Below are positions 1-64,000 of a DNA stretch of 64,000 nucleotides, piece by piece. Location: contig NZ_JACHYH010000002.1 of NCBI RefSeq assembly GCF_014192715.1, forward strand, positions 186,001 through 250,000, written 5' to 3'. Each line of letters starts with the position of its first letter. The first letter of the stretch is position 1. The notes beneath the pieces were generated by a model that did no database searches, was not told the origin of the DNA, and worked only from the letters and a program-made list of their open reading frames with translations. The position numbers were made by a program, and so were the translations under genes. The stretch comes from Luteibacter sp. Sphag1AF. GTDB lineage: Bacteria > Pseudomonadota > Gammaproteobacteria > Xanthomonadales > Rhodanobacteraceae.

Positions 1-173
1 CAGGCGAGCTCGCCCTGGTCAATGTCCAGCTCCGTGAATCCCCAGCCATGCATGCTGGTCGCGCGGATGGTGGCCGCAATCTGCGCAGCCACATGCCTGT
101 CCTGCTGTTGAAAGTGATGTGGCTGGAGAAACATGCCTTCCGACCACACCACCTTTTCGCCTCGTTCAATCAT
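1..173 (-). CDS. tssK: TssK, type VI baseplate protein (5' part only)
   Basis: Partial gene cut by the left edge of the window. The first 57 codons are visible, starting at the ATG complementary to 171-173. The N-terminus contains WSEGMFLQPHHFQ, a hallmark of TssK/ImpJ/VasE. TssK is the cytoplasmic trimer that links the T6SS baseplate wedge (TssE-F-G) to the membrane complex. It begins 3 bp after the vgrG stop, so it is the next gene of the same operon. Recognition rests on this N-terminal motif and the neighbours; the rest of the protein is outside the window. Confidence 0.9.
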   Translation of the reverse strand, partial: MIERGEKVVWSEGMFLQPHHFQQQDRHVAAQIAATIRATSMHGWGFTELDIDQGELA

Positions 174-176
174 GGA

Positions 177-2213
177 TCATCCATTTCCTGCCGCTTCCTG
201 CGGCACAGCAGAGGGTTCAGTTATCGTTGCGGCCCGGGGCGGCTTAGGGCGGCGGGGCGTGGCCCGCTGCGCATTGCGTGCATGGCGCGAGGGTGGAGGC
301 GCGCCACCATGAATGAGCACATCGCCCGAGCCATCCAGGGTGATTTTTGTGCCGTGGAGTGCAATGCCATCGGCGTCGATCACCAGAGAACTTGATCCCG
401 CGCGCAGAATCAGCGCATCGCCGGTCTCTATCGTGACCGTGCCTGTGACTTTGACGTCGATGTCTGCGCCGGCCGTGAGGACCGTATCCGCATCGATGCA
501 GAGTTGAACGGAGCCCGCGACGGTCTGTTCCAGGTCGCCTCCCACGCGCTGGACCTGCCTGCCCAGCACGTCGCAGTGCGCGTCACCGCGAACCAGCCGG
601 AACGTGTCGCCGCCCGTGTCGGCGTGGCAATCGGCGGCATGACGCGCGAACGCGTTGCCGTCGATCACGTGATGCGACTCGTGCTTCACGTGCACCGCGA
701 TGTCGTGGTCGACGATCAGCGACGCATCGCGGCCCGCATGCATGTCCAGCGATTCTTCGCCTGCCGTGTCGTCGAAGCGCAGCTCGCTGCTGATGGCGGC
801 GTCGCCCAGCGAGCGGGACCGATAACCCGCCAACGTTCGCGCTGGCAGATATTCGTACGGGGGCCGCTGTCCTGCGTTGTAGACGGAACCGGTGATGATC
901 GGGCGATCCGGATCGCCGTCCAGATAGCCCACCACCACTTCCTGCCCCACTCGCGGCAGGAAGCTCGCGCCCCATCCCGCGCCCGCGAGCGGTTGCGCCA
1001 CACGCACCCAGCACCCGGCGTCGTCGGACGGACTGGCCGCGTGCTCCCAGTGAAAGCGCAGCTTCACACGCCCGTCGGCGTCCGATACCTGCGTGCCCAT
1101 GTCACCACCGACCACGATGGCGGTCTGCACGCCGGTAATGACGGGTCGGGGGATCGGATCGGCGCGAAAGGAACGCTGCACGGAGAGTGCGTGAAATTCA
1201 CCACGAATGACTGGCTCGACGTGGTTGCCCACGTTCTCCGATGGCGCACTGATACTCAGCGTCAGCCGCGTCACGACAAACCGGCCACTCTCCCCGGCCA
1301 TACGCTCGTCGTCCAGCGCAATGGCCTGACCGACGCTGATGGCCGGATGGCGGGTGCCCGCCCGGCAAAGATTCGCTGCGGCCTGCACGGCATCCAGCTG
1401 CTGGCGTGCCAACGCGTCGGCATGACCGCGCTGCTCGCTGCCCGCCGGGTAATCGTAGATCGCCAGTGCGTATTCGTCCGCTGGCGCCATGGCTTCGCCA
1501 CAGAGCATTGCTGCGCTGCGGTTCGTGGCCCGTTGCCAGGCGAAGTCACCCAGCGTCACCGCCGTGGACGTTACGGCGGCGGCAGACTCCCAGGTCACAT
1601 TGCTGTCGCCCATGGCGGCCAGCCATGGCAACGCCTCGCCATCGGACACGGCATGCGAGGCCGCCGAATCAACAATGACCATTTCTTCGCCCGCGGGCGT
1701 GTGCCGGAAAAAGAAGTACACACCGATATCGGCGAGCAGGCGCGTCACGAAGCGATAGTCGCTCTCCCGGTATTGCACGCAATGCTCCCGGGGCGGGTCG
1801 TCGGGCGAACACTCCCACGCCACCCGTGCCGGATACGCAGACAGCACCTCATCCACGATGCTGCGTACGCTGCGCTGGCGGAAAATCCGGCAGTCAGCAG
1901 CCAGCGTAGCCAGCCACAGCCACGGGCGAAGAACAAAGCGATAGCGCCCGCGCTCCATGCGAACCACCTGCGCCAGCACGCCCTGGAAACGACGGTACAC
2001 ACGCTTGCCTGCGCACACTTCCAGTGTGGCCAGCGCGCCAGCCAGCGATTGCGCGGTGCGCTCGGGCAACGCATCCGGACAGGTCAGCTGATAGGTGGGA
2101 AGTTCGCTCAATGCATCGGACAGCATGAGATGGCTGACGCGCAGCGGCTTGCCTGCGTTCTCAACGATCAGCCAGCAACGAAAGACGTCCACGGCATCAG
2201 ATTCACGCGACAT
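177..2213 (-). CDS. vgrG: VgrG (TssI), T6SS spike protein
   Basis: 678 aa. VgrG trimers form the puncturing spike on the Hcp tube. The N-terminal half resembles the gp27-like base and the middle the gp5/OB part (for example GCWVRVAQPLAGAGWGASF and PRVGQEVVVGYLDGDPDRP). After it comes the repetitive beta-helix needle (DIAVHVKHESHHVIDG). I chose the ATG at 2213 because the longer open frame adds 48 low-quality residues that lie inside the upstream gene. The C-terminus is a short Pro/Arg-rich tail, with no recognisable enzymatic effector domain, so this is not clearly an evolved VgrG. It overlaps the PAAR-like gene by 11 bp. Confidence 0.93.
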   Translation of the reverse strand: MSRESDAVDVFRCWLIVENAGKPLRVSHLMLSDALSELPTYQLTCPDALPERTAQSLAGALATLEVCAGKRVYRRFQGVLAQVVRMERGRYRFVLRPWLWLATLAADCRIFRQRSVRSIVDEVLSAYPARVAWECSPDDPPREHCVQYRESDYRFVTRLLADIGVYFFFRHTPAGEEMVIVDSAASHAVSDGEALPWLAAMGDSNVTWESAAAVTSTAVTLGDFAWQRATNRSAAMLCGEAMAPADEYALAIYDYPAGSEQRGHADALARQQLDAVQAAANLCRAGTRHPAISVGQAIALDDERMAGESGRFVVTRLTLSISAPSENVGNHVEPVIRGEFHALSVQRSFRADPIPRPVITGVQTAIVVGGDMGTQVSDADGRVKLRFHWEHAASPSDDAGCWVRVAQPLAGAGWGASFLPRVGQEVVVGYLDGDPDRPIITGSVYNAGQRPPYEYLPARTLAGYRSRSLGDAAISSELRFDDTAGEESLDMHAGRDASLIVDHDIAVHVKHESHHVIDGNAFARHAADCHADTGGDTFRLVRGDAHCDVLGRQVQRVGGDLEQTVAGSVQLCIDADTVLTAGADIDVKVTGTVTIETGDALILRAGSSSLVIDADGIALHGTKITLDGSGDVLIHGGAPPPSRHARNAQRATPRRPKPPRAATITEPSAVPQEAAGNG

Positions 2214-2592
2214 GGGTGCGCACCGCCTGCGGCATGGAAATGCGAACGACGCCGCCCCACATGCATCGGCATTTGCAGTTCGCGTCGAGCACGGCAGCCA
2301 CGGCCACCCGCGCTTTCTTCGCGCCGGGCTGCCATGGCGGCTGTGTGGCAGGTACACACGGCTGCGGCGTCAGCACGCCCATCGCCGCCGACGTGGCAGC
2401 GGCCACAGTGGGATTGGCCAGCGAGCGGCACATGCCGAAGGGTTGAATGTTGAGCAGGGGCACACCGTCCATCACCGTGGCGGCCATCTGGCCCTCGATG
2501 CGGAACCTGTGCCCCGGAGCCACCACCAGGCGCGATGGTGCCATTCCGAACGAACAGATCAATGTGGCTCCCGCCACGGCAGCAAGCGTCAT
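2203..2592 (-). CDS. PAAR-like spike-tip protein (DUF4280 type)
   Basis: 129 aa. The Ala/Gly-rich sequence with spaced Cys residues (GATLICSFGM, CKCRCMWGG, and MPQPCVPA-like segments) resembles the DUF4280/PAAR-like family that caps VgrG and can carry effectors. It lies between tssG and vgrG and overlaps both (tssG stop by 4 bp, vgrG start by 11 bp), so translation is probably coupled. The ATG at 2592 follows the tssG frame directly. There is no C-terminal toxin extension. The family call comes from pattern and context, not from an alignment. Confidence 0.75.
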   Translation of the reverse strand: MTLAAVAGATLICSFGMAPSRLVVAPGHRFRIEGQMAATVMDGVPLLNIQPFGMCRSLANPTVAAATSAAMGVLTPQPCVPATQPPWQPGAKKARVAVAAVLDANCKCRCMWGGVVRISMPQAVRTHVA

Positions 2593-3599
2593 GAGTTCTT
2601 CCCTGATGAGTCTGACTCGTGTGTCCGCGCAACGGCGTAACGCACGGAGTCGTAAATGAAGCCTTTCGAGCCGCCCCTGGCACGTCCTGACAGCCACGCG
2701 GAATGGCCAAGACGGTAGCCATCGCCCAGTCGCATCACAGGGCAGGCCCCGGGTTCGATGCACAGCGATGCGCGCCACTGCATGCTGCCGTCCACGTGAG
2801 AGTCCACCATGCGCGCCAGATCGCGGCCATCTGGCTGATCGGGGAGCAGGCGGCGGTACGTCGGCCACGGCAACGGCCCCAGGCGAAGGTGAAACGCGTG
2901 CTGGATATTCCACCCGCGCTGGCCAGCCAGCGTGTCCACGCCAAGCCGCGCGGGCCTTCCGCCTCCCAGTTGCAAGCGGTCGAGGCGATGGCGCGCCATC
3001 CATCGTCCGGCGAAGGGAATGACCCGCGCCTGGACGTGAAAGCGGGAGCGGAGACGTTGTTCAAGCGCGTCGGCGCTACGGCGCTGATCGCTGTACACCA
3101 GACGGATATCGGGCAGTGCCATGGGCGTCGCGCGGCCACCCAGAGCGCACAAGGCCGCTGCGAAGACGTCCGGATCGTTGATATCGCCATGCGGTCGCGC
3201 CTGAGCCCAGGCGCGATACAGCAGGCAGACCAGGCGGTGATGGAGCATGTCCATCAGCCGCGGCATCGGGTCGTCGGGGAGGCAGGCACGCATCAGTACT
3301 TCTTCGCTGACGTGCCGGGGCATGGGCCCATTCACGCCAGTCAGGCCGAAGAACGTGACTTCGACGTGCGGCGTGCTGAACGGCGCGGCGCGCGAAGGAA
3401 AGCGCACCTCCGCCGGATCGAAGGCAAGCGAGAGCCCCGGCACGAAGCGCACGGGATCATCGGCAGGGCGCGTTGACGTGCCGACGCGGGGCAAGTCCGG
3501 ACGAAGGCGTTCCCACGCCCGCACGGCGCCGAAGAAGCTTCGGTTGTCCGGGATCACGCCCGTCACAGCAGGATGCCCCTGCCCGCCCGCGCCGGCCAC
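2589..3599 (-). CDS. tssG: TssG, T6SS baseplate protein
   Basis: 336 aa, the usual TssG (ImpH/VasB) length. The N-terminus FFGAVRAWERLRPDLP and the early FPSRAAPFSTPHVEVTFFG block match the family pattern F-x-FxQAVRLLE and VTxxGLxG-GPLP. TssG forms the baseplate wedge with TssE and TssF. It overlaps tssF by 37 bp upstream and the PAAR-like gene downstream by 4 bp. The order F-G is conserved in T6SS clusters. Confidence 0.92.
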   Translation of the reverse strand: MAGAGGQGHPAVTGVIPDNRSFFGAVRAWERLRPDLPRVGTSTRPADDPVRFVPGLSLAFDPAEVRFPSRAAPFSTPHVEVTFFGLTGVNGPMPRHVSEEVLMRACLPDDPMPRLMDMLHHRLVCLLYRAWAQARPHGDINDPDVFAAALCALGGRATPMALPDIRLVYSDQRRSADALEQRLRSRFHVQARVIPFAGRWMARHRLDRLQLGGGRPARLGVDTLAGQRGWNIQHAFHLRLGPLPWPTYRRLLPDQPDGRDLARMVDSHVDGSMQWRASLCIEPGACPVMRLGDGYRLGHSAWLSGRARGGSKGFIYDSVRYAVARTHESDSSGKNS

Positions 3600-5371
3600 G
3601 ATGCCACCCGACCGCGCGTTGCTGTTTCCACCGAGGTTTCAGTGAATGTGTTGAGCGCGGCGTAGCGCGCAAAGAATGCTTCCAGCGCTGCGCCGGCAAC
3701 CCGCACACCCACGCCTTCGCAGGCGTCGTCATCAAGAGTGACAGTGAGCCGCAGGCCGCGTGCAAACGACACAGGGCCGGGGCCGGGCACCCTGCGAAAC
3801 ACGCTCTCCGAACGCAGTCCGATCAGACCGTCGATGAACCGCTGTGCTGCCGCGTTGCCATGGTCGGTCTGCGAGCGCAGCAATTCGCCCAGCGTGGCCG
3901 CCCCTCGCCAGGCATCGTCCGAGCCCAGTTGCAGATAGCTGCGCGATACGTGGGACAGCGCATGCCACAGGCGACGGTCGGGCGGCGGCGAACTCATGGG
4001 TCGGGACGGACCCGCCAGACAGCGCACGTTCTTCACCGGCGCGCTGGCATCAAGGACCGCCGAACCGCCACCCGCCTGCGCGATGGCGTAAGGCAGCACG
4101 CCATTGGAACACCAGGCCACGATGGAGAGCTCACCCGCACTGACGCCAGCCGCAGACGCCGGATCGTCGATCAGGCTGATATGCGTATCGCCGTGAACAT
4201 AGTTGCCCTGGGGCACATCGGCGGGGATGGACAGGCGGGGCGTTCGGCGAAGGCGATAGTAAGCACCCTCCGGAGAAGGCGCCGTGGAGTACACCGGCAT
4301 GATGGCGCGCGTGCGTCCCTGCCCCATGTGCGCGGTGACGTCGGCGATGCTGTAGATGTCGAAATCGCGGGGCCGCGAACGATCCACCACGATGCGCAGG
4401 TCGTCCGCGCGCCCGTCCAGCACGATGCGTTCGGGTCGTTTGCGAAATAGATTGATCGCAGGCGCACAGAACAACGCCAGACAGCCGTTTTCCAGGCGCG
4501 CGGGCAACTGGCGTGCCGCGCGGCCCAGCGGCAACAGCACATCGAAGGCATCCCCGGCGCAATCGGCCAGAGCGCCACGCAAACCCTTCAGTCGCACAAA
4601 GCGACATGCGGCAGGAAACGCGAGAAAGTGGCGCAGGTTGCGCAACGCGCTGTCGCCCAGATCGGGTAACACGTCAGGCACCGGAACATCGGTGGGTTCG
4701 GCCGAACAGCGGATGACGTGGCGCGTTGCCGCTGCCGGATCGCCTTCCACACACGCACGGGCAAATGCCACGCCCGATGGCGCGGACAGGGTGTCGTACA
4801 GCGCGTTGGTCAATGCCCCGCTTCCGGTCACGAACAGAACCAGCTCGTCCATCGCAAGGGATGCGAGCCGGTGACCGGTGAGGGCGCGAAAACGCAGGCG
4901 AAGATGTGACCCCGCACGCCCGGTTTCGCGCACCTGCTCGACGCCGGCAAGGCTGAGCGGCCACAGCGTGGCGTCACGCAGTGTGCGAAATTCGCAGACC
5001 CGGGTATGACTCCCGGACACCCGGACAGGCGTGCCAGCGCGCAACGGATGACCGAAAGCAAGCGAGCGCTGCGCGGCATCCGGATCGAAATGCAGTACGG
5101 CCATGGACGGAACGGGTGCCAGTGCAGCCGGGTCAATCAGCGCCAGAAGGCTTTCACTGAATTCCGGCAGGCTGGCATCCATCCGCTGTTGAATGCGTGC
5201 GGTGAGAAATGCCAGGCCTTCCAGCAGACGTTCCACATCCGGATCGACCGTGGCGTCTTCGCGCATGCCCAGTTGCCCGGCTGCCGAAGGATACGTGCGC
5301 GCGAATTCGGCGCCCATCTCCCGCAGAAATCGCAGTTCCTGCTCGTAGTGATGCAGCAGCGCGCTATCCAT
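3563..5371 (-). CDS. tssF: TssF, T6SS baseplate protein
   Basis: 602 aa. The start LLHHYEQELRFLREMGAEFA with PAAGQLGM-like continuation is the diagnostic TssF (ImpG/VasA) N-terminus, and RIQQRMDASLPEFSESLL follows as expected. I chose the ATG at 5371 because the 40 residues before it in the open frame are not TssF-like and overlap tssE. TssF makes the wedge with TssG. The gene overlaps the tssE end by 8 bp. Confidence 0.95.
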   Translation of the reverse strand: MDSALLHHYEQELRFLREMGAEFARTYPSAAGQLGMREDATVDPDVERLLEGLAFLTARIQQRMDASLPEFSESLLALIDPAALAPVPSMAVLHFDPDAAQRSLAFGHPLRAGTPVRVSGSHTRVCEFRTLRDATLWPLSLAGVEQVRETGRAGSHLRLRFRALTGHRLASLAMDELVLFVTGSGALTNALYDTLSAPSGVAFARACVEGDPAAATRHVIRCSAEPTDVPVPDVLPDLGDSALRNLRHFLAFPAACRFVRLKGLRGALADCAGDAFDVLLPLGRAARQLPARLENGCLALFCAPAINLFRKRPERIVLDGRADDLRIVVDRSRPRDFDIYSIADVTAHMGQGRTRAIMPVYSTAPSPEGAYYRLRRTPRLSIPADVPQGNYVHGDTHISLIDDPASAAGVSAGELSIVAWCSNGVLPYAIAQAGGGSAVLDASAPVKNVRCLAGPSRPMSSPPPDRRLWHALSHVSRSYLQLGSDDAWRGAATLGELLRSQTDHGNAAAQRFIDGLIGLRSESVFRRVPGPGPVSFARGLRLTVTLDDDACEGVGVRVAGAALEAFFARYAALNTFTETSVETATRGRVASWPARAGRGILL

Positions 5372-5867
5372 GCGCACGCTCTGCGCCGCTGGCGAAACGG
5401 ACGCGCGCCACGCCGGTCTCGGCATCCCACTGCGAATACGCCCGAAAGCCCATGCCCTCGTCCGCCCCCGCCAGTTCACCCACGATGGCAAAAGTCACCT
5501 GAGCACACGGCAGGTCTGGCAGCCAGACACGTTCGACGGTCAGGGTGTGACGCTTCACGCGCGGCTCGAAGGCCACGATGGCGGAACGAATCTGCTCCGC
5601 CAACGTGTCACTTGCGGCGCCGGCCACCAAACGCCCCGCGATGTCGCCGAGCCCATAGTTGAGGACCGACCGAGCCGCTTCGCGATAGCGCCCACGCGTC
5701 ACCTCATCCACGGACGCGGTGGTGTTGAACAAGGCGGAAAGACTCGCCTTCAACATCGATGCCGGATCATCGGGGACCGCCGTCTTCGGCGCGCATGACG
5801 CGCGGCGAAGACGTTCGAACAGGCCCGCCCGGGAACGGAGCGGCACCCTCGCCGCACGCATGGTCAT
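5364..5867 (-). CDS. tssE: TssE, gp25-like baseplate protein
   Basis: 167 aa. The middle segment VLNYGLGDIAG and the C-terminal part with RVKRHTLTV fit the gp25-like (GPW_gp25) fold of TssE. The start at 5867 overlaps the hcp stop by 4 bp (ATGA). TssE contributes to baseplate assembly and nucleates sheath polymerisation. The short Arg-rich N-terminus before LFERLR is typical of the family. Confidence 0.9.
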   Translation of the reverse strand: MTMRAARVPLRSRAGLFERLRRASCAPKTAVPDDPASMLKASLSALFNTTASVDEVTRGRYREAARSVLNYGLGDIAGRLVAGAASDTLAEQIRSAIVAFEPRVKRHTLTVERVWLPDLPCAQVTFAIVGELAGADEGMGFRAYSQWDAETGVARVRFASGAERAHG

Positions 5868-6358
5868 CCGCGTCGGCGTTCCCGCAAATCCCACACCTTG
5901 GGCGTACCGGTGAGCTGCTTGGCACCATCGTACTGGTTGCCCTGAATCGACAGCTTCATGAAGTGAAGCTGGAACGTCTCGGTAGGACGACCCATGGACG
6001 CGGAGGTATTGAAATGCGTGATGAGCACTTCGTCCATCTTCATTTCGACGAGCACTTTCTCGGCGTTGGCGGACCCTGTTTCAAGCACCCGCAGCGTGGC
6101 GGCGCCAAGCGACGCACCATCCACGGAATTGATGAAAAGCTCTGCGGACGCCATGTCAGCCGTCTTCGTGCAGAGCATTTCAGACACCTGGCCCGCGCCG
6201 GTCTTGCGGTTGTTGCTTCCCTCGTCCATCACCACGCCACGCCCGCTGGACACGCTGTAGCTTTGCAGGAGAATCCAGTCCTTGTGCTCGGGAATGCTCG
6301 ACGAGCCTTTGATTTCCTTGTCGAACTTGATGACGATGTTGTTGACGCTCGAACTCAT
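5864..6358 (-). CDS. hcp: Hcp (TssD), T6SS tube protein
   Basis: 164 aa, standard Hcp1 length. Features include the N-terminal KGSSSIPEHKDWILLQSYS region and the C-terminal LHFMKLSIQGNQYDGAKQ, with the ETFQLHFMK strand typical of Hcp. Hcp hexamers stack into the inner tube that is propelled by sheath contraction. The gene sits between tssC (41 bp gap) and tssE (4 bp overlap). Confidence 0.95.
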   Translation of the reverse strand: MSSSVNNIVIKFDKEIKGSSSIPEHKDWILLQSYSVSSGRGVVMDEGSNNRKTGAGQVSEMLCTKTADMASAELFINSVDGASLGAATLRVLETGSANAEKVLVEMKMDEVLITHFNTSASMGRPTETFQLHFMKLSIQGNQYDGAKQLTGTPKVWDLRERRRG

Positions 6359-6398
6359 GAGTTGACCTTTTCAGTGAATGAACGCGCGCAGGCGCGGC

Positions 6399-7877
6399 TT
6401 ACCCGGTGATGGACGGGAGTCGTGATACGAGGCGCAGCGAGACGGTGAGCCCCTCCAGCTGGTAGTGCGGGCGAAGGAAGAATTTGGCCTTGTACATGCC
6501 CGGATTACTCTCATCCTCTTCCACCACCACCTCCGCGCCGGCCAGTGGCTTGCGCGCCTTGTCGAAATCAGTGGCCGTAGACGGGTTGTATTCGACGTAT
6601 CGGCCGATCCAGTTGTTGAGCCAGGTTTCCATGTCCGCGCGTTCGCGGAAGCTGCCGATCTTGTCGCGCACGATGCACTTGAGGTAGTGCGCGAAACGGC
6701 AGGTGGCGAACAGATACGGAAGCCGCGCGGAAAGCTGTGCGTTGGCCGTGGCAATCGGATCGTCGTACTCCTGCGGACGATGCAGGGACTGCGCACCTAT
6801 GAAGGCGGCCGATGTCGTGTGCTTGCGGTGCACCAGCGGCATGAAACCATTGCGGGCCAGTTCCAGTTCGCGACGGTCGCTGATGGCGATTTCCGTCGGA
6901 CAGGTCATGTCCACGCCACCCTCGTCTGTCGTGAACACATGCACGGGCAGCCCGTCCACGCGGCCACCGGACTCGATGCCACGAATCTGCGAGCACCAGC
7001 CGTAGAGGCTGAACGACCGGTTGATGTTCACGCCCATGGCATAGGCTGCGTTGGCCCAGACATAGCGCGACGAGTCACCGGCCGTGTCCTCTTCGAAATC
7101 GAAATCGTCCACCGGCAATGTGCGCGCGCCATACGGCGGTCTCGCGAGAAAGCGCGGCATGGTCAGACCCACGTAGCGCGCGTCGTCGGATTGGCGGAAC
7201 TCGCGCCACGCAGCATGCTCGGGGGTCTGGAAAATCTTGCCGAGGTCTCGGGGATTGGACAGCTCGGCCCACGAATCCATCAGCATCACAGAGGGGTCTG
7301 CCGCCGCGATGAGCGGCACGTGCGCGGCAGCGGCAATACGCGACAGGGAACGAAGCAGGTCGATATCCGCCGCCTCATGACTGAATGCCATGTCTGCGAC
7401 GATCACACCGTAAGGCTCACCTCCGAACTGACCGTACTCGTGTTCGTATATCTTGCGGAACAGCGGGCTCTGGTCCCACGCAACACCACGATACTTGCGC
7501 AGTTCGCGGGCAAGTTCCGCCTTGCCGGCGTCCAGCACGCGGATTTTCTGCCGCTCGCTGGTCTCGGTGTTGGACACCAGGTAGTGCAGTCCCCGCCAGG
7601 AGGCTTCCAGCGCCTGCCACGACGGATGATGAAGAATGGCGTTGATCTGGGCGGTAAGGCGCTGGTCGATGGCGGCAATCAGCGCCTGCATGGTGTCGAT
7701 GACATCGCCGGTGATGATGTCCAGCGACTGGAGCGCCTGCTCGGCCAGCGTGCGCACGGCCTGCTCCACGGCCGCGCGTGCTTCGTCGGAGCGCGGATGA
7801 AGCTCCTGCTGGAGCAATGCCGTGAAATTGCCGGCGTCGAGGTCCAGCGTATCCAGCTGCTGGGTAGCTACCATCAT
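6399..7877 (-). CDS. tssC: TssC, large sheath subunit
   Basis: 492 aa with the start at ATG-ATG (7877/7874), which overlaps the tssB stop. It has LHHPSWQALEASWRGLHYLV, RKIYEHEYGQFGGEPYG and the C-terminal NPGMYKAKFFLRPHYQLEG, all standard VipB/TssC signatures. TssC with TssB forms the contractile sheath. I rejected the longer open frame, which adds 79 residues overlapping tssB. Confidence 0.97.
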   Translation of the reverse strand: MMVATQQLDTLDLDAGNFTALLQQELHPRSDEARAAVEQAVRTLAEQALQSLDIITGDVIDTMQALIAAIDQRLTAQINAILHHPSWQALEASWRGLHYLVSNTETSERQKIRVLDAGKAELARELRKYRGVAWDQSPLFRKIYEHEYGQFGGEPYGVIVADMAFSHEAADIDLLRSLSRIAAAAHVPLIAAADPSVMLMDSWAELSNPRDLGKIFQTPEHAAWREFRQSDDARYVGLTMPRFLARPPYGARTLPVDDFDFEEDTAGDSSRYVWANAAYAMGVNINRSFSLYGWCSQIRGIESGGRVDGLPVHVFTTDEGGVDMTCPTEIAISDRRELELARNGFMPLVHRKHTTSAAFIGAQSLHRPQEYDDPIATANAQLSARLPYLFATCRFAHYLKCIVRDKIGSFRERADMETWLNNWIGRYVEYNPSTATDFDKARKPLAGAEVVVEEDESNPGMYKAKFFLRPHYQLEGLTVSLRLVSRLPSITG

Positions 7878-8359
7878 GATGCAAGCGCCTTCATCACATC
7901 CGGGCGCGCGAGCAACGATGCAACAAGTGCCTCGGCACGCGCCTTGCCATCCATATAGGTGAGCAGTGTGGCCAGTTGCTCGCGCGCCACGAGAAGCTGA
8001 CGCAGCGGTTCGACATGGCGGGCGATGGCGGCAGGGGCAAAGTCGTCCATGGACTGGATCGTTACGGTGACGGGCAACTGCCCTTCTCCGGTCAGCGCGT
8101 TGTCGACAACACACTGCACGGTCGGCCCGATGGCACGCAGGCGTTCGTCGAAATTGTCGATGTCGATGTCCAGAAACTGGCGATCCGCAAGCGGCTGCCT
8201 GCGCGCATCAGCAGAACCGGCCAGGTCGGCAATGACGCCGGTGACCAGCGGCAGTTCAACGACGGCCTGCGCGCCGTTGACCTCCACGTCGTATTCAATC
8301 TGCACACGTGGTGGGCGATTTCGCGCGAGAAACTTCTGACTACTTTCCATGCCGGTCAT
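7874..8359 (-). CDS. tssB: TssB, small sheath subunit
   Basis: 161 aa. SSQKFLARNRPPRVQIEYDV matches the VipA/TssB N-terminus, and QFLDIDIDNFDERL and FAPAAIARHVEPLRQLL follow. The ATG at 8359 was chosen because upstream residues in the frame fall inside tssA and are not TssB-like. TssB pairs with TssC to build the sheath. It lies 28 bp after the tssA stop. Confidence 0.96.
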   Translation of the reverse strand: MTGMESSQKFLARNRPPRVQIEYDVEVNGAQAVVELPLVTGVIADLAGSADARRQPLADRQFLDIDIDNFDERLRAIGPTVQCVVDNALTGEGQLPVTVTIQSMDDFAPAAIARHVEPLRQLLVAREQLATLLTYMDGKARAEALVASLLARPDVMKALAS

Positions 8360-8387
8360 TGATGGTTCCTGATGGGCGTTAGGTTTG

Positions 8388-9380
8388 CTAATCGTCTGTC
8401 GAGGCGCCCAGCGCATCGCGGAACTCCCGCCCCGCGGACGGGGAAAGTTCGTCGACAACACCGAGAAAATCGAGCGACGCCAGACGACGTACGCGCTCCA
8501 CCAGAAAAGGCACGGGACTCGAAGGCTCGCATCGCACGTAGTAGGCACTGACGGCATCGAGCAACCGGTACACGTCGTCTCGCGAGCTGCATGGGGTGGC
8601 GCCGGGTACGACCGGTGCGGGCGCACTGGGCTCTGCAATGCGCGGTACCTGCGACGCCTGACGGGCTACCTGCGCGATGCTGACCGAAACGGTACGCAGG
8701 AACACCGATAGCGGTTCCAGCGCGTTGCTGCCGTTGGCTTCGCGATCAAGGCAGCCAACGACACCGTCGACGCTGTCGATCAGCCTGTCTATCAGTGACG
8801 CAAAGCTGCTGAAGCGCTCAACGTCAATGGATGCGGCCCACGCACTGAGGGCCATCTGCGTTTCCGCCGACGTGCGCGCTGCCAGCGCATCGCGCAGCCG
8901 CAGCGGCGTGGCGAGCGGGTGCGATGGAAGGCTCCAGCGCCCCAGGGACGACAGCACGTCGACGGAAGACAACCCGACGAGCGCGTTGACCCGCGCGACA
9001 GGATCAGCACCGTCTTCGTCGTAGAGCTCCGGCCACGCATCCTGCCAACGCTCACTGACGACATACACGATCAGATCAAGGCCGGAAGCGAAGCCTTCCA
9101 GACCGCGACGCTCCATCCATGCGCGTGTCAGCCATACGGCCACGCGCAGATCGCAGGAGCGCTCCAGCATCGAAAGACAGGTATTTTCGATGGACAGCCA
9201 ATCGGTGGGCGGAGCGGCGAACACGCGGTCGCCATATTGGGCATCCGGGCGCCCCTCCACACGCATGGCGAGGGTCACAAATTCGGCATCGGTTTCCAGA
9301 TCGATGCCGCGCTCACGTCCGCGAAGACGTGCGATCAGCGTGGCCGCATCGGGTACGGGTGTTTCCAGACGGTTGTCCAT
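8388..9380 (-). CDS. tssA: TssA, T6SS cap/assembly protein
   Basis: 330 aa. It has the ImpA-N type domain (LEGFASGLDLIVYVVSERW, SPLHPLATPLRLRDAL-like) and a C-terminal SRDDVYRLLDAVSAYYVRCEPSSPVPFLVERVRRL block typical of TssA. It is the first gene of the visible T6SS operon. It ends in TAG, and a second in-frame stop (TAA) follows after two codons (CAA ACC). That is relevant because the window also contains an amber suppressor tRNA. Confidence 0.9.
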   Translation of the reverse strand: MDNRLETPVPDAATLIARLRGRERGIDLETDAEFVTLAMRVEGRPDAQYGDRVFAAPPTDWLSIENTCLSMLERSCDLRVAVWLTRAWMERRGLEGFASGLDLIVYVVSERWQDAWPELYDEDGADPVARVNALVGLSSVDVLSSLGRWSLPSHPLATPLRLRDALAARTSAETQMALSAWAASIDVERFSSFASLIDRLIDSVDGVVGCLDREANGSNALEPLSVFLRTVSVSIAQVARQASQVPRIAEPSAPAPVVPGATPCSSRDDVYRLLDAVSAYYVRCEPSSPVPFLVERVRRLASLDFLGVVDELSPSAGREFRDALGASTDD

Positions 9381-9478
9381 ACAAGCTCCACAAACATCGC
9401 ATTGCCGCGCGACGTCCAGGGACTTTAGTCATCGTATGAAACGAAGGCTCTCAGACCAGTCTGAAAAATCCGGTTTTA

Positions 9479-11200
9479 TTACGGGCCCTGGTCGCAGGCT
9501 TCCATGTGCTGCACCAGCAACCGAACAGACTCCCTGCCCTGCCAGTCGTTGATGGTCAGCTCATAGGCCACGCGTACCTGCGCCGGAGGGGGGGTGCCGT
9601 GATACGCGTTGAACATCACCGCGTCGTGAACCACGCCCGATTGATGGCAACGCAGTTGCAGGCGCAGGTGCCGCTGTCCCATCACCTTCCAGGACACGCA
9701 CTCGAAGCGCTGCTCGAATACCGGCTGCGGGAAGCCCTGCCCCCAAGGGCCGGCATCGCGCAGCTGGCGGGCAAGGTCCAGTGTGTGATCGTGTCCGTGA
9801 ATTTCGCCATCGGTGACCACGAGTGCCTGAAGCCGCTCGTCGTCCAGCTGGGCACGTGCCAGCGTGTCAAAGGCCGCTGCGAACGCATCGAAGTCACTCG
9901 CGCGCAGACTGAGGCCTGCCGCCATGGCGTGGCCGCCAAAACGCAGGATCAGGCCGGGGTGCCTGGCATCAATGTCCGCCAGTGCATCACGGATATGAAA
10001 GCCAGGGATCGAGCGGGCCGAGCCGCGCAGTTCATCGGAGTCGTCGCCCGCGGGGGCAAATGCCATCACCGGTCGGTGCAGCTTTTCTTTCAGCTTCGAT
10101 GCAACCAGCCCGACGACGCCCGGGTGCCAGCCCGCGTCGAATAGCGCGACCCCGACGGCGTCGCTATGTGCGGCGCTGGCTGCCATGGTCTCAGCTTCAT
10201 CCACCATGCCCGCCTGCAACTCGCGCCGCTCCTGATTGATGGCCGAGAGCTGATCCGCGTAACGACGCGCCTGCGCGGCATCGTCCGTGATGAGGCACGC
10301 AACGCCCAGCGACATGTCTTCCAGCCGACCTGCCGCATTCAGGCGCGGGCCGATGGCAAAGGCCAGGTCGGTGGCGCTGATGGTGGACGTTGCCCGCCCG
10401 CTGGACTGAATGAGCGCCATGATGCCTGCGCATGCGCGACCGGCGCGCATCCGCTTCAATCCAGCATCCACAAGCACGCGATTATTGAAATCCAGCATGA
10501 CCAGATCAGCCACGGTGCCCAGCGCGACCAGGTCCAGCAATACCTGCAAATCCGGCTCGCCATCCGTAAAAGCATTCTGTGCACGCATCTGCGCACGCAG
10601 CGCCAGCAGCAGATAGAACATGACGCCTACGCCAGCCAGCGCCTTGCTGGGGAAACCATCGCCACGGAGGTTGGGATTGACGATGGCATCCGCATCCGGC
10701 AACGCATCGCCGGGCAAATGGTGATCGGTGATGACCACGGCCACCCCGCGCGCACGCGCTGCTGCCACGCCCGCGATGCTGGCTACGCCGTTGTCGACGG
10801 TGACAATCACGTCGGGCGCAGGATCAAGCGAGGCAACCAGCGCTTCGCTCAAACCGTAGCCGTGCACAAAGCGATTGGGCACCACATGCGCAACATGCCG
10901 CGCACCCAGCATGCGCAGCCCACGTACGGCTACTGCCGTGCCGGTCGCGCCATCGCAATCGTAGTCACCGGCCACCACGATGCGCAGATCGCGCTCAATG
11001 GCATCCATGAGCAACGCCACCGCGCGATCCATGCCGCCCAGCAGTGCCGGTGAAAGCAATCGCGCAAGGCGATGTTCTGCGCCTTCGGGCGTCGCCACAC
11101 CTCGCGCCGCGTAAATGCGCTGAATGACGGGATGCACGTGGGCCGGCCAACCCGACGGCTCATCGGTCACGGGGCGGCGGCGCCATTGGCGCGTGGTCAT
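9479..11200 (-). CDS. recJ: RecJ, single-stranded-DNA-specific exonuclease
   Basis: 573 aa. It is a DHH-family 5'-3' exonuclease used in recombination and mismatch repair. Visible motifs are VVAGDYDCDGATGTA (motif I), VIVTVDNGVAS, VVITDHHLPGD (DHH), GPRLNAAGR and the DHHA1-type FGGHAMAAGLSL. The start at 11200 overlaps the upstream gene stop by 4 bp (ATGA). The longer open frame lies in that neighbouring gene. It is probably cotranscribed with the two genes to its right. Confidence 0.97.
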   Translation of the reverse strand: MTTRQWRRRPVTDEPSGWPAHVHPVIQRIYAARGVATPEGAEHRLARLLSPALLGGMDRAVALLMDAIERDLRIVVAGDYDCDGATGTAVAVRGLRMLGARHVAHVVPNRFVHGYGLSEALVASLDPAPDVIVTVDNGVASIAGVAAARARGVAVVITDHHLPGDALPDADAIVNPNLRGDGFPSKALAGVGVMFYLLLALRAQMRAQNAFTDGEPDLQVLLDLVALGTVADLVMLDFNNRVLVDAGLKRMRAGRACAGIMALIQSSGRATSTISATDLAFAIGPRLNAAGRLEDMSLGVACLITDDAAQARRYADQLSAINQERRELQAGMVDEAETMAASAAHSDAVGVALFDAGWHPGVVGLVASKLKEKLHRPVMAFAPAGDDSDELRGSARSIPGFHIRDALADIDARHPGLILRFGGHAMAAGLSLRASDFDAFAAAFDTLARAQLDDERLQALVVTDGEIHGHDHTLDLARQLRDAGPWGQGFPQPVFEQRFECVSWKVMGQRHLRLQLRCHQSGVVHDAVMFNAYHGTPPPAQVRVAYELTINDWQGRESVRLLVQHMEACDQGP

Positions 11201-12111
11201 GCTGCCGGCGCCCGGCGCCAGAACCTCAACCGATGGGCGGAGCGCAGAAGGTAACGTTCGCCACTTGCGAAACAGATGCGCAGGTCGTCGCCGCCACGCA
11301 GGCGGGCGGCGAGTGCCGGCCACCAGTCGCGCGCGAAGGTGCCAGCATCGGTGTCCTGAAGATCGACCAGTGCGAAATCGGGCGCGTCGCTGATACGCGC
11401 GACGTCACGACCAACGGTGTCGACACCGGCACGGGCAGCAAGCGCCCAGACCAGAAGGTCGTCGCTGATGACCTGGCCCATGCCGCAATCCACCCAGCCG
11501 GGTAGCGCACCACCACCCCACAGCCACACGCTGTTGACCGGCGTGCCGCCATGCGCGCGGCGCGTGACGTTCCATGGAGCGTTGTGCAGCACGATCTGCG
11601 CCTCGTTGATGAGTGCGCGCCAGCGACGGCCCACCTCACCCTGCGGCAGTTGCTCAAAGAGGTCCGCGCCCAGCGCTTCTTCGGGTTCCGGAAAACGTGG
11701 CAGGTCGAGATAGCTGGGCACCTTCAATTGCCAGTGCTCTGCGTCACCCACGTGCAATTCCATGCCTTCAGAAGCAAACGTGGCCGACAGCTCGTTCACC
11801 AGTGTGGCGGCATCGTCCCGACGCAGGCCCAGATTGCCGCATGCCAGCAGGCGCGCGCCGTTCATTTCCGGCTGCACCCATGCCGGATCAGCGCACAGCC
11901 ACAACGCATCCCCGGCATCGCCCGCCACAAGCTGGCGGATCAATGCAGCGACAGGAAGCGGACCTTCGGGCAGGCCGAAGTGCTCACGCAAAGCCACTAC
12001 GTAACCGGCGTCCTGGTCGGCAAGGCGCGTGCCGCGCGCCAGCCAGCCGGCGAAATCGCTGCTACCTGTGTAGCGCGCCGATGAGCCCAGCAGAACGTTG
12101 AGCGTGCCCAT
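11197..12111 (-). CDS. Conserved protein upstream of recJ, annotated in relatives as phosphoglycerate mutase-like
   Basis: 304 aa. I do not see the catalytic metal-binding motifs of a true cofactor-independent phosphoglycerate mutase. In Xanthomonas-type genomes I recall the gene directly before recJ being annotated this way, and this is that position. Visible segments include LWLCADPAWVQPEMNGARLL and VNSVWLWGGGALPGW. The second is a conserved-looking glycine-rich motif. It overlaps recJ by 4 bp and follows yheS by 2 bp, so the three form an operon. Function unknown. Confidence 0.6.
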   Translation of the reverse strand: MGTLNVLLGSSARYTGSSDFAGWLARGTRLADQDAGYVVALREHFGLPEGPLPVAALIRQLVAGDAGDALWLCADPAWVQPEMNGARLLACGNLGLRRDDAATLVNELSATFASEGMELHVGDAEHWQLKVPSYLDLPRFPEPEEALGADLFEQLPQGEVGRRWRALINEAQIVLHNAPWNVTRRAHGGTPVNSVWLWGGGALPGWVDCGMGQVISDDLLVWALAARAGVDTVGRDVARISDAPDFALVDLQDTDAGTFARDWWPALAARLRGGDDLRICFASGERYLLRSAHRLRFWRRAPAA

Positions 12112-12113
12112 CC

Positions 12114-13994
12114 TCAGGCCTCGATCTGCTCAAGCAGATCCATCCATTCCGCTTCCAGTGTTTCCTTTTCGCGGCGCAGGTCGCCCTGGCGCTGGCTGAG
12201 TTTCATCAGCTCGCTGGTGGAACCTTCATAGATGGACGGATCAGCGAGCTTGCCCTGGATGGTGCCCAGTTCGCGATCCATCGTTTCCACCAACCCTTCA
12301 ATCTTCTTGATACGTGCGCGCAGCGGTTTTTCTTTCTCGCGCTGCTCTGCGGTGGCCTTGCGACGGTCGCGTGAGGATTCCGCTGCGACCGGCGCCGACG
12401 CGACAGCCGCGGTGGTCTTGGTGGTCTGACGGCTGCGTAGCCAGCGCGCGTAGTCGTCCAGATCGCCGTCGAACGGCTCGACCACGCCATCGGCCACGCG
12501 CCAGAATTCGTCGCAGACCATGCCCAGCAGATGGCGATCATGGGAAACCAGCACGATGGCGCCATCAAACTCGGCAAGCGCATCGGCAAGCGCTTCGCGC
12601 ATGTCCAGATCAAGATGGTTGGTGGGCTCATCGAGAAGCAGGAGGTTGGGCTTGTCCCAGGCGATGAGCGCCAGCGCGAGTCGCGCACGTTCACCACCGG
12701 AGAACGCATCCACCGGCTCGAACGCACGATCCGCCGGGAAATTCCAGGTGCCCAGGAAGTCGCGCAGTGGCTGCGCGCCAACGCCCGGCGCCTTTTCCTG
12801 CAGATGATCGAACGGGCTTGCGCCTTCGCGCAGGCTTTCCACCGTGTGCTGCGCGAAGTAACCGATGCGGACGTCCCGATGGAATGCGCGTTCGCCAGCC
12901 AGCGGCTCAAGATCACCCACCAGCGACTTCACCAGCGTGGACTTGCCGGCGCCGTTGGGACCCAGCAAACCGATGCGATCACCCGCTTCCAGACCGAAAC
13001 CCACATCGTGCAGCACCACGTGGTCGCCATAACCGGCATCCACGTGATCCAGGCGCAGCATGGAGGTGGGCAGTTTCTCCGGCTTGGCAAAGTCGAAGCT
13101 GAAACCGCGCTCGGCGCGCACGGCTTCGGTGCCCGCCATTTTTTCAAGGCGCTTCACGCGCGACTGCGCCTGCTTGGCCTTGCTGGCCTTGGCCTTGAAG
13201 CGGTCAATGAATGATTGCAGATGAGCGCGCTCAGCCTGCTCGCGCTCGTGCGCAATCTGCTGCTGACGCAGGTGTTCGGCGCGCTGGCGTTCGAATGCGG
13301 TGTAGTCGCCCGTGTAGAGCTTGGCGGTGCCATCGTGCAGGTGCAGCGTGTGCGAGATCACGCCATCCATGAATTCGCGGTCATGCGAGATGACCAGCAG
13401 CGTGCCCTGGTAGCGGCGCAGCCACTCTTCCAGCCACAGCACGGCATCCAGATCCAGATGGTTCGTGGGCTCATCGAGCAGCAGCAGGTCCGACGGCGCC
13501 ATCAGCGCGCGAGCCAGGTTCAGGCGAACGCGCCAGCCACCGGAAAACGAGGCGACGGGACGCTCATGGGTTTCGGCCGGAAAGCCCAGGCCGTGCAGCA
13601 GGCGGCCAGCGCGGGCACGCGCGTCGTAACCGTTGAGTTCTTCGATGCGGATATGCGCCGCGGCCACGGCTTCGTGATCTTCCGCCGCCGCGGCAGCCGC
13701 TTCGGCGCGTAGCACGGCAGCCACTTCTTCGTCGCCGCCCAGCACGTATTCAATCGCCGGATCGGGCAATGCGGGCGTTTCCTGAGCCACGGCGGCCATC
13801 CGCACGCGCGAGGGCATGTCCAGATTGCCCACTTCGGCCTCGATTTCCCCCTTCAGCGCGGCAAACAGACTGGACTTGCCGCAGCCGTTGCGGCCGACAA
13901 CGCCGACGCTCCAGCCACTCTGCAAGGTGAGGTCAACGTTGGCGATCAGCGTACGGCTGCCGCGACGCAGGGCGAACTGGCGAAAGGAAATCAT
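12114..13994 (-). CDS. yheS: ABC-F ATPase, YheS type
   Basis: 626 aa with two ABC modules. Walker A sites are GRNGCGKSS and GPNGAGKST, signatures are ASFSGGWRVRLNLA and DAFSGGERARLALA, and Walker B sites are LLLLDEPTNHLDLD twice. A charged linker and a C-terminal coiled coil (from about residue 540) are present. The N-terminus with VGVVGRNGCGKSSLF and AQETPALPDPAIEYV resembles YheS rather than EttA or Uup. Members act on ribosomes. It is the first gene of the yheS-recJ unit. Confidence 0.92.
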   Translation of the reverse strand: MISFRQFALRRGSRTLIANVDLTLQSGWSVGVVGRNGCGKSSLFAALKGEIEAEVGNLDMPSRVRMAAVAQETPALPDPAIEYVLGGDEEVAAVLRAEAAAAAAEDHEAVAAAHIRIEELNGYDARARAGRLLHGLGFPAETHERPVASFSGGWRVRLNLARALMAPSDLLLLDEPTNHLDLDAVLWLEEWLRRYQGTLLVISHDREFMDGVISHTLHLHDGTAKLYTGDYTAFERQRAEHLRQQQIAHEREQAERAHLQSFIDRFKAKASKAKQAQSRVKRLEKMAGTEAVRAERGFSFDFAKPEKLPTSMLRLDHVDAGYGDHVVLHDVGFGLEAGDRIGLLGPNGAGKSTLVKSLVGDLEPLAGERAFHRDVRIGYFAQHTVESLREGASPFDHLQEKAPGVGAQPLRDFLGTWNFPADRAFEPVDAFSGGERARLALALIAWDKPNLLLLDEPTNHLDLDMREALADALAEFDGAIVLVSHDRHLLGMVCDEFWRVADGVVEPFDGDLDDYARWLRSRQTTKTTAAVASAPVAAESSRDRRKATAEQREKEKPLRARIKKIEGLVETMDRELGTIQGKLADPSIYEGSTSELMKLSQRQGDLRREKETLEAEWMDLLEQIEA

Positions 13995-14190
13995 CGGAAA
14001 GGGGTCTGAACAGCGAGATCAACGCCCATGATACCCGGCCTTAGCCTTCGCGCGTCGGAGCGCCCCTTGTTACGCCAAAACGCGACGGGCGCCACAACGA
14101 TGAAAGCCGGAGAACAACTCCGATGGCGTGAAGGCCCCACATCTGTTACAACGCTGCCGCAGCGCTACGTGGGGAGCGTGGAGAGCCGAC

Positions 14191-14535
14191 ATGTTGAAGT
14201 TCAAGCCTTTTGTATCGACGATCGCCCTTGTGGCGGCTCTGGCCGGCGCGGCCCCGTGGCACACCGCTCGTGCAGACAGCCTGCTGATGAAGCGCGTGCA
14301 GCAGGAACAGGGCATGAACCTGCCGGGCAAGGGCATGAGCATGGCCGAGGTGGAACGCCGCTTTGGCGCGCCCACCGCAAAGCTGCCCCCGCGCGGTGGC
14401 GGCAGCAAGCAGCAGCCGGTCATCAATCGCTGGGAATACCCCGGTTATATCGTGTATTTCGAGCGCAGCCACGTGGTTCACACCGTGCTGAACACGCCCG
14501 CTGGCAACAATACCAACCCCAGTCAGGCTCACTGA
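14191..14535 (+). CDS. Small exported protein of unknown function
   Basis: 114 aa with an N-terminal signal peptide (positively charged MLKFKPF, a hydrophobic core, likely cleavage after TARA). The mature part contains MSMAEVERRFGAPTAK, resembling the short SmpA/OmlA-like phrase used in many small periplasmic proteins, and RWEYPGYIVYFE, which looks like a beta strand. The start was chosen by the GGAGAG ribosome-binding sequence a few bases upstream and by the signal peptide. No specific function can be given. Confidence 0.75.
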   Translation: MLKFKPFVSTIALVAALAGAAPWHTARADSLLMKRVQQEQGMNLPGKGMSMAEVERRFGAPTAKLPPRGGGSKQQPVINRWEYPGYIVYFERSHVVHTVLNTPAGNNTNPSQAH

Positions 14536-14644
14536 CCCACCTGACGTGGCCCACGGGCGCAAACCCGCCCCCGCCACTGCACGACCCGTTACAATGCCCG
14601 GCCCCGGGCATTGCCGAGAGCGATGCCGTCCCCATATCCGACGA

Positions 14645-15703
14645 ATGACATCGCCCATGAGCCAACACACCCTTCGACTGCCTGCGGAATGGGAAAACCA
14701 GTCCGCCGTGCTGATCGCGTGGCCGCACGCCGACACCGACTGGGCCGACCGCCTCGCCGCCGTCGAAACGACGTATGTGGCACTAGCAGCGGCCGTCACC
14801 CGCTTTGAAGACCTGATCATCGTCGTAGCCGACGCAGCACTGCGCGCTCACGCCGAAGCCGCCATCGGCGCCGCCGGCGCCGATCTGGCGCGCGTCCGTT
14901 TCGTGGAATTGCCGTACGACGACACCTGGCTGCGCGACTCCGGCCCCATCACCCTGGTGGGTGACGGTGGCAAGGCGCAGCTCACCGATTTCCGCTTCAC
15001 TGGCTGGGGTGGCAAGTTCGGCGCCGAGCAGGACGACGCGCTGGTCGCGGGCCTGGTTGAGGCCGGCGTCTTCGGCAACGCCGCACATCGCCGCATCGAC
15101 TGGGCGCTGGAAGGCGGCGGCATCGAGAGTGATGGCGAAGGCACCGTGCTGACGACGTGGCGCTGCCTGGTGCAGCGTCACCCGGACGAATCGCGCGAGG
15201 CGATGAGCCAGACGCTGGCCGACGGCCTGCATGCCAGCCGCGTGCTGTGGCTGGACTACGGCTATCTGGAAGGCGACGACACCGACGCACACATCGACAC
15301 CCTGGCCCGTTTCGCACCCGGCCACGGCATCGTGTTCCAGGCATGCGACGACGCCTCGGACCCGCATCACGACGAACTGACCCGCATGGGCGCCGAACTG
15401 GCTGCCCTGCGCACGGTGGACGGCCAGCCGTACACGCTGCATCCCCTGCCCTGGGCGCAGCCGATCATCGACGAAGGCCGTCGCCTGGCCGCGTCCTATG
15501 CCAATTACCTGATCGTCAATGGCGCAGTGCTCGTACCCGCCTACGGCGATGCAGCCGACGATGAAGCCGCACGCATCATCGGCGTGGCGCATCCGGGCCG
15601 CGAGATCGTGCAGGTGCCCTGCCGTCCGCTGATCTGGCAGAACGGCAGCCTGCACTGCATCACGATGCAGCTTCCCGCCGCCCTTTCCGGGAGAACCGCA
15701 TGA
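14645..15703 (+). CDS. aguA: Agmatine deiminase
   Basis: 352 aa. It converts agmatine to N-carbamoylputrescine and ammonia (putrescine route from arginine). Motifs seen are AVLIAWPH near the N-terminus, DDTWLRDSGP, WALEGGGIESDGEG and the C-terminal SLHCITMQ with the catalytic Cys. The length fits the PPADf/agmatine deiminase family. The start could also be 12 bp later (MSQHTLRL). It overlaps aguB by 4 bp (ATGA), so the two successive pathway enzymes are translationally coupled. Confidence 0.95.
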   Translation: MTSPMSQHTLRLPAEWENQSAVLIAWPHADTDWADRLAAVETTYVALAAAVTRFEDLIIVVADAALRAHAEAAIGAAGADLARVRFVELPYDDTWLRDSGPITLVGDGGKAQLTDFRFTGWGGKFGAEQDDALVAGLVEAGVFGNAAHRRIDWALEGGGIESDGEGTVLTTWRCLVQRHPDESREAMSQTLADGLHASRVLWLDYGYLEGDDTDAHIDTLARFAPGHGIVFQACDDASDPHHDELTRMGAELAALRTVDGQPYTLHPLPWAQPIIDEGRRLAASYANYLIVNGAVLVPAYGDAADDEAARIIGVAHPGREIVQVPCRPLIWQNGSLHCITMQLPAALSGRTA

Positions 15704-16590
15704 CCCGCAAGACCCTCAAAGTTGCATTGCTTCAGGAAACCGACCGCGGTAGCCGCGACGCCAACCTGGACGCCATCGAAGCGGGCCTGCGCGAAGCCGC
15801 GAGGGCTGGCGTGGAACTGGTGCTGCTGCAGGAACTGCACAACGGCCCGTACTTCTGCCAGCGCGAAACAGTCGACACGTTTGACCTCGCTGAAACGATC
15901 CCGGGCCCCAGCACCGAGCGCCTGGGCAAGCTCGCCGAAGAGCTGAAGCTGGTAGTGATCGCGTCGCTGTTCGAGAAGCGCGCCACCGGCCTGTATCACA
16001 ACACGGCCGTCGTCTTTGATCGTTCGCGCGAGATCGCCGGCCGCTATCGCAAGATGCACATCCCTGATGATCCGGCGTTCTACGAGAAGTTCTACTTCAC
16101 GCCGGGCGACCTCGGTTTCGAACCGATCCAGACCTCCGTCGGCAAGCTCGGCGTGCTGGTGTGCTGGGACCAGTGGTATCCGGAAGCCGCGCGCCTCATG
16201 GCGCTGGCTGGCGCCGACCTGCTGTTCTATCCCACCGCCATTGGCTGGGACCCGACCGACGACGACGCCGAGAAAGGTCGTCAGCGCGAAGCATGGATCA
16301 CCGTGCAGCGCGGTCACGCGGTGGCCAATGGCCTGCCGTTGCTGGCAGTCAATCGCACCGGCTTCGAGGCAGACCCCTCGGGCGTGGGCAATGGCATCCA
16401 GTTCTGGGGTTCGAGCTTCGTTGCAGGTCCGCAGGGCGAGTTCATCGCACAGGCCGGCACGGACGGACGCGCACTGCTGATTGCAGACGTGGACATGGAG
16501 CGCAGCGAACACGTTCGCCGCATCTGGCCGTTCCTGCGCGACCGTCGCATTGATGCGTACGCCGACATCCTGAAGCGTTACCGCGACTGA
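15700..16590 (+). CDS. aguB: N-carbamoylputrescine amidase
   Basis: 296 aa, nitrilase superfamily. It hydrolyses N-carbamoylputrescine to putrescine. The Glu-Lys-Cys triad is visible in LLQELHNGPYF, YRKMHIPDDPAF and VLVCWDQWYPEAARLM. The C-terminal FVAGPQGEFIAQAG is also typical. Overlap with aguA and matching pathway step make the assignment strong. Confidence 0.96.
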   Translation: MTRKTLKVALLQETDRGSRDANLDAIEAGLREAARAGVELVLLQELHNGPYFCQRETVDTFDLAETIPGPSTERLGKLAEELKLVVIASLFEKRATGLYHNTAVVFDRSREIAGRYRKMHIPDDPAFYEKFYFTPGDLGFEPIQTSVGKLGVLVCWDQWYPEAARLMALAGADLLFYPTAIGWDPTDDDAEKGRQREAWITVQRGHAVANGLPLLAVNRTGFEADPSGVGNGIQFWGSSFVAGPQGEFIAQAGTDGRALLIADVDMERSEHVRRIWPFLRDRRIDAYADILKRYRD

Positions 16591-16621
16591 CACCTTATAT
16601 AAGACAGGACTTCCCGCGCGA

Positions 16622-17854
16622 ATGAATGCCCACGAGAACGACGTCACCTTGCCCGCCGCCCTGGAAGGCCAGCCCATCGAGCGCATGACGCGCGACGGCA
16701 TCGAGTACGTGGTGCTCGGCACGGCGCATGTATCGCGCGCCAGCGTGGACGCCGTCAATGCGCTGCTGGAAAGCGAGCATTTCGACGCCGTGGCGGTCGA
16801 GCTGTGCGCCAGCCGCGCGCATGGCATCCGCGATCCGGAAGCGTTCAAGCAGATGGACCTGTTTCAGGTCATCCGCCAGGGCAAGGCGGGCATGGTGGCG
16901 GCAAGCCTCGTGCTTTCCTCGTTCCAGAAGCGCCTGGCTGCGCAGTACGGCATTGAGCCGGGCGCGGAGATGAAGGCCGCGATGGATGGTGCCGATCAGC
17001 GCCGCACGGCCATCTGGCTGGTGGACCGCGAAGTGGGCACGACCCTCAAGCGCGCATGGCGCAGCGTGGGTTTCTTCCAGCGCTTCGGCCTGCTGGCCGG
17101 CATGCTGGCCAGCGTGTTCGAGCGCGAGGAAATTGCCGAGTCGGACATCGAAAAACTCAAGCAGAGCGATCTGCTGGAAAGCGCTTTCAGCGATTTCGCC
17201 CAGGGTTCTGCGCCGCTCTACCGCGCATTGATCGGCGAGCGCGACGAATACATGGCCGCTCGCCTGCGCGAAAACGCAGCACGCTTTGAGCCGGGTGAAA
17301 GCAAGCGGGTGCTGGTCGTGATCGGTGCCGGTCACCTCAAGGGCATGGTCGAACAGTTGCGCACACAGGTAGCGGACCCGCAGTCCACCGCCGACATGCT
17401 GGCGCAGACGCCGCCGCCCTCGCCGTGGCCCAAGTGGATTGCCATTGCCCTCGTGCTGGCCGTATTCGTGGCCATCGGCTTCGCCTTCCACCGCAACACC
17501 GAACTCGGCGCTGCCGCACTCAAGAGCTGGATTCTGTTTACCGGTGGACTGGCCGCACTGGGCGCACTCATTGCGGGCGGTCATCCGCTGAGCATCATAG
17601 CGGCGTTCATCGCAGCACCACTCAAGCCATTCCGTCCCGGCATTCCGGCAGGTGGCGTCAGCGCCATGGCCGAAGCGTGGGTACGCAAACCTCGTGTTGT
17701 GGACTTTGAAAACCTGCGCGACCAGATCACCCACTGGAGCGGCTGGTGGAAAAACCGGGTGGCCCGCACGCTGCTGAACTTCTTCCTGGTCAGCGTCGGC
17801 ACCATCGCCGGCGAGTACATCGCTGGCGTGCATATCCTGCGCAGCCTGTTCTGA
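16622..17854 (+). CDS. TraB/PrgY-family membrane protein
   Basis: 410 aa. The N-terminal TraB-type domain has VVLGTAHVSRASVDAVNALL and later VLVVIGAGHLKGM, matching the TraB/GumN-like fold. The C-terminal third has hydrophobic segments (around WIAIALVLAVFVAIGFAF, GGLAALGALIAGG and LLNFFLVSVGTIAGEYI) consistent with membrane anchoring. Bacterial members have no settled function; PrgY/TraB act on pheromone signalling in enterococci. It starts 31 bp after aguB. Confidence 0.8.
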   Translation: MNAHENDVTLPAALEGQPIERMTRDGIEYVVLGTAHVSRASVDAVNALLESEHFDAVAVELCASRAHGIRDPEAFKQMDLFQVIRQGKAGMVAASLVLSSFQKRLAAQYGIEPGAEMKAAMDGADQRRTAIWLVDREVGTTLKRAWRSVGFFQRFGLLAGMLASVFEREEIAESDIEKLKQSDLLESAFSDFAQGSAPLYRALIGERDEYMAARLRENAARFEPGESKRVLVVIGAGHLKGMVEQLRTQVADPQSTADMLAQTPPPSPWPKWIAIALVLAVFVAIGFAFHRNTELGAAALKSWILFTGGLAALGALIAGGHPLSIIAAFIAAPLKPFRPGIPAGGVSAMAEAWVRKPRVVDFENLRDQITHWSGWWKNRVARTLLNFFLVSVGTIAGEYIAGVHILRSLF

Positions 17855-17931
17855 GTTGTCGCCCGGAGCGAACGGCCTCTATACTCGGTGGGCTTTCAAC
17901 CCGGTCGCAACCGGAACTCCAGGGACCCTCC

Positions 17932-18252
17932 ATGAAGCGATTGCAATTGCTTGGCCTGGCCATTGTCGCCCTGTGCGTCACTGCCGGGGCACATGCCGAA
18001 GGTGATAAGGCGCACGGCCGTGAACTGGTTTACACATGCGCCGGTTGTCATGGCGTTGATGGATATCAGAACGTCTACCCGTCGTACAACGTGCCGCACA
18101 TCGCGGGCCAGAACGAGCAATACATCATCAATGCCCTGCACGCCTACAAAAATGGCGAACGCAAGCATCCGACGATGACCGCCCAGGCTGAAAGCCTGTC
18201 CGACAAGGAAATCGCGGACGTCGCCGCCTACCTGTCCAGTCTCGCCAAGTAA
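17932..18252 (+). CDS. Small periplasmic cytochrome c
   Basis: 106 aa. Signal peptide (MKRLQLLGLAIVALCVTAGA) followed by a class I haem-binding CAGCH and a C-terminal MTAQAESLSDKEIADVAAYL, where the Met of PTMTAQ is the likely axial ligand. It resembles a single-domain c4/c5-type carrier. The start is the ATG at 17932 just upstream of the signal. It is followed 17 bp later by a second cytochrome, suggesting that a di-haem c4 function is split over two genes. Confidence 0.9.
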   Translation: MKRLQLLGLAIVALCVTAGAHAEGDKAHGRELVYTCAGCHGVDGYQNVYPSYNVPHIAGQNEQYIINALHAYKNGERKHPTMTAQAESLSDKEIADVAAYLSSLAK

Positions 18253-18269
18253 GTCGCCGAGGACTACGC

Positions 18270-18620
18270 ATGAAGCATGCGATCACGATATTTACGCTCG
18301 GCGCCGTACTGGCGCTGTCCGCTTCCCAGGCGTTTGCAGCCGGCGATGTGGCCCGCGGCAAAACCAAGGTGGCAACGTGCGTGGCCTGCCATGGCCAGGA
18401 CGGTCAGTCGATCGACCCGCAGTACCCGCGACTCGCGGGCCAGTACGCCAGCTACCTGGCGCAGAGCCTGCACGAGTACAAGGACGGCCGCCGCACCAAC
18501 GCCATCATGAAGGGCTTTGCAGCCGGGCTGTCCGATCAGGACATCGACGATGTGGCCGTGTATTTCTCCAGCCTGCCCACCAAGCTGGACGGCCTGGAAC
18601 ATCACATCCAGGGCAACTGA
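18270..18620 (+). CDS. Small periplasmic cytochrome c
   Basis: 116 aa. Signal peptide ends near ASQAFAAG. The haem site is CVACHGQDG, followed by YPRLAGQYASYLAQSL and NAIMKGFAAGLSDQDI (Met ligand). These phrases are standard for cytochrome c4-like domains. It forms a pair with the preceding cytochrome (17 bp gap) and ends before a strong terminator. Confidence 0.9.
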   Translation: MKHAITIFTLGAVLALSASQAFAAGDVARGKTKVATCVACHGQDGQSIDPQYPRLAGQYASYLAQSLHEYKDGRRTNAIMKGFAAGLSDQDIDDVAVYFSSLPTKLDGLEHHIQGN

Positions 18621-18640
18621 CCCGTCGCCTACACACAGAC

Positions 18641-18665
18641 AGGCCCGCTTGCGCGGGCCTTTTTC
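18641..18665 (+). terminator. Rho-independent terminator between cytochrome c and nfuA
   Basis: GC-rich hairpin (AGGCCCGC, short TTGC loop region, GCGGGCCT) followed by TTTTTC on the plus strand. It ends the cytochrome operon. It may also act on the convergent nfuA transcript. Confidence 0.85.
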
Positions 18666-18667
18666 GT

Positions 18668-19276
18668 TCAGGTGAGCGCCGATGCGCCTGAGGCACCCGC
18701 ATAGAACGGGGTCTTGCCGCTCTTGTGGTCGGTGGCATCACGCACTTCGGTGATTTCCGGAATGCGCTCGCGCAGGGTTTTCTCCACGCCGTTCTTCAGC
18801 GTGACATCCACCATGCCGCAGCCATGGCAACCGCCGCCGAACTGCAGGATGACCACGCCGTCGGCATCCACCTCAATGAGTGAGATGCGACCGCCGTGCG
18901 AGGCCACGCGCGGGGCGATTTCGGCCTCAAGCACATAGCGCACGCGCTCAACGAGGCTGGAGCCTTCGCCCGGCTCTTCCCCCTTGATGCGTGGCGCGCG
19001 GATATTGAGCTGACCGCCTGTGGCATTGGTTTCGTAGTCGATGTCGGCCGGATCGAGCCAGCGGACGCTGTCGCCATCCACGTACAGGTTGAAGCCCTTG
19101 CACTCGACCGTCCACTCGTTGCCCGTGAGCTCGCCCGCCTCGCAGAATTCCAGCTCGCACTGTGCTGCGGGCGTGCCTGCCGCGACCACGCGCAGGCGAA
19201 TGCCCAGCCCGTCGCTGCCCTGCGTGGAAAGCAGACGCAGGAAGTGGGCCTGCGCCCGTTCGGAAATGTCGATCAT
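18668..19276 (-). CDS. nfuA: NfuA, iron-sulfur cluster carrier
   Basis: 202 aa. An N-terminal degenerate A-type domain begins MIDISERAQAHFLRLL. The C-terminal NifU-like domain contains FGGGCHGCGMVDVTLKNGVE with the CxxC that binds the 4Fe-4S cluster. It delivers clusters to target proteins under stress. Length and architecture match gammaproteobacterial NfuA. Convergent with the cytochrome pair. Confidence 0.96.
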   Translation of the reverse strand: MIDISERAQAHFLRLLSTQGSDGLGIRLRVVAAGTPAAQCELEFCEAGELTGNEWTVECKGFNLYVDGDSVRWLDPADIDYETNATGGQLNIRAPRIKGEEPGEGSSLVERVRYVLEAEIAPRVASHGGRISLIEVDADGVVILQFGGGCHGCGMVDVTLKNGVEKTLRERIPEITEVRDATDHKSGKTPFYAGASGASALT

Positions 19277-19420
19277 GATTGCTCCAGTACGGCGCTCCGG
19301 TGGGGAGCCGGAGGAAACAGTACGATTTTAGTCCAGATTCAATCTGGATGCGGAGCTTTGACATTTCAACGGCAACCTTCGACGCTTCGCATCCCATCCG
19401 CCCCAGGTGACCAACGGACC

Positions 19421-19762
19421 ATGAGCACTCATCCCCTCGCTTCCCAGCACTGCCAGCCGCGAAGCGGTGCCGAACACGCGCTGGATCGCGCCGCCATTGA
19501 GAAGCTGCTTCCCGAGGTCCCCGGCTGGACGGTAACGCCTGATGGCAAGGCGCTGGTCAAGGACTTCCGTTTCCACGATTTCCATCGCACGCTCGGCTTC
19601 ATCAATGCCGTGGGCTTCATGGCCAACCACGAAGACCACCACCCGGACATCGAAGCCGGCTACGGCCACTGCCACCTGCTGTGGTCGACCCACGACGTGG
19701 GCGGGCTGTCGCTGAACGACTTCATCTGCGCCGCCCGCACCGAGGCACTGATCGCCCGTTGA
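19421..19762 (+). CDS. phhB: Pterin-4a-carbinolamine dehydratase
   Basis: 113 aa. It recycles the tetrahydrobiopterin cofactor after aromatic hydroxylation. The active-site phrase NHEDHHPDIE and the pattern FRFHDFHRTLGFINAVGFMA are diagnostic. The start at 19421 was chosen over the longer frame, which runs antisense to nfuA. Its TGA overlaps the ATG of the next gene. Confidence 0.93.
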   Translation: MSTHPLASQHCQPRSGAEHALDRAAIEKLLPEVPGWTVTPDGKALVKDFRFHDFHRTLGFINAVGFMANHEDHHPDIEAGYGHCHLLWSTHDVGGLSLNDFICAARTEALIAR

Positions 19763-21159
19763 TGAGCGTGATCCGCGCCGGCCGCGCCCTCCTTCCGTGG
19801 ATCATTGCGGCAGCCATCCTGTGGCTGCTGCCCCTGCTGGCTGCACGGGTGGTTTCTCACGAACTGGTGGCTCAGAGCGAGCGCGAGACCGCCGCCTATG
19901 ACAGCGACTCATCGCCATGGGCGTGGTCATTCCGGCGCCCGGAAGACCTGGTGGCCTCACGCGCCTTCGGCGGCGGTCGCCTGGACAGGGTGCATGGCAG
20001 CCTGAAGGTGACGGCCGTGGCCGACACGCCAGTGGAGGTCGGCTTTCCCATGAGCCGCCCGGCGGACATCGTGGATCTATCGCGCCTGCGCCTGGACGTG
20101 ACGGCACCACCCGCCACCCCGATGACCCTGCTGGTGCGCGAGCACCTGAATACCCCGGCCGTCACGGCCACACTGCCGGCGAACGTGACAGCCCAACGCC
20201 CGTTCGAGGTGTCGCTGGGCAAACTCCCCTGGAAAGACGATGCCGGTCACGACGTGGCGTCGCCGAAGCGCGCGGCCATGCTCCGCCTCGTCCTGAATCT
20301 GCCCAAGGGCGGCTCAGCGGACCTGCATGCCGCCGCCCTTCTGCCCTTGAGCCCACTCCGCGCGACACCCGTGGCATTGCCCGCCCGGGGAAGCGCCGAA
20401 GCCCTGCTTCAATGGCGCGATCTCATCTGGGCCGGAGACCCTTCAGCCCGACTGGGCAGCATGCCGCTTCACGGCCGGGAACCCCGTGGGCCGGTGCTCG
20501 ACTGGTTGATCCTGGCGATCTATGCCTCGGCGCTGGTCGTCCTGACCCTGCGCCCCGTCCGGGGCCGTGGCGGGCAAATCGTGGAGGCGCTGGCCGCCGT
20601 GGCCGGCCCTCTCTGGCTGATCGCGGGCATGAGGCTCGGCCCCGTCGCCGTCCTGCCGGCAGGCATCTGCTTCTTGTGTGGGCTTGGATTCGGCGTCGGT
20701 CTGGCGATACGCAGGCGGCTTCCCGAATGGCATTGGCTGGGCAGTGCCCGCGCCATGGCGCTGCCGTTACTTGCGGTTCCCGCAGCCACGCTTGTGGTGG
20801 CGGCCTTTGGGCACGCGCTTGCCTGGCCCGCACCGGGGCGCGCACTTCTTTATGTGGCCTGGGCGTTGTTGCAGCAGTGGCTGATGCTGGCGGTGACTGC
20901 GGCCCTGCTTGACCGACTCGTTCCCCGCGCCTGGGCCGTACTGGCCGTGGCGACACTGTTCGCCCTGCTCCATACGCCCAACGGGCTGCTGATGCAGATG
21001 TGCTTCGTGGCCGAACTTGGCTGGGCGTGGTGCTTTCTGCGCTACCGCGCACTGGGCCCCATCGCGCTGGCCCACGCGGCCAGCGCCGTGTTGCTTCAGG
21101 CGGGCCTGGCCGGCGGGATACTGCGCTCGCTGGAAGTGAGCGCGCGGTTCCTCAACTGA
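19762..21159 (+). CDS. Polytopic membrane protein, possibly degenerate CPBP type
   Basis: 465 aa. One N-terminal membrane segment (LLPWIIAAAILWLLPLLAA), a long non-membrane part of about 220 residues, then about eight hydrophobic segments. The end contains FALLHTPNG and IALAHAASAVLLQ, which resemble the H-containing motifs of CPBP intramembrane proteases. I do not see the paired-Glu motif I (QQW stands near where it would be), so protease activity is doubtful. The start codon overlaps the phhB stop. Confidence 0.65.
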   Translation: MSVIRAGRALLPWIIAAAILWLLPLLAARVVSHELVAQSERETAAYDSDSSPWAWSFRRPEDLVASRAFGGGRLDRVHGSLKVTAVADTPVEVGFPMSRPADIVDLSRLRLDVTAPPATPMTLLVREHLNTPAVTATLPANVTAQRPFEVSLGKLPWKDDAGHDVASPKRAAMLRLVLNLPKGGSADLHAAALLPLSPLRATPVALPARGSAEALLQWRDLIWAGDPSARLGSMPLHGREPRGPVLDWLILAIYASALVVLTLRPVRGRGGQIVEALAAVAGPLWLIAGMRLGPVAVLPAGICFLCGLGFGVGLAIRRRLPEWHWLGSARAMALPLLAVPAATLVVAAFGHALAWPAPGRALLYVAWALLQQWLMLAVTAALLDRLVPRAWAVLAVATLFALLHTPNGLLMQMCFVAELGWAWCFLRYRALGPIALAHAASAVLLQAGLAGGILRSLEVSARFLN

Positions 21160-21169
21160 CGAACCGATC

Positions 21170-22114
21170 TCAGAGCTTGTCGAGAAAGGCCTTCAACTCG
21201 TCCGGCAGGGGCGAGGAAAAATCATAAGAGCGGCCGTCCAGCTCGAAGCTCATGTGCGACGCATGCAGGAACATCCGCTTCAGGCCCTTGGCCCGGAACT
21301 TCTTGTTGGCCTCTTCGTCGCCGTACTTCGGGTCGCCCGCCAGCGGGTGACCGATGGACTGCGCATGGACGCGGATCTGATGCGTGCGCCCCGTACCCAG
21401 AGTAGCCTCCATGAGGCGCGCTCCGGAGTATTGCTCCAGCTCGCGGAAGAAGGTCAGCGAAGGCTTGCCCGCATCGTCCACGCGGACCATACGCTCGCCG
21501 CCGTGCATCACTGACTTGAGCAGCGGCGCGTTGACGTCGAATTTTGCCTTGCGGGGATGACCCACCATCAGGCACATGTACTGCTTCACGACCTCATTGG
21601 TACGGATCAGCGCCTGCAGGCCGGTCAGGCCGGCCCGGGTACGGGCAAACACGAGGATGCCGCTGGTGTCCCGATCCAGGCGGTGGACCAGCTCCAGGTG
21701 CTCGGTGGGCCGGGCCGCCCGCAGAAGCTCGATGGCGCCGTGGCTGACGCCGCTGCCACCATGGGCCGCAATGCCCACGGGCTTGTCGATGACGAGGAAG
21801 TGCTTGTCTTCAAAGATGATCGAGTCGGTTACCGCGCGGACCATGCCTGTGGGGGCGGACCCGGTCGACTCCTTTTCAGCCACGCGCACCGGAGGAATGC
21901 GCAGCATGTCGCCCGCTGCCAGGCGTGTGTCGGGCTTGGCACGCTTGCCATTGATGCGCACCTGACCGGTGCGCAGAATCCGGTAGACCAGACTCTTGGG
22001 CACGCCTTTCAGGATGGTCATCAGGGCGTTATCCACCCTCTGCCCGTCTCGTTCCGGGCCGATTTCCAGCTGCCGTACACCTTGGCCGCCGTCGAGGGAA
22101 GTTGCCGTCTGCAT
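21170..22114 (-). CDS. rluC: RluC, 23S rRNA pseudouridine synthase
   Basis: 314 aa. An S4 RNA-binding domain (VPKSLVYRILRTGQVRING) is followed by the RluA-type catalytic core with HRLDRDTSGILVFA (catalytic Asp) and TGRTHQIRVHAQSIGHPLAGD. RluC modifies positions of helix 35/90 of 23S rRNA. The start at 22114 was preferred because the 74 residues upstream lie in the shared leader with rne. Divergent placement next to rne is common in gammaproteobacteria. Confidence 0.93.
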   Translation of the reverse strand: MQTATSLDGGQGVRQLEIGPERDGQRVDNALMTILKGVPKSLVYRILRTGQVRINGKRAKPDTRLAAGDMLRIPPVRVAEKESTGSAPTGMVRAVTDSIIFEDKHFLVIDKPVGIAAHGGSGVSHGAIELLRAARPTEHLELVHRLDRDTSGILVFARTRAGLTGLQALIRTNEVVKQYMCLMVGHPRKAKFDVNAPLLKSVMHGGERMVRVDDAGKPSLTFFRELEQYSGARLMEATLGTGRTHQIRVHAQSIGHPLAGDPKYGDEEANKKFRAKGLKRMFLHASHMSFELDGRSYDFSSPLPDELKAFLDKL

Positions 22115-22142
22115 TGATAAAACTCGAAATTGATAGGATACT
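22114..22142 (+). promoter_or_regulatory. Predicted sigma-70 promoter of rne
   Basis: TTGATA (22114-22119), 17 bp, GATACT (22137-22142) on the plus strand. It overlaps the rluC start codon. If used, it gives an rne leader of about 315 nt. Prediction by eye only. Confidence 0.45.
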
Positions 22143-22465
22143 CGGGGAGCGCCAAGCCCCGCCTGCGGAGTACATCCCTTTCGGGGCGCCCGTCCGCCAC
22201 GTCGGCGAGGATTGCGCCGAACCCGCCCCTTGGCGGTCGGTCGCAGCTCCCTTTCATCGTAACGGTTCGGGTCGCAGTTGTCCGGTAATTCCACAGGGAT
22301 GCGGGACCGGTTGCGAAGCGCAATGCCAAGAATCACGCCGGGACCAGGAATCGGTCACGGAACCTAAAGTCGCTTCACGCTTCACCGCTTGCGGCGCGTT
22401 CCCCGGCAGGCCGCCATAAGGCGCCACCGCGGCGCGCGGCCGCGCGGCAAGGCCGAGGAACTACA
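22143..22465 (+). promoter_or_regulatory. Long 5' leader of rne
   Basis: No credible gene in this stretch between rluC and rne. Long rne leaders are known in gammaproteobacteria to mediate RNase E autoregulation. The assignment here is by position. It is GC-rich with several short inverted repeats, but I cannot fold it reliably by eye. The rne ATG is preceded by GAGGAACTACA. Confidence 0.5.
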
Positions 22466-25400
22466 ATGAAACGCATGTTGATTAACGCGACTCAGCGCGA
22501 AGAGTTGCGCGTGGCCATCGTTGATGGCCAGAATCTTTACGATCTCGACATCGAAATCCCGTCCCGCGAGCAGAAAAAGGCCAATATCTACAAAGGCCGC
22601 ATCACCCGCGTCGAGCCCTCCCTTGAAGCCTGCTTCGTCGATTACGGCGCTGAGCGTCACGGCTTCCTCCCCCTGAAGGAAGTGTCCCGCGACTACTTCC
22701 TGGAAGGCGGAAAAGGCAACAACATCCGCGATCTTCTGAAGGAAGGTCAGGAAATCATCGTCCAGGTCGAGAAAGAAGAGCGCGGCAACAAGGGCGCTGC
22801 CCTGACCTCGTTCATCAGCCTGGCCGGCCGCTACATGGTGCTGATGCCCAACAACCCGCGTGCGGGTGGTGTGTCCCGTCGCATTGAAGGCGAAGATCGC
22901 CAGGCCCTCAAAGAGGCCATGGAGCACCTGAACGTCCCGGACGAAATGGGCCTGATCGTGCGTACCGCCGGCATGGGCCGCGACGCCGAAGAGCTCCAGT
23001 GGGACCTGGACTACCTGCTGCAGCTCTGGAAGTCGATTTCGTCGGCAGCCAACTCGCAGAAGGCCCCGTTCCTGATCTATCAGGAATCGAAGCTGTTCAT
23101 TCGCGCCCTGCGCGACTACCTGCGCAACGACATCGGCGAAATCCTCGTGGACGAGGAATCGCTGTTCAACGACGCACGTGATTTCGTCCAGCAGGTGATG
23201 CCCAACAACCTGCGCAAGCTCAAGCTGTATCAGGACCCGACGCCGCTCTTCTCGCGCTATCAGATCGAAACCCAGATCGAGAGCATCTTCGAGCGCAGCG
23301 TCCGCCTGCCCTCGGGCGGGTCGATCGTCATCGACCAGACCGAAGCGCTGACCGCCATCGACATCAACTCCTCGAAGGCCACCAAGGGCAGCGACATCGA
23401 GGAAACGGCGTTCAACACCAACTGCGAAGCGGCGGTGGAAATCGCTCGCCAGCTGCGCATCCGTGACGCTGGCGGCCTGATTGTCATCGACTTCATCGAC
23501 ATGGACAGCCCGCGCCACCAGCGCGAAGTCGAAGAGAAACTGAAGGAAGCCCTCAAGGCCGACCGCGCCCGCGTCCAGATTGGCCGCATCTCGCGCTTCG
23601 GCCTGCTGGAAATGTCGCGCCAGCGTCTTCGCCCGAGCCTCGGCGAAGCCACGCAGATCGTCTGCCCGCGTTGCGAAGGCCACGGCCACATCCGCAGCGT
23701 GGAATCGCTTGCCCTGTCGACCCTGCGCCTCATCGAAGAACACGCGATGAAGGAAAACACGGGACAGGTACTGGTCCAGTCGCCACCCGCCGTCGCCAAC
23801 TTCCTGCTCAACGAGAAGCGCGCCAGCGTGGTCGAGATCGAGCTGCGCCATGCCGTGCACGTGGTGGTGGTGGCCGACGACAAGCTGGAAACCCCGCACC
23901 TGGAAATCACCCGCATCCGCGAAGCGGACATGGGCGAGCACAGCAAGCCGAGCTACGAGCGCGTGACGCCCGTGTCTGCCACCGCGCTGCCCAAGATGGG
24001 TCAGGCGCTGGGCAGCGGCGAGCAGCCGCTGGTGACCGGCGTCGTGCCCTCCACGCCCGCGCCGGTGCGCGACGAAGCCGCCGAGGCTGTCGAGGCACCG
24101 GTAGCTGCCGCACGCCCCGCCAGGGCGCCCGCACAGAGCGGTGGCTTCTTTGCAGCCATCGCCGGCTGGTTCCGTCGCGCAACGGCCGCACAGCCGGAGG
24201 CCGACGCCGCACCGAAGCGTCAGGACAACCAGCCGCAGGCTCAGCGCGGCCAGCGTCGTGATCGTGATGACCGCGGCCAGGCCCAGGGCCGTGGCAACAA
24301 CAACCAGCAGCAGCGCCAGCAGCGCGGCGGCAAGGAACAGCAGGGTCGCGGCGGCAAGGATCAGCAGCCCAAGAGCGGCAAGCAGCCGCGTGCCGAGCGC
24401 GGTGAGCGTGCCGAGCGCCCGGAGCGCGACAACAGCCAGCAGCGCAACGCGCAGGCACAGGCCGGTGGTCGCCAGGGTCGTCAGGATCAACCGCAGCAGC
24501 AGGCCAGCGAGCCGCGCAAGCAGCAGGCACAGCAGCAGCCCAAGGCCGAGCGCCAGCAGCAGCCGCGCCCGTCCGCCGAAAAGCTTCCGGCTGCCGCCGC
24601 CACTGCCGAGGCGGTGATCGACAAGGACAAGCTTGTCGTCGTCTCCGCCGGTGATGACGCCGTCCATGGCGATACCTCCATCGTGGACGTCAACAACGCC
24701 TCTGCTCCCACCGATGGCACCAAGGACACCGAGGGTGGCCAGCGCCGTCGTCGTGGCCGTCGTGGTGGCCGTCGCCGCCGTCGCCAGGATGAGACGGGTG
24801 CAACGAATGCCGGCTCCGCCGATGGTTCCGATTTCGACGACGAAGACGGTGTCGACGAGGGCGAAACCTCGAACGAAGCACCGCGCAAAACCGAACGCGT
24901 CAGCGCCAGCGTCCCGCCGGTTCTGGACACGGCCGCTGCATCCGAAGCCGCTTTCGCGGTGGAAGCCCCCACGTCTGCCGCTGCCACGCGCCCGTCGCGT
25001 GACGCCGACAGCAAGCCCGTTGTGCCCGCACCGGTACTGAGCCTGCCGCCGCTGCCGCCCATTCCGGGCAGCACGCCGCCGAAGGCGAACGCTGCGGCCA
25101 CGCCTGCGCCCATCAGGCCGGCCCCGGTGGCCACGGCCACGCCTGCCGATGCCGCCGACGCCCGCACGACCGAGCGCGACCAGACCGAGTCCACAGCTCC
25201 GCTGGCCGAGGCCACGCGCCCGGCTGCGCCCGTCGTCGCCCCGACGCCGGCCGCTCCGGCGGTTGAAGCTCCGGTGACGCCGGCTCCGGTGGAGAAGATC
25301 GAGGCATCGTCCGCTCCGGCTGAAGAAGCCCCGAAGCGCACGCCCGCTCCGATCGAAACACCGACGCCGACCGCCAAGGCTCCGGATACTGCCGTTCACG

Positions 25401-26029
25401 CAGAACCCGAAGTGAAGGCACCCACGCCCGTCATGCCCGAAGCCAAGGCTCCGGTGGCTGCGGCTCCGACGCCGGTGGCCACGCCGGTTTCGAGTGAGGC
25501 TCCGGCCGTCGCCGCAACTGCCGCTCCGTCGCATGCCGCCAAGGAAGTCAGCGAAGCCGCACCGGCTGCGGTTGCACCGCCCACGCCTGCGCCGACACCC
25601 GCCCCGACTGCCGAAGCTGCAAAGCCGGTGGCCGAGCCGGTGAAGGCTGAAGCGCCGAAAACGCCTGCCATCGAGCCGGTGGTTGTCAGCGAAAAGCCCG
25701 CCTCGCCGCTGGACGCTCCCGCTCGTGGCATGCTCCCGGACGCAGACGAAAGCACCGACGCTGCCGCACCCGTGACCACGCCGGCGCCCGTTTCCAGGCA
25801 GGTTCAGCCGGTGGAAACCAAGGCGCCCGTCGTGGCCGCGCCGGAAGCGCCGAAGACTTCGCCGGCCCCCGTCGTCGTTGCCCCGGTCGCGCCGAAGGCA
25901 CCGGAAGCACCGGTCAGCTCCGACGTGAAGGTATCTGCGCCCGCGTGGACGCCGCCTGCCCAGGGTGATCTCCTGACGCGTCCGCGCCAGGAACCGACGG
26001 ATGTACGGGACCCGTCGAAGGAAGACTGA
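22466..26029 (+). CDS. rne: Ribonuclease E
   Basis: 1187 aa. The N-terminal catalytic half carries an S1 domain ([19 protein letters not shown]), the DNase I-like region with [13 protein letters not shown] and VIDFIDMD (metal-binding Asp residues), and the zinc link [12 protein letters not shown]. The C-terminal half is long, Ala/Pro-rich and disordered. It has a Gln/Arg-rich block and an Arg cluster ([14 protein letters not shown]) expected to bind RNA and degradosome partners. Essential in RNA turnover and rRNA processing. Confidence 0.98.
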
Positions 26030-26105
26030 TCGCCCAGTCTCCGTGCCCGTCCTGATTTAGGTTGACACCTGCAAGGACGGTATAGCAGCAGGCTGGTACT
26101 GCCGA

Positions 26106-26142
26106 AAGAACGCCCGATGAGGTCCATCGGGCGTTCTTCATT
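26106..26142 (+). terminator. Possible terminator for rne inside the IS remnant
   Basis: Inverted repeat GAACGCCCGATG / CATCGGGCGTTC with a 5-base loop, followed by TTCATTTT. It lies inside the left part of the IS remnant, so it may be a coincidence of the transposase sequence, but it is placed correctly to end the rne transcript. Confidence 0.45.
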
Positions 26143-26660
26143 TTGGCGGTAGGTGAGGACGCTCGTGGTTGTAGATAGCCACCGACTCCCTGACCATCTG
26201 TCGGGCCTGTCGCAGATCAGCCGGCCGTTGCAGCGGCAACTCCCCTTTCCTGCTGGGCGCGACCAGCAAGCGGGCACCCCCCGGCAGCGCAAACAGGGCA
26301 TCACGTCCCAGCCGATGCCGATACGAGGCTTGCGCAGCCGTACCTCCTGCACCTGGCCCACCACCGTGGCGCTGCGAACCGCGCGATCCGCTTGTCGTCG
26401 ACAGTGCTGGTAATACCCTTGCCGGCTCCAAGCCGGGGACGGGCTTTTGCGCGAGGACTTGCCCAAAGGCTTTTTTACGCGACCCATGACGCACTTTTGG
26501 TCCAGTCGTGCCGACCATGCTCGCGCAGCCACACCAGCACCGTCGAGCGCCCCTGGATCCCATAGCGTGACTGCGCCTGCTTATCGGTCAGCTCGCCTTT
26601 TTCCACCTGCGCCGCCACGGACCATGTAAAGGCCAGGGTGTAATCACGCTGCGTTCGTTT
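26138..26660 (-). pseudogene. IS3-type transposase remnant (orfA/orfB fragments)
   Basis: Frame-disrupted remains within the 26049-26720 element. The N-terminal OrfA part (about 26500-26660) is joined to the last part of OrfB, ending around IYNHERPH near 26150. The DDE residues of the central region are not present apart from the final helix. It is not expected to be functional. Confidence 0.75.
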
Positions 26661-26937
26661 GACCCTGAATTCACGGACTCGCCTTTTCTTGAGGGAAAAG
26701 GTGTCAGCTCATTTCAGGACGGGCCACCGGACGTAAAGGCGAGGTCGCGTCGCGCCTGCATGAGTAAATGCTCAATCTCATCACCCAACCATGTTCCGCA
26801 AAATCCGTGGACGCCCGTTGGCGGGGGGCGAGTTCGGGGGCGCAGGACGCTCGCGAAAATACGTCACTCCAACCCCAAAACAAAAAAGCGCCGGACAAGC
26901 CGACGCTCTTCACTTCACAACATTGGGCTGCGTTTTA

Positions 26938-27591
26938 TCAGGCACCGACCTGATGGTTATGGGTATCCAGAAGCCCATGCACGGTCATCAGATGCGCCAG
27001 GCCGACGATGTGATCGACGTGCAGTTTTTCCATCAGACGCTGCTTGTAGGTCGATACTGTTTTCGGACTTAGATTCAGACGGTCACCGATCATCGTGAGC
27101 GGCATGCCGCGCACCAGCATCATGGCCACTTCCATCTCGCGACTGGAGAGGCTGTCGAAAGGTGAATCAGACCCGTCCAGCGTGGCCAACGCCAGCTGCT
27201 GAGCCACGGAAGGCGCCAGATAACGCTTGCCGGAAGCTACCTGACGGACAGCCGACATGAGCTCTTCAGCGGAGCAGGCCTTGGTGAGATAGCCGAGTGC
27301 ACCGGCATCCAGAAGACGCTTCGGAAAGCGCGCGTCATCGACCACCGTCAGAATCACTACATTCGTACGAAGCTTGGCGCGGACAATGCGCTCGGTCAGC
27401 TCCACGCCGCTCATGCCGGGCATATGCACGTCAATCAGCGCGAGATCAGGGCCTGTTGAACGAATCAGGCGCATGCCCTCTTCGGCCGTGCCCGCTTCGC
27501 CACGTATCCGCACGTCGGGGTGCTGTTGCAAAATCATCCTGAAGCCGGTGCGTACCAGCTCGTGGTCATCAACGAGTACCACGTTAATCAT
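26938..27591 (-). CDS. LuxR/FixJ-type response regulator, GacA/UvrY-like
   Basis: 217 aa. The receiver domain has the acidic pair VLVDDHELVR, phosphoacceptor Asp in LALIDVHMPGMSG, and Lys in GYLTKACS. The C-terminal helix-turn-helix is SSREMEVAMMLVRG with LSPKTVSTYKQRLMEKL. Length and sequence resemble GacA/UvrY, which controls small RNAs of the Csr system in other gammaproteobacteria. No sensor kinase is adjacent, as is common for this family. Confidence 0.88.
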   Translation of the reverse strand: MINVVLVDDHELVRTGFRMILQQHPDVRIRGEAGTAEEGMRLIRSTGPDLALIDVHMPGMSGVELTERIVRAKLRTNVVILTVVDDARFPKRLLDAGALGYLTKACSAEELMSAVRQVASGKRYLAPSVAQQLALATLDGSDSPFDSLSSREMEVAMMLVRGMPLTMIGDRLNLSPKTVSTYKQRLMEKLHVDHIVGLAHLMTVHGLLDTHNHQVGA

Positions 27592-27899
27592 ACGATTGCC
27601 CTCCCTGGGCCGACTGTATATCGGTTACGCCCGACTGGGCCGGAAATTGACAGGTCCGGCATACAATGCCAGATGTGCAGGGCCGACAGCCAGCGCCCCG
27701 ACATCATCGTCGTTAGCCTTGTCACTCAATAGCGGCCAGCGCCTACGCACTTGCGTGACACGGCCTGAGGATCGTGTCATCTTCTCCCCCAGCGGCTCGC
27801 ACGGGATTATGCCGCGCCCGTCTGTCGGTTTTACGACAGGATACTTCGGGTTCGGAGACGTCAGGCTCACCGGCCCGGTTAACGACAAGGAAGGCATAC
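27592..27899. other. Intergenic region between the regulator and a small gene
   Basis: 308 bp with no credible reading frame. It should contain the promoters of the divergent regulator gene and of the gene at 27900. I see no clear operator, RNA gene or terminator. Confidence 0.5.
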
Positions 27900-28178
27900 A
27901 TGGAAGATTCTCCCTACCTGCGCGGCTCACTGGCTGCTGCCCAATCTGCTCTTGAACTCGCTCTGGCCACTCATCCGCATCCGGAAACCGTCATCCAGGC
28001 GGTCTCCGAGGCCATGACGACGTATCGGCCTGACGACGATCTGGGCGATGTACGCGCCTTTGCCGAAGGCTGGATGGCCGTACTCGTACCCCTGCTGACC
28101 GAGCAGGCGCTGCGCGACAGCTTCTACAACTCCCCTGACGCAGTCGCCCTGCCACGCGGGCGCCGCACGCACCACTGA
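27900..28178 (+). CDS. Hypothetical protein
   Basis: 92 aa. Acidic N-terminus (MEDSPYLRGSLAAAQSALEL), predicted helical, no membrane segment or signal. The ATG at 27900 follows AAGGCATAC, a plausible ribosome-binding site. I do not recognise the family. It is divergent from the response regulator. Confidence 0.55.
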   Translation: MEDSPYLRGSLAAAQSALELALATHPHPETVIQAVSEAMTTYRPDDDLGDVRAFAEGWMAVLVPLLTEQALRDSFYNSPDAVALPRGRRTHH

Positions 28179-28271
28179 GCACGGCACGCTCACGAGGCGC
28201 CTACGCCGCCGTCAGGGCACAGGCGCCATGGTTCTCCTCAAGGCAATCGTGCCCTTGCAAGGAGATCCGTT

Positions 28272-28436
28272 ATGGCGAACGAAAAAAATCGTCCCCCGGC
28301 TGTGCCCGGTCAGGAAGCTGACGCCGAGGCCCGTCGAAAGGATGACCGGAATCCTGACCGGCAAACGCCCACCGACTCGTCAGGCGATGCGCTGGACGGT
28401 ACCGGCGAAGACAACCACAAAGCAGACAGAAGCTGA
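28272..28436 (+). CDS. Small hydrophilic protein
   Basis: 54 aa. It is strongly charged and rich in Asp, Arg, Pro and Glu (ADAEARRKDDRNPDRQ), probably disordered. A strong Shine-Dalgarno AAGGAG lies 8 bases before the ATG, which supports a real gene. It is followed directly by a perfect 28-bp palindrome. Function unknown. Composition recalls small stress-induced proteins, but that is only an impression. Confidence 0.6.
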   Translation: MANEKNRPPAVPGQEADAEARRKDDRNPDRQTPTDSSGDALDGTGEDNHKADRS

Positions 28437-28442
28437 CCTTTC

Positions 28443-28470
28443 CGCGCGCACGGCACGTGCCGTGCGCGCG
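28443..28470. repeat. Perfect 28-bp palindrome
   Basis: Two 14-bp arms (CGCGCGCACGGCAC and its complement) with no spacer, flanked by CTTT on the left and AAAG on the right. It lies 6 bp after the stop of the small gene. It may act as a terminator hairpin without a long U-tract, or as a binding site. Confidence 0.65.
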
Positions 28471-28648
28471 AAAGACCAGTATGGACCGCGAGGACACTGG
28501 CAACAGTTTCGCCAGAAACCAGTCGCGTGCGATTTCTGACCGGTGTCGTTCGCTGCGACACCCACGGCAATGCCAGGGCGAAATTTCTGAAGCTGAAATG
28601 CGACGCCGACCAACTGCGCGAGCCTGTCGCAACACGAAGCGACGTTCG

Positions 28649-29674
28649 TCAGTTGTAGCTCATGTTGAGCCGGACCTGGCTTTCCACAGCGCCTTTACCG
28701 ACCGACGCCCCGGTTTTGTAGTACTGCGCTTTTAATGGCAACGTCGCGCTACCGCCCGTGATCGTGACCCGACGTGAGTTGTTGGTTCCATTGGCACCGA
28801 TGGTTTCGTCTGCACCGGTAAACAGGCGGATGCCTACCCCCGTTGCACCACCCACGCTTGTGTTTTTGAAGATGAGCGGGTTTGCAGGGTCCGGAGTGCC
28901 ATTGGCAAAAGTGAAGGTCGCAGCGATCGCCCCCAGACGGCATTGATCTGCGCGAATGCTGAATTCCGTGGTGCCAATACCCGGCGTATCACGAAAATCG
29001 TGCGCTCTCACCGGATTGAGCTTCACCCGCTTATTCAGATCGCCCACGCTGATATCACACGTGGGATTTTCAACGATGACCTGACCCCATCCGTTATTGA
29101 ACTCGATAGCCGTCTGAGTGGCGACAACGGTGGCATGCGAGATCGCGGAGGCCCCTAATGGCGTGTTCAGAGTGCCTCCACTGCCCACGCTCTCGCGCGT
29201 TCTGTAGTAGTCGATCTGAATGCGCCTTTCGCGCGGCGGCAAAGGGCGACCCGTTCCATCCATCGTGAAATACCAGTCGATCCCAAAATAGACGTGAGAA
29301 TGAGTCCAGTATTTGCCGGTGTCCGGATCCTTCACGGTAAATCCGACTCCCGAAATGTTCGTTCGTTGAATCGGCATGTTCTCACTGTTGAAGGAACCTG
29401 AGAACGTGGGGGTATAAACCATGACCGGCCCGGGGTTCACGTTGGAGTCGTATGGATCACAACGGAAGCCATCAGCGGAATAGGTCTTCGTTTCGCTCCA
29501 CAGAACCTTTCCAATCGGATCGTACTGACTTACCTTGATTTTTGGTGATGTAAACAGGACGTAGATGCCCAAGCCCACGACACGGCAAGACGCGGCTTGA
29601 ACGATACATGGTGCGCACAACAGCACCAGACAAAGCGACCTGCGAAAAAACACCAAATCAAACGTGAGCACCAT
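28649..29674 (-). CDS. Fimbrial tip adhesin/minor pilin, last gene of the operon
   Basis: 341 aa. A signal peptide (LCLVLLCAPCIVQA) precedes an N-terminal domain of about 180 residues with Cys residues, which may be the receptor-binding part. The C-terminal half has pilin character (NPTCDISVGDLNKRVKL, ATFTFANGTPDPANP) and ends in VRLNMSYN, a typical donor-strand partner end. I prefer the second Met (29674), 5 bases after AGAGG. The open frame continues upstream to the TAG of the preceding gene without another stop. Confidence 0.78.
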   Translation of the reverse strand: MVLTFDLVFFRRSLCLVLLCAPCIVQAASCRVVGLGIYVLFTSPKIKVSQYDPIGKVLWSETKTYSADGFRCDPYDSNVNPGPVMVYTPTFSGSFNSENMPIQRTNISGVGFTVKDPDTGKYWTHSHVYFGIDWYFTMDGTGRPLPPRERRIQIDYYRTRESVGSGGTLNTPLGASAISHATVVATQTAIEFNNGWGQVIVENPTCDISVGDLNKRVKLNPVRAHDFRDTPGIGTTEFSIRADQCRLGAIAATFTFANGTPDPANPLIFKNTSVGGATGVGIRLFTGADETIGANGTNNSRRVTITGGSATLPLKAQYYKTGASVGKGAVESQVRLNMSYN

Positions 29675-29764
29675 CATTACCTCTGACAAAAAGGGGCTGC
29701 CAACTTGCTGGCGCGATCCCGATGTCTGCGCCAGCACGATGCATCTGCGCAGACGAAAACGTCG

Positions 29765-30322
29765 CTACAGATAACTCATGTCGAGCTGAATCGGGGCAAT
29801 GACACTCCCCGCCACGACATTGTTTCCGACCTTGTAATACTGCGCCGCGACGTGCAAACGGGATTGATGGTTGGTCACCCACCAGTCGATATGGCGCCCG
29901 GGGTAGATCACCGAGTCCGACCCATCTCCCTTGAAGTAGATGCGTACGCCTACACCTTTTGCGTCACCGAGATTCCTGAAAACCTCATGGAACGGCGGAT
30001 CAGCTGCGCTTCCGGAAAATGCGAACCGCGCGATCAAGGCATCGTCATCGCAGTTGTCGACGGTGATGAAAAAATCCTTGTCGCCTCCACTCACGTTGCT
30101 GTTGAAGTGCGATGAGGGAAGGGTAGCCAGCTCGACTGTCCTGTCACGATCTCCTACCGAAATGTCGCACGTACCTCCCTCCACGATGCCTTTGATCGTG
30201 ACCGTGGTCGTATTCTCTGCAAGCGCCTTGTGCGAGAACACTGCCAGCAAGGACGCAGCAAGGGACGGAAACGCAATCTGCATGAGGAAGCAATTGCGTG
30301 CCGGCGTCGAAAGCGATGTCAT
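29765..30322 (-). CDS. Minor fimbrial subunit
   Basis: 185 aa. A signal peptide ends near SHKALA. The pilin domain has GTCDISVGDRDRTVEL and a second Cys in TVDNCDDDALIA, the conserved disulfide pair. The C-terminus IQLDMSYL is typical for chaperone-dependent pilins. It ends with TAG. Its frame is the same as that of the next gene, with no other stop between them. Confidence 0.85.
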   Translation of the reverse strand: MTSLSTPARNCFLMQIAFPSLAASLLAVFSHKALAENTTTVTIKGIVEGGTCDISVGDRDRTVELATLPSSHFNSNVSGGDKDFFITVDNCDDDALIARFAFSGSAADPPFHEVFRNLGDAKGVGVRIYFKGDGSDSVIYPGRHIDWWVTNHQSRLHVAAQYYKVGNNVVAGSVIAPIQLDMSYL

Positions 30323-30425
30323 GAACTTCTCCCGCACATGATGTCTGACGCCAGGGATGCGCATCAGAACAGACGGCCAAATCGAACAGAGTCGACGTAT
30401 TTCAGTTTCAGCTCGTGGAAGGCCG

Positions 30426-30989
30426 CTATTCGTAAGACATTTCAACCGTTGCCTCTGCCAGCACGGACCCCGAGCGGGCAGCCGTGCCTGACACCCGCCA
30501 ATACGCCGCAATGAGATCAATCGTTGCCTGGCCTGCTGTCACGGCCACCGTGCGCGCGTTGTTCTTTCCGTTCGCATCAATCGTGGCGCCTTTTGCATCG
30601 GTAAGCTCCACGGCCACGCCGCGTGCGGTGCCGGTATTCAACCAGCGCAATGGATCAATGGGGTCTCCTCTGCCGGTGAAGGTGAACGTTGCATCGACAA
30701 GGCCCGGGCTGCAGTTGATGACCTGCAATTGAAAGTCACCGCCAGCAGGAATCACTCCGCTGGCCGGCAGGTCAGCAAGGGTGATGGCCTTCAGTTCAAC
30801 CTTCTTGTCGCGCGAGCCCACCGACAGCTCGCACGTCCCCTGTTCAATCGCTCCCCTTACCGTGATCGTTGTGCTGTTGTGCGCCTGCGACGGCACGACA
30901 GGCGTGCCCAGTGCGGCAAGACCCATCACGCACGACAAGGCGCGGTGTCTACTGACATGTCGACGAATCATCACGATATGGATGGTCAT
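30426..30989 (-). CDS. Minor fimbrial subunit
   Basis: 187 aa. Signal peptide ends near VVPSQA. The pilin Cys pair is in GTCELSVGSRDKKVEL and VINCSPGLVDATFTF. The C-terminal VEMSYE is the chaperone-recognition end. The start overlaps the usher stop by 4 bp (ATGA). It ends in TAG, with a TGA five codons further on. Confidence 0.85.
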   Translation of the reverse strand: MTIHIVMIRRHVSRHRALSCVMGLAALGTPVVPSQAHNSTTITVRGAIEQGTCELSVGSRDKKVELKAITLADLPASGVIPAGGDFQLQVINCSPGLVDATFTFTGRGDPIDPLRWLNTGTARGVAVELTDAKGATIDANGKNNARTVAVTAGQATIDLIAAYWRVSGTAARSGSVLAEATVEMSYE

Positions 30990-33817
30990 AGGTCCTGGGT
31001 TCTCAAAGAGAGAAACACGTCGCGCTTAACCGGCTCGTCGTGCCGCTGCGACATGAGCGGCTGAGGCTGAGATGGACACGTTGCGACCAGGCCGTTGTGA
31101 ACGGGCGTCATGGCGGTCCAGTTGGCATCCGGCCCATATCGACCGGTCCACTGCCTGGAGTCGCGCTCTTTGACACACGGAAGGTGAAATCGCTCGAAGT
31201 CACGCTGCTTTTTTTTGTCGCTCGCTGGCGGCAGATCCAACTGGATGCGGCAGCGCTCGTCGGCCGAACTACCCCACTTCACGACCAGCCCGGATGACTC
31301 GTCTATCCCGCGTACAAACACGCGACCGCCCTGCCCCACCACGCCAACGCTCTCGCCTTCGGCGTTGTACACGACGGCGCCGAATGGCAGTGCCGCGCCA
31401 TCGGAGAGCACTGAGTCAATCATCAATGCCCGGCCGCTGACCGTTTCATACGTCAGCGCCACCACCGAGCGGGCGCGCGGCGCCACACTGGCCGTGGTCG
31501 TCTTCAGCTCAAGGCCGGCGCGGCTTCCCTTTGGATCGATGGATACGGTATTGCGCTGATAGGGCTGCAGGCCTGCGACCACTGCGTAGCCGCGAGCGTC
31601 AACAACAGCGCTCTGCACGCCTTCTACGGAGGCGCCCGCCGCGTCCGGCGCATGCACCAGCGCAAAGGTGTCGCCGGAATACGGCGTCAGCGTGAATCCG
31701 CCGGAGTGCGCAACCACGGTACCGGAAGCATTCGCGCTTACCTGACGATAGCCCCGCCCCTGTCCGATGCCCGCCGCCAACTGGGCAATCGGGCTTCGAT
31801 AATTCATGTTCGCATTGATCGCGTTGCCGTTGGCATTCTGGCTGAGGTTGATGCCATAGCCTGCACTGGCCTTCCTGCCCAGCGCACCACTGACGCTCAA
31901 TTGCGTGCTGTTTCCACCCTGCTGCGCGCGATCGAACGTCGCCGCGAGATGCGGCGATCTGCTTGCTGTGCCCAGTGGCATGCTGATTGTGACGAAGAAC
32001 CGAGTATCGCGCCGGCCTTCCACCCGGTTGGGACGAAACGTCGGGGCAACGCCACCGACGTCGTAGACAGGCGCCAGGACGGAGTAGTCACTGATCCTGC
32101 TGCGCTGCGCTGTAAAGCTATAATTGATCGACTTCCAGCGATGGCTGTAACCAGCCGAGAAATCTATCTGGCGACCGCCGCCTGCCCAGAAATCCCGTGT
32201 GGAACTGGTCAGGAACAGTTGCCCCCGATCTTCGCCCAGCGGCTGATTGATGTTGACGTCAAAACGGCTTCGCTGGCGTTGCACGTCGGCACCCTGGGGG
32301 CCACGCGCGCTGGCGTCGCGCAGAAGGACCGCATCGTCGAGCCCTACAAAACCGCCCGTGGAGTAACGATAAGCACCCAGTGCAATGTTGGTACCCGTGA
32401 CCGGAACATTGGCACTGTATCCCAGGCGATAACTCCAACCGCGGGTCTTCCGATTCCCAGGGGCATGATTACTGGCGTGCGTGACATCCAGCGACACGGC
32501 CCCCATACGCGTATTGAAAGCGGAACCGACAACGGCAGACCGGTAACCGTTGGCATACGTGATACCCCCGTAGGAGGTGACGCTGTTTGACAGGCCACGC
32601 TGAAGCGTCGCCTGGACCAGACCGGGGGTTTCGCGCAGATTTTGCTGAGTAACCTGCCCTGCCGCCACACTCCACTGCACCTGACCGGGCCGAAGCAACT
32701 CGGCGATGGATGCGTACGGCACAACGATGTGATTGACGCGACCGTCCGCCTCGATGACCTCCACATTCAGATCACCGTTGGTTCCTGTTGGATAGAGATC
32801 GTCGATCGCGAACGGACCCGGCGCAACATTCGTGTCATAGATGACGTAACCGCCCTGGCGTACAACGACGTGCGCGTTCGTTTCGGCGATACCACGAACT
32901 ACCGGCGCGTAGCCGCGCTGCGAGTTGGGCAACATGCGCGGGTCGCTGTATAGACGCATGCCCCGCACGCGCACGCTATTGAACATGTCGCCGGGGGTAA
33001 AGGTGTCACCCACGACCAGTTGCCCCATCACCGAGGCAATGTCGTGCTGGAGATAGGTGGAACTGTTCTGGTAGTTGCGCCCCGAGCGTTGTGACCAGTT
33101 CAGTGCGCCAACATGCATCACGTGCCACGAGCCGAGATTCAACGATGCGTTGATGCCAACGTAACCGCTGGTGTCCGACGTATTCTGGCTTCCCGAGCGA
33201 TAAACATTCGCGTTGTAGTTGAGAACACCTGCATTGATTCCGTCGTCCCACTGGGACGGATCGACGTAGCCCCGGGCCGTGCTCGCCATGTATATCTGGG
33301 GAACATTGATCGCCAGCTCCTGTGTGGAAACATCGAACAGGGCTGAAGCGCCAGGCACGTAATCTTCCAGCGCACCACAGAACGTACCCGCCGCTGGTAT
33401 CGGCCTGGCCGGCGCGTGCGTTGCATCGCTTGCAATCGCCTGCAGATCCACGCCGAAGCCGCTTAGCGTCTTCACGTCGAAGCATGGCTGCACACTCTCG
33501 CCATCGCTCGCGCTGACAAAGGTGATATCCGAGCGCGACTGCCAGGACGTGTTGACGATGATGTCGCCCCGGTACGTGCCGGGAAGGACGGCGTTGGCCC
33601 TCTCGAACCGGGTCAGATCCACCTTTGCGTTGGAACTACCGGATGACAGGAAGTTCTCGTTGAACTGAATGAGCTCTACCCCAGACGCGTCAACGGCCTC
33701 GACTGAAGCGGCGCCAGCCGGCGCTGCTACAGAACCGAGAACGAGCGCAGGAAGCAACGAGGTCTTCCACGGGGAATCGGGCAGACTCACCTCTGGCCTC
33801 CTGGCACGACACAACAT
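30986..33817 (-). CDS. Outer-membrane fimbrial usher
   Basis: 943 aa. Mature N-terminus with VELIQFNENFL and the long beta-barrel with repeated aromatic strands. PapC/FimD features include the plug region and a C-terminal domain with GFxRCRLQL-like DERCRIQLDLP. Start chosen at 33817 because GGAGGT stands 7 bases upstream. A signal peptide follows (LLPALVLGSVAAPAGA). The C-terminus is extended by about 50 residues after the DERCRIQL region. The usher assembles and exports pilins handed over by the chaperone. Confidence 0.93.
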   Translation of the reverse strand: MLCRARRPEVSLPDSPWKTSLLPALVLGSVAAPAGAASVEAVDASGVELIQFNENFLSSGSSNAKVDLTRFERANAVLPGTYRGDIIVNTSWQSRSDITFVSASDGESVQPCFDVKTLSGFGVDLQAIASDATHAPARPIPAAGTFCGALEDYVPGASALFDVSTQELAINVPQIYMASTARGYVDPSQWDDGINAGVLNYNANVYRSGSQNTSDTSGYVGINASLNLGSWHVMHVGALNWSQRSGRNYQNSSTYLQHDIASVMGQLVVGDTFTPGDMFNSVRVRGMRLYSDPRMLPNSQRGYAPVVRGIAETNAHVVVRQGGYVIYDTNVAPGPFAIDDLYPTGTNGDLNVEVIEADGRVNHIVVPYASIAELLRPGQVQWSVAAGQVTQQNLRETPGLVQATLQRGLSNSVTSYGGITYANGYRSAVVGSAFNTRMGAVSLDVTHASNHAPGNRKTRGWSYRLGYSANVPVTGTNIALGAYRYSTGGFVGLDDAVLLRDASARGPQGADVQRQRSRFDVNINQPLGEDRGQLFLTSSTRDFWAGGGRQIDFSAGYSHRWKSINYSFTAQRSRISDYSVLAPVYDVGGVAPTFRPNRVEGRRDTRFFVTISMPLGTASRSPHLAATFDRAQQGGNSTQLSVSGALGRKASAGYGINLSQNANGNAINANMNYRSPIAQLAAGIGQGRGYRQVSANASGTVVAHSGGFTLTPYSGDTFALVHAPDAAGASVEGVQSAVVDARGYAVVAGLQPYQRNTVSIDPKGSRAGLELKTTTASVAPRARSVVALTYETVSGRALMIDSVLSDGAALPFGAVVYNAEGESVGVVGQGGRVFVRGIDESSGLVVKWGSSADERCRIQLDLPPASDKKKQRDFERFHLPCVKERDSRQWTGRYGPDANWTAMTPVHNGLVATCPSQPQPLMSQRHDEPVKRDVFLSLRTQDL

Positions 33818-33908
33818 AGCGATACCTCCAAACAAGCGGCCAAAGCCAACACCTTGCCGCTTGAAAGCAGCATGGCCGATCACGCCGGCGATTGAGTGCG
33901 GCGGAGGG

Positions 33909-34655
33909 TCAGCGACCGATTGGCGCGTCCATGGATTTCACTGCGCCATAGTCATTGATGACCTTGAAGTGCGCCCTCGCTTCACCAAGGTTCATACCGG
34001 AAGAATCCGGCAGCGGAAAAGTTGTCGTACCACGGGGAAGCACCATGCCACCATTACGCGACCGGGCAGACCGGTCGCCGGCCATCAGCCCGACTTCGCT
34101 GAAGCTCACGTGATAAGGCGTCGGGTTGACGACTTCCAGAATGACATCGCTGCTGGCGTCGTTTCTGGCCAGCTTCCACGTGAGCTGGGACGCCGCGGAC
34201 TCGACCTCACCGTGAAGCCCTTCCGGCCGGAAGAAAACCTTGATGCGCGTTCTCAGCGCAAACTGAAGCGCGTTGGTCGCATCCTTCCCTGCCTTTGGGG
34301 GAATCTCAAGCACGTTGAACCAGAACAACGTTTCTTTGTCCTTCGGCAACGGCTCATCCGTGTACACCAGGCGCACGGCCTGTCCCTTGCCACCTTCCAT
34401 GCGAAACACAGGAGGCGATAGCACGAACGGAACCTTGGCCTGTTCAGGTGACAAGGAGCTGTCGCCTGAATCAAGCCACGCCTGCACGAGCACCGGTCGC
34501 TCCCCCTTGTTGGTGAGCTTTACCGTCACCTCCTTCTCTTCCGATGAATAGACCACGCGCGTACCGCTGATGATCACTCCACTGCGTGCCTGTCCTGCGA
34601 GTGCTCCCAGGCACACCGCGAACGCCGCAATGGCGCAATGCCGGATGTAGGACAT
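33909..34655 (-). CDS. Periplasmic fimbrial chaperone (PapD-like)
   Basis: 248 aa. A signal peptide (IAAFAVCLGALAGQA) precedes the two Ig-like domains. The G1/F1 segment KDKETLFWFNVLEIPPK and IKVFFRPEGL match the PapD family, including the conserved Arg in TRVVYSS and Lys in RIKVFFRP. It stabilises pilins by donor-strand complementation. It lies downstream of the major pilin and upstream of the usher. Confidence 0.94.
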   Translation of the reverse strand: MSYIRHCAIAAFAVCLGALAGQARSGVIISGTRVVYSSEEKEVTVKLTNKGERPVLVQAWLDSGDSSLSPEQAKVPFVLSPPVFRMEGGKGQAVRLVYTDEPLPKDKETLFWFNVLEIPPKAGKDATNALQFALRTRIKVFFRPEGLHGEVESAASQLTWKLARNDASSDVILEVVNPTPYHVSFSEVGLMAGDRSARSRNGGMVLPRGTTTFPLPDSSGMNLGEARAHFKVINDYGAVKSMDAPIGR

Positions 34656-34680
34656 GCCAGATGTCTCCTGTCGTCGGAGT

Positions 34681-34708
34681 GTCAGCGACCGAACAAACGG
34701 TCGCTGAC
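34681..34708 (-). promoter_or_regulatory. Intercistronic hairpin between major pilin and chaperone
   Basis: Perfect 11-bp stem (GTCAGCGACCG / CGGTCGCTGAC) with a 6-base loop. It has no U-tract on the minus strand, so it is unlikely to be a full terminator. In chaperone-usher operons such hairpins after the major pilin gene commonly stabilise the pilin message or reduce downstream expression. Confidence 0.65.
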
Positions 34709-34730
34709 GCGGAAATCAACTACGAGGGAA

Positions 34731-35309
34731 TCAGTTGTAGTCAACCGAATAGATCAGGTCGGCCTTCACCTGACCGGACGTCGCTGCACCACCAGCGGCC
34801 AGATAGCGCGCCTTGTAAACAAACGAAGCTTCGCCATTGGCGTCAATCACTGCATCCTTGACATACGAGCGCGCCAGGTTGATCGGCGTGTCGTCTTCTT
34901 CGGTCAGCTGGATATTGACGTTGGTCGCTGCCGCGCCAAGACCTGTCCAGATATTTTCCAGAGCACCGGTGGACGGATTGATGTTGCCCAGCGTCTGGAA
35001 CGAGAGACGTGCCAGCTTGGTGGTGTCGCAATTGTCTTCCGGCAGCGAACCCACCAGCATCGAGAACGTGCGACCTGGATGGGTGTCGCCCGCGGCGGCC
35101 AGGTCCGACTCATTCACGTCATCCAGGCGGACTTCAAAGCTGCCACGACCCTGGTTCGTGCCCGGACCACCCACCACGGAGCAGGTGTTGTCCTTGACCG
35201 TTCCGTAGAACGTGATGGTGCCGCCGCCAATGGTAGCGGCGTTGGCCATGCCAGCCGCCACGATACCTGCGGTCAGCACGATGGCGGAAACGATCTTGAT
35301 ATGCTTCAT
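34731..35309 (-). CDS. Major fimbrial subunit (FimA-like)
   Basis: 192 aa. A signal peptide (IVSAIVLTAGIVAAGMANA) precedes a pilin domain. Cys residues in DNTCSVVGG and EDNCDTTKLA form the expected disulfide. The C-terminus DLIYSVDYN is pilin-like. The start could be this ATG or the one 6 bp upstream (35315), and a GAAGGA sequence fits either. It is the first gene of the fimbrial operon and has a strong leader hairpin. Confidence 0.9.
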   Translation of the reverse strand: MKHIKIVSAIVLTAGIVAAGMANAATIGGGTITFYGTVKDNTCSVVGGPGTNQGRGSFEVRLDDVNESDLAAAGDTHPGRTFSMLVGSLPEDNCDTTKLARLSFQTLGNINPSTGALENIWTGLGAAATNVNIQLTEEDDTPINLARSYVKDAVIDANGEASFVYKARYLAAGGAATSGQVKADLIYSVDYN

Positions 35310-35342
35310 TCGCATGAATCCTTCGATGGTTGTTTCATCCAT

Positions 35343-35386
35343 CGGGAGGATGTGGTCGCCACAAGGGTAGCGACCGCATCCTCCCG
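35343..35386 (-). promoter_or_regulatory. Strong hairpin in the fimbrial operon leader
   Basis: Arms CGGGAGGATG-T-GGTCGC and GCGACC-G-CATCCTCCCG pair over 16 bp plus one T-G wobble, with a 10-base loop. It lies about 30-40 bases before the major pilin start. It could be an operator for a dimeric regulator or an RNA structure in the 5' leader controlling pilin translation. Confidence 0.6.
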
Positions 35387-35920
35387 ACATGCATAAGGAC
35401 ATGGAAATCGCACGGACGTCCAAACGACCTCGCCCATGGACTGCCAAAGCCCCATCCGACACGCGACCTCATGCACTTCATCGTGAAGCGTGCAACGCAT
35501 GCGTCCGCGCACTGGTCCTTCACAGGATCAGTGGACGCGGATGGTAGGAGCGGCGTGGCAAGTGCCCGGATAGAGATCGTCTGAAATGGCGTGATCTCCA
35601 TCTTTGCCTTGCAAGGATGGTTCCGGCGCAGCGCACGCGAAAGCGGCCGGACACTGAACTTCATTGGCCGGCGTGATCGTCCTTGAGGGCACCAGTCAGA
35701 CGTTTCGGCGAGAGCGTGTGGTCATCTGCTTACACACGTACGGATGCGGGCTTACTCGACGACGAGGCATTCTCCTACAAGGATAAGCGCGCCATTCACA
35801 CACGGAACGTGCGCGGTGAATGCCACGCAGAGGTATCGACAGGAGCGCTGTGCGGCGAGGATGTGTCGATTGCACAGCGCCCGGCTTTTCACGGGAGCGG
35901 ATTGCCGCCAGTAACACCAT
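35387..35920. other. Stretch without credible genes
   Basis: About 530 bp between the fimbrial leader and the dehydrogenase pseudogene. Open frames here are short, lack ribosome-binding sites and do not look like known proteins. The promoter of the fimbrial operon is expected in its left part. The right part probably contains rearranged debris that truncated the dehydrogenase. Confidence 0.5.
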
Positions 35921-36376
35921 GGATTCCTGATGCGTCTGCTTTCCAGCCACATTGACGAGGATGTCCAGCCCACCCAGCGCAGCGCTGGCGTCGGCAACCA
36001 GCGACTGGCAGAAGGCTTAGCTCTTCAGGTCACCGGCCATGCCTCGCGCCGTCCTGCCCTCCGCTTCGATCAACGCGATCACCTCATGCGCGTCAGCTTC
36101 TTCGCTGGGCAGATACGCGATCACCACGTCAGCTCCCTCGCGCGCAAACGCAATCGCCACCGCGCGGCCAATCCCGCTATCGCCCCCCGTAATCAGCGCT
36201 CGGCGGCCGTTCAATTTGCCCGAGCCGCGATAGCTTGTTTCGCCGTGATCGGCTTTAGGTTCCAGCTTGTTTACCGATCCTGGCGCGGACTGCTTCGGCG
36301 TATCAAACGGAGGACTGGGGAATGTTTTCGTCGGATCGACAAGACGAGGCGCATGGTCAGCCGGGGGCTTGGTCAT
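35921..36376 (-). pseudogene. Short-chain dehydrogenase/reductase, truncated and with an internal stop
   Basis: The N-terminus (MTKPPADHAPRLVDPTKTF) and RALITGGDSGIGRAVAIAFAR show the Rossmann TGGxxGIG motif of the YghA/YhdF-type SDR family. The frame is closed by TAA after GMAGDLKS. The same frame then continues with AFCQSLVADASAALGG and LDILVNVAGKQTHQES, clearly the rest of the same protein. After HQES the similarity stops, so the catalytic Tyr-Lys part is lost. Both the nonsense codon and the truncation indicate a dead gene. Confidence 0.8.
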
Positions 36377-36479
36377 AAGAACTCCTCAATGCGTGAGGAA
36401 GCCAAGACAGGCGGCGCTGCGTAGGGATGCCGTACATGCCCCGTCAAGGACTGGGCAGCGCTTTGCACGACGGAAAAAA

Positions 36480-36512
36480 ACAAAACCCCGGGCAAGCCCG
36501 GGGTTTTGTTTG
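36480..36512 (-). terminator. Rho-independent terminator after tRNA-Gly
   Basis: Hairpin ACCCCGGGC/GCCCGGGGT flanked by AAAACAAA and TTTTGTTT. On the minus strand it follows the tRNA 3' end by a few bases, so it terminates the tRNA transcript. The flanking A/T runs make it work in either direction. Confidence 0.85.
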
Positions 36513-36517
36513 AAATC

Positions 36518-36593
<76 letters not shown>

Positions 36594-36706
36594 GTCGTGA
36601 GCCGCTTAGTCTAAAACAGACGATGGGCACATTACAACTACCTGCATTGAATTCGAAACACAGAAATCAAAACGTTCGCGATGCTGGCTCGGCGCTGGCC
36701 GGCTGG

Positions 36707-37090
36707 TTATTCCAGCTCCATGCGCTCGTCGGGGTCCATAGGCTCACGAAACCCAAGAACAATCTGAAGTGGTGTGTCGCGGCCGGCCTGGCACGACGCA
36801 ACGAACAGGAAGCGGTCACCGCGCTCCCAGGCGCTTAGTGCACCGGCATCGGGATGAAGCTCCCATACCCACTCCCCACGCGTCTTGTGCGTCGCGTCGG
36901 GCGTCCCTAACTTCGACTCGCACAGTTCGCGCCAGCTGGCGAAGCGAGCCTTGTGTTCCATCAGTATGGCGTCGAGAGCCCCCTCCCCGTTCTCGTCATC
37001 CACACCCGGCACTTTTTGCTGGAACACCACCAGCTCATCCGAGGGGTTAGCCAAGAATGCGTCCAGTACCTCGGTATCGTTCCCCACCAT
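36707..37090 (-). CDS. Hypothetical protein at the host/phage junction
   Basis: 127 aa, acidic, no membrane segment. It contains ASWRELCESKLGTPDATHKTRG and ends TAA. I do not recognise it. It has no in-frame TAG. It may be the last phage gene, an accessory cargo gene, or host. The position 213 bp from the first clear phage gene leaves all three open. Confidence 0.5.
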   Translation of the reverse strand: MVGNDTEVLDAFLANPSDELVVFQQKVPGVDDENGEGALDAILMEHKARFASWRELCESKLGTPDATHKTRGEWVWELHPDAGALSAWERGDRFLFVASCQAGRDTPLQIVLGFREPMDPDERMELE

Positions 37091-37303
37091 GTCGACTTAT
37101 CCCCTGTCATGCGCTGACTTGCGCCCGAGAATTCTCAAGCGTTGCTGCGCAACGGGTCAAAACGCCTTTGGAACCCTCAGATGGTGCCCGGACTGGGAAT
37201 CGCAAATTGGCTTAAGATGGGGCTTTGAGGCGTACCATGTGCAACATATGTGCAGATTTTTAAATCACCGCGAACGCCTCCGCCAGTGATTCTCATGGAT
37301 TGA
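37091..37303. other. Junction region between accessory gene and phage tail genes
   Basis: 213 bp with no gene I can support. It is a candidate for the left attachment site or a small promoter region. I see no obvious direct repeat with the rest of the window. The matching right end is outside it. Confidence 0.4.
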
Positions 37304-37789
37304 TTACATTCTGTTGTCCGTTACCGTGAAGCTCTTGCTTCCCGTGGCTCCAGCAGCGTCAGTGGCGACAACACTATAAACGCCGCTCACCGTCCCGGCC
37401 GGTGGGTTGGCAAGGCGGCGGAATGCCGTTGTTGGGCTGGTAGGTGTGGAAATGGTAAACGCGGCCCCCGAGACATACGAAATATTGTATGTGTACGGTG
37501 GCGTTCCACCTGATGCGCTTGCCGAAGCCGATCCAATGATGGCGTTGCCCGTGCCTACCGATGTCGATCCCGTCACGTCGGGCTGAGTGACGTTGATGGT
37601 GGTGGTTGCGGATGCTCCGCAAAGCTGCCCCATAGATATAGGGAGTGCGGTCGGGACATTTGCGTTCTGGGCCGTGTTTGGCACATAGGGTCCGCCGCGA
37701 AGAAAGAATCCAAGAGGACTACCTGCGGGTGCCCCAAACTCAGCGTAGACCTGCCCAAGCGTAATAGGTGGCGTTGCAGGAAGCGTCAC
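37304..37789 (-). CDS. Phage tail-associated protein with Ig-like C-terminus
   Basis: 161 aa, start GTG overlapping the tail-fibre stop (GTGA). The N-terminal part (PPITLGQVYAEFGAP, LPISMGQLCGAS) resembles short phage tail proteins that carry the phrase ALPISMGQLxG. The C-terminal part (GGTPPYTYNISY, GVYSVVATDAAGATG) is an Ig-like/cadherin-like fold. Stop is TAA, with no in-frame TAG. It is the last gene of the late operon. Confidence 0.65.
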   Translation of the reverse strand: MTLPATPPITLGQVYAEFGAPAGSPLGFFLRGGPYVPNTAQNANVPTALPISMGQLCGASATTTINVTQPDVTGSTSVGTGNAIIGSASASASGGTPPYTYNISYVSGAAFTISTPTSPTTAFRRLANPPAGTVSGVYSVVATDAAGATGSKSFTVTDNRM

Positions 37790-38991
37790 AGTAGCCCCGC
37801 CTTCTTCAGGACGCCTTCAAGGAAGGCCACTCGCTCCAAGGCAATAGCTGCCTTGTCGATGCCAAGGTATCCCTCGTGGGTCGTAAAGACGTACTCAGGG
37901 GCGACCTTGCGAACCTCCTGAGCGACAAGGCCAACGGCGTACTCGTCCGTCTTCTTCCACGTCCAACTCTTGAGCTGGAGGCATGAAAGATTTCGCGGCT
38001 TGAACTTCCCAATGATCCTCTTGAGGCGCCTGTCAGAGGTCTGGATGACAGTCGGAGCCGTAATGGTCCCTCCGAATGTGACCTAGCCTCCGCTAGCATT
38101 GAAGCTCATGGGTAGAGCCACTGATGCCGCATCGCTGTAGGAATCAATGGCTGTGTTCGTTCCGCCCGTGGCCACGTACATATCCACTCGCTGGCCGGTT
38201 CCAGAGGCCCCTCGCGTAACACGTAGAACGGGGAAATCGGTGGCTCGGACGATGGCCCCGAAGCCGCTCGTCACAACGGCATTAAGCTACCCAGTGGTAG
38301 TAGTTCCTGTCACTGACAGGGCTCCAGGAAGATTCACGGAAGTGAGGCCTTCATGGACAACCCGGTAAGTCGTTGTGGTTAGCGAACCTCCACCAATCTT
38401 TAGTACATTGTCTGCGTCTAAGCCGAAGTTTATGCCGTACTGCCCTTGGCGAATGAAGTTGATATAAGCGGCCTAAGCCGATGTACCGGAAACCTCAGCC
38501 TGAATGACAAGGCCCCTTGTTGGGTTATTGACTGAATTAGCGATGGTGGAATCTTTCGCAGAGACGAGATTTTTCCCGCTGAGGGTAATGTCGCCAACCG
38601 GACGCGATGAGTTTACCTGCGTCCAGTTGCCTGAACCTTGACTGCGAAAGGTAATCACGTCTCCAGCATTTGTCGTGATGTCTCCGCCACCGACGAGAAC
38701 AATTGCCGATGAGTTTTTGATCGTGCAGGCGCCCGAGAAATACACCTCTCTCTTTATGCCTGCCGCGACGGTTCCGAAGCTAGTGATAGTAGAAGCCCCG
38801 GTGACCGTAACCGCCTCTGCGTCAGCCGTACCGAGATCGGTGGTAGAGGCCGAGGGAATGGACGCCGAAGAAATGCCGTTCGTGCTCCGGGTGATTGCGA
38901 AGCCTGCGCGCAGGTAATCATCAAGACTATTTCCAATTGCGTCCGAGCCAGCGGGGCTGTTGTTGGCAGCAATCGTGAACAAATCCTACAT
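37786..38991 (-). CDS. Tail fibre with S74 chaperone end, four in-frame TAG
   Basis: 401 codons if TAG is sense. TAG is at codons 2, 173, 235 and 303 (lowest coordinates 38986, 38473, 38287, 38083). The protein starts M-TAG-DLFTIAANNSPAGSD, a familiar tail-protein opening. The C-terminus TSDRRLKRIIGKFKP followed by AVGLVAQEVRKVAPEYV is the S74 intramolecular chaperone, far downstream of all four TAGs and in the same frame. True stop is TGA. Under the standard code the protein would be one residue long. Confidence 0.88.
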
Positions 38992-39007
38992 CTTTACAGG
39001 AACACCC

Positions 39008-39226
39008 ATGTTTGATCCTCAATCGTTCTTCGTTCGACTATTCTTAGGGCTGATTATTGCGCCAGCAATAGGAATTTTGCTCTTCGGGACGGCCCGACTC
39101 ATTGCCATGGCCATTGCTAAGTGGATGCCGGAATCAGCGTTGAAACGCCGCCTACTGACGGACACCGAGAGCGGACGACTGGCTTACAAGCCCAGAAGCT
39201 CCGGCCGCGACATCCGCAAGGGCTGA
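39008..39226 (+). CDS. Small membrane protein on the opposite strand
   Basis: 72 aa. One strong membrane segment (FLGLIIAPAIGILLFGTARLIAMAI) followed by a basic tail (SSGRDIRKG). The ATG at 39008 follows AGGAACACCC. It lies between two late genes but on the plus strand, and its 3' part overlaps the end of the ejection-protein gene. It might be expressed in the lysogen, for instance in exclusion. That is speculation; no family recognised. Confidence 0.5.
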   Translation: MFDPQSFFVRLFLGLIIAPAIGILLFGTARLIAMAIAKWMPESALKRRLLTDTESGRLAYKPRSSGRDIRKG

Positions 39227-41188
39227 GCGCTGCTTGGCTGTCATCCTCGCGATGATTGCCTGCGACTCAGGCGCCTGCGGGTTGGCGATTACGCCGGCCA
39301 GCTTAGACTTTATCGTGTCATTTGTTCCGAACATTTTATAAAGAGCGTCCAGCGGCCGCAGGACGGTCCCCAGTAGACCGCTGTCGGCAAGACCTGGCAA
39401 GCCCAGTCCGTTAGCAGCCTCTCCCAAAAGGTTCTGGCTGGCAAGGTTCTGGACAGTATTAGATCCTGCCGACTTTCCGACACTGTTAGCCACTTTGACG
39501 CGACTCAGATCACCCAGAAGGGACTGGATGCTTTCCTTCTGCTGTGGGCTAAGGATGGCGTCCGCTGAGGCATTCTTTTGCCCCGTAATCTTCGCTGCCA
39601 TCTGATCGAGACTGCCAACCGCGCGACCGAACGCGTCAGGCCGGATCACCTGATTACCTAGCGCGTCGATGTCTGCTGGATTGGCCGTGACGCGGCCAAG
39701 TAGGCCCTGAGCTAGCTCAAGCCGATTTACTGGAGCGCTACCCTGGGCGAACGACTGCCGTGCCTCACGGTACGCCGGGTTCTGCCGCTCCAATTCCCCG
39801 ACAAATTCCCGTTTGGCGCTGGCGATGGCGTTCTGTTCCGCCTTTCCGATACCCATCTGAGGGGCGACGTTAAGCGCATCGTCCAGAGCCATCTTGACGT
39901 AGTGCTGGCCCTGCAACGTGCTCATCGGATCACCGATGTCTATGCCTGCATTCGCGGCGATATTTTTCGCCTGTTTAATCGCCGACTGGATTACCGGGCG
40001 TTGAGCAAGCTCCTGCATTTTCCCGGACGGAGCGAGGATGCTTGATGCCTATTCTTGGGCAGCCTATTGAATTTGCTTCGGCATGCCAGACCCCGCCAGA
40101 AGACCGGCATCCGCTTTTCCTTGCACCAGCGTTGCTGCTGCGTTCTGCTCCCTGGCGAGTCGCTGCGAATTGAAGTCGGTAAAGGCCTGGCCATACTTGG
40201 CCTGCGCCAAGGTATCCCGAGCTGATTTAGCTGCGGCCACATCAGCTTCCGTGCCAGCCATCTGCTGAAGGAGGCCAAGACGTGATGCGTTGTTCCCGGC
40301 CTACTGCTCGGCGAACTGGCGAGCGATGGCCGGATCGCTATCCGAAACGGCTCGCCGAAGCTGGGCAATACCTGCGTCACCGGTCTGCTCTGCAAGGTCC
40401 GCGTTAACCCCCGGAACGGCACTGGGCGTCGCCCGTTTGGCGGCATCACCGCCGAACCGGCTTAGCGTGTTGGCAACAATCTGGTCCTGACCACCACCAA
40501 AGAATGGGGCTAGAAGACCTTTCGCGCCACGGATACCTGCCCCGATGACGTTGACAGCCCCTTGGCCAGCCACGCCAGCACCAGCACCAAGCAACGTGTT
40601 GCCTGCTCGGCTCAACTCCGTCTAGTCACCTGCCAGCGGCTGTAGCGCACCCAGAAGGCCGCCAGATGCCGCCGCACCACGGTAGCCAGCAGGAAGAATG
40701 CCGCCGCTTAGGCCCGCCCCCTTGAGCGCTGTGCCGCCAGCAACCGCCATCCCTGCCTAGCCCGCAATATTGCCTGCGATACCGGCTTTCGTGTGCATGA
40801 GGGCCGCATCTTGATCGTTCGTCTATTGCTGCTCTTGCTTCAGGCGGTCATAAATGCTCGCCGGATTGATCGCGTCAGGGATGGCGTCCTGCGATCCGAG
40901 GGAGTGTCGCTGAATAAAGGCTGGGACGGCGATTGCGGCCTGCTTAAGGCCCTGCCACGTATCCGCAACAGCCTTTCCCGCACCCGCACCGAAGTTCTGA
41001 GAGTCAGTGCCGAGACCGTTAGCCGGAGCATCATCCAGTCCCACTAGATGCCCTAGCCCAGCCTTCCTGTAGAAATCTGGCGCAGGAACATCGGCGTAGT
41101 ATTTTTGCCGGATAGCAGCCGCAAGCTTTCCGTCCGGAACATCGGCGTACTGGGGGTACTGCTGTCGAATGTCATCAAGTATCGTCAC
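39134..41188 (-). CDS. Large phage ejection/internal virion protein, seven in-frame TAG
   Basis: 684 codons. Start GTG overlaps the upstream stop (GTGA). Segments joined across TAG codons (40823, 40757, 40622, 40301, 40064, 40049, 39152) keep one frame. The N-terminus is LDDIRQQYPQYADVPDGKLA, typical for proteins injected with podovirus DNA. The middle is Ala/Gly-rich (AGAGVAGQGAVNVIGAGI) and the rest helical. The first base-level alternative end is the TAG at 39152. Reading it gives five more residues and TGA. The role is inferred from position after the capsid/adaptor block and composition. Confidence 0.78.
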
Positions 41189-42567
41189 AGGCCAAGTCCA
41201 AGCGGGTCTTTTGCGTTGAGGTCGATAGTTCCGCCACCCATCTAAGGCGCGGCAGCATGTCCGTCGCCACCAGCAAGTTTTGCAAAGGTTGCGGCTGCTT
41301 TAGGAGTGACTACCTAGAGGCTCTTGGACCCATAACCGAGGGACTAGTTGGCCTGATCTTGCATTGCGGCCAGCCGACTCTGAACAAGTTCAGCATATGT
41401 CCTTAGGGTGGCCTTCAATTGTTCTTTCGGTAACCCTGCGTCAAGGCTATGAGCAATCTCTTGCCGGTCGCCTAGAGCGCTTTGACCACCTGCGAACAAC
41501 TTCGCAGATTCATCGCCAACTGCTTTCGCTGCGGTGCCATAGGTACCTAGAGATGTAGCTCGGCCTGTGTTACCGAGGGAAGCGCTGATATTGTTCAGCT
41601 TATTCAGTGGGCCAAAATTGCTATTGTCGAGCTGGTCGAGTGCATCGTTTAGAGTACTCAGATGACCAGCGAGAGTATTCAGAGACTTCACCTGCTCGCC
41701 AAGCTTCCCCGAAGTGAATGCCTGGCGAGCTGCCGCACGCGACTTGTAGTTTCCAGCGTCAAGGGTTGGGTCTACCTGCTGTGCCACCTGCACGAGGCGT
41801 TGCCAGTTGGGGTCCATTGCCTGCTTGCCAGTCGGAACAGGATAGCGTCCGTCCACAATCGACTGCACGGTGGCCTTGTCAGCGGGAGACAGACTGTCGA
41901 ACGTAACCGGTGCGCCGCTGGCGGCACCGCCAATCCCCAGCTTTGCCCTAATGTCATCCTCGCTCGCCCCGTACTGCTTGAGAAGCGCAATCTGCTGGGC
42001 AAGAGCTGATGTCGCCGATTGCTGAGGGGCAAAGCGTCCTGCCGTGGCAATTGTCTTGTAACTGCCATCGGCCTGTTGTTCCTGTGTGAGGATGTTGCTC
42101 CCCTGCTCGATCTTTCGGATGTCGGGCGTATTCAAGTCACGCTGCGCTTTCTGCGACTGCAACCCCACCAACTGATTCCGCAATTCGTTTTGATGAAGCT
42201 CCATCGCTGCCTACGGGTCGAGCTGACTAAGTGCCGACTGATAGCCCGGCATATCAAATGTTCCGTCAGGCTTGGCGAACTTAAGGGCAAGGTCCTATAT
42301 CTGCTGGCGTCGCTGCATCTACTGCTGCTGATCCTGCATCTGCGCCTGCTTGAAGCGGTCCTGTATAAGCTGCTGACCGCCCTGCTGCACCGACTGAAGT
42401 CCTCCGAGAAGTCCACCTGCAAGAGCCTCGCCGGGGCTGACCTGCCGGGAATTGTTTGCAGCAAGTGCGGATAAGCCTGCTTGCAGAAGACCACCGCGCA
42501 CCAGTTGCTGCTTATCGGCTTCGCTCAGTCCTGGCTAGTCACCAACAATACCGTCATACCAAGCCAT
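41185..42567 (-). CDS. Phage ejection/internal virion protein, seven in-frame TAG
   Basis: 460 codons. TAG lies at 42535, 42319, 42295, 42211, 41344, 41314 and 41242, always in frame. The protein is helical and Gln-rich (GGLQSVQQGGQQLIQDRFKQ, then AQMQDQQQ immediately before a TAG). A later part resembles DNA-injection proteins (ALDQLDNSNFGPLNKLNNIS, RQEIAHSLDAGLPKEQLK). ATG overlaps the upstream TAA and the end TGA overlaps the next GTG. No TAA or TGA interrupts the frame. Confidence 0.8.
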
Positions 42568-42980
42568 TAGCGAAGCCCACCAAGAAGAGTCGGATAATTA
42601 GGAAGCACGTAGCCCGCAGGGGACTACTGAACTTGCCCAAGTTGGGCGACGGAGCTACGTCCTGGCAGCTGTGGCGTCTGGCCGGTGGCCTGAGTGGGTT
42701 TTGTCGCACCATAACTTGCGAGCAGCTTTTGCCAGTCCGTTCCAGGCTGGCTCTAGCCAGAACCGGGGAACTGATTCTGCTAAAGGGCCCACTGGCCTAT
42801 TTTGGAGAAGTCCAGGCCCTGAGTGACCGGCGCAGCATTGCCACCGCCAAGGATTTGCGAGTAGTCCATCCCCTGCGGCGATCCCGCATTCCCAATGCTC
42901 TAATACTGCTATGCGTTAGCCCCCGCCACAGCATTCTGATTGGGAGCCGATGTTCCGGAAAGAAAGTCAAAAGTACCCAT
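42567..42980 (-). CDS. Gln-rich phage structural protein, five TAG in 137 codons
   Basis: 137 codons with TAG at 42909, 42900, 42780, 42753 and 42624. Two contexts are A-TAG-QY-TAG-SIG and L-TAG-QNQFPGSG-TAG-SQ, that is, TAG stands inside glutamine-rich runs. True stop TAA overlaps the start of the next gene. This gene is invisible in standard-code annotation because no long frame survives. Function unknown. Position among ejection proteins suggests a virion component. Confidence 0.7.
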
Positions 42981-42989
42981 ATCTACGCC

Positions 42990-43931
42990 TTAAAGGTAGT
43001 AAGAGAGCGCGCCTGCGGCCGCTCCGATGGCCGTTCCCCATCCCGGATAAATCTGCGAGCCAGCCGCTGCACCTGCGCCCGCCGAGGCCAGCGCACCGCC
43101 TGCCGTCTTGGGCCTGTATGCGGGGTTTGCTCCCGTCGTGGCCGTGCTCTGAAAGGACCCGGAGGTAGAGTTCAGGGCGTTTCCGTAGTTGGCCAGACGC
43201 TGCTGATCGTAACCGTAGTTTTTCTGATACCAGTCGTTGTAAGCCTGGTCGATATTTCCCTGGTTGTAGTCCTGCTGCAACTGGCCAAGCCCTGCATACG
43301 AATTAAGATACTGGTTCTGCAAGGCGCCCGTGCCAGTGATGGCGTTAGAAGCGTTGAGGATGGTCCCTGCGTTCTGCTGTGCGGCGGCAAGCTGATTTTG
43401 GAAACCCTGCTGCCACCTGTCGGCCTGAGCGTTGTAGTCCTGATAGCGCAGATTGCTTGTGTTGTCTGAAAGGCTCTTCGCCAAAGTCTGCTGACTGGCA
43501 TCCTGAGCCTGTTGCATCGCAGATCCACCGAATGCACCGCCCTATGCGAACTGCGTAGGAAGTCCCACGCCAGCCCCGCGTAGGTATGAGTCGGTGATGT
43601 CGCGATTCGAGTTACTCACTACCTGATCGATATACTGGTTCGGGCCAGCATATGGGCTCTGCTGAGCATTCACGCTCTGGCCGCCATTCAGTAGGTTCTG
43701 GAGAGCAACGTTCTACGACTGGTTGCCTTGCGCACCCATCCGGGCAATCTGAAGCGCATAGTTCTAGTCGGCCGTGGGTGCCGCCGTGAGGTCGCCAGAA
43801 TAAGACTGATACGGCTTAGCGTTTACTGCGTTCGTCTGATTGAAGAAGGACGTATAAGCATTCGACAGCCATGCTGGAAGCTCTGTCTTCGTGGTCGTGG
43901 TCGTGTTGCTCGGGGTTCCGCCGCCGCCCAT
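42990..43931 (-). CDS. Phage internal virion/tail protein, three in-frame TAG
   Basis: 313 codons with TAG at 43764, 43713 and 43542. The N-terminus (GGGGTPSNTTTTTKTELPAW) and the Gln/Asn-rich middle (AGLGQLQQDYNQGNIDQAYN) are typical of podovirus ejection proteins. The C-terminal 30 residues are Gly/Ala-rich and hydrophobic (GGALASAGAGAAAGSQIYPG), suited to membrane interaction during DNA injection. True stop TAA. Confidence 0.75.
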
Positions 43932-43932
43932 A

Positions 43933-44367
43933 TCAATTCACCTCATACCATGTGTGCAATTTAGTGGCGTACCGTTCCGGCCACTTGTCTTGCGGTGTGC
44001 AGAAAACAAGCCTCTCGTAAGGCGAGTTAGCCAGAACCATCTTCGCAATCTCGATGCCATAGTGCCCCGTGGATGGCTCCTTTGTGTAGCCGAGCCACAG
44101 ATTCAGGGCCGGAGGCATAAACGGAAAGTGGTGAGGGGCAAGGACCGCAAAACCTGCGTACTCGTGCCCACCTTTCGTCACCATATACATGGCAGCGTGG
44201 CCCGACGCGATAGCGTGAAAAACATCCTCCGGGATGAATGGCTCATGGTTCGTGGAAATGATTTCCTCAATCCCCGGCCGAACAATGGGCCAGACCTGCC
44301 GAATGTCATGGACATGACTGAAGTGCATTACGCCATCAGCCGTTACACCATTAATCAAGTCGTTCAT
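43933..44367 (-). CDS. GNAT-like protein in the virion block
   Basis: 144 aa, no in-frame TAG, stop TGA. Segments GHAAMYMVTKGGHEYAGFAV and LNLWLGYTKEPSTGHYGIE suggest an N-acetyltransferase-like fold, though the acetyl-CoA loop is not clear. Similar small proteins sit next to ejection proteins in P22/BPP-1-like phages. The start overlaps the upstream stop (TGATG). The call is tentative. Confidence 0.55.
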   Translation of the reverse strand: MNDLINGVTADGVMHFSHVHDIRQVWPIVRPGIEEIISTNHEPFIPEDVFHAIASGHAAMYMVTKGGHEYAGFAVLAPHHFPFMPPALNLWLGYTKEPSTGHYGIEIAKMVLANSPYERLVFCTPQDKWPERYATKLHTWYEVN

Positions 44368-44672
44368 CAGTTGCCCGTCAGTGTTCTAACCTGAACCCAT
44401 GTGCCCGGCGTGCCTGCCGCCACGCACTGCCAGCCGTGCACGATATATTTCGCACCTGCTGAGCCAGCTTCGACAGGCGCGGAATTTCGCACGAAGTCAC
44501 CCAGCGCGTTCTGCCCCTGAGTTGGAATGGTAGCCTGCGCGTTGTACACAGCCGCCGTTCGTCCCTCCGTCAGTAGATTGACCTACGTGGCGATATTTCG
44601 GAACAGATCAGACAGCCTTAGAACGAGCTGCTGGGAGTCCGATGGAAGGGTGGGATTTACCTAAAGTTTCAT
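44367..44672 (-). CDS. Small phage protein, TAG at codons 4 and 30
   Basis: 101 codons. It opens MKL-TAG-VNPTLPSDSQQLVL and continues NIAT-TAG-VNLLTEGRTAAV, both TAG in frame (44661, 44583). The C-terminal part (HGWQCVAAGTPGTWVQVR) resembles short phage tail/adaptor proteins. The ATG overlaps the upstream TGA, and the end overlaps the next ATG. No specific role can be assigned. Confidence 0.65.
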
Positions 44673-46123
44673 TCGGGAGTTGTTGCCTTCAAGTCTGGCG
44701 TATACCCATCAAGAGATACCGTGCTCGGCCAGTCAATGCGAACACGATGCCACCGGGCTACGCGGAGAAAATCGAAGCGCTGCCTTGCCTAGGCAATCGT
44801 TGAGTCCTGAATCGGCGTTGATCCAAGGTCATAACGGTAGAGATTGGTCGCCTAAGCCGATGGCGGCGTGATCCGGTAGCGCGGCGTCACCCTTTTGAGC
44901 AGGGAGTAATTCGTCTCATCGCCAATATCGCCCGTCACGATGTACGAGGGGCCAGGGACGCCAGTCAAACTATAAAGCTTGTGATCCGTCGAAATAACGC
45001 CAGGGACAGTGTTGTCCGCGATCCAGAATGGCGAGTCGTAGGCAATATTCGGGAGATTGTCATACGTGCTGTACAGCGACCCAAGGCCGTCATAGGTAAC
45101 CGTGCCAGAAGAGTACTGGATCACAGCCTCGATGGATCGGGAAAACTTACCCCACTTGTTTGTACGGATATTGTACACCACGCACATATCGCACACTCCG
45201 GTGCTGGCCGTGCTTGGGAAGTACCAGTAGACCAGGTCACGCGTCAGGTCCGCACCTCCCCTGATATTGGCACGCTGCTGGCCGTTTAGGTTAGTGAAGA
45301 ACCACTCTCGGACGGGAGCGCCGATAGATCTAGGCACTGTGCCGTCATAGACAAAGAAGTCATTCGGTCCAACGAAGAAATGGCTCGCAGCTACAACAAC
45401 GACAGCCTCCTACCCGGAACAGCCGATATCGCCCGGGATGCGTTGCCACTGCCAGATCAGCGGGGGGCCGACATACTGCCCTCGATACATGGACTTTTCT
45501 TTGTAGGCAACGACATCCGCCCCGAATTCACGCGCCGCAGTGATTGGACCAGGAGAGTCAACGATTCTGGCGTTTGCAGCTTGAGAGCCAAGCGTGGGCG
45601 TCCATGCAGTCTGGTCAAAAAGGTTGGAACACCACCATCCATCCGGCTGATCGCCGTAACTTCCCGTTTGATCTGACCAGTTGAACGCAAGTACGAAGTT
45701 GGACGCCGAGCACACGATAGATGCTGCGGGAGCCGTTGGAATATCAGAAAAGGCCCCCGATGGAGCCGCCTGCTAGATTCTCTGGGCACGATTCGTCGCG
45801 ATGATGTTGCTTCCAAACATCGTGAATCGCCATGGTGAAAGGCCCGTGTATGCACCTGAGCGACTACGATCCACCCATGCACCACCGGCGATGTCATAAA
45901 GCTTGGCCTGGGTGCCCGCAACAATCCGTTTTGTTCCGTCGAGCAAGGTTCCCACATAAGCGCCCTTGCATGCGCTGTCTAATGGACTAAACCCGGCATC
46001 CACCAGGCTATTCCCGGACGAAAATCCCTTCGTGGTAGGGATGATGTTATCGCAGTCCATCAAAACGCCAGGCGTTGATGGGTCTAGGTCCGGACCAAAC
46101 CCAATGAGCTAGATTGAACTCAT
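44669..46123 (-). CDS. Phage head-tail stabilisation protein (gp10-like), five in-frame TAG
   Basis: 484 codons. TAG at codons 5, 117, 238, 424 and 445 (46109, 45773, 45410, 44852, 44789). It begins MSSI-TAG-LIGFGPDLDPSTPGVL, and the body (TKRIVAGTQAKLYDIAGG, RFTMFGSNIIATNRAQRI) resembles P22 gp10-like packaged-DNA stabilisation or tail-tube proteins with repeated beta strands. All pieces fall in one frame, and the true stop is TGA. ATG overlaps the upstream TGA. Confidence 0.82.
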
Positions 46124-46725
46124 GGGTTCACCGCCGTTGCAGGACGCATACGGGCGTTGCGAAGACGAGCCATCCTATCTGCCTTCTCAAGGGCTGCCAC
46201 AGCATTGCTGTATCCCGTTCCCCATACAGGCGTACGAGGATCATCCTGAAGATAGACGCTTGCCTCAAGAAGTGCTGCATACAGGTAGATCTGTGGTTGC
46301 GCGAGGATAAGCCAGTTCTGGGGAGTCGCATCCGAAAGAGATGGGATCTTTGCGAAGTAGTGCAGTGTGTAGGCTTCTGTGCCCTAACCACCGAATGTCT
46401 GTATGGCCGTTGACCCAACACGGAAATTGCGCGGCACACTTCCGAAGGTTCGGTTATACGATTCTGTAATCGACTGCGGCTCAAGTGAAAATTCAACGCC
46501 ACCCATCTGAATTATCAGCGACCGTGCTTCCGCGAAATCCTATGGAAGCGTGGCCTGATAGTTTGCCAGCACGCCAGAGAGGGCCGCATCCATCTGGCGG
46601 ACACGAATCTCTGCTGAGATCCTTGCCTCAGCAAGCTGGATGAAGTCAGGGATGCGAGCCGCCAAGTCAGCACGCGAAAGCCAAGCCGCCACCGCCGCCT
46701 GTAACGTGCTGTAGTCATTAATCAT
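46120..46725 (-). CDS. Phage head-tail adaptor protein, two in-frame TAG
   Basis: 201 codons with TAG at 46540 (codon 62, QATLP-TAG-DFAEAR) and 46384 (codon 114). The N-terminus INDYSTLQAAVAAWLSRADL and IQLAEARISAEIRVRQMDA are typical of the P22 gp4-like/adaptor family next to capsid genes. The C-terminal part (LHYFAKIPSLSDATPQNWL) is also adaptor-like. Ends TGA, overlaps both neighbours by 4 and 1 bp. Confidence 0.8.
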
Positions 46726-47003
46726 TAGACGCGCCCCTTCCAGATGCGAAAGTCAGCGTTATCGGGATCGTTCAGGAGGTTTTTCAGGTGCTGGGGATCT
46801 TGCCAGAACTGGTCGTAGGTGATGCCGCGCTTGTTCATGTAGGCATAGACATGAAAGTCGTGAACCTCCATAGCCAGCTTCATATCCTTGGTCCCTACGT
46901 CACCAGCACTGCTCATCGCCTTGGCTTTGTCGGCAAGGGACGTCAGGTCGGCCGTGTAGGCAACCGTCATCTTGTCATCGTCAAGGACAACCTGTGTGCG
47001 CAT
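46725..47003 (-). CDS. Hypothetical phage protein
   Basis: 92 aa, no TAG, stop TAA overlapping the next ATG. Helical, with KLAMEVHDFHVYAYMNKRG and FWQDPQHLKNLL. It lies between the capsid decoration-type gene and the adaptor. Not recognised. The start ATG is directly overlapped by the upstream TGA. Confidence 0.7.
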   Translation of the reverse strand: MRTQVVLDDDKMTVAYTADLTSLADKAKAMSSAGDVGTKDMKLAMEVHDFHVYAYMNKRGITYDQFWQDPQHLKNLLNDPDNADFRIWKGRV

Positions 47004-47308
47004 CAGACGTCCAAGGGAGAAATGTGGACAGTTCCCGTCGCCGAATCCTGAATAACGGCGAAGTACGGCATGTTGATTGTGCGGAAACGATAGATGCCTG
47101 CGGGCTACAGAAGCCAGTCGGTAGCAACTGCGGTAGGTGCCGCCGTAGCACTGAAGCGAATGTGCGCAGCCTGAGTGGCCGTGACGTACACGTAGTCAGG
47201 AGGAAGTCCGTCCGACCCAAGAGGAAGCGAGCCGCTGACCGATGTTGCACCCGTCGTCGTATTGCTGCCCGTCTTGGTGACAGCGTAGGTATTAGTGATG
47301 AATTCCAT
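47003..47308 (-). CDS. Small capsid-adjacent phage protein, one TAG
   Basis: 101 codons with TAG at 47105 (codon 68, ATDWLL-TAG-PAGIYRF). Beta-rich, with SVSGSLPLGSDGLPPDYVYV and FAVIQDSATGTVHISPL. It directly follows the major capsid gene, where decoration or stabilising proteins usually lie. Ends TGA. Confidence 0.7.
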
Positions 47309-47355
47309 GATTTCCCCAAGTCGGGAGGGGCCCGAAGGCCCCTCCCTGTGGTGAA

Positions 47356-48303
47356 TTAGCTCAGGTCAGCGACCAGTGCCGAAGCCGCCTCATTCGAGGC
47401 CTGCAACGCGTACTCACAAACCATCGCGTACTTGTAGCCGTCGCCCGTCTGGCCGAGGTCAAGATCCTGCATCCAGCGGCCCTTAAGGGGGCGCAGCTTC
47501 CAGTGCGACATATCCGCAAGGAACGCGAAGTTGCCGATGGTGCCGGTACGAATGGGGACGATCTTGATGGGACCGAATTCCGACACGTACACCTGGAACG
47601 AGGCATGGATCTTGTTACTGTCAGCCTCTTCAAAGCGCGTCGTGCCACCATTGAATGCCGAGGTAAGCACCTTGTCCGAAGGCCGAACAAACAGCGTGTC
47701 AGGCGAGCCGCCCTGCGTAAACGCATTCTGCATCGCCGTCTTCAGCATCGCCTCGGTAAACGTGCGATTCGTACCCGCCACTGGAGCCGTATTGGTGGCC
47801 AGAACCGGAGCAGCACCGCCCGCGCCGAACTAGACGTTAGTGGCGACCCAGCCACGCACGCCACGCGTCTGACGCGCGACCGTGGCCGAGCCAGCGTTAA
47901 AGGTCGTGTTCTGGAGCAGCGCGTACTCAATGTCCTTCTTGAGTTCCTTGCCCTGCTTCAGCTTCTGGTAGTTGATCTCATTCGGTCGGCCAGCCGACTT
48001 GATAGCCTGCTGGGTGTTGGAGATGATGAACTGAATTCGGCTGATCTGGGTGTAGTTGCCGATACGTGCGGTCGGGTTGACGGCCGCGAAGGTAGATACG
48101 TCGTCACCTTCGACCTGTGCGTTTGCACCTGCCGTACGGAGCGCATCGGTCTGCCATTCCGTGTAAGTGTTTTCGGCGGTCTCCTTGGCGAGGCCAGAGA
48201 GGAAGGGTGTTTCGGCGGGGCTGATGTTGTCGATCAGGTCGCTCAGGTCTTCACGATTGCCTTTCGCCTGGTAGGACTAAAAGGTAGTTGCCGGTGCTGC
48301 CAT
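47356..48303 (-). CDS. Major capsid protein (DUF5309/SU10-like), two in-frame TAG
   Basis: 315 codons with TAG at codons 9 and 158 (48277, 47830). The N-terminus reads AAPATTF-TAG-SYQAKGNREDLSDLID, then NISPAETPFLSGLAKETAEN, a strong match in pattern to the DUF5309 major capsid family. The second TAG follows RGWVATNV and precedes FGAGGAAP. The C-terminus with HWKLRPLKGRWMQDLDLGQT is also characteristic. Ends TAA. HK97-fold assembly is expected with the upstream scaffold. Confidence 0.9.
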
Positions 48304-48308
48304 GGTAG

Positions 48309-49322
48309 TTAATTCCTATCTCGTGCATTGAGGGCGGCGAGTGCGTCCTCCAATGAGCCCGTGCGCTTCAGCTTCTGAAATGCCTGCTTGGCTGACTGGT
48401 TAGTAGGTGCATCGCCAGACTGTGCCGTAGCCTTAACGGGCTTTACCGGGGCAACCGGAGCCTGCGTTTTCTTGGCCTTGGCTTGCTGTAGTTGGTCGAA
48501 AAGCGCGGCCTTGCGGGCCACCACAATCGCGCGAGGATCGTAGACGGCGTTGATTTCGTCGTCCTGATAGCCCGCGCCACGCAGAACACCCGCGACCATA
48601 GCGGCCTCTTGCGCCTGCTTATTGTGATCCCTCCACTCCGGGATGAGATTCAGGAGCTGTTCCTGTTTCTCGGCCACGAATTCAGGCGAAGGGGGCTGAT
48701 TTGCTGCTGTGACTTGCGACTTCTGAAATTCATCAGCCGCCCGGAAGGCCTCAAACAAGCGACCCTGCTTTTCATCGAAGCGAGCCCTTGCCTGGATATA
48801 AGCCACCGGATCAGTTTCCAGCAACTGCGACAACTCGGCTTTGTCCCCTACGAGTTCCTGTGCCAAAAGGTTGACCATCGAATGCAATCGGTTGGCCGTC
48901 TATGACAGCTCCTATGCCTTCGCGGTAGCAGCCTCATGGAACTGGGCTTTCTCTTGTGCGTGACTTGCCGTCTTCTGGCGGTAATCCGCCTCCCGCGAGT
49001 ATCCCGCGAGCAGTTCCGACTGCGTTACATTCAGAACCTTTCCCTGCACCTTGACCTGATAGACAGGCTCTTCAGGCTCAGCTTCGGGATCAGCCTCGGG
49101 CTGTTCCTCCGGATCAGGTTCGGTTTCCGCCTCGTCGCCACCCTCGCTTTCGTCCTGCGACTTATCCTCCAATGTCTTCGCAGCGTCGTCCTCGTGGCCT
49201 TCTGGTTGGCCCTATTCGGGCTCATCCGGCTACTCGTTCAGTCGTGCGAATGCTTCATCAAGGCTAAGGCCGCTCGCCGCGTCGCTTGCGGTGGACGAGA
49301 GTTCCGTTTCCGGTTGACTCAT
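48309..49322 (-). CDS. Scaffolding protein, four in-frame TAG
   Basis: 337 codons, TAG at 49230, 49212, 48912 and 48900 (codons 31, 37, 137, 141). It is very acidic at the N-terminus (EGGDEAETEPDPEEQPEADP), helical in the middle (YRQKTASHAQEKAQFHEA, LLETDPVAYIQARARFDE), and ends with AFQKLKRTGSLEDALAALNA. This composition and the place directly before the capsid gene are typical for scaffolds. Ends TAA. Confidence 0.83.
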
Positions 49323-49371
49323 GTGGTACTCCAGTTTGATTGATGCCCGTTGTGGGCGTTATTGAAACGCG

Positions 49372-49536
49372 TTAACTCCAAGGGTGCTCGTCCCCGATCC
49401 ATGTCCCGTCACTCAGTCGGACGGCGAAATGGGAGCCCTTCTTTACCTATACCCCGCAGGAGATGTGCGGCCAGTTCGATGAGTGCGGGTCAAAAGTAAC
49501 GTAAGCCCGCACGGGCCGGTTCCCCTCATCTATCAA
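49372..49536 (-). CDS. Small phage protein, one TAG
   Basis: 54 codons, probable TTG start overlapping the upstream TGA. TAG at 49447 lies between HISCGV and VKKGSHFAVRL. The C-terminus is DGTWIGDEHPWS and the stop is TAA. The longer upstream Met would overlap the neighbour by 140 bp, so I prefer the short form. Not recognised. Confidence 0.5.
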
Positions 49537-49835
49537 GTAGGTAAGTCGTTCTGAGAGTTCAGCCCAATCGCCCGGGAAGCCTTCCGCACGAGGAACTGTC
49601 TGGCCACCTGTCCCGTCTGCGCGACCGACTGAAGTTGCGTCTTTACCATGCCTAGCGCCTTTAGCATGCGCCATATGTTCTCCCTCTCATCGTTGTCTTT
49701 ATAGGATGTGGCCTCCCACCGCTTTCGGAGATTGTCCTCCACCGCATCAAAGCACTCTTGGTACAACTCGTCTTTCAGCAGCTGGTCGGCCCTGTCGCCA
49801 CGCGAACCGAGCTTCATTGCCATCTGGTCGTCCAT
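49533..49835 (-). CDS. Small helical phage protein downstream of portal
   Basis: 100 aa, no TAG, stop TGA. Charged helices (LLKDELYQECFDAVEDNLRK, ENIWRMLKALGMVKTQL). Start ATG overlaps the portal stop (TGATG). Small genes of this type often follow the portal in P22-like phages. Function unknown. Confidence 0.75.
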   Translation of the reverse strand: MDDQMAMKLGSRGDRADQLLKDELYQECFDAVEDNLRKRWEATSYKDNDERENIWRMLKALGMVKTQLQSVAQTGQVARQFLVRKASRAIGLNSQNDLPT

Positions 49836-52078
49836 CAAATGGGCTCCTGTGATTCTTGGTAGGCCGCATCCTCGCTGGCGGTACTGGCATCCTTTGCGCC
49901 CATGGCCTTAGCGGCCAGGATCTTCGCCTCCGCGTTAATTCTGGCTACCTCAATGGCCGTCTACTGCGCCATCTGAGCCTTTGCCATGGCGAGCTGGTAT
50001 TCAAGGTTGGCCTTCTCTCGCGCAAGAGCCAGATCGTTCTGCGCCTGCATGCGATTGCGCTCAGCTTCAAGCTGGGTCCGCGCCTGTGTCTCCTGCGCCT
50101 GATATTCCTGGCGCATCCTCTCTACCTCTACATCACCCTGCTGCTTCTGAGCCTGTAGCTGTCCCTTCTGCTGAAGCTCGGCCATCTTCGCCTGCGATTC
50201 GGCCTGCACCTTGGCCATTCCCGGATCAGGTTGCTGAGGCGGCGGCGGGGCGTTCTGCGGGTTCGTGATGTATTGATCGGGATTGTGCTCGCCAGACGCT
50301 TTAATGAGTTTGGAGAGTAGGTTGTAAACATTCTCAGGTGCGACCAGACCGGGGATTGCTCCGCCTGCCTGCTGCACCGCATTCCCGATCAGCATCAGGT
50401 TCTGTACCTGCTCTTTCTTGCTCGCCGTGCCGATGCCCACAGATACGGTCATGTCGTACTTCGTGGCCCACGCACGAGGGTTGATGGCAAGCCACTCACC
50501 GTCAACCATGATCTGGTCGTGTCGATTCATGTGCTGGGTGATGCACTTCAGCATGAGCGACCACACACGCTTAAGACCACCCTCAGCAAGGTTGCGCGCG
50601 ATCAGCTCAATGCGCTGCTGGCCCTGATTGAGAAGCGACTCCACTCCTTCTGAGCCAAGGGCCGATTTCGACAGCTCGCCACCAGTAAGCCCCTGGTTGA
50701 AGCTAGACACGCCGCTACGGCCATCGCGCACCGTCGAGTAGTAGTCAAGCATGGACAGGCCAGCCTGCCCCACAAACGGCGTCACAAGCTCGCTTACGCT
50801 GCCCTGCACGTCATCCGTCAGGACAATCCCGTTTGGCTGCGCATGGATCAGGGCGTCAAGATCAGTATTGCTGTTGGCGTTCACCAGCTTTCGCGGGTTG
50901 TTCGCCATGTACAGGTTATCGAGAACCTGGCGCGTCACTGCCGTTTTGATGCGCTGGAGATCTTCCAGAAGGTCGTAGATGCCTATGCCCACCAGCTTGT
51001 ACGGCATGAGCAGACAGTCGAACATGGCAAACGGATGGCCGTCGCACACCTCGTTCTCGAAGATGTATGAGCCCGACTTTACGATATGACGGTACTCGGC
51101 AACCCCATCGCCATCGAAGTCAACGCGCATGTAGACATCTTGCAGGTCAACGACGCGCTGACTCTTCTCGGGTGCCGGAATCGTGTCCCAACTGTCGTCG
51201 TAATCGCCTCGCTCTATGGGCTCTTCGGTGATGTTGTTCAGATCATCGGAAAGCTGCTCAACTTTTTTCCGGTCATATCCCAAGCTAATCAGGTCGGAAA
51301 TGGTCTTCTCTTCCCGATGCTCGATATAACGGAGATCCTCGATCAGTCGAGATTCCTTGCTAGTACGCATGCGCTCAGGCGGGACGCCCTCGATAACAAC
51401 CTTGGACTAGTCCTTTACGCGCTTCGCCTTGATGTTGAAAACTCGCTCCTGCTGAGGCTGAAGCGGCATGGCCACTGGGTTGCCACCACCCAGAGCATCG
51501 GGCGGAAGCATCGGCTGGGGCGGCTGGTCGGATACATTCGGCATGCCGATTGCAGAAACCTCTTCTACCTCAACAATCTCTATCTCTGGGTCCTGACGAA
51601 GTGCCTCAAGGTCAACCTCAGAAAGACCCTCATAGGTTTCGTCTTCGTCAACGTGTGTCTCGTCCCAATAGACTTTAACGAACGCATGCCGAGATATCAG
51701 CGCGGACTTAATGGCATCGGAAAGCGTGTAGTAGCCAGGGTTTTTACGCCAAAAAAGGTAGGAGCAGTACTCGCTAGCGGCCTTAACCTGATCCTCATCG
51801 CCCTAACACGTCGGCTCAAACTTGATGACCGCATCAGATCCAGCAAACGTCCGCATCAGGGTTGGATGAATCCATTCCACGACCTCCTGCACATCCTTAG
51901 ACACGACGCGACTGCGTCCGTCCGTATCGGGAGGCGCAAGGTCACCCTTTGCCTCCCCCATATAGAACGACATGGCCACCGCTCGGTCGCGAGACAGACG
52001 GTCGTTAGCACCGATGCCGTTTGCACTCTCGGTCTCGATCAGAGCGCACAGCTCGGTATCGGTCATCTTCTTTTTCAT
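49835..52078 (-). CDS. Portal protein (P22-like), three in-frame TAG
   Basis: 747 codons with TAG at codons 92, 224 and 706 (51803, 51407, 49961). Restored length matches the large P22-type portals. The N-terminus is TELCALIETESANGIGANDR, the middle has YMRVDFDGDGVAEYRHIVKS and FDCLLMPYKLVGIGIYDLLE, and the C-terminal barrel is a long Gln/Ala helix. The portal is the dodecameric DNA entry ring. ATG overlaps the terminase TGA. True stop is TGA. Confidence 0.9.
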
Positions 52079-53370
52079 GCTATCCCGAGTCGTGGGTAAA
52101 TGAGTTTCTTCGTGCTGGTCGTTGAGTGCGATGTATGGTCAACCGCCATCAGGCCGAAAGCATCCGAGCCGTGGCTAGACCAGTCGTGGCAAGGACCGAG
52201 TCCGACACCGCGAATCTCGTCCTTCTTTTCGTGATACCAGCCAAGGGCATCACGACCGGCCTCCGTCGTTTCGGCATTGAACCAGCACTGGGGAAGAATG
52301 CGCCTGACCGTCTCAACGCGGGTATTGGCAGCACCTGCACCTATATTCGGCACTACCCTCACCTGAAATCCGGCCTGCCTAAGCGTGCTTTCGTAGCTGA
52401 CCCGATAAACCTTGTCGTGCGTCGCTCCGTCATGGGGAAGTACGCACAGTGCCTTGTCATATTTTTTTGACCTCAGCCAGTCGATGTGCGTTGCCAGCTC
52501 CTGGCCAACGGCCTCGTAGTAGTCGAGGACGCGAATCTCTTTGCCGACGAACTACACGATCCAGATAGCGCACGCATCAGCCTTTGCCCCAGTACCGCCG
52601 ATGTCCCAGTAAGCACGGAGCGTCATCAGTTGGTCGGCACTCAGCCTCCCTATGCGTCCGTCATCCTTGGCATCTGCAAGGCCCTTGGCGAAGTAAGCGC
52701 CCTCTACCGCCGTCTTGAATCCGCCCTCCCAAACATGATCGTAACTATCAGGACGCTCCGTCTTGTCCTTCTGCCTCAATCGCTCCAGGATCGCCGGGAA
52801 CCACGGGTTGTCACGCCAATTGCACTCCACGACCTTCACGCGCGGGTCTTTTGCCTCACGGAACCTAAGATGTGTCGCGCTGTTCTTGCGCTCGGGATTC
52901 CACGTCACCCATAGCTCGCTGTCTTCCTCGCGAAGCGTTGGCAGCAACTTGACCCACGCCGTCTCGGTGACGGGCTCAGCCTCATCTACCCATGCCAGCT
53001 TAATGCGTGCCTTCGACTTGATGCTGTCGATATTGCGATCAAGGCCGGTGAACTTGTAGGCAATGCGACCCGACTTCGTGCGCACATACTTTTCGCCGAT
53101 GTCGAAATGCGGCCTGAGCCACGCCTCTGACTCAATAGCCGCCTTGATTTCCTCAAGGGAGGAATCGTCCAGCGAGTTCATGAACTGACGGCCGCACAGA
53201 ATGATCCCCTCGTCACCGGCCTAATCCCACATGTAGGCTCGCACAGCCGTCATCTTCGCGAAGCTGCGCGTCTTGGCTGAACCTCGCCCACCGTAAGCCC
53301 CACGAACGTCTGCGTCGCCCGTAAACACGTCGATGAGTTTAGGCGGCAACTCAAGCTTTATCGTTGACAC
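52075..53370 (-). CDS. Terminase large subunit, two in-frame TAG
   Basis: 431 codons. GTG start overlaps the upstream gene. Walker A-like AYGGRGSAKT is near residue 35. TAG at codon 50 (53221) lies in AYMWD-TAG-AGDEGIILC, then GRQFMNSLDDSSLEE and KLAWVDEAEPV (Walker B/catalytic Glu). The nuclease part begins AYWDIGGTGAKADACAIWIV followed by TAG at codon 273 (52552) and FVGKEIRVLDYYEAVGQ. From family memory this position is commonly Gln. Ends TGA. It translocates DNA into the prohead. Confidence 0.92.
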
Positions 53371-53638
53371 CGGGAACCAGTTCAATTCTCAGGATGTGGG
53401 CCAACGGACTATCGCTATCGCCGGAAACCTCAACAGACTGACGGGGCTTGCCCCAACCTCGGTCAAGCAACGTCTCCGCCGCCTTCACACGCGCAGCTGG
53501 CGGCTTTCCGTCGTCCATGGCAATTCCGATAAGCACGCCCAATGCAGCGAGCGTGTGCTCGCGGGCAGCGTCCTACACCTCAGCAAGAAGCTTAGGTCTG
53601 CCACCTGGGTTGCCCGATTGTCCTTTCTCGAAAGCCAT
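53351..53638 (-). CDS. DUF5681-type protein, probable terminase small subunit, one TAG
   Basis: 95 codons. The N-terminus FEKGQSGNPGGRPKLLAEV is the DUF5681 signature. TAG follows directly (codon 22, 53573) and then DAAREHTLAALGVL continues the same domain. The rest (RVKAAETLLDRGWGKP) is typical of this family upstream of large terminases. Ends TGA overlapping the terminase GTG. Start ATG at 53638 follows a GAGAACA stretch. Confidence 0.82.
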
Positions 53639-53675
53639 TGTTCTCTGTTGTTCTCAGTTCAGGTAAGTGCGCCGT

Positions 53676-53813
53676 TCAGGATCTAGCCGTGTTCATGAAA
53701 CATGAACTGAGCCGATTGGATCGGAGATTCGGCTCAACCTCGGGCCACCAGTCTTCCGTAACCTCTTCGCCGGTATCAGCGTTGATGTAGATAGGGCCCA
53801 GCGCTGTACCCAA
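53676..53813 (-). CDS. Possible small protein between suppressor tRNA and terminase
   Basis: 45 codons from a TTG. The reading frame (GPIYINADTGEEVTEDWWPE) looks protein-like, but the start is uncertain and the frame also stays open through the tRNA gene, so the true start cannot be fixed. Ends TGA. Low confidence. Confidence 0.3.
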   Translation of the reverse strand: MGTALGPIYINADTGEEVTEDWWPEVEPNLRSNRLSSCFMNTARS

Positions 53814-53815
53814 AG

Positions 53816-53886
53816 TGGCGGGGGTGGACAGAATCGAACTGTCATTAACGGGTTTAGAATCCGTGTCAGCGCCCAAGCGCACCCCA
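53816..53886 (-). tRNA. Amber-suppressor tRNA (anticodon CUA), probably charged with Gln
   Basis: 71 nt including encoded CCA. Acceptor TGGGGTG opposite CACCCCC (T1-C72 unpaired), discriminator G73. Anticodon arm ACGGA-TTCTAAA-CCCGT with anticodon CTA, T-arm GACAG-TTCGATT-CTGTC, variable loop TAAT. The first six bases, G73, the weak 1-72 pair and U35 match the identity set of bacterial tRNA-Gln. The D-arm is reduced (GCGC-TTGG-GCGC, overlapping the acceptor end). A31-C39 mismatch closes the anticodon stem. It lies inside the late operon, 6 bp after a small gene. Confidence 0.88.
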
Positions 53887-53892
53887 GCAATC

Positions 53893-54063
53893 TTAGTCAT
53901 CGGACGGCTCATCGAGCGTCCTAAGAGATTTCGCTTGCTCGGCGTATAGGGCCTGCAAGACCACACTCAGGCGCGTCACCTCAGCAAAGTCGCCTGCATT
54001 ATTGGCACTCACCAGCTGGGAATAGACTTCATCGTGGTTCATTCTCTCGGAGCCGCCACTCAT
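53893..54063 (-). CDS. Small phage protein before the suppressor tRNA
   Basis: 56 aa, helical and acidic (NHDEVYSQLVSANNAGDFAE, RTLDEPSDD). No TAG, stop TAA. ATG overlaps the tail-collar TGA (ATGA), supporting a real gene. It ends 6 bp before the suppressor tRNA, so tRNA and mRNA must be processed from one transcript. Unknown function. Confidence 0.65.
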   Translation of the reverse strand: MSGGSERMNHDEVYSQLVSANNAGDFAEVTRLSVVLQALYAEQAKSLRTLDEPSDD

Positions 54064-54572
54064 ACGACGACCCTGATAAGAAACTTCGTGACCTGCACAG
54101 GGTGGATGTTGTTGTGCGGCCCACTGGAACCTGCCGCCGCTGTAGAGGCTGTCGGCTGTGCGCTAACCCGATTGCTGCTGCCCAGGAGGTTCAAGGTGGC
54201 ATCTGTCGCGACAGTGGTTGCCGTGTAGCTGTGCGAGTGCGAGGGCATCTGCGCAACAGTAAGTGTGTGCGTTTCCGCCCCAAGCTTTGAGCCTGCTACT
54301 CGCGACGTTCCCGTGGTGCCGCCCTCGGCCGTCTAGCCTACGCCATCGCCCATAGGAGATCGCCCCCGGAAGTCGGGGAGGTTGAACGTACTACTGCCAT
54401 CGCCAGGGCCATAAGTCGTGCCGATGACGCCAAAGAGAGGGCCATACGCCACTCGATCCATAGCCGATCCATCGCACACGGCCCAGTCCGCAGGAATCTC
54501 TGTGCCCGCGTACATGATGACCATGCCCAGGAGAGATATCTGTGTGGTGCCCATCGGCTGTATCAGACTCAT
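54060..54572 (-). CDS. Phage tail-collar protein, one TAG
   Basis: 170 codons. The collar-domain pattern is clear: MYAGTEIPADWAVCDGSAMD and TTYGPGDGSSTFNLPDFRGR, then GDGVG-TAG-TAEGGTTGTS (TAG at 54333, codon 80), and after it HTLTVAQMPSHSHSY and GPHNNIHPVQVTKFLIRV. Both sides belong to the same domain, so the TAG must be read. Ends TGA. Confidence 0.9.
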
Positions 54573-54751
54573 TATGCGGTCGCGTTCGATGGAGCAAAGT
54601 TGGCGGCCAGGTAATAGGCCAGCGCATCCCAAGTCTCGAAGGAAACGGACTGCTGGGCTGGATCGGCAGGGCTCTATACGACAGCGAAGCCGTTGAACGT
54701 CTTGACGATAGTGATTGCGGTGCCGCTCAGAAACGTCGGGATGCCAGTCAT
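54572..54751 (-). CDS. Small phage protein, one TAG
   Basis: 59 codons. FLSGTAITIVKTFNGFAVV precedes TAG (54674, codon 26), followed by SPADPAQQSVSFETWDALAY. Ends TAA, overlapping the collar ATG by 1 bp, and starts overlapping the spanin stop. Unknown, probably a small tail or virion protein. Invisible under the standard code. Confidence 0.6.
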
Positions 54752-54999
54752 TTGATGCCTTTATGGTTTTGATTGGACCAACCGCAAATGTCCTTGCCAG
54801 TCAGGTCATGAGAAAGAATCTGCTTTGCTGTCCCATCCGTCAGCACGTCATCTTTGGACACATAGATGGGCCTTGCCCACTCGCACCCATCAGTCGCGTG
54901 ACCACTCGTCGCGCAGCTACTGAGCAGCGGAATTATCAGGAGCGGAAGCCACAGGCACAGTAGGCGCTACAGGAAGGTTGTTAACCTAATCATCCACAT
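54748..54999 (-). CDS. Outer-membrane spanin-like lipoprotein (Rz1-like), one TAG
   Basis: 83 codons. A hydrophobic signal follows TAG at codon 11 (54967) and ends in a lipobox (IIPLLSSC). The mature part ATDGCEWARPIYVSKDDVLT and KQILSHDLTGKDICGW resembles a widespread Rz1-like phage family. Its start lies inside the inner-membrane spanin gene in another frame, the classic nested Rz/Rz1 layout. The TAG precedes the signal core, so without suppression no lipoprotein is made. Ends TGA. Confidence 0.78.
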
Positions 55000-55150
55000 G
55001 TTGACGCTTACCCCGATGCTTGCTTGCGGCCTTTTCGGCCCTCTATTCCTGAGCCTGGCGCTCATCAGATGATGCCCTGTGATGGACCCACAAGAGGCTA
55101 GAAAGCCAGAGGGCCACCACTCCGACAACGCCGTAAAGCCAACGATTCAC
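54890..55150 (-). CDS. Inner-membrane spanin-like protein (Rz-like), three TAG
   Basis: 86 codons, GTG start overlapping the upstream stop. One N-terminal membrane helix (WLYGVVGVVALWLSSLLWV) is followed by a charged region (HHRASSDERQAQE). TAG at codons 36, 55 and 78 (55043, 54986, 54917) all lie after the membrane helix. Ends TGA. Overlap with the Rz1-like gene supports the spanin call. Without suppression a membrane stub lacking the periplasmic rod would form. Confidence 0.72.
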
Positions 55151-55314
55151 TTACCGTCCTCCGCATCGCAATCGCAAGGCCCCGGAATGTGTGCTGGAGA
55201 CCTACTGGTTGCGCAGTCACTACTGTGCGTTACCTTGCCGCTCTGCCGTATGTATTCGGCCGCTAAACACTCGTTAAGAAGTCCGGCTGCCATCGACGCC
55301 TGGTAGTTAGTCAT
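55147..55314 (-). CDS. Small Cys-containing phage protein in the lysis block
   Basis: 55 aa, no TAG, stop TGA overlapping the spanin GTG. Contains QASMAAGLLNECLAAEYIR and a Cys-rich end (GPCDCDAEDGK). Not recognised. Tight overlaps on both sides support it as coding. Confidence 0.55.
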   Translation of the reverse strand: MTNYQASMAAGLLNECLAAEYIRQSGKVTHSSDCATSRSPAHIPGPCDCDAEDGK

Positions 55315-55408
55315 CGCCGGGGCTCCCCATGACCATCATGACAACGACGATGCCAATCGCCCATGGCAGGACTTTAAGGAGAATGATGGCCATATCCGAC
55401 CTACTCAT
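55307..55408 (-). CDS. Very small membrane protein, holin-like
   Basis: 33 aa, a single membrane segment (AIILLKVLPWAIGIVVVMMV) and a short polar end. No TAG. ATG at 55408 overlaps the end of the protease gene. Its place among lysis genes suggests a second holin or antiholin, but length alone cannot prove it. Confidence 0.5.
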   Translation of the reverse strand: MSRSDMAIILLKVLPWAIGIVVVMMVMGSPGDD

Positions 55409-55994
55409 ACTCTTCAGCGGTGAAGACGATAGGCAGTGATCCCATCAATTTAAATTGGACGCCTTCGTACACCTTGCTAAGGCAGAAACTTGTCACACCT
55501 ACAATGTCACCCTAAGCGTCGAAGATCCCGGACCCAGAATCGCCAAAGAATCCGTTGACGTCATAGATAGTGACCAGCCTTCCATTGTCACTATCAAAAC
55601 CTGCAACGCGTCCCAGTCGGAACATATCGTTCAAAAAACCGGGGTTCCCCCATAGGAAGACCTCATCGCCCTGCTTCGGTGAGCTGCCGATATGCGACCA
55701 GTGGCTGAAGGTCGTCGTAACAACCAAGAGCGTGTGGTCGTTCCCGTCATCAACGCTTCGTACAACTTGGGCCGGTATGCCGTTAATCGTCAAACTGACA
55801 AGGCCGACGAAACAGTGGGTGGCGGACAAAATCACGTGTGGACCTACCGCCGTACCACTGCAAACGCCATCCCCATTCATCTCTAGCCGAAGGGTCGTCA
55901 TGTGGGATCGTGCGAACACATCGGAAGGAGGAGCATGCGCGCAGGCCCCCAGAGCAAGAGCAAGCATGAAAGCCAGGGCTGCGCAGATTTTCAT
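55374..55994 (-). CDS. Trypsin-like serine protease lipoprotein in the lysis block, two TAG
   Basis: 206 codons up to TAA. Signal peptide with lipobox (LALALGACAH). S1-type catalytic residues: His in LSATHCFVG, likely Asp in DDGNDHTLLV, Ser in GFFGDSGSGIF. TAG stands just after that (codon 161, 55512), followed by GDIVGVTSFCLSKVY, the usual strand after the active Ser. A second TAG (55401) precedes the TAA. The position between endolysin and spanins is unusual for a protease. It may attack envelope proteins during lysis or act as cargo. Confidence 0.72.
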
Positions 55995-56061
55995 ATTTCT
56001 TTCTCAGACCGACTGGCGGTCATAGTGATGGCCACCCAGGGCCGTTTTTTCCCTTTCGCGC

Positions 56062-56532
56062 TCAATCCTTCACGCACAAACGATATTCAGCGTTACGACG
56101 ATTGACGAGGCCCTGAATCTTGCGGCCCTTGGCGTACACCCAAAGAAGGATCGCCTGGCACGAGCCAGGGAGATCCCCCGCATTGGCCAACTTAGCTGCG
56201 GTGGAACGGCAGAAAGCCTACACACCGATATTGAAGGTCAGAGAAGTGAAAGCTGCCGCCTGGTTAACAGTCAGGGGCGCCCTGTTAACACATGAAGCTA
56301 CTCCAGAAGCGGCAATTGTGATGTCTCGCTTGAACCATGCGTCGCACTGATACTCGTCGTAATACTTGCCGAGGATGACCTCCGGCCCCGTGTGTCCAGT
56401 GCATGCCGTGGTAATCCCGACAACATCGGAATACGCCACATGACGCACACCCTCCCACGGCTTGATAAAGGCCATGGAAACGGCGACGACTGCGGCAAGT
56501 GACCCACCAATGATCTTAGGGTTTGGGCGCAT
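56062..56532 (-). CDS. Endolysin, GH24 lysozyme with signal anchor, one TAG
   Basis: 156 codons. An N-terminal uncleaved membrane anchor (IIGGSLAAVVAVSMAFI) is followed by the catalytic pattern WEGVRHVAYSDVVGITTACT with the Glu-Asp-Thr arrangement of phage lysozymes. TAG at codon 105 (56218) lies in LTFNIGV-TAG-AFCRSTAAKLA, a conserved family segment. Ends TGA with EYRLCVKD. It cleaves peptidoglycan after release from the membrane. Overlaps the holin stop. Confidence 0.9.
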
Positions 56533-56707
56533 GCGCGACTCGCCAGGCCTGATACCACTTGTAGATCTTCTCCGCGATCAGGAAGCACGTGTACATGCTC
56601 GCCACGACGTAGGAAAAAGTATCCCACTAGAAGCCCATCAAGGAAGTTCCTACGAACCCCACGATGGGAGTTGACTTGACCGCATCGGCGATGTGTTCAG
56701 CCTGCAT
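56516..56707 (-). CDS. Holin, one TAG
   Basis: 63 codons. First hydrophobic segment ST-PIVGFVGTSLMGF ends at TAG (codon 27, 56627), followed by WDTFSYVVASMYTCFLIAEK, a second membrane helix, and IYKWYQAWR. Two-helix pinholin/holin pattern next to the endolysin. Ends TAA. Without reading TAG only the first helix would form, so lysis depends on suppression. Confidence 0.8.
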
Positions 56708-56723
56708 ATGCGGCCTCGATTAG

Positions 56724-57158
56724 TTATAACGAAATGGTCCGGACGGGACCACCAGTGAATGGGTCGAGCTTGGCGGCAATGCGCACGGCATCGGCCGCTG
56801 ACTTGCCGGAGATCATGGCAGCCATGGCGAACTGCTGACCCGAACCTGCCGCAAACGTTCGCGAAACCTCATAGGGGATCATGCGGTCAGCCTCCAGGCA
56901 GAATACGCGCCTACGCCCGACGATGATGTACACGCCACCGTCGTCATCATCACTCGCGCAGAGTGGCGAAAAATCGCCTGACTCAACCTGAGCGAATGCC
57001 CTATCAAGCAAGTCCAATCGTCCGCACGCCCCGAACAGCGATCCAGCATGCGGGCCGATGGATACCTTTCTTATCTTGTTACTCGTACTGAACTTGAAGT
57101 TGCCCGTTACCTGCGAATCGGCTGCCAGAATCCCATCTTTAGTAGCAATGGTGGTCAA
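56724..57158 (-). CDS. HslV/proteasome-like Ntn-hydrolase
   Basis: 144 aa. The start TTIATKDGILAADSQVTG matches the proteasome-beta/HslV fold used by phage proteins, with Thr2 as the candidate nucleophile. It includes GPHAGSLFGACGRLDLLDRA. No in-frame TAG, stop TAA. It is the first gene upstream of the recoded block. Phage copies may process virion proteins, but the role is unknown. Confidence 0.72.
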   Translation of the reverse strand: MTTIATKDGILAADSQVTGNFKFSTSNKIRKVSIGPHAGSLFGACGRLDLLDRAFAQVESGDFSPLCASDDDDGGVYIIVGRRRVFCLEADRMIPYEVSRTFAAGSGQQFAMAAMISGKSAADAVRIAAKLDPFTGGPVRTISL

Positions 57159-57173
57159 CGAGGTGCCCTCATC

Positions 57174-57998
57174 TCACGCAACTCTGGCGAGAGAGAAGCG
57201 ACGCTCGGCGTTCTTGTATTTTCGCTTCAAGTAGGAGGCCAGTGAGCGACCCTCATACTTCCGGCACAGGTAATCGAGCGTCAGCGGCATTTCGCAGAAT
57301 GTCCCATCACGAACCTCGTTCAGCACGACAATCCCCCTCCAGTGCGAGTTAGCCATGCCCTTGTACGGCTCGTCATGCAGGTAGCAGCTACCGGCCACGA
57401 TGCCGTGCCGCATCTGCCCCGTGGCGTACTGCACTGACCCTTGGAGAAGTCCCTGCACATGACCCTGCACAAACGTTGTGCCAATTTTGGCAAGGCGATT
57501 GCTGATCGTTCCGCTGATCGGCTTGCCAGTATTGGGGTTGGCGAAGTAATGGGCGTAGGTCACGCCATCAATAACTCGTGCGCCCGGAGACCCGTGTACA
57601 TAGTCGATCACATCCCAGCCGAGCTTTCGATCTACGAACTGATGAAACCCTACGGCTCCGGCCCACTTGGGGCTGGACGAGATGGCACGCTCAAGTCGGT
57701 TCTCGTGATTTCCACGCAGAATTACCTTATACCCCTTCCAGCCGCCCATGGACTCGTGGAGACGAATCAGGGCCTCATTGCCCGCATCGAGATCATCCTG
57801 ATACCGCAAGCCCTCAAGGTCGATGGAGCCCGGCGAACTCCACGATGACAGGCTCTCGAAGTCCCAGTGGTCGCCCAAATGAATGACCACGTCAGGCTTG
57901 TAGTCCTGAATCGCACGGCCCACCCATTCGAGGTGGTCAGTCGGAGCGCCTGGCTTGACCTGGGTGTCAGGGACAATCAAATGGCGTCGAGGCTTCAT
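57174..57998 (-). CDS. Calcineurin-like metallophosphoesterase
   Basis: 274 aa. Metal-binding motifs are visible: VPDTQVKPG, VVIHLGDHWDFESL, ILRGNHENR and a later VQGHVQGLL. No TAG, stop TGA. It overlaps the next gene (DUF5664) by 1 bp at its start. Phage members may act on nucleotides or nucleic acid ends. Substrate unknown. Confidence 0.82.
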   Translation of the reverse strand: MKPRRHLIVPDTQVKPGAPTDHLEWVGRAIQDYKPDVVIHLGDHWDFESLSSWSSPGSIDLEGLRYQDDLDAGNEALIRLHESMGGWKGYKVILRGNHENRLERAISSSPKWAGAVGFHQFVDRKLGWDVIDYVHGSPGARVIDGVTYAHYFANPNTGKPISGTISNRLAKIGTTFVQGHVQGLLQGSVQYATGQMRHGIVAGSCYLHDEPYKGMANSHWRGIVVLNEVRDGTFCEMPLTLDYLCRKYEGRSLASYLKRKYKNAERRFSLARVA

Positions 57999-58462
57999 CA
58001 GTCTTCCCTGTCAGCCAGGGGGAACGAGTAGCCAGCGCTCGGCGTATGGTCCGCCTTGGCTTTCAGAACCTCATGCAGCATCCCTGACGCATTGAACAGG
58101 ACCGCACAAAGGTTTTCGACTAGGCCGTCCGGCGTCGCGATACCCCGATTTTCCTCCCAAACGGCGAAGAAGTGCCGCCAGAGAGATTTCATATAGACCT
58201 CGCGGCCAATCCCCAGCTGCCAGTTGTCCGATGCTCGCTGGGAGCCGTCGGGAAGCTGGCGATGGCGATTCATGTATTCGCCGTAGGCTCGGATGGTGAG
58301 CGGGCTCAAAAATCCCTCGAAGTCGATTTTTCCCGCATCTTCGTCCCTGGTCGCGCCGGTATCGAACTGGCGGACTGAACGATGCTGCTTCCCGGCGTCG
58401 CCATCGCTAATAGCTGAGCTAGCAAACACCGAACCTACCGGTCCAATCGTTCCGCGAATCAT
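57998..58462 (-). CDS. dATP/dGTP diphosphohydrolase-like protein (DUF5664)
   Basis: 154 aa. GKQHRSVRQFDTGATRDEDA and GKIDFEGFLSPLTIRAYGEY with RASDNWQLGIGREVYMKSLW are typical of this phage family. GGGAGG lies 5-6 bases before the ATG at 58462. No TAG, stop TGA. Likely affects nucleotide pools. It lies downstream of the phage tRNA-Gly. Confidence 0.82.
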   Translation of the reverse strand: MIRGTIGPVGSVFASSAISDGDAGKQHRSVRQFDTGATRDEDAGKIDFEGFLSPLTIRAYGEYMNRHRQLPDGSQRASDNWQLGIGREVYMKSLWRHFFAVWEENRGIATPDGLVENLCAVLFNASGMLHEVLKAKADHTPSAGYSFPLADRED

Positions 58463-58543
58463 GCTGCCTCCCGAAAGGCTTGTGTAGGGTGCCGGTGCCC
58501 TGATTCGGGCAGGGCGGGCTGTGCGCCTCAACCGGCATAGAAG

Positions 58544-58617
58544 TGGAGCGTCCGACCCGAATCGAACGGGCATCTCTCGCTTGGAAGGCGGCGGCTCTAC
58601 CATTGAGCTACGTACGC
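58544..58617 (-). tRNA. Phage tRNA-Gly(UCC)
   Basis: 74 nt including CCA. Acceptor GCGTACG/CGGACGC (one mismatch), D-arm GCTC-AATGGTA-GAGC, anticodon loop CTTCCAA, T-arm GCCCG-TTCGATT-CGGGT, discriminator T as in tRNA-Gly. The upper anticodon stem has two mismatches (G27-G43, C28-A42), so it is somewhat degenerate. It reads GGA codons, which are rarer in a high-G+C host. Confidence 0.85.
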
Positions 58618-58820
58618 ATGTTTCCGCTTACCGGATACGGAGCGCCCCACCAGGCGCGGCCCGCCATTGCGGCGGTAAACTCGGGCGTCTTCTGGCGTTG
58701 CCATAGCACCTAGCATTCGCTGTGTTGGCAGAGGCTTGCCCGAGTATGCGAGGGCATTTCTTCTGCCCACGGATAATTTATGCGGCGTTATGGAGATTGC
58801 CGCAGTGAGGAAAAAAATAT
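58618..58820 (-). promoter_or_regulatory. Candidate late promoter/leader region
   Basis: 203 bp between early genes and tRNA-Gly with no supported gene. It contains an A/T-rich stretch (around 58780-58825 with TAAATATTTTTTTCC and TAAATTAT on the minus strand). It is the natural place for the promoter of the tRNA-Gly and late transcript. No sequence-specific proof. Confidence 0.4.
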
Positions 58821-59324
58821 TTACGCCACCAGTCGCGCATCTCGAATCACTGCGGCGTATTGATGTTCAAGCTCAGCCTGGTAGTTCTTCAGGCCTACGG
58901 CCATGGTCGCTGCAAGCTCACCCCGGATGCGCTGGTACTTGGTATGCCACACCCTGAGCCGCTCTGCCGTCACGCTAGCTGGATCACCGTATCGTCCCGT
59001 GATGACGAACTCCAGGGCATCTATGCCAGCCTGTGAAACCCAGTTATTTCTGCGTCCACGGGGGGCAACAACCGCGTGGCCATTTCCTTTACGCGCCCTG
59101 ACATAGGCACGGGCCATGCCGATAGCCCATGCGGCGAGACGCCGATCAAAAATCGTGTCCCCGCGAACAATCCGCGAGTAAAGTTCCCAGCCGGGGTACT
59201 CGGGGGCGAACATCTTCGCGGCCCGATTGATGGCATCCACACATTCATCAGAAAGTTCAGGCATTGAGAACGCATCTTCTGCGCTCATCATCTCAACCCC
59301 AAGAATCCCCCGGCAATTATTCAT
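58821..59324 (-). CDS. Hypothetical phage protein, possible late regulator
   Basis: 167 aa. Helical, basic in the middle (ARAYVRARKGNGHAVVAPRG). GGAAGG lies before the ATG at 59324. No TAG, stop TAA. Being the last gene before the late region, it could be an antiterminator or late activator, but I recognise no such motif. The start overlaps the upstream stop (ATGA). Confidence 0.65.
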   Translation of the reverse strand: MNNCRGILGVEMMSAEDAFSMPELSDECVDAINRAAKMFAPEYPGWELYSRIVRGDTIFDRRLAAWAIGMARAYVRARKGNGHAVVAPRGRRNNWVSQAGIDALEFVITGRYGDPASVTAERLRVWHTKYQRIRGELAATMAVGLKNYQAELEHQYAAVIRDARLVA

Positions 59325-59674
59325 GCTGCCTTCCTTTCCGTGTAATCCGCTGCCCGCTGAATCTGAGCCCATGCCCAAGCTGGCTCGATGCCCAGAAGCT
59401 CCAGAATGTTGACGCGGCCTCCCTTCCGGGTCTTTATGAATCCCGTCTTGGCGGTCACCTCAGCCGATGGAAATTCCAGATCCGTCAACCGATTTCCGCA
59501 GTGCACCCCGAAGTGGTCAAGGACTGCGCGCTCGTAAAGTCCGAACAGGAGAGCTGCCTCACCACTATTCCAGCCACAGATCGCATCGTTCGGGCGGCGT
59601 TGCTCGCGGCTGCACAGATCGGAGGTCATCGCGATGCGGGACAGGGCTGCTTTGATATTGATAGTGTTGGTCAT
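59321..59674 (-). CDS. Hypothetical early phage protein
   Basis: 117 aa. It contains RPNDAICGWNSGEAALLFGL and EVTAKTGFIKTRKGGRVNIL. No TAG, stop TGA overlapping the next ATG, and its own start overlaps the upstream stop. Not recognised. Confidence 0.65.
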   Translation of the reverse strand: MTNTINIKAALSRIAMTSDLCSREQRRPNDAICGWNSGEAALLFGLYERAVLDHFGVHCGNRLTDLEFPSAEVTAKTGFIKTRKGGRVNILELLGIEPAWAWAQIQRAADYTERKAA

Positions 59675-60000
59675 GACAAATCCACAATGCGCTGTTTGTA
59701 GTGGCGGCGGTTGCCCACCTTCTTGGACGTCCATCCATGAACGTGTATCGTCCACCCGGCTTTCCGACATGCCGCCAGTGCTTCGGCGTGCTCGTCGTCT
59801 GTGATCTTCTTAACGCGCGCCGCCACTCCTGTAGAAGTCGTCTGGATCGCGATGGTTCCTAGATCGCCCACTCCGATCAGGTCGAACATTCCATACAAGT
59901 CAACGCGCTTACGGGAAAAGCTGTTGTAGTACTCAACAATCCAAGGCACGTACCCCATGGATCGCATCCATGCGAGGCTGTTTTGCGTAGGTGAGTTCAC
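59671..60000 (-). CDS. Possible PD-(D/E)XK-type nuclease
   Basis: 109 aa from GTG at 60000, which follows GGAGGTGAC. The pattern FSRKRVDLYGMFDLIGVGD then TIAIQTTSTGVAARVKKI recalls small phage nucleases of the restriction-like fold, with Asp in DLYGMFD and IQTTS as the second strand. The canonical Glu-x-Lys is not clear. No TAG, stop TGA. Confidence 0.55.
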   Translation of the reverse strand: MNSPTQNSLAWMRSMGYVPWIVEYYNSFSRKRVDLYGMFDLIGVGDLGTIAIQTTSTGVAARVKKITDDEHAEALAACRKAGWTIHVHGWTSKKVGNRRHYKQRIVDLS

Positions 60001-60010
60001 GTCACCTCCA

Positions 60011-60265
60011 TCAGTGCACCCGCCCGGCAGTCGAATATGCCCACTGCTCGGCACCCGAACGAATGAGGTTCGAGTAGGCCTGCTTCGAGTCATCAAGCCT
60101 GATGCGAAGGTCGATGTTTTCGGATGCCATGCCGAGATATTTCTCTTCGGAATCGGCAAGTCGTTCCTGGAGAATCTGTGTTTCGGCAATCCAATATCGG
60201 GCACGCATCTCCTGGACCAGGAGCATCCCGAGAAGCACCAGGGTAATTACGGTCAAGATCAGCAT
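60011..60265 (-). CDS. Small membrane protein with coiled coil
   Basis: 84 aa. An N-terminal membrane helix (LILTVITLVLLGMLLV) is followed by a helical, charged part (ETQILQERLADSEEKYLGMA). No TAG, stop TGA. It overlaps the DUF1364 stop by 7 bp. Topology resembles an inner-membrane spanin, but the position among early genes argues against lysis. Confidence 0.6.
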   Translation of the reverse strand: MLILTVITLVLLGMLLVQEMRARYWIAETQILQERLADSEEKYLGMASENIDLRIRLDDSKQAYSNLIRSGAEQWAYSTAGRVH

Positions 60266-60549
60266 TTGATTAGCCCCTCATTTAGAAGTCGTACCTGAGT
60301 CCTGAAAATTCCCTCGTAAAACCATCGCTTCACGTCATCCGATGAAAGATTCCGCGTACGTCGGTCTACCTCGTCATGGCATGCCGAACAGCAATGTGCG
60401 CCGAGAATGTCCGGTGCCTTCTGCGCCCCTCCGGTAATTCCCGCGATGCGAACGTGGGCGAGAACCGTTGTGTCCGGATCGAAGTTGCAGATACCGGGCA
60501 ACCTTACTTCGCAGGCACGGCCTTTAGCGGCCTTCCGGAGGTCAGCCAT
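60259..60549 (-). CDS. DUF1364 phage nuclease-like protein
   Basis: 96 aa. RKAAKGRACEVRLPGICNFD and TTVLAHVRIAGITGG, then HCCSACHDEVDRRT, match DUF1364, an HNH-like family with Cys/His metal ligands near lambda NinZ-type genes. ATG at 60549 chosen over an upstream TTG. No TAG, stop TGA. Confidence 0.82.
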   Translation of the reverse strand: MADLRKAAKGRACEVRLPGICNFDPDTTVLAHVRIAGITGGAQKAPDILGAHCCSACHDEVDRRTRNLSSDDVKRWFYEGIFRTQVRLLNEGLIKC

Positions 60550-60688
60550 CTGCAAACGCCGCGAGGACGCCGGTCATAAAGCCAATGACAAGAGATCCCA
60601 TAAGAACATGGCCGCCCGCGATGAGGGCGAGGCCCACGGTCTGCAAGGAAATTCCGAAAAGAAGCTTGTTGTTGCAAAATAAATTCAT
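60542..60688 (-). CDS. Small membrane protein
   Basis: 48 aa, mostly hydrophobic (VGLALIAGGHVLMGSLVIGF). Start overlaps the upstream TGA (TGATG), and the end overlaps the DUF1364 start. No TAG. Unknown. Confidence 0.5.
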   Translation of the reverse strand: MNLFCNNKLLFGISLQTVGLALIAGGHVLMGSLVIGFMTGVLAAFADG

Positions 60689-61104
60689 CACGAAACCTCA
60701 CCAGGGTCAGGAATGAAGACGCCGTGCTTGGATGCGAATCGCTGCACGAAGGCCACGTAATCGGCGAACTCTCGTGCGGTTAGAACTGAACGCTTTCCGT
60801 TTTCGTCGGTAGTCGTGGTGCGCAGCGGAACCGTCACCGTCCGTTTGCCAGGAACTCGCTTTTCCTTTCCGCCGAAATACTCGATACATAGGTATTCGCT
60901 GATGTCATCTCGCTCGTATCCGGTGGCATCGCTCAGGATCTTGTAGGCCACGCCATTCAAATACCGGCACTGTGGGCTACTGCGATCTTTCCGGTATTCC
61001 TTCACTTCGACCTTGACACGCTTCCCGGGCAACGCTGCCAGCAACACGGCAGCCAGGCGACGGATATCCGACTCCCTGTCGGTTGCTGGCAGCACGGCTA
61101 TCAC
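60688..61104 (-). CDS. NinB-like early phage protein
   Basis: 138 aa from GTG at 61104 overlapping the upstream stop. Contains KVEVKEYRKDRSSPQCRYLN and VAYKILSDATGYERDDISEY. The S-x-x-Q/C-x-R-Y-L phrase recalls NinB-like recombination proteins. No TAG, stop TGA. Family call is tentative. Confidence 0.55.
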   Translation of the reverse strand: MIAVLPATDRESDIRRLAAVLLAALPGKRVKVEVKEYRKDRSSPQCRYLNGVAYKILSDATGYERDDISEYLCIEYFGGKEKRVPGKRTVTVPLRTTTTDENGKRSVLTAREFADYVAFVQRFASKHGVFIPDPGEVS

Positions 61105-61286
61105 TTCTTTACGGTGTAGGTCAGTGCGGTGGCCTGCGCGATGCGCTCGCCCCTCGTGTGATCGGCGAATTCCCGTGCCCACTTGCGAGTGCTGGCATAG
61201 GTGATAACCGCCCCCTCCTCGTTGATGACTAGCCACTTCGGGAAGTCCGTTGCCTTGACGGTGGTGCCAGTGCGGAGATTGCTCAT
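61101..61286 (-). CDS. Small early phage protein
   Basis: 61 aa. TTVKATDFPKWLVINEEGAV and YASTRKWAREFADHTRGERI. No TAG, stop TGA overlapping the next GTG. Not recognised. Start ATG follows GAGGAAGAAACG, a good ribosome-binding site. Confidence 0.6.
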   Translation of the reverse strand: MSNLRTGTTVKATDFPKWLVINEEGAVITYASTRKWAREFADHTRGERIAQATALTYTVKK

Positions 61287-61338
61287 CGTTTCTTCCTCGC
61301 TCTTGATTTGATGAATTCAAAGAAATCATGCATCGCTA

Positions 61339-61569
61339 TTAGTTGGTCGGCATCCAGGCTTTGCGAATCGTCCCGTTCTTCCCGATGGATCTTCCGTTTT
61401 CTTCTGCGTAAATCAGCTTCGGTTGAAACTCTGCTAACTGGTCCATTAGCTCAGCTGCGTACGGGAAGTCTTCGCGGTTCTTAGTCCTCGCGGCCTCTCG
61501 CTTGGAAACCTGAGATGCGGCCAAAGCGGCCATGCGATCCACTGGGCTTACGTTCTGGTTCGGACTCAT
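61339..61569 (-). CDS. Small early phage protein overlapping dnaB
   Basis: 76 aa. RMAALAASQVSKREAARTKN and EFQPKLIYAEENGRSIGKNG. No TAG, stop TAA. Its first 89 bp overlap the end of the helicase gene in another frame. Not recognised. Confidence 0.55.
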   Translation of the reverse strand: MSPNQNVSPVDRMAALAASQVSKREAARTKNREDFPYAAELMDQLAEFQPKLIYAEENGRSIGKNGTIRKAWMPTN

Positions 61570-62818
61570 ACGGAAGGTCCTCGCAATCGGCGAAGTGCAT
61601 CTGGCTCAGGTGGGCGCGAAGTGGCTCGGTTCCCGTCTCGTCCTCGCGGTTCTTACGGAAGATGAGTTCGGCAAATCCCTTCTGCGGGCTTTCGGAGTGG
61701 TAGTACTCGTCCCGGTACACCATGGCGACGACATCTGCGTCTTCCTCAATGCCACCTGATTCGCGCAGGTCGGCGAGGATTGGGCGACGATCCTGACGAG
61801 ACTCAAGAGAACGGTTCAACTGCACGAGGACAATGGCAGGAATGTCGAGCTTCTTTGCCGTGTTGCGGATGTCTTTGGTAATGGACCCCGTTTCAAGGTC
61901 AGGCCGACCCTTGCCCGGCAGCTTGAACAATCCAAGATGGTCCACGACGATCAGCGACAACGGGGAAGACATGTGGTGCTGCTGGACTCGGGCGGTCAAC
62001 GACTCCTTCGTCTGCGCGGGCGTCTCATCGATGATTAGGCCGGACTTGTTCAGGATTTCGGTCGCCGACACAACCTTCATCCAGTCCTCTTCCCGTAACA
62101 GCTTTGGGCGCCGGATCAGGCCATAGTCAACTCGGGCAACGTAGGCGATTGCACGCTCCATCAGTGCGCGTGCGGACATCTCCATCGTCGCGATGTAAAC
62201 CCTCTTGCCAGTTAAGGCCACATTCACCGCGATCTGCATCGCCAGTGCCGTCTTACCCATGGAGGGGCGCCCGGCAATGATCGTCAGTGTCTGCGAATGC
62301 AACCCGGAGGTGCGACGGTCAAAGTTACCGATACCCGTCGATAGGCCGGTGATGCTGCCGTCCATTTCAAGGCGCGACTGCATCCCGTCCATAACTTCCA
62401 CCAAGACCTCTGGGGCACTCTTAGAGGACTTCGCGTTGCGGGGCGCTACCTGTGCCAGGATCGCCTGCGCCTCGTTGAATGTAGGAGCTTCCAGGGCCAT
62501 CCTGCGGCCTGCCGCAACCACCTTCCGGCGCTCACTGTCCTGACGAACCACATCGGCATAGGCACGGGCGTTCGCAGCACTGGTTGCGTTGTTCGCCACG
62601 TCCATCGTGTAGGCGGACATGTTGCGGTCGCCGAAGCTCTCGGCCACGACGAAGAAATCTACCGGGCTACCCGCTTCGCAGGACTCCTTCAACTTGGCGA
62701 AAAGTCGGGCGTTGCGCTGGTCGCCGAAGTCTTCGGCCCCGATGATGTCGGAAACCTGCCAGTACGCGTTTGCGTCCAAGAGGATCGCCCCAACCACGGC
62801 CTGCTCGGAGGCGCTCAT
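61481..62818 (-). CDS. dnaB: Phage replicative helicase, DnaB type
   Basis: 445 aa. N-terminal DnaB domain (EQAVVGAILLDANAYWQVSD), Walker A GRPSMGKTALAMQIA, Walker B LIVVDHLGLF, and later VLVQLNRSLESRQDRRPILA with DLRESGGIEEDADVV. Hexameric 5'-3' helicase for phage DNA replication. No in-frame TAG, stop TAA. ATG overlaps the upstream gene stop (ATGA). Confidence 0.95.
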   Translation of the reverse strand: MSASEQAVVGAILLDANAYWQVSDIIGAEDFGDQRNARLFAKLKESCEAGSPVDFFVVAESFGDRNMSAYTMDVANNATSAANARAYADVVRQDSERRKVVAAGRRMALEAPTFNEAQAILAQVAPRNAKSSKSAPEVLVEVMDGMQSRLEMDGSITGLSTGIGNFDRRTSGLHSQTLTIIAGRPSMGKTALAMQIAVNVALTGKRVYIATMEMSARALMERAIAYVARVDYGLIRRPKLLREEDWMKVVSATEILNKSGLIIDETPAQTKESLTARVQQHHMSSPLSLIVVDHLGLFKLPGKGRPDLETGSITKDIRNTAKKLDIPAIVLVQLNRSLESRQDRRPILADLRESGGIEEDADVVAMVYRDEYYHSESPQKGFAELIFRKNREDETGTEPLRAHLSQMHFADCEDLPYESEPERKPSGSHGRFGRISGFQARGRED

Positions 62819-63009
62819 GTATTCACCGTTATGAGCAAGATGATTACTGCGAGTATTCCGAACATGATCGACCCAAAGGCGAGCATCCCTGCTTCAAGCG
62901 TTCCCCACGCAACGCCGCCAGCAACGCCGCAAACGAGACCGCATAGGCAAGCGAATGCAAAAACAAGGAGGCTTGAGAGCGTCTGAGAGATGACTTTTGA
63001 GTCCCTCAT
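62815..63009 (-). CDS. Small membrane protein between replication genes
   Basis: 64 aa with two or three hydrophobic segments (LLVFAFACLCGLVCGVAGG, GILAVIILLITV). Overlaps the replication-initiator stop and helicase start by 4 bp each. No TAG. Unknown. Confidence 0.65.
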   Translation of the reverse strand: MRDSKVISQTLSSLLVFAFACLCGLVCGVAGGVAWGTLEAGMLAFGSIMFGILAVIILLITVNT

Positions 63010-63764
63010 GTGGCCACCTTGTTTTCGTATTTGCCTTCACTGACCTTGATGTGATTCGCGGACTCAATCAGCCACTCGAAGTCACACCCGGTCCAAGCGT
63101 TGTTTCGTCCCGTCAGGAAGTCGGACAATGCGGCGTAGGCGAAAAACTCCTGCCAGTATTCGACCGATTGCCGTTCCTTGCTCTCGGTCCATCGGGCGCG
63201 CAGCTTGCGACGACGGGCGTCCGAGAACGTGCGCACCCCGGGAAGCATCGGGAGGTGCTCGTGGTAGGCGTCGAGGATTTCCGTGTACGGAATCTGATCT
63301 GCCTTGCCCGACTCGGACAAGTCGTCGCCAGGCGACAGAGTATTTATTCCCTTCCTCTCCTCTCCCTTCCCTTCCCTTCCCTTCCCTTCCTCCGACGAAC
63401 GTTCGCGAACGTTCGCGAGGATTCGCGAGGATTCATCGAATGCTGGAATTTTCGACTGGGAAGGCTTGTCAATTTTCTGGTGATTCAACCAGTTAAGAAT
63501 CTGGATGTAGGTGCTTCCCTCAGCTGCATAGCGAGCGATGCAACCTTCTTGCTCAAGCTCGCCCAACCAGGTGTCCATCAGCTCGGGAGCATCGTCGTCA
63601 TAGGGGAAAAGAAGGCTCGCGAGCATTCGCGAGGCTCCGCGAGTCCTTCCGTGATCGTCGCTGATCGTCCACAACTCAATGAAGAGAAGCCGCGCATCCC
63701 GAGATACGCGACCCATGCTCTCCGACTGTGGAAACTCGGGCTTTATGGATCGAATGCGAGCCAT
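63006..63764 (-). CDS. Phage replication initiator (O-like)
   Basis: 252 aa. The N-terminal winged-helix part ARIRSIKPEFPQSESMGRVS and RLLFIELWTISDDHGRTRGA is a familiar phage replication-protein start. The middle is a low-complexity GKGREGKGEERKG encoded by pentanucleotide repeats. Two clusters of 10-bp repeats lie inside the gene, as in lambda O. The C-terminal part WQEFFAYAALSDFLTGRNNA with GCDFEWLI is common in helicase loaders/initiators. No TAG, stop TGA. Confidence 0.85.
   Translation of the reverse strand: MARIRSIKPEFPQSESMGRVSRDARLLFIELWTISDDHGRTRGASRMLASLLFPYDDDAPELMDTWLGELEQEGCIARYAAEGSTYIQILNWLNHQKIDKPSQSKIPAFDESSRILANVRERSSEEGKGREGKGEERKGINTLSPGDDLSESGKADQIPYTEILDAYHEHLPMLPGVRTFSDARRRKLRARWTESKERQSVEYWQEFFAYAALSDFLTGRNNAWTGCDFEWLIESANHIKVSEGKYENKVAT
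63345..63391. repeat. CTTCC-type pentanucleotide repeat
   Basis: A tandem run of about eight TTCCC/CTTCC units with small variations inside the replication gene. It encodes the GKGREGKGEERKG linker on the minus strand. It is next to an A/T-rich stretch (AGTATTTATT). Confidence 0.8.
63401..63430. repeat. Three 10-bp iterons, candidate origin
   Basis: GTTCGCGAAC, GTTCGCGAGG and ATTCGCGAGG in tandem. Each has the core TTCGCGA. Placement inside the initiator gene is like the lambda origin within gene O. The A/T-rich flank is about 50 bp to the left. Confidence 0.6.
63615..63644. repeat. Second cluster of three 10-bp iterons
   Basis: GCTCGCGAGC, ATTCGCGAGG and CTCCGCGAGT in tandem with the core CGCGA. 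Same unit length as the cluster at 63401-63430, about 185 bp away, in the same gene. Supports a shared binding protein. Confidence 0.55.
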
Positions 63765-63835
63765 CTAATTACCTGCTATGGACACTACGTTGACGGGGCT
63801 TTTGATCGCATAAGCGATGCTGGGGAACGCCTTGC

Positions 63836-64000
63836 TCAAGACTGGAGCGGCACTTTCTGCGATCTTTTCAGGCCCTCAATTGGGACCACCAGTCCGCCTG
63901 TACTTTCAAACCGATATTTCGATTGCACGGCCGCTTCCGTGGCCAATGATGCGAATGCTTCGGGCGTCATCCCTCGCCTTTCGGCCGCTTTTCGCAGCTC
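63836..64000 (-). CDS. Partial early phage protein at the right edge
   Basis: 55 codons are visible, running in from beyond the window and ending TGA. Contains RKAAERRGMTPEAFASLATE. A second frame directly after GLVVPIEG continues with protein-like sequence (PEKIAESAAPVLSKAF), so a frameshift or a second small gene is possible. Not recognised. Confidence 0.45.
   Translation of the reverse strand, partial: ELRKAAERRGMTPEAFASLATEAAVQSKYRFESTGGLVVPIEGLKRSQKVPLQS

Follow-up and report, generated by a model that had tools for sequence, protein, structure and literature searches.

A temperate phage integrated in the chromosome of Luteibacter sp. Sphag1AF most likely reads the TAG codons of its late genes as glutamine by means of its own suppressor tRNA, and thereby gates the production of its lysis and virion proteins; we assign this reading a probability of roughly 0.86. 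In a lysogen, or early in infection, the suppressor would be scarce, RF1 would terminate translation at TAG, and the lysis and virion proteins would remain unfinished. Late transcription would then yield the tRNA, upon which the late proteins could be completed. That gating is timed in this manner is suggested by the positions of the TAG codons within the genes. The host itself stops at TAG, whereas its prophage uses TAG as a sense codon, restricted to the late genes; this observation held up throughout the analysis.

In-frame TAG codons in the late genes

The window, i.e. the whole stretch of 64,000 nucleotides that was analysed, carries the late genes of the prophage at 37304..56707 on the minus strand. 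The 25 ORFs of this block contained 58 in-frame TAG codons, distributed over 22 ORFs, and no in-frame TAA or TGA; the ORFs ended in TAA (11) or TGA (14). An earlier note on this DNA had counted 59 TAG codons in 24 late genes, totals which had to be lowered, while its counts for single genes (7, 7, 5, 4, 3, 2 and 2) and its statement that TAA and TGA occur only as end codons were borne out.

According to the PHROG assignments, the TAG codons were concentrated in structural and lysis genes (all on the minus strand). One TAG each was present in the holin (56516..56707; PHROG 920; codon 27), the endolysin (56062..56532; PHROG 7), the terminase small subunit (53351..53638; PHROG 10899) and a small protein (54572..54751), whose homologue in the relatives immediately precedes the tRNA site described below. 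Two were found in a protease-like protein (55374..55994; PHROG 9683), the terminase large subunit (52075..53385; PHROG 3717), the major capsid protein (47356..48303; PHROG 1328), a virion structural protein (46120..46725; PHROG 2941) and a protein of unknown function (53893..54627). The portal (49835..52078; PHROG 1216) and the DNA ejection protein (42990..43931; PHROG 4287) had three TAG codons each, the scaffold (48309..49322; PHROG 3927) and a tail-fibre-like protein (37786..39009; PHROG 4900/1980) four, and the gp10-like virion structural protein (44669..46123; PHROG 3287) five. Two large late proteins (41185..42567 and 39134..41188) carried seven each, and their homologues in a Dyella prophage were 57.6% and 60% identical, respectively, from end to end. 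ORFs 37304-37789, 46725-47003 and 55147-55314 contained no TAG.

Two further codons are doubtful, namely codon 14 of a late protein (43933..44427), which probably precedes the true start, and codon 54 of an Rz-like spanin (54748..55128; PHROG 1275), which lies before the conserved part of a gene whose start is uncertain. Because most homologues align only downstream of these two TAG codons, and the genes may start later, the strict count is 56 TAG codons in 20 of the 25 ORFs. No relative had a homologue of ORFs 49372-49674 or 53893-54627, which together hold 3 TAG codons. Elsewhere, as the earlier note had proposed, reading through TAG restored full-length proteins, with homologues aligning end to end across the TAG codons.

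All in-frame stops of the late ORFs were TAG, whereas the stops of the other frames were mixed, TAG making up 42 of 204 and 44 of 297 in the other two frames of the same strand and 203 of 633 in the antisense frames; neither decay nor chance therefore accounts for them. The comparison of translation tables 15 and 11 that had been suggested gave the expected result, since coverage by ORFs of 100 aa or more rose from 0.64 under the standard code to 0.94 with TAG as sense (0.83 with TGA and 0.70 with TAA as sense). The 20 ORFs outside the late block (13 early, 6 rightward and 1 integrase, called in the standard code) had 0 TAG versus 134 CAG/CAA codons, compared with 58 TAG versus 352 CAG/CAA in the late ORFs (Fisher p = 4.8e-8). 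When these 20 ORFs were called again with TAG as sense, 19 kept the same ends, and the start of 63006-63764 moved 75 nt upstream, across one TAG. The early and middle genes (56724..63764, minus strand) are thus written in the standard code without in-frame TAG, and encode an HslV-like peptidase, a metallophosphoesterase, an HNH protein, NinB, DnaB and an O-like replication protein.

The prophage, its host and its relatives

The integrated element is a 38-kb, podovirus-like prophage with the marks of a temperate phage, namely an integrase and attachment repeats at a tRNA gene. The left attachment core (37184..37198, no strand) is a 15-bp sequence that matches the 3' end of the host tRNA-Leu(UAA) gene without mismatch; this gene, with the partner copy (L001:15216-15230), lies at the other end of the prophage. 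In 19 of 22 other genomes of the genus, the best match to the right flank began at most 11 bp from the end of tRNA-Leu; in the search for an empty site, the left flank matched only 1 of the 22, about 18 kb from its tRNA-Leu. The host retains TAG as a stop, since among mechanically called ORFs of 250 aa or more in the host section of the window, 3 of 16 ended in TAG, and the genome encodes prfA/RF1 as well as glnS, in agreement with the earlier note's view of a sense TAG in the phage of a TAG-stop host. No match to Terminase_6N (PF03237) was found in the host genome. Among the matches listed, the best ones for portal and capsid were podovirus-like phages, mostly of Pseudomonadota; membership in Crassvirales was considered and rejected on these matches and on the host of the related prophage, Dyella, likewise of the Gammaproteobacteria.

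The scan of genome contigs yielded a single relative, a recoded prophage in Dyella sp. SG609. A portal scan of IMG/VR returned only the window phage itself and one distant contig; alignment of the gp10-like protein succeeded. IMG/VR held 20 other recoded loci, including the Dyella prophage itself (L097) and hence 19 further relatives. Locus L107 (24% identity) was dropped before the counts, and L082, which is the window phage, was excluded from the per-phage counts of amino acids, TAG-free genes and TAG positions. The aligned late segments of the relatives contained 30 TAA or TGA codons (0-2 of each per locus), all within 19 codons of a segment end, and 19 of these preceded the likely start of the homologue of 43933-44427. 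In the Dyella integrase ORF, codon 366 is a TAG which is probably the gene's own stop, because it directly follows the end of the aligned part.

Position of TAG codons within genes

At stake is whether stop-codon recoding acts as a lysis timer or arises by neutral drift. With gene starts trimmed, the first TAG was located at 0.162 of gene length, versus 0.323 expected (270 gene-phage cases; none of 3000 simulations was as low). This shift was significant singly (p < 0.05) in 19 of 21 phages and persisted after the first 20 or 50 codons were skipped. TAG codons early in genes are expected if they block premature translation, and this 5' bias is a quantitative argument for gating.

A suppressor might instead have been acquired and TAG have spread as an additional glutamine codon with no gating role, a possibility that we regard as doubtful and still worth weighing. 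It would fit the exchange of TAG with other codons among the relatives, where only 20 of 205 TAG-partner pairs were TAG-TAG. Drift does not predict the strong 5' shift, and the control codons AAA, TAT, AGC and GAA showed no significant shift of this kind. Before trimming, small 5' shifts were seen for CAA (0.03, p = 0.003) and TTG (0.02, p = 0.045); after trimming that of TTG was gone and that of CAA remained small (0.261 vs 0.293, p = 0.001). Genes free of TAG were also too few for drift when summed over 20 related phages, leaving out L098 (under 10 genes): 74 were found, versus 118.9 (sd 6.3) expected by glutamine codons and 86.4 (sd 6.2, p = 0.03) expected by length. Against this, the TAG-rich relatives L094, L095, L096, L099 and L101 had as many TAG-free genes as expected, and in the window phage alone the shortage was not significant after trimming (p = 0.06 under the glutamine null and 0.50 under the length null).

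The suppressor tRNA

The earlier note gave neither a decoder nor a measured amino acid; a tRNA with the anticodon CUA and the assignment to glutamine are added here. The putative amber-suppressor tRNA (53816..53886, minus strand) was recognised from an Rfam match below threshold, from its structure and from compensatory changes. It comprises 71 nt with an encoded CCA, a shortened D-arm and cloverleaf-like pairing, and its acceptor end shows a U1.C72 mismatch, G2-C71, G3-C70 and the discriminator G73. The tRNA is located between the lysis and packaging genes, and is probably released from the late transcript by processing, because it lies on the late strand only 6 nt past the TAA of ORF 53893..54627. 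No promoter match was found near it, versus 2.9 expected by shuffles. The truncated D-arm might impair its function, a point counted against the main explanation, as is the presence of host RF1, given that genes with seven TAG codons require efficient reading and that no phage RF1 antagonist was noticed.

That a host tRNA or general read-through decodes TAG, with the 71-nt element not being a tRNA at all, is very improbable. Such a reading could appeal to the Rfam score of the element (20.8 bits, below the gathering threshold of 29), to its folding energy, which was ordinary relative to shuffles (z = -0.74), and to ARAGORN, which detected no CTA anticodon in the prophage. It is opposed by the host tRNAs, since ARAGORN read CTA at none of 45 places listed by Rfam in the draft genome (which lacks tRNA-Ile(GAT)), and by compensatory changes in the element, where 4 pairs had changed on both sides (7 of 500 shuffles were as high; 3 sequences). 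It is further opposed by ordinary cloverleaf CUA tRNAs at the same site in relatives. Beside the host tRNAs, the only tRNA that ARAGORN reported in the prophage was a tRNA-Gly(UCC)-like gene at 58544-58617.

A CUA tRNA was present at this site between lysis and packaging genes in 16 of 16 recoded IMG/VR loci that reached it, and in 0 of 3 TAG-free relatives; recoded L087, L092, L095, L098 and L103 and TAG-free L091 end before the site and were not counted. This association of tRNA and code comprises few independent contrasts, one in the test, with L106 adding a second lineage outside it. The bodies of the tRNAs varied (truncated, cloverleaf, odd T-loop and long variable arm), while G73, C72 and an open 1-72 pair, features that favour glutamine, were kept in all 16. 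We give even odds to a broader reading, in which the site would hold an exchangeable tRNA cartridge, tRNAs of different ancestries would have been made glutamine suppressors by opening the 1-72 pair, and early TAG codons would have been selected as a lysis timer.

Reading of TAG as glutamine

The alignments with relatives indicate that TAG is read as glutamine. Glutamine was the partner of TAG in 69 of 185 sense cases, with a lead of 108 log units over the runner-up, and each of 21 recoded phages, judged singly, gave it as the best call. As judged from sequence, the suppressor tRNA is probably charged by the host GlnRS, because U35, G73, G2-C71, G3-C70 and the open 1-72 pair are glutamine determinants. 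Glutamine at the TAG sites also argues against a pyrrolysine system. ARAGORN labels the CTA anticodons of the relatives 'Pyl'.

Four recoded relatives encode CUA tRNAs of 87-94 nt with a long variable arm (Ser/Leu/Tyr-type), which might suggest that another amino acid is inserted in these phages. This was rejected as highly improbable, since glutamine was the best call by 181 log units in these four (223 TAG cases), and C72, G73 and the open 1-72 pair are all retained in their tRNAs. A decaying prophage, with TAG codons as inactivating stops, can be dismissed: prophages can decay and the standard code does shred the region, but in-frame TAA and TGA are absent, homologues align across the TAG codons, and 20 other recoded loci exist, with the suppressor tRNA at the same site.

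Comparison with known systems

Gut phages of the crAss-like and Lak groups are described as using code 15, with TAG as glutamine (Peters 2022, PMC9523058; Cook 2024, PMC11210395). As these reports describe them, they share with the present phage the glutamine TAG in structural and late genes, a standard-code host, the same gating hypothesis and, in many cases, a CUA suppressor tRNA. They differ from the temperate 38-kb prophage studied here and its gammaproteobacterial host, recoding having been described as especially common among phages of Firmicutes and Bacteroidetes (PMC9523058). Recoded prophages in standard-code hosts have already been reported (Borges 2022, as cited in PMC10746230), and the present case resembles them as an alternative-code integrated phage in a standard-code bacterium. 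Relative to the sources cited, the lineage, the exchangeable suppressor tRNAs and the positional evidence appear to be new. The system also offers a compact case, with a sequenced bacterium, the related prophage in Dyella sp. SG609 and close standard-code relatives.

A CTA suppressor is reported for only 375 of 715 code-15 phages (PMC11210395), a figure on which a truncated suppressor that escapes a standard tRNA finder bears; under the broader reading given above, unusual tRNAs of this kind may account for some of the code-15 phages for which no suppressor has been recorded. Suppressor tRNAs associated with theta ribozymes, mostly of the glutamine isotype (Kienbeck 2024, PMC10879173), have likewise been proposed to unlock the expression of recoded phage genes for lysis and structure. 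The tRNA found here differs in that its CCA is encoded; a search with the Rfam models matched no HDV-like ribozyme beside it at E <= 5. In E. coli, a weakened 1-72 pair is reported to turn CUA tRNAs with other origins into glutamine inserters (PMC9976931); those cases were laboratory selections, whereas here naturally occurring phage tRNAs, with roughly four kinds of body, share the open pair. In support of the main reading, a pattern search based on the tRNA alone pointed to two phages from other families, the late genes of which also contain TAG codons.

TAG codons in the late genes

The late block (37304-56707, minus strand) is broken up in the standard code, and reading TAG as sense resolves it into 25 close-packed ORFs, among which PHROGs names include holin, endolysin, spanin, terminases, portal, scaffold, capsid, ejection and tail-fibre proteins. 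These ORFs contain 58 in-frame TAG codons, distributed over 22 of the 25, no in-frame TAA or TGA, and terminate in TAA (11) or TGA (14). An earlier note had reported 59 TAGs in 24 genes; the all-TAG pattern and the TAA or TGA ends described there were reproduced, while its exact figures proved a small miscount. A strict count gave 56 TAGs in 20 of the 25 ORFs, since two lie upstream of the part aligned to homologues. The coding-density comparison that the note proposed also favoured its reading: cover by ORFs of at least 100 aa rose from 0.64 in the standard code to 0.94 when TAG was made a sense codon; doing so for TGA or TAA instead gave 0.83 and 0.70, respectively.

No TAG was found in the early and middle genes right of the late block (HslV-like peptidase, phosphoesterase, HNH, NinB, DnaB and O-like), in the rightward genes (Erf, SSB and ATPase) or in the integrase. 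TAG versus CAG/CAA codons numbered 0 versus 134 in 20 non-late ORFs called with the standard code and 58 versus 352 in the late ORFs (Fisher p = 4.8e-8). When the non-late ORFs were re-called with TAG as sense, 19 kept the same ends, and one gained 25 codons, with one TAG upstream of its start.

A putative suppressor tRNA

A tRNA match below the Rfam threshold (20.8 bits) was detected at 53819-53886 (minus strand), 6 nt past the stop of ORF 53893-54627 and ahead of the small terminase. Read by hand, it has the acceptor strands UGGGGUG/CACCCCC with U1.C72 open, an anticodon loop UUCUAAA (anticodon CUA) on a stem with one A.C mismatch, a perfect T-stem, G73 and an encoded CCA. The spacing from acceptor to anticodon stem is just 15 nt, i.e. 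the D-arm is shortened, and ARAGORN did not call this tRNA. A tRNA of the same type occupies the same site in a related prophage of Dyella sp. SG609 (Rhodanobacteraceae; NZ_JAAZQJ010000005.1), the portal gene of which has eight TAGs. In an alignment of three short-D-arm tRNAs 98.2% of cells pair, and four pairs are changed on both sides (as high in 7 of 500 shuffles).

In the integrase ORF of the Dyella prophage (L038:753-2216), codon 366 is TAG and falls just beyond the aligned part. This is probably the stop of the gene, so that an integration gene would end in TAG within a TAG-recoding phage.

Relatives were gathered by alignment of the gp10-like protein, giving 26 IMG/VR loci, of which one (L107) is distant and the 25 others were counted. 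Twenty-one of these, including the window phage (L082) and the Dyella prophage (L097), are recoded, with 14-58 TAGs in the aligned late genes, and four have none; L094 and L095 are near copies. The tRNA site is covered in 16 of the 21 recoded loci, each of which has a CUA tRNA at that position, 12 found by our own scan (a shuffled control gave four matches in three times the bases) and four, with long variable arms, by ARAGORN. In the 14 loci where both neighbours were placed, the tRNA lies between the homologue of ORF 54572-54751 (minus strand) and the large terminase. Neither method detected a tRNA at the sequenced site in TAG-free L090, L093 and L106, and the complete L090 and L093 records likewise showed none.

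The phylogeny of three virion proteins places the TAG-free phages in two groups nested among the recoded ones (two changes), and a quick portal tree also requires two changes of code. Independent contrasts between tRNA and code are few, one being counted by the tool and L106, outside that test, adding another lineage. The seven tRNA types (our own classes) require 10 changes on a quick tree where 6 would suffice, and for this reason the tRNA bodies look to have been exchanged.

In a blind check, the DNA pattern of the tRNA alone was searched against IMG/VR (28 stretches) and filtered by anticodon and T-stem pairing. Two contigs outside the lineage, L058 and L062, passed. With TAG as sense, ORF cover rose from 0.73 to 0.88 and from 0.79 to 0.98 in two pieces of the L058 phage, and from 0.82 to 0.88 and 0.69 to 0.96 in the L062 phage. 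The former has three TAGs in the portal (phrog_6547) and none in the capsid gene, and the latter four each in the portal (phrog_2739) and terminase. ARAGORN called neither CUA tRNA. The L058 tRNA has no encoded CCA. The remaining pattern matches failed the anticodon or T-stem check, and some looked tRNA-like in another register. The two contigs, fetched whole (L140/L141 and L142/L143), come from phages of families outside that of the window phage, and in both the virion genes are TAG-recoded and the CUA tRNA is unusual.

Amino acid inserted at TAG

Among the window phage, the Dyella prophage and L068, Gln was the sense partner of TAG in 69 of 185 cases, and substitution fit favoured Gln over Glu by 108 log units. 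Gln was the best call in all 21 recoded phages, including the four with long-arm tRNAs, by a method that read ten control codons correctly. The 16 tRNAs share G2-C71, C72, G73 and an open 1-72 pair (U.C, C.C or A.C), and that of L085 deviates in having C3-G70 in place of G3-C70. The L058 and L062 tRNAs depart from the C72/open 1-72 rule, as a U-G pair is possible at 1-72 in L058 and L062 has U72. According to passages of a review (PMC9976931), weakened 1-72 pairs yielded Gln-inserting amber suppressors, and alterations to two acceptor pairs made an amber tRNA-Ser a Gln acceptor.

Position of TAG within genes

TAG was randomly assigned among the Gln codons of each gene (3000 simulations; 270 gene-phage cases, gene starts trimmed to the conserved part and ORF 43933-44427, minus strand, left out). 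The first TAG lay at 0.162 of gene length versus 0.323 expected, and none of the 3000 simulations was as low. The shift persisted when 20 codons (0.233 versus 0.368) or 50 codons (0.341 versus 0.428) were skipped. Tested singly, 19 of 21 phages gave p < 0.05 (window phage 0.004), the exceptions being L087 (0.12) and L098 (0.10). The control codons AAA, TAT, AGC and GAA showed no significant shift before trimming. CAA was shifted slightly, both untrimmed (0.268 versus 0.299, p = 0.003) and trimmed (0.261 versus 0.293, p = 0.001), and TTG only untrimmed (0.279 versus 0.299, p = 0.045). Our interpretation of the 5' bias is that an early block of translation, lifted by the suppressor, has been selected for; neutral drift is a less likely but plausible account of the TAGs in late genes.

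Summed over 20 related phages, 74 late genes were TAG-free, versus an expectation of 118.9 (sd 6.3) under the Gln-codon null and 86.4 (sd 6.2, p = 0.03) under the length null. The corresponding p values for the window phage taken by itself were 0.06 and 0.50 after trimming, and 0.003 to 0.012 and 0.11 to 0.17, respectively, untrimmed. This evenness, with too few TAG-free genes, weakly supports selection for an early block.

Relation to known systems

Mass spectrometry has proven code 15 in crAss-like phages (PMC9523058), and PMC10746230, citing Borges 2022, states that recoded prophages occur in hosts with the standard code. No report of recoding in Rhodanobacteraceae, or of this lineage, was found in the largely open-access literature searched.

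Integration site and host

The host assembly is a 4.18 Mb draft in 18 contigs, in which the window occupies C2:186001-250000, and encodes RF1 and GlnRS. The earlier note's statement that the chromosome uses TAG as a stop held, three of 16 long mechanical ORFs ending in TAG. Rfam gave 46 places for tRNAs genome-wide, and one of these is a Gly(UCC)-like gene carried by the phage. ARAGORN found a CTA anticodon at none of these 46, a list that lacks tRNA-Ile(GAT) and is hence incomplete. The Gly(UCC)-like gene (58544-58617, minus strand; 49.1 bits), in the phage early region, has anticodon-stem mismatches and overlaps the start of ORF 57998-58603.

The prophage is limited by a 15-bp core at 37184-37198 and an identical core about 38 kb away at 15216-15230 of L001, the host stretch holding its other end, where the core is the 3' end of a tRNA-Leu(UAA) gene and the integrase adjoins. 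In 19 of 22 other genomes of the genus, the right flank finds its best match starting 0-11 bp from the tRNA-Leu end; no empty attachment site was observed among the 22. A tRNA-Gly-Cys-Leu cluster (36518-37160 and L001:15216-15569), with a second identical tRNA-Gly left of the prophage, may be an integration hotspot, and in one compared genome (G322) about 18 kb separates tRNA-Leu from the left-flank homologue.

Within the prophage, L001:9666-10168 (contig C2) is a tandem array of about 83 hexamers, with the consensus GGCTAT and 75% matches; several of its frames are open, and it may be unstable. A gene pair at L001:7696-9611 (plus strand), encoding an ATPase and a VWA/HNH-like protein, is 75% and 65% identical to its Dyella prophage counterparts, closer than most genes of the window phage.
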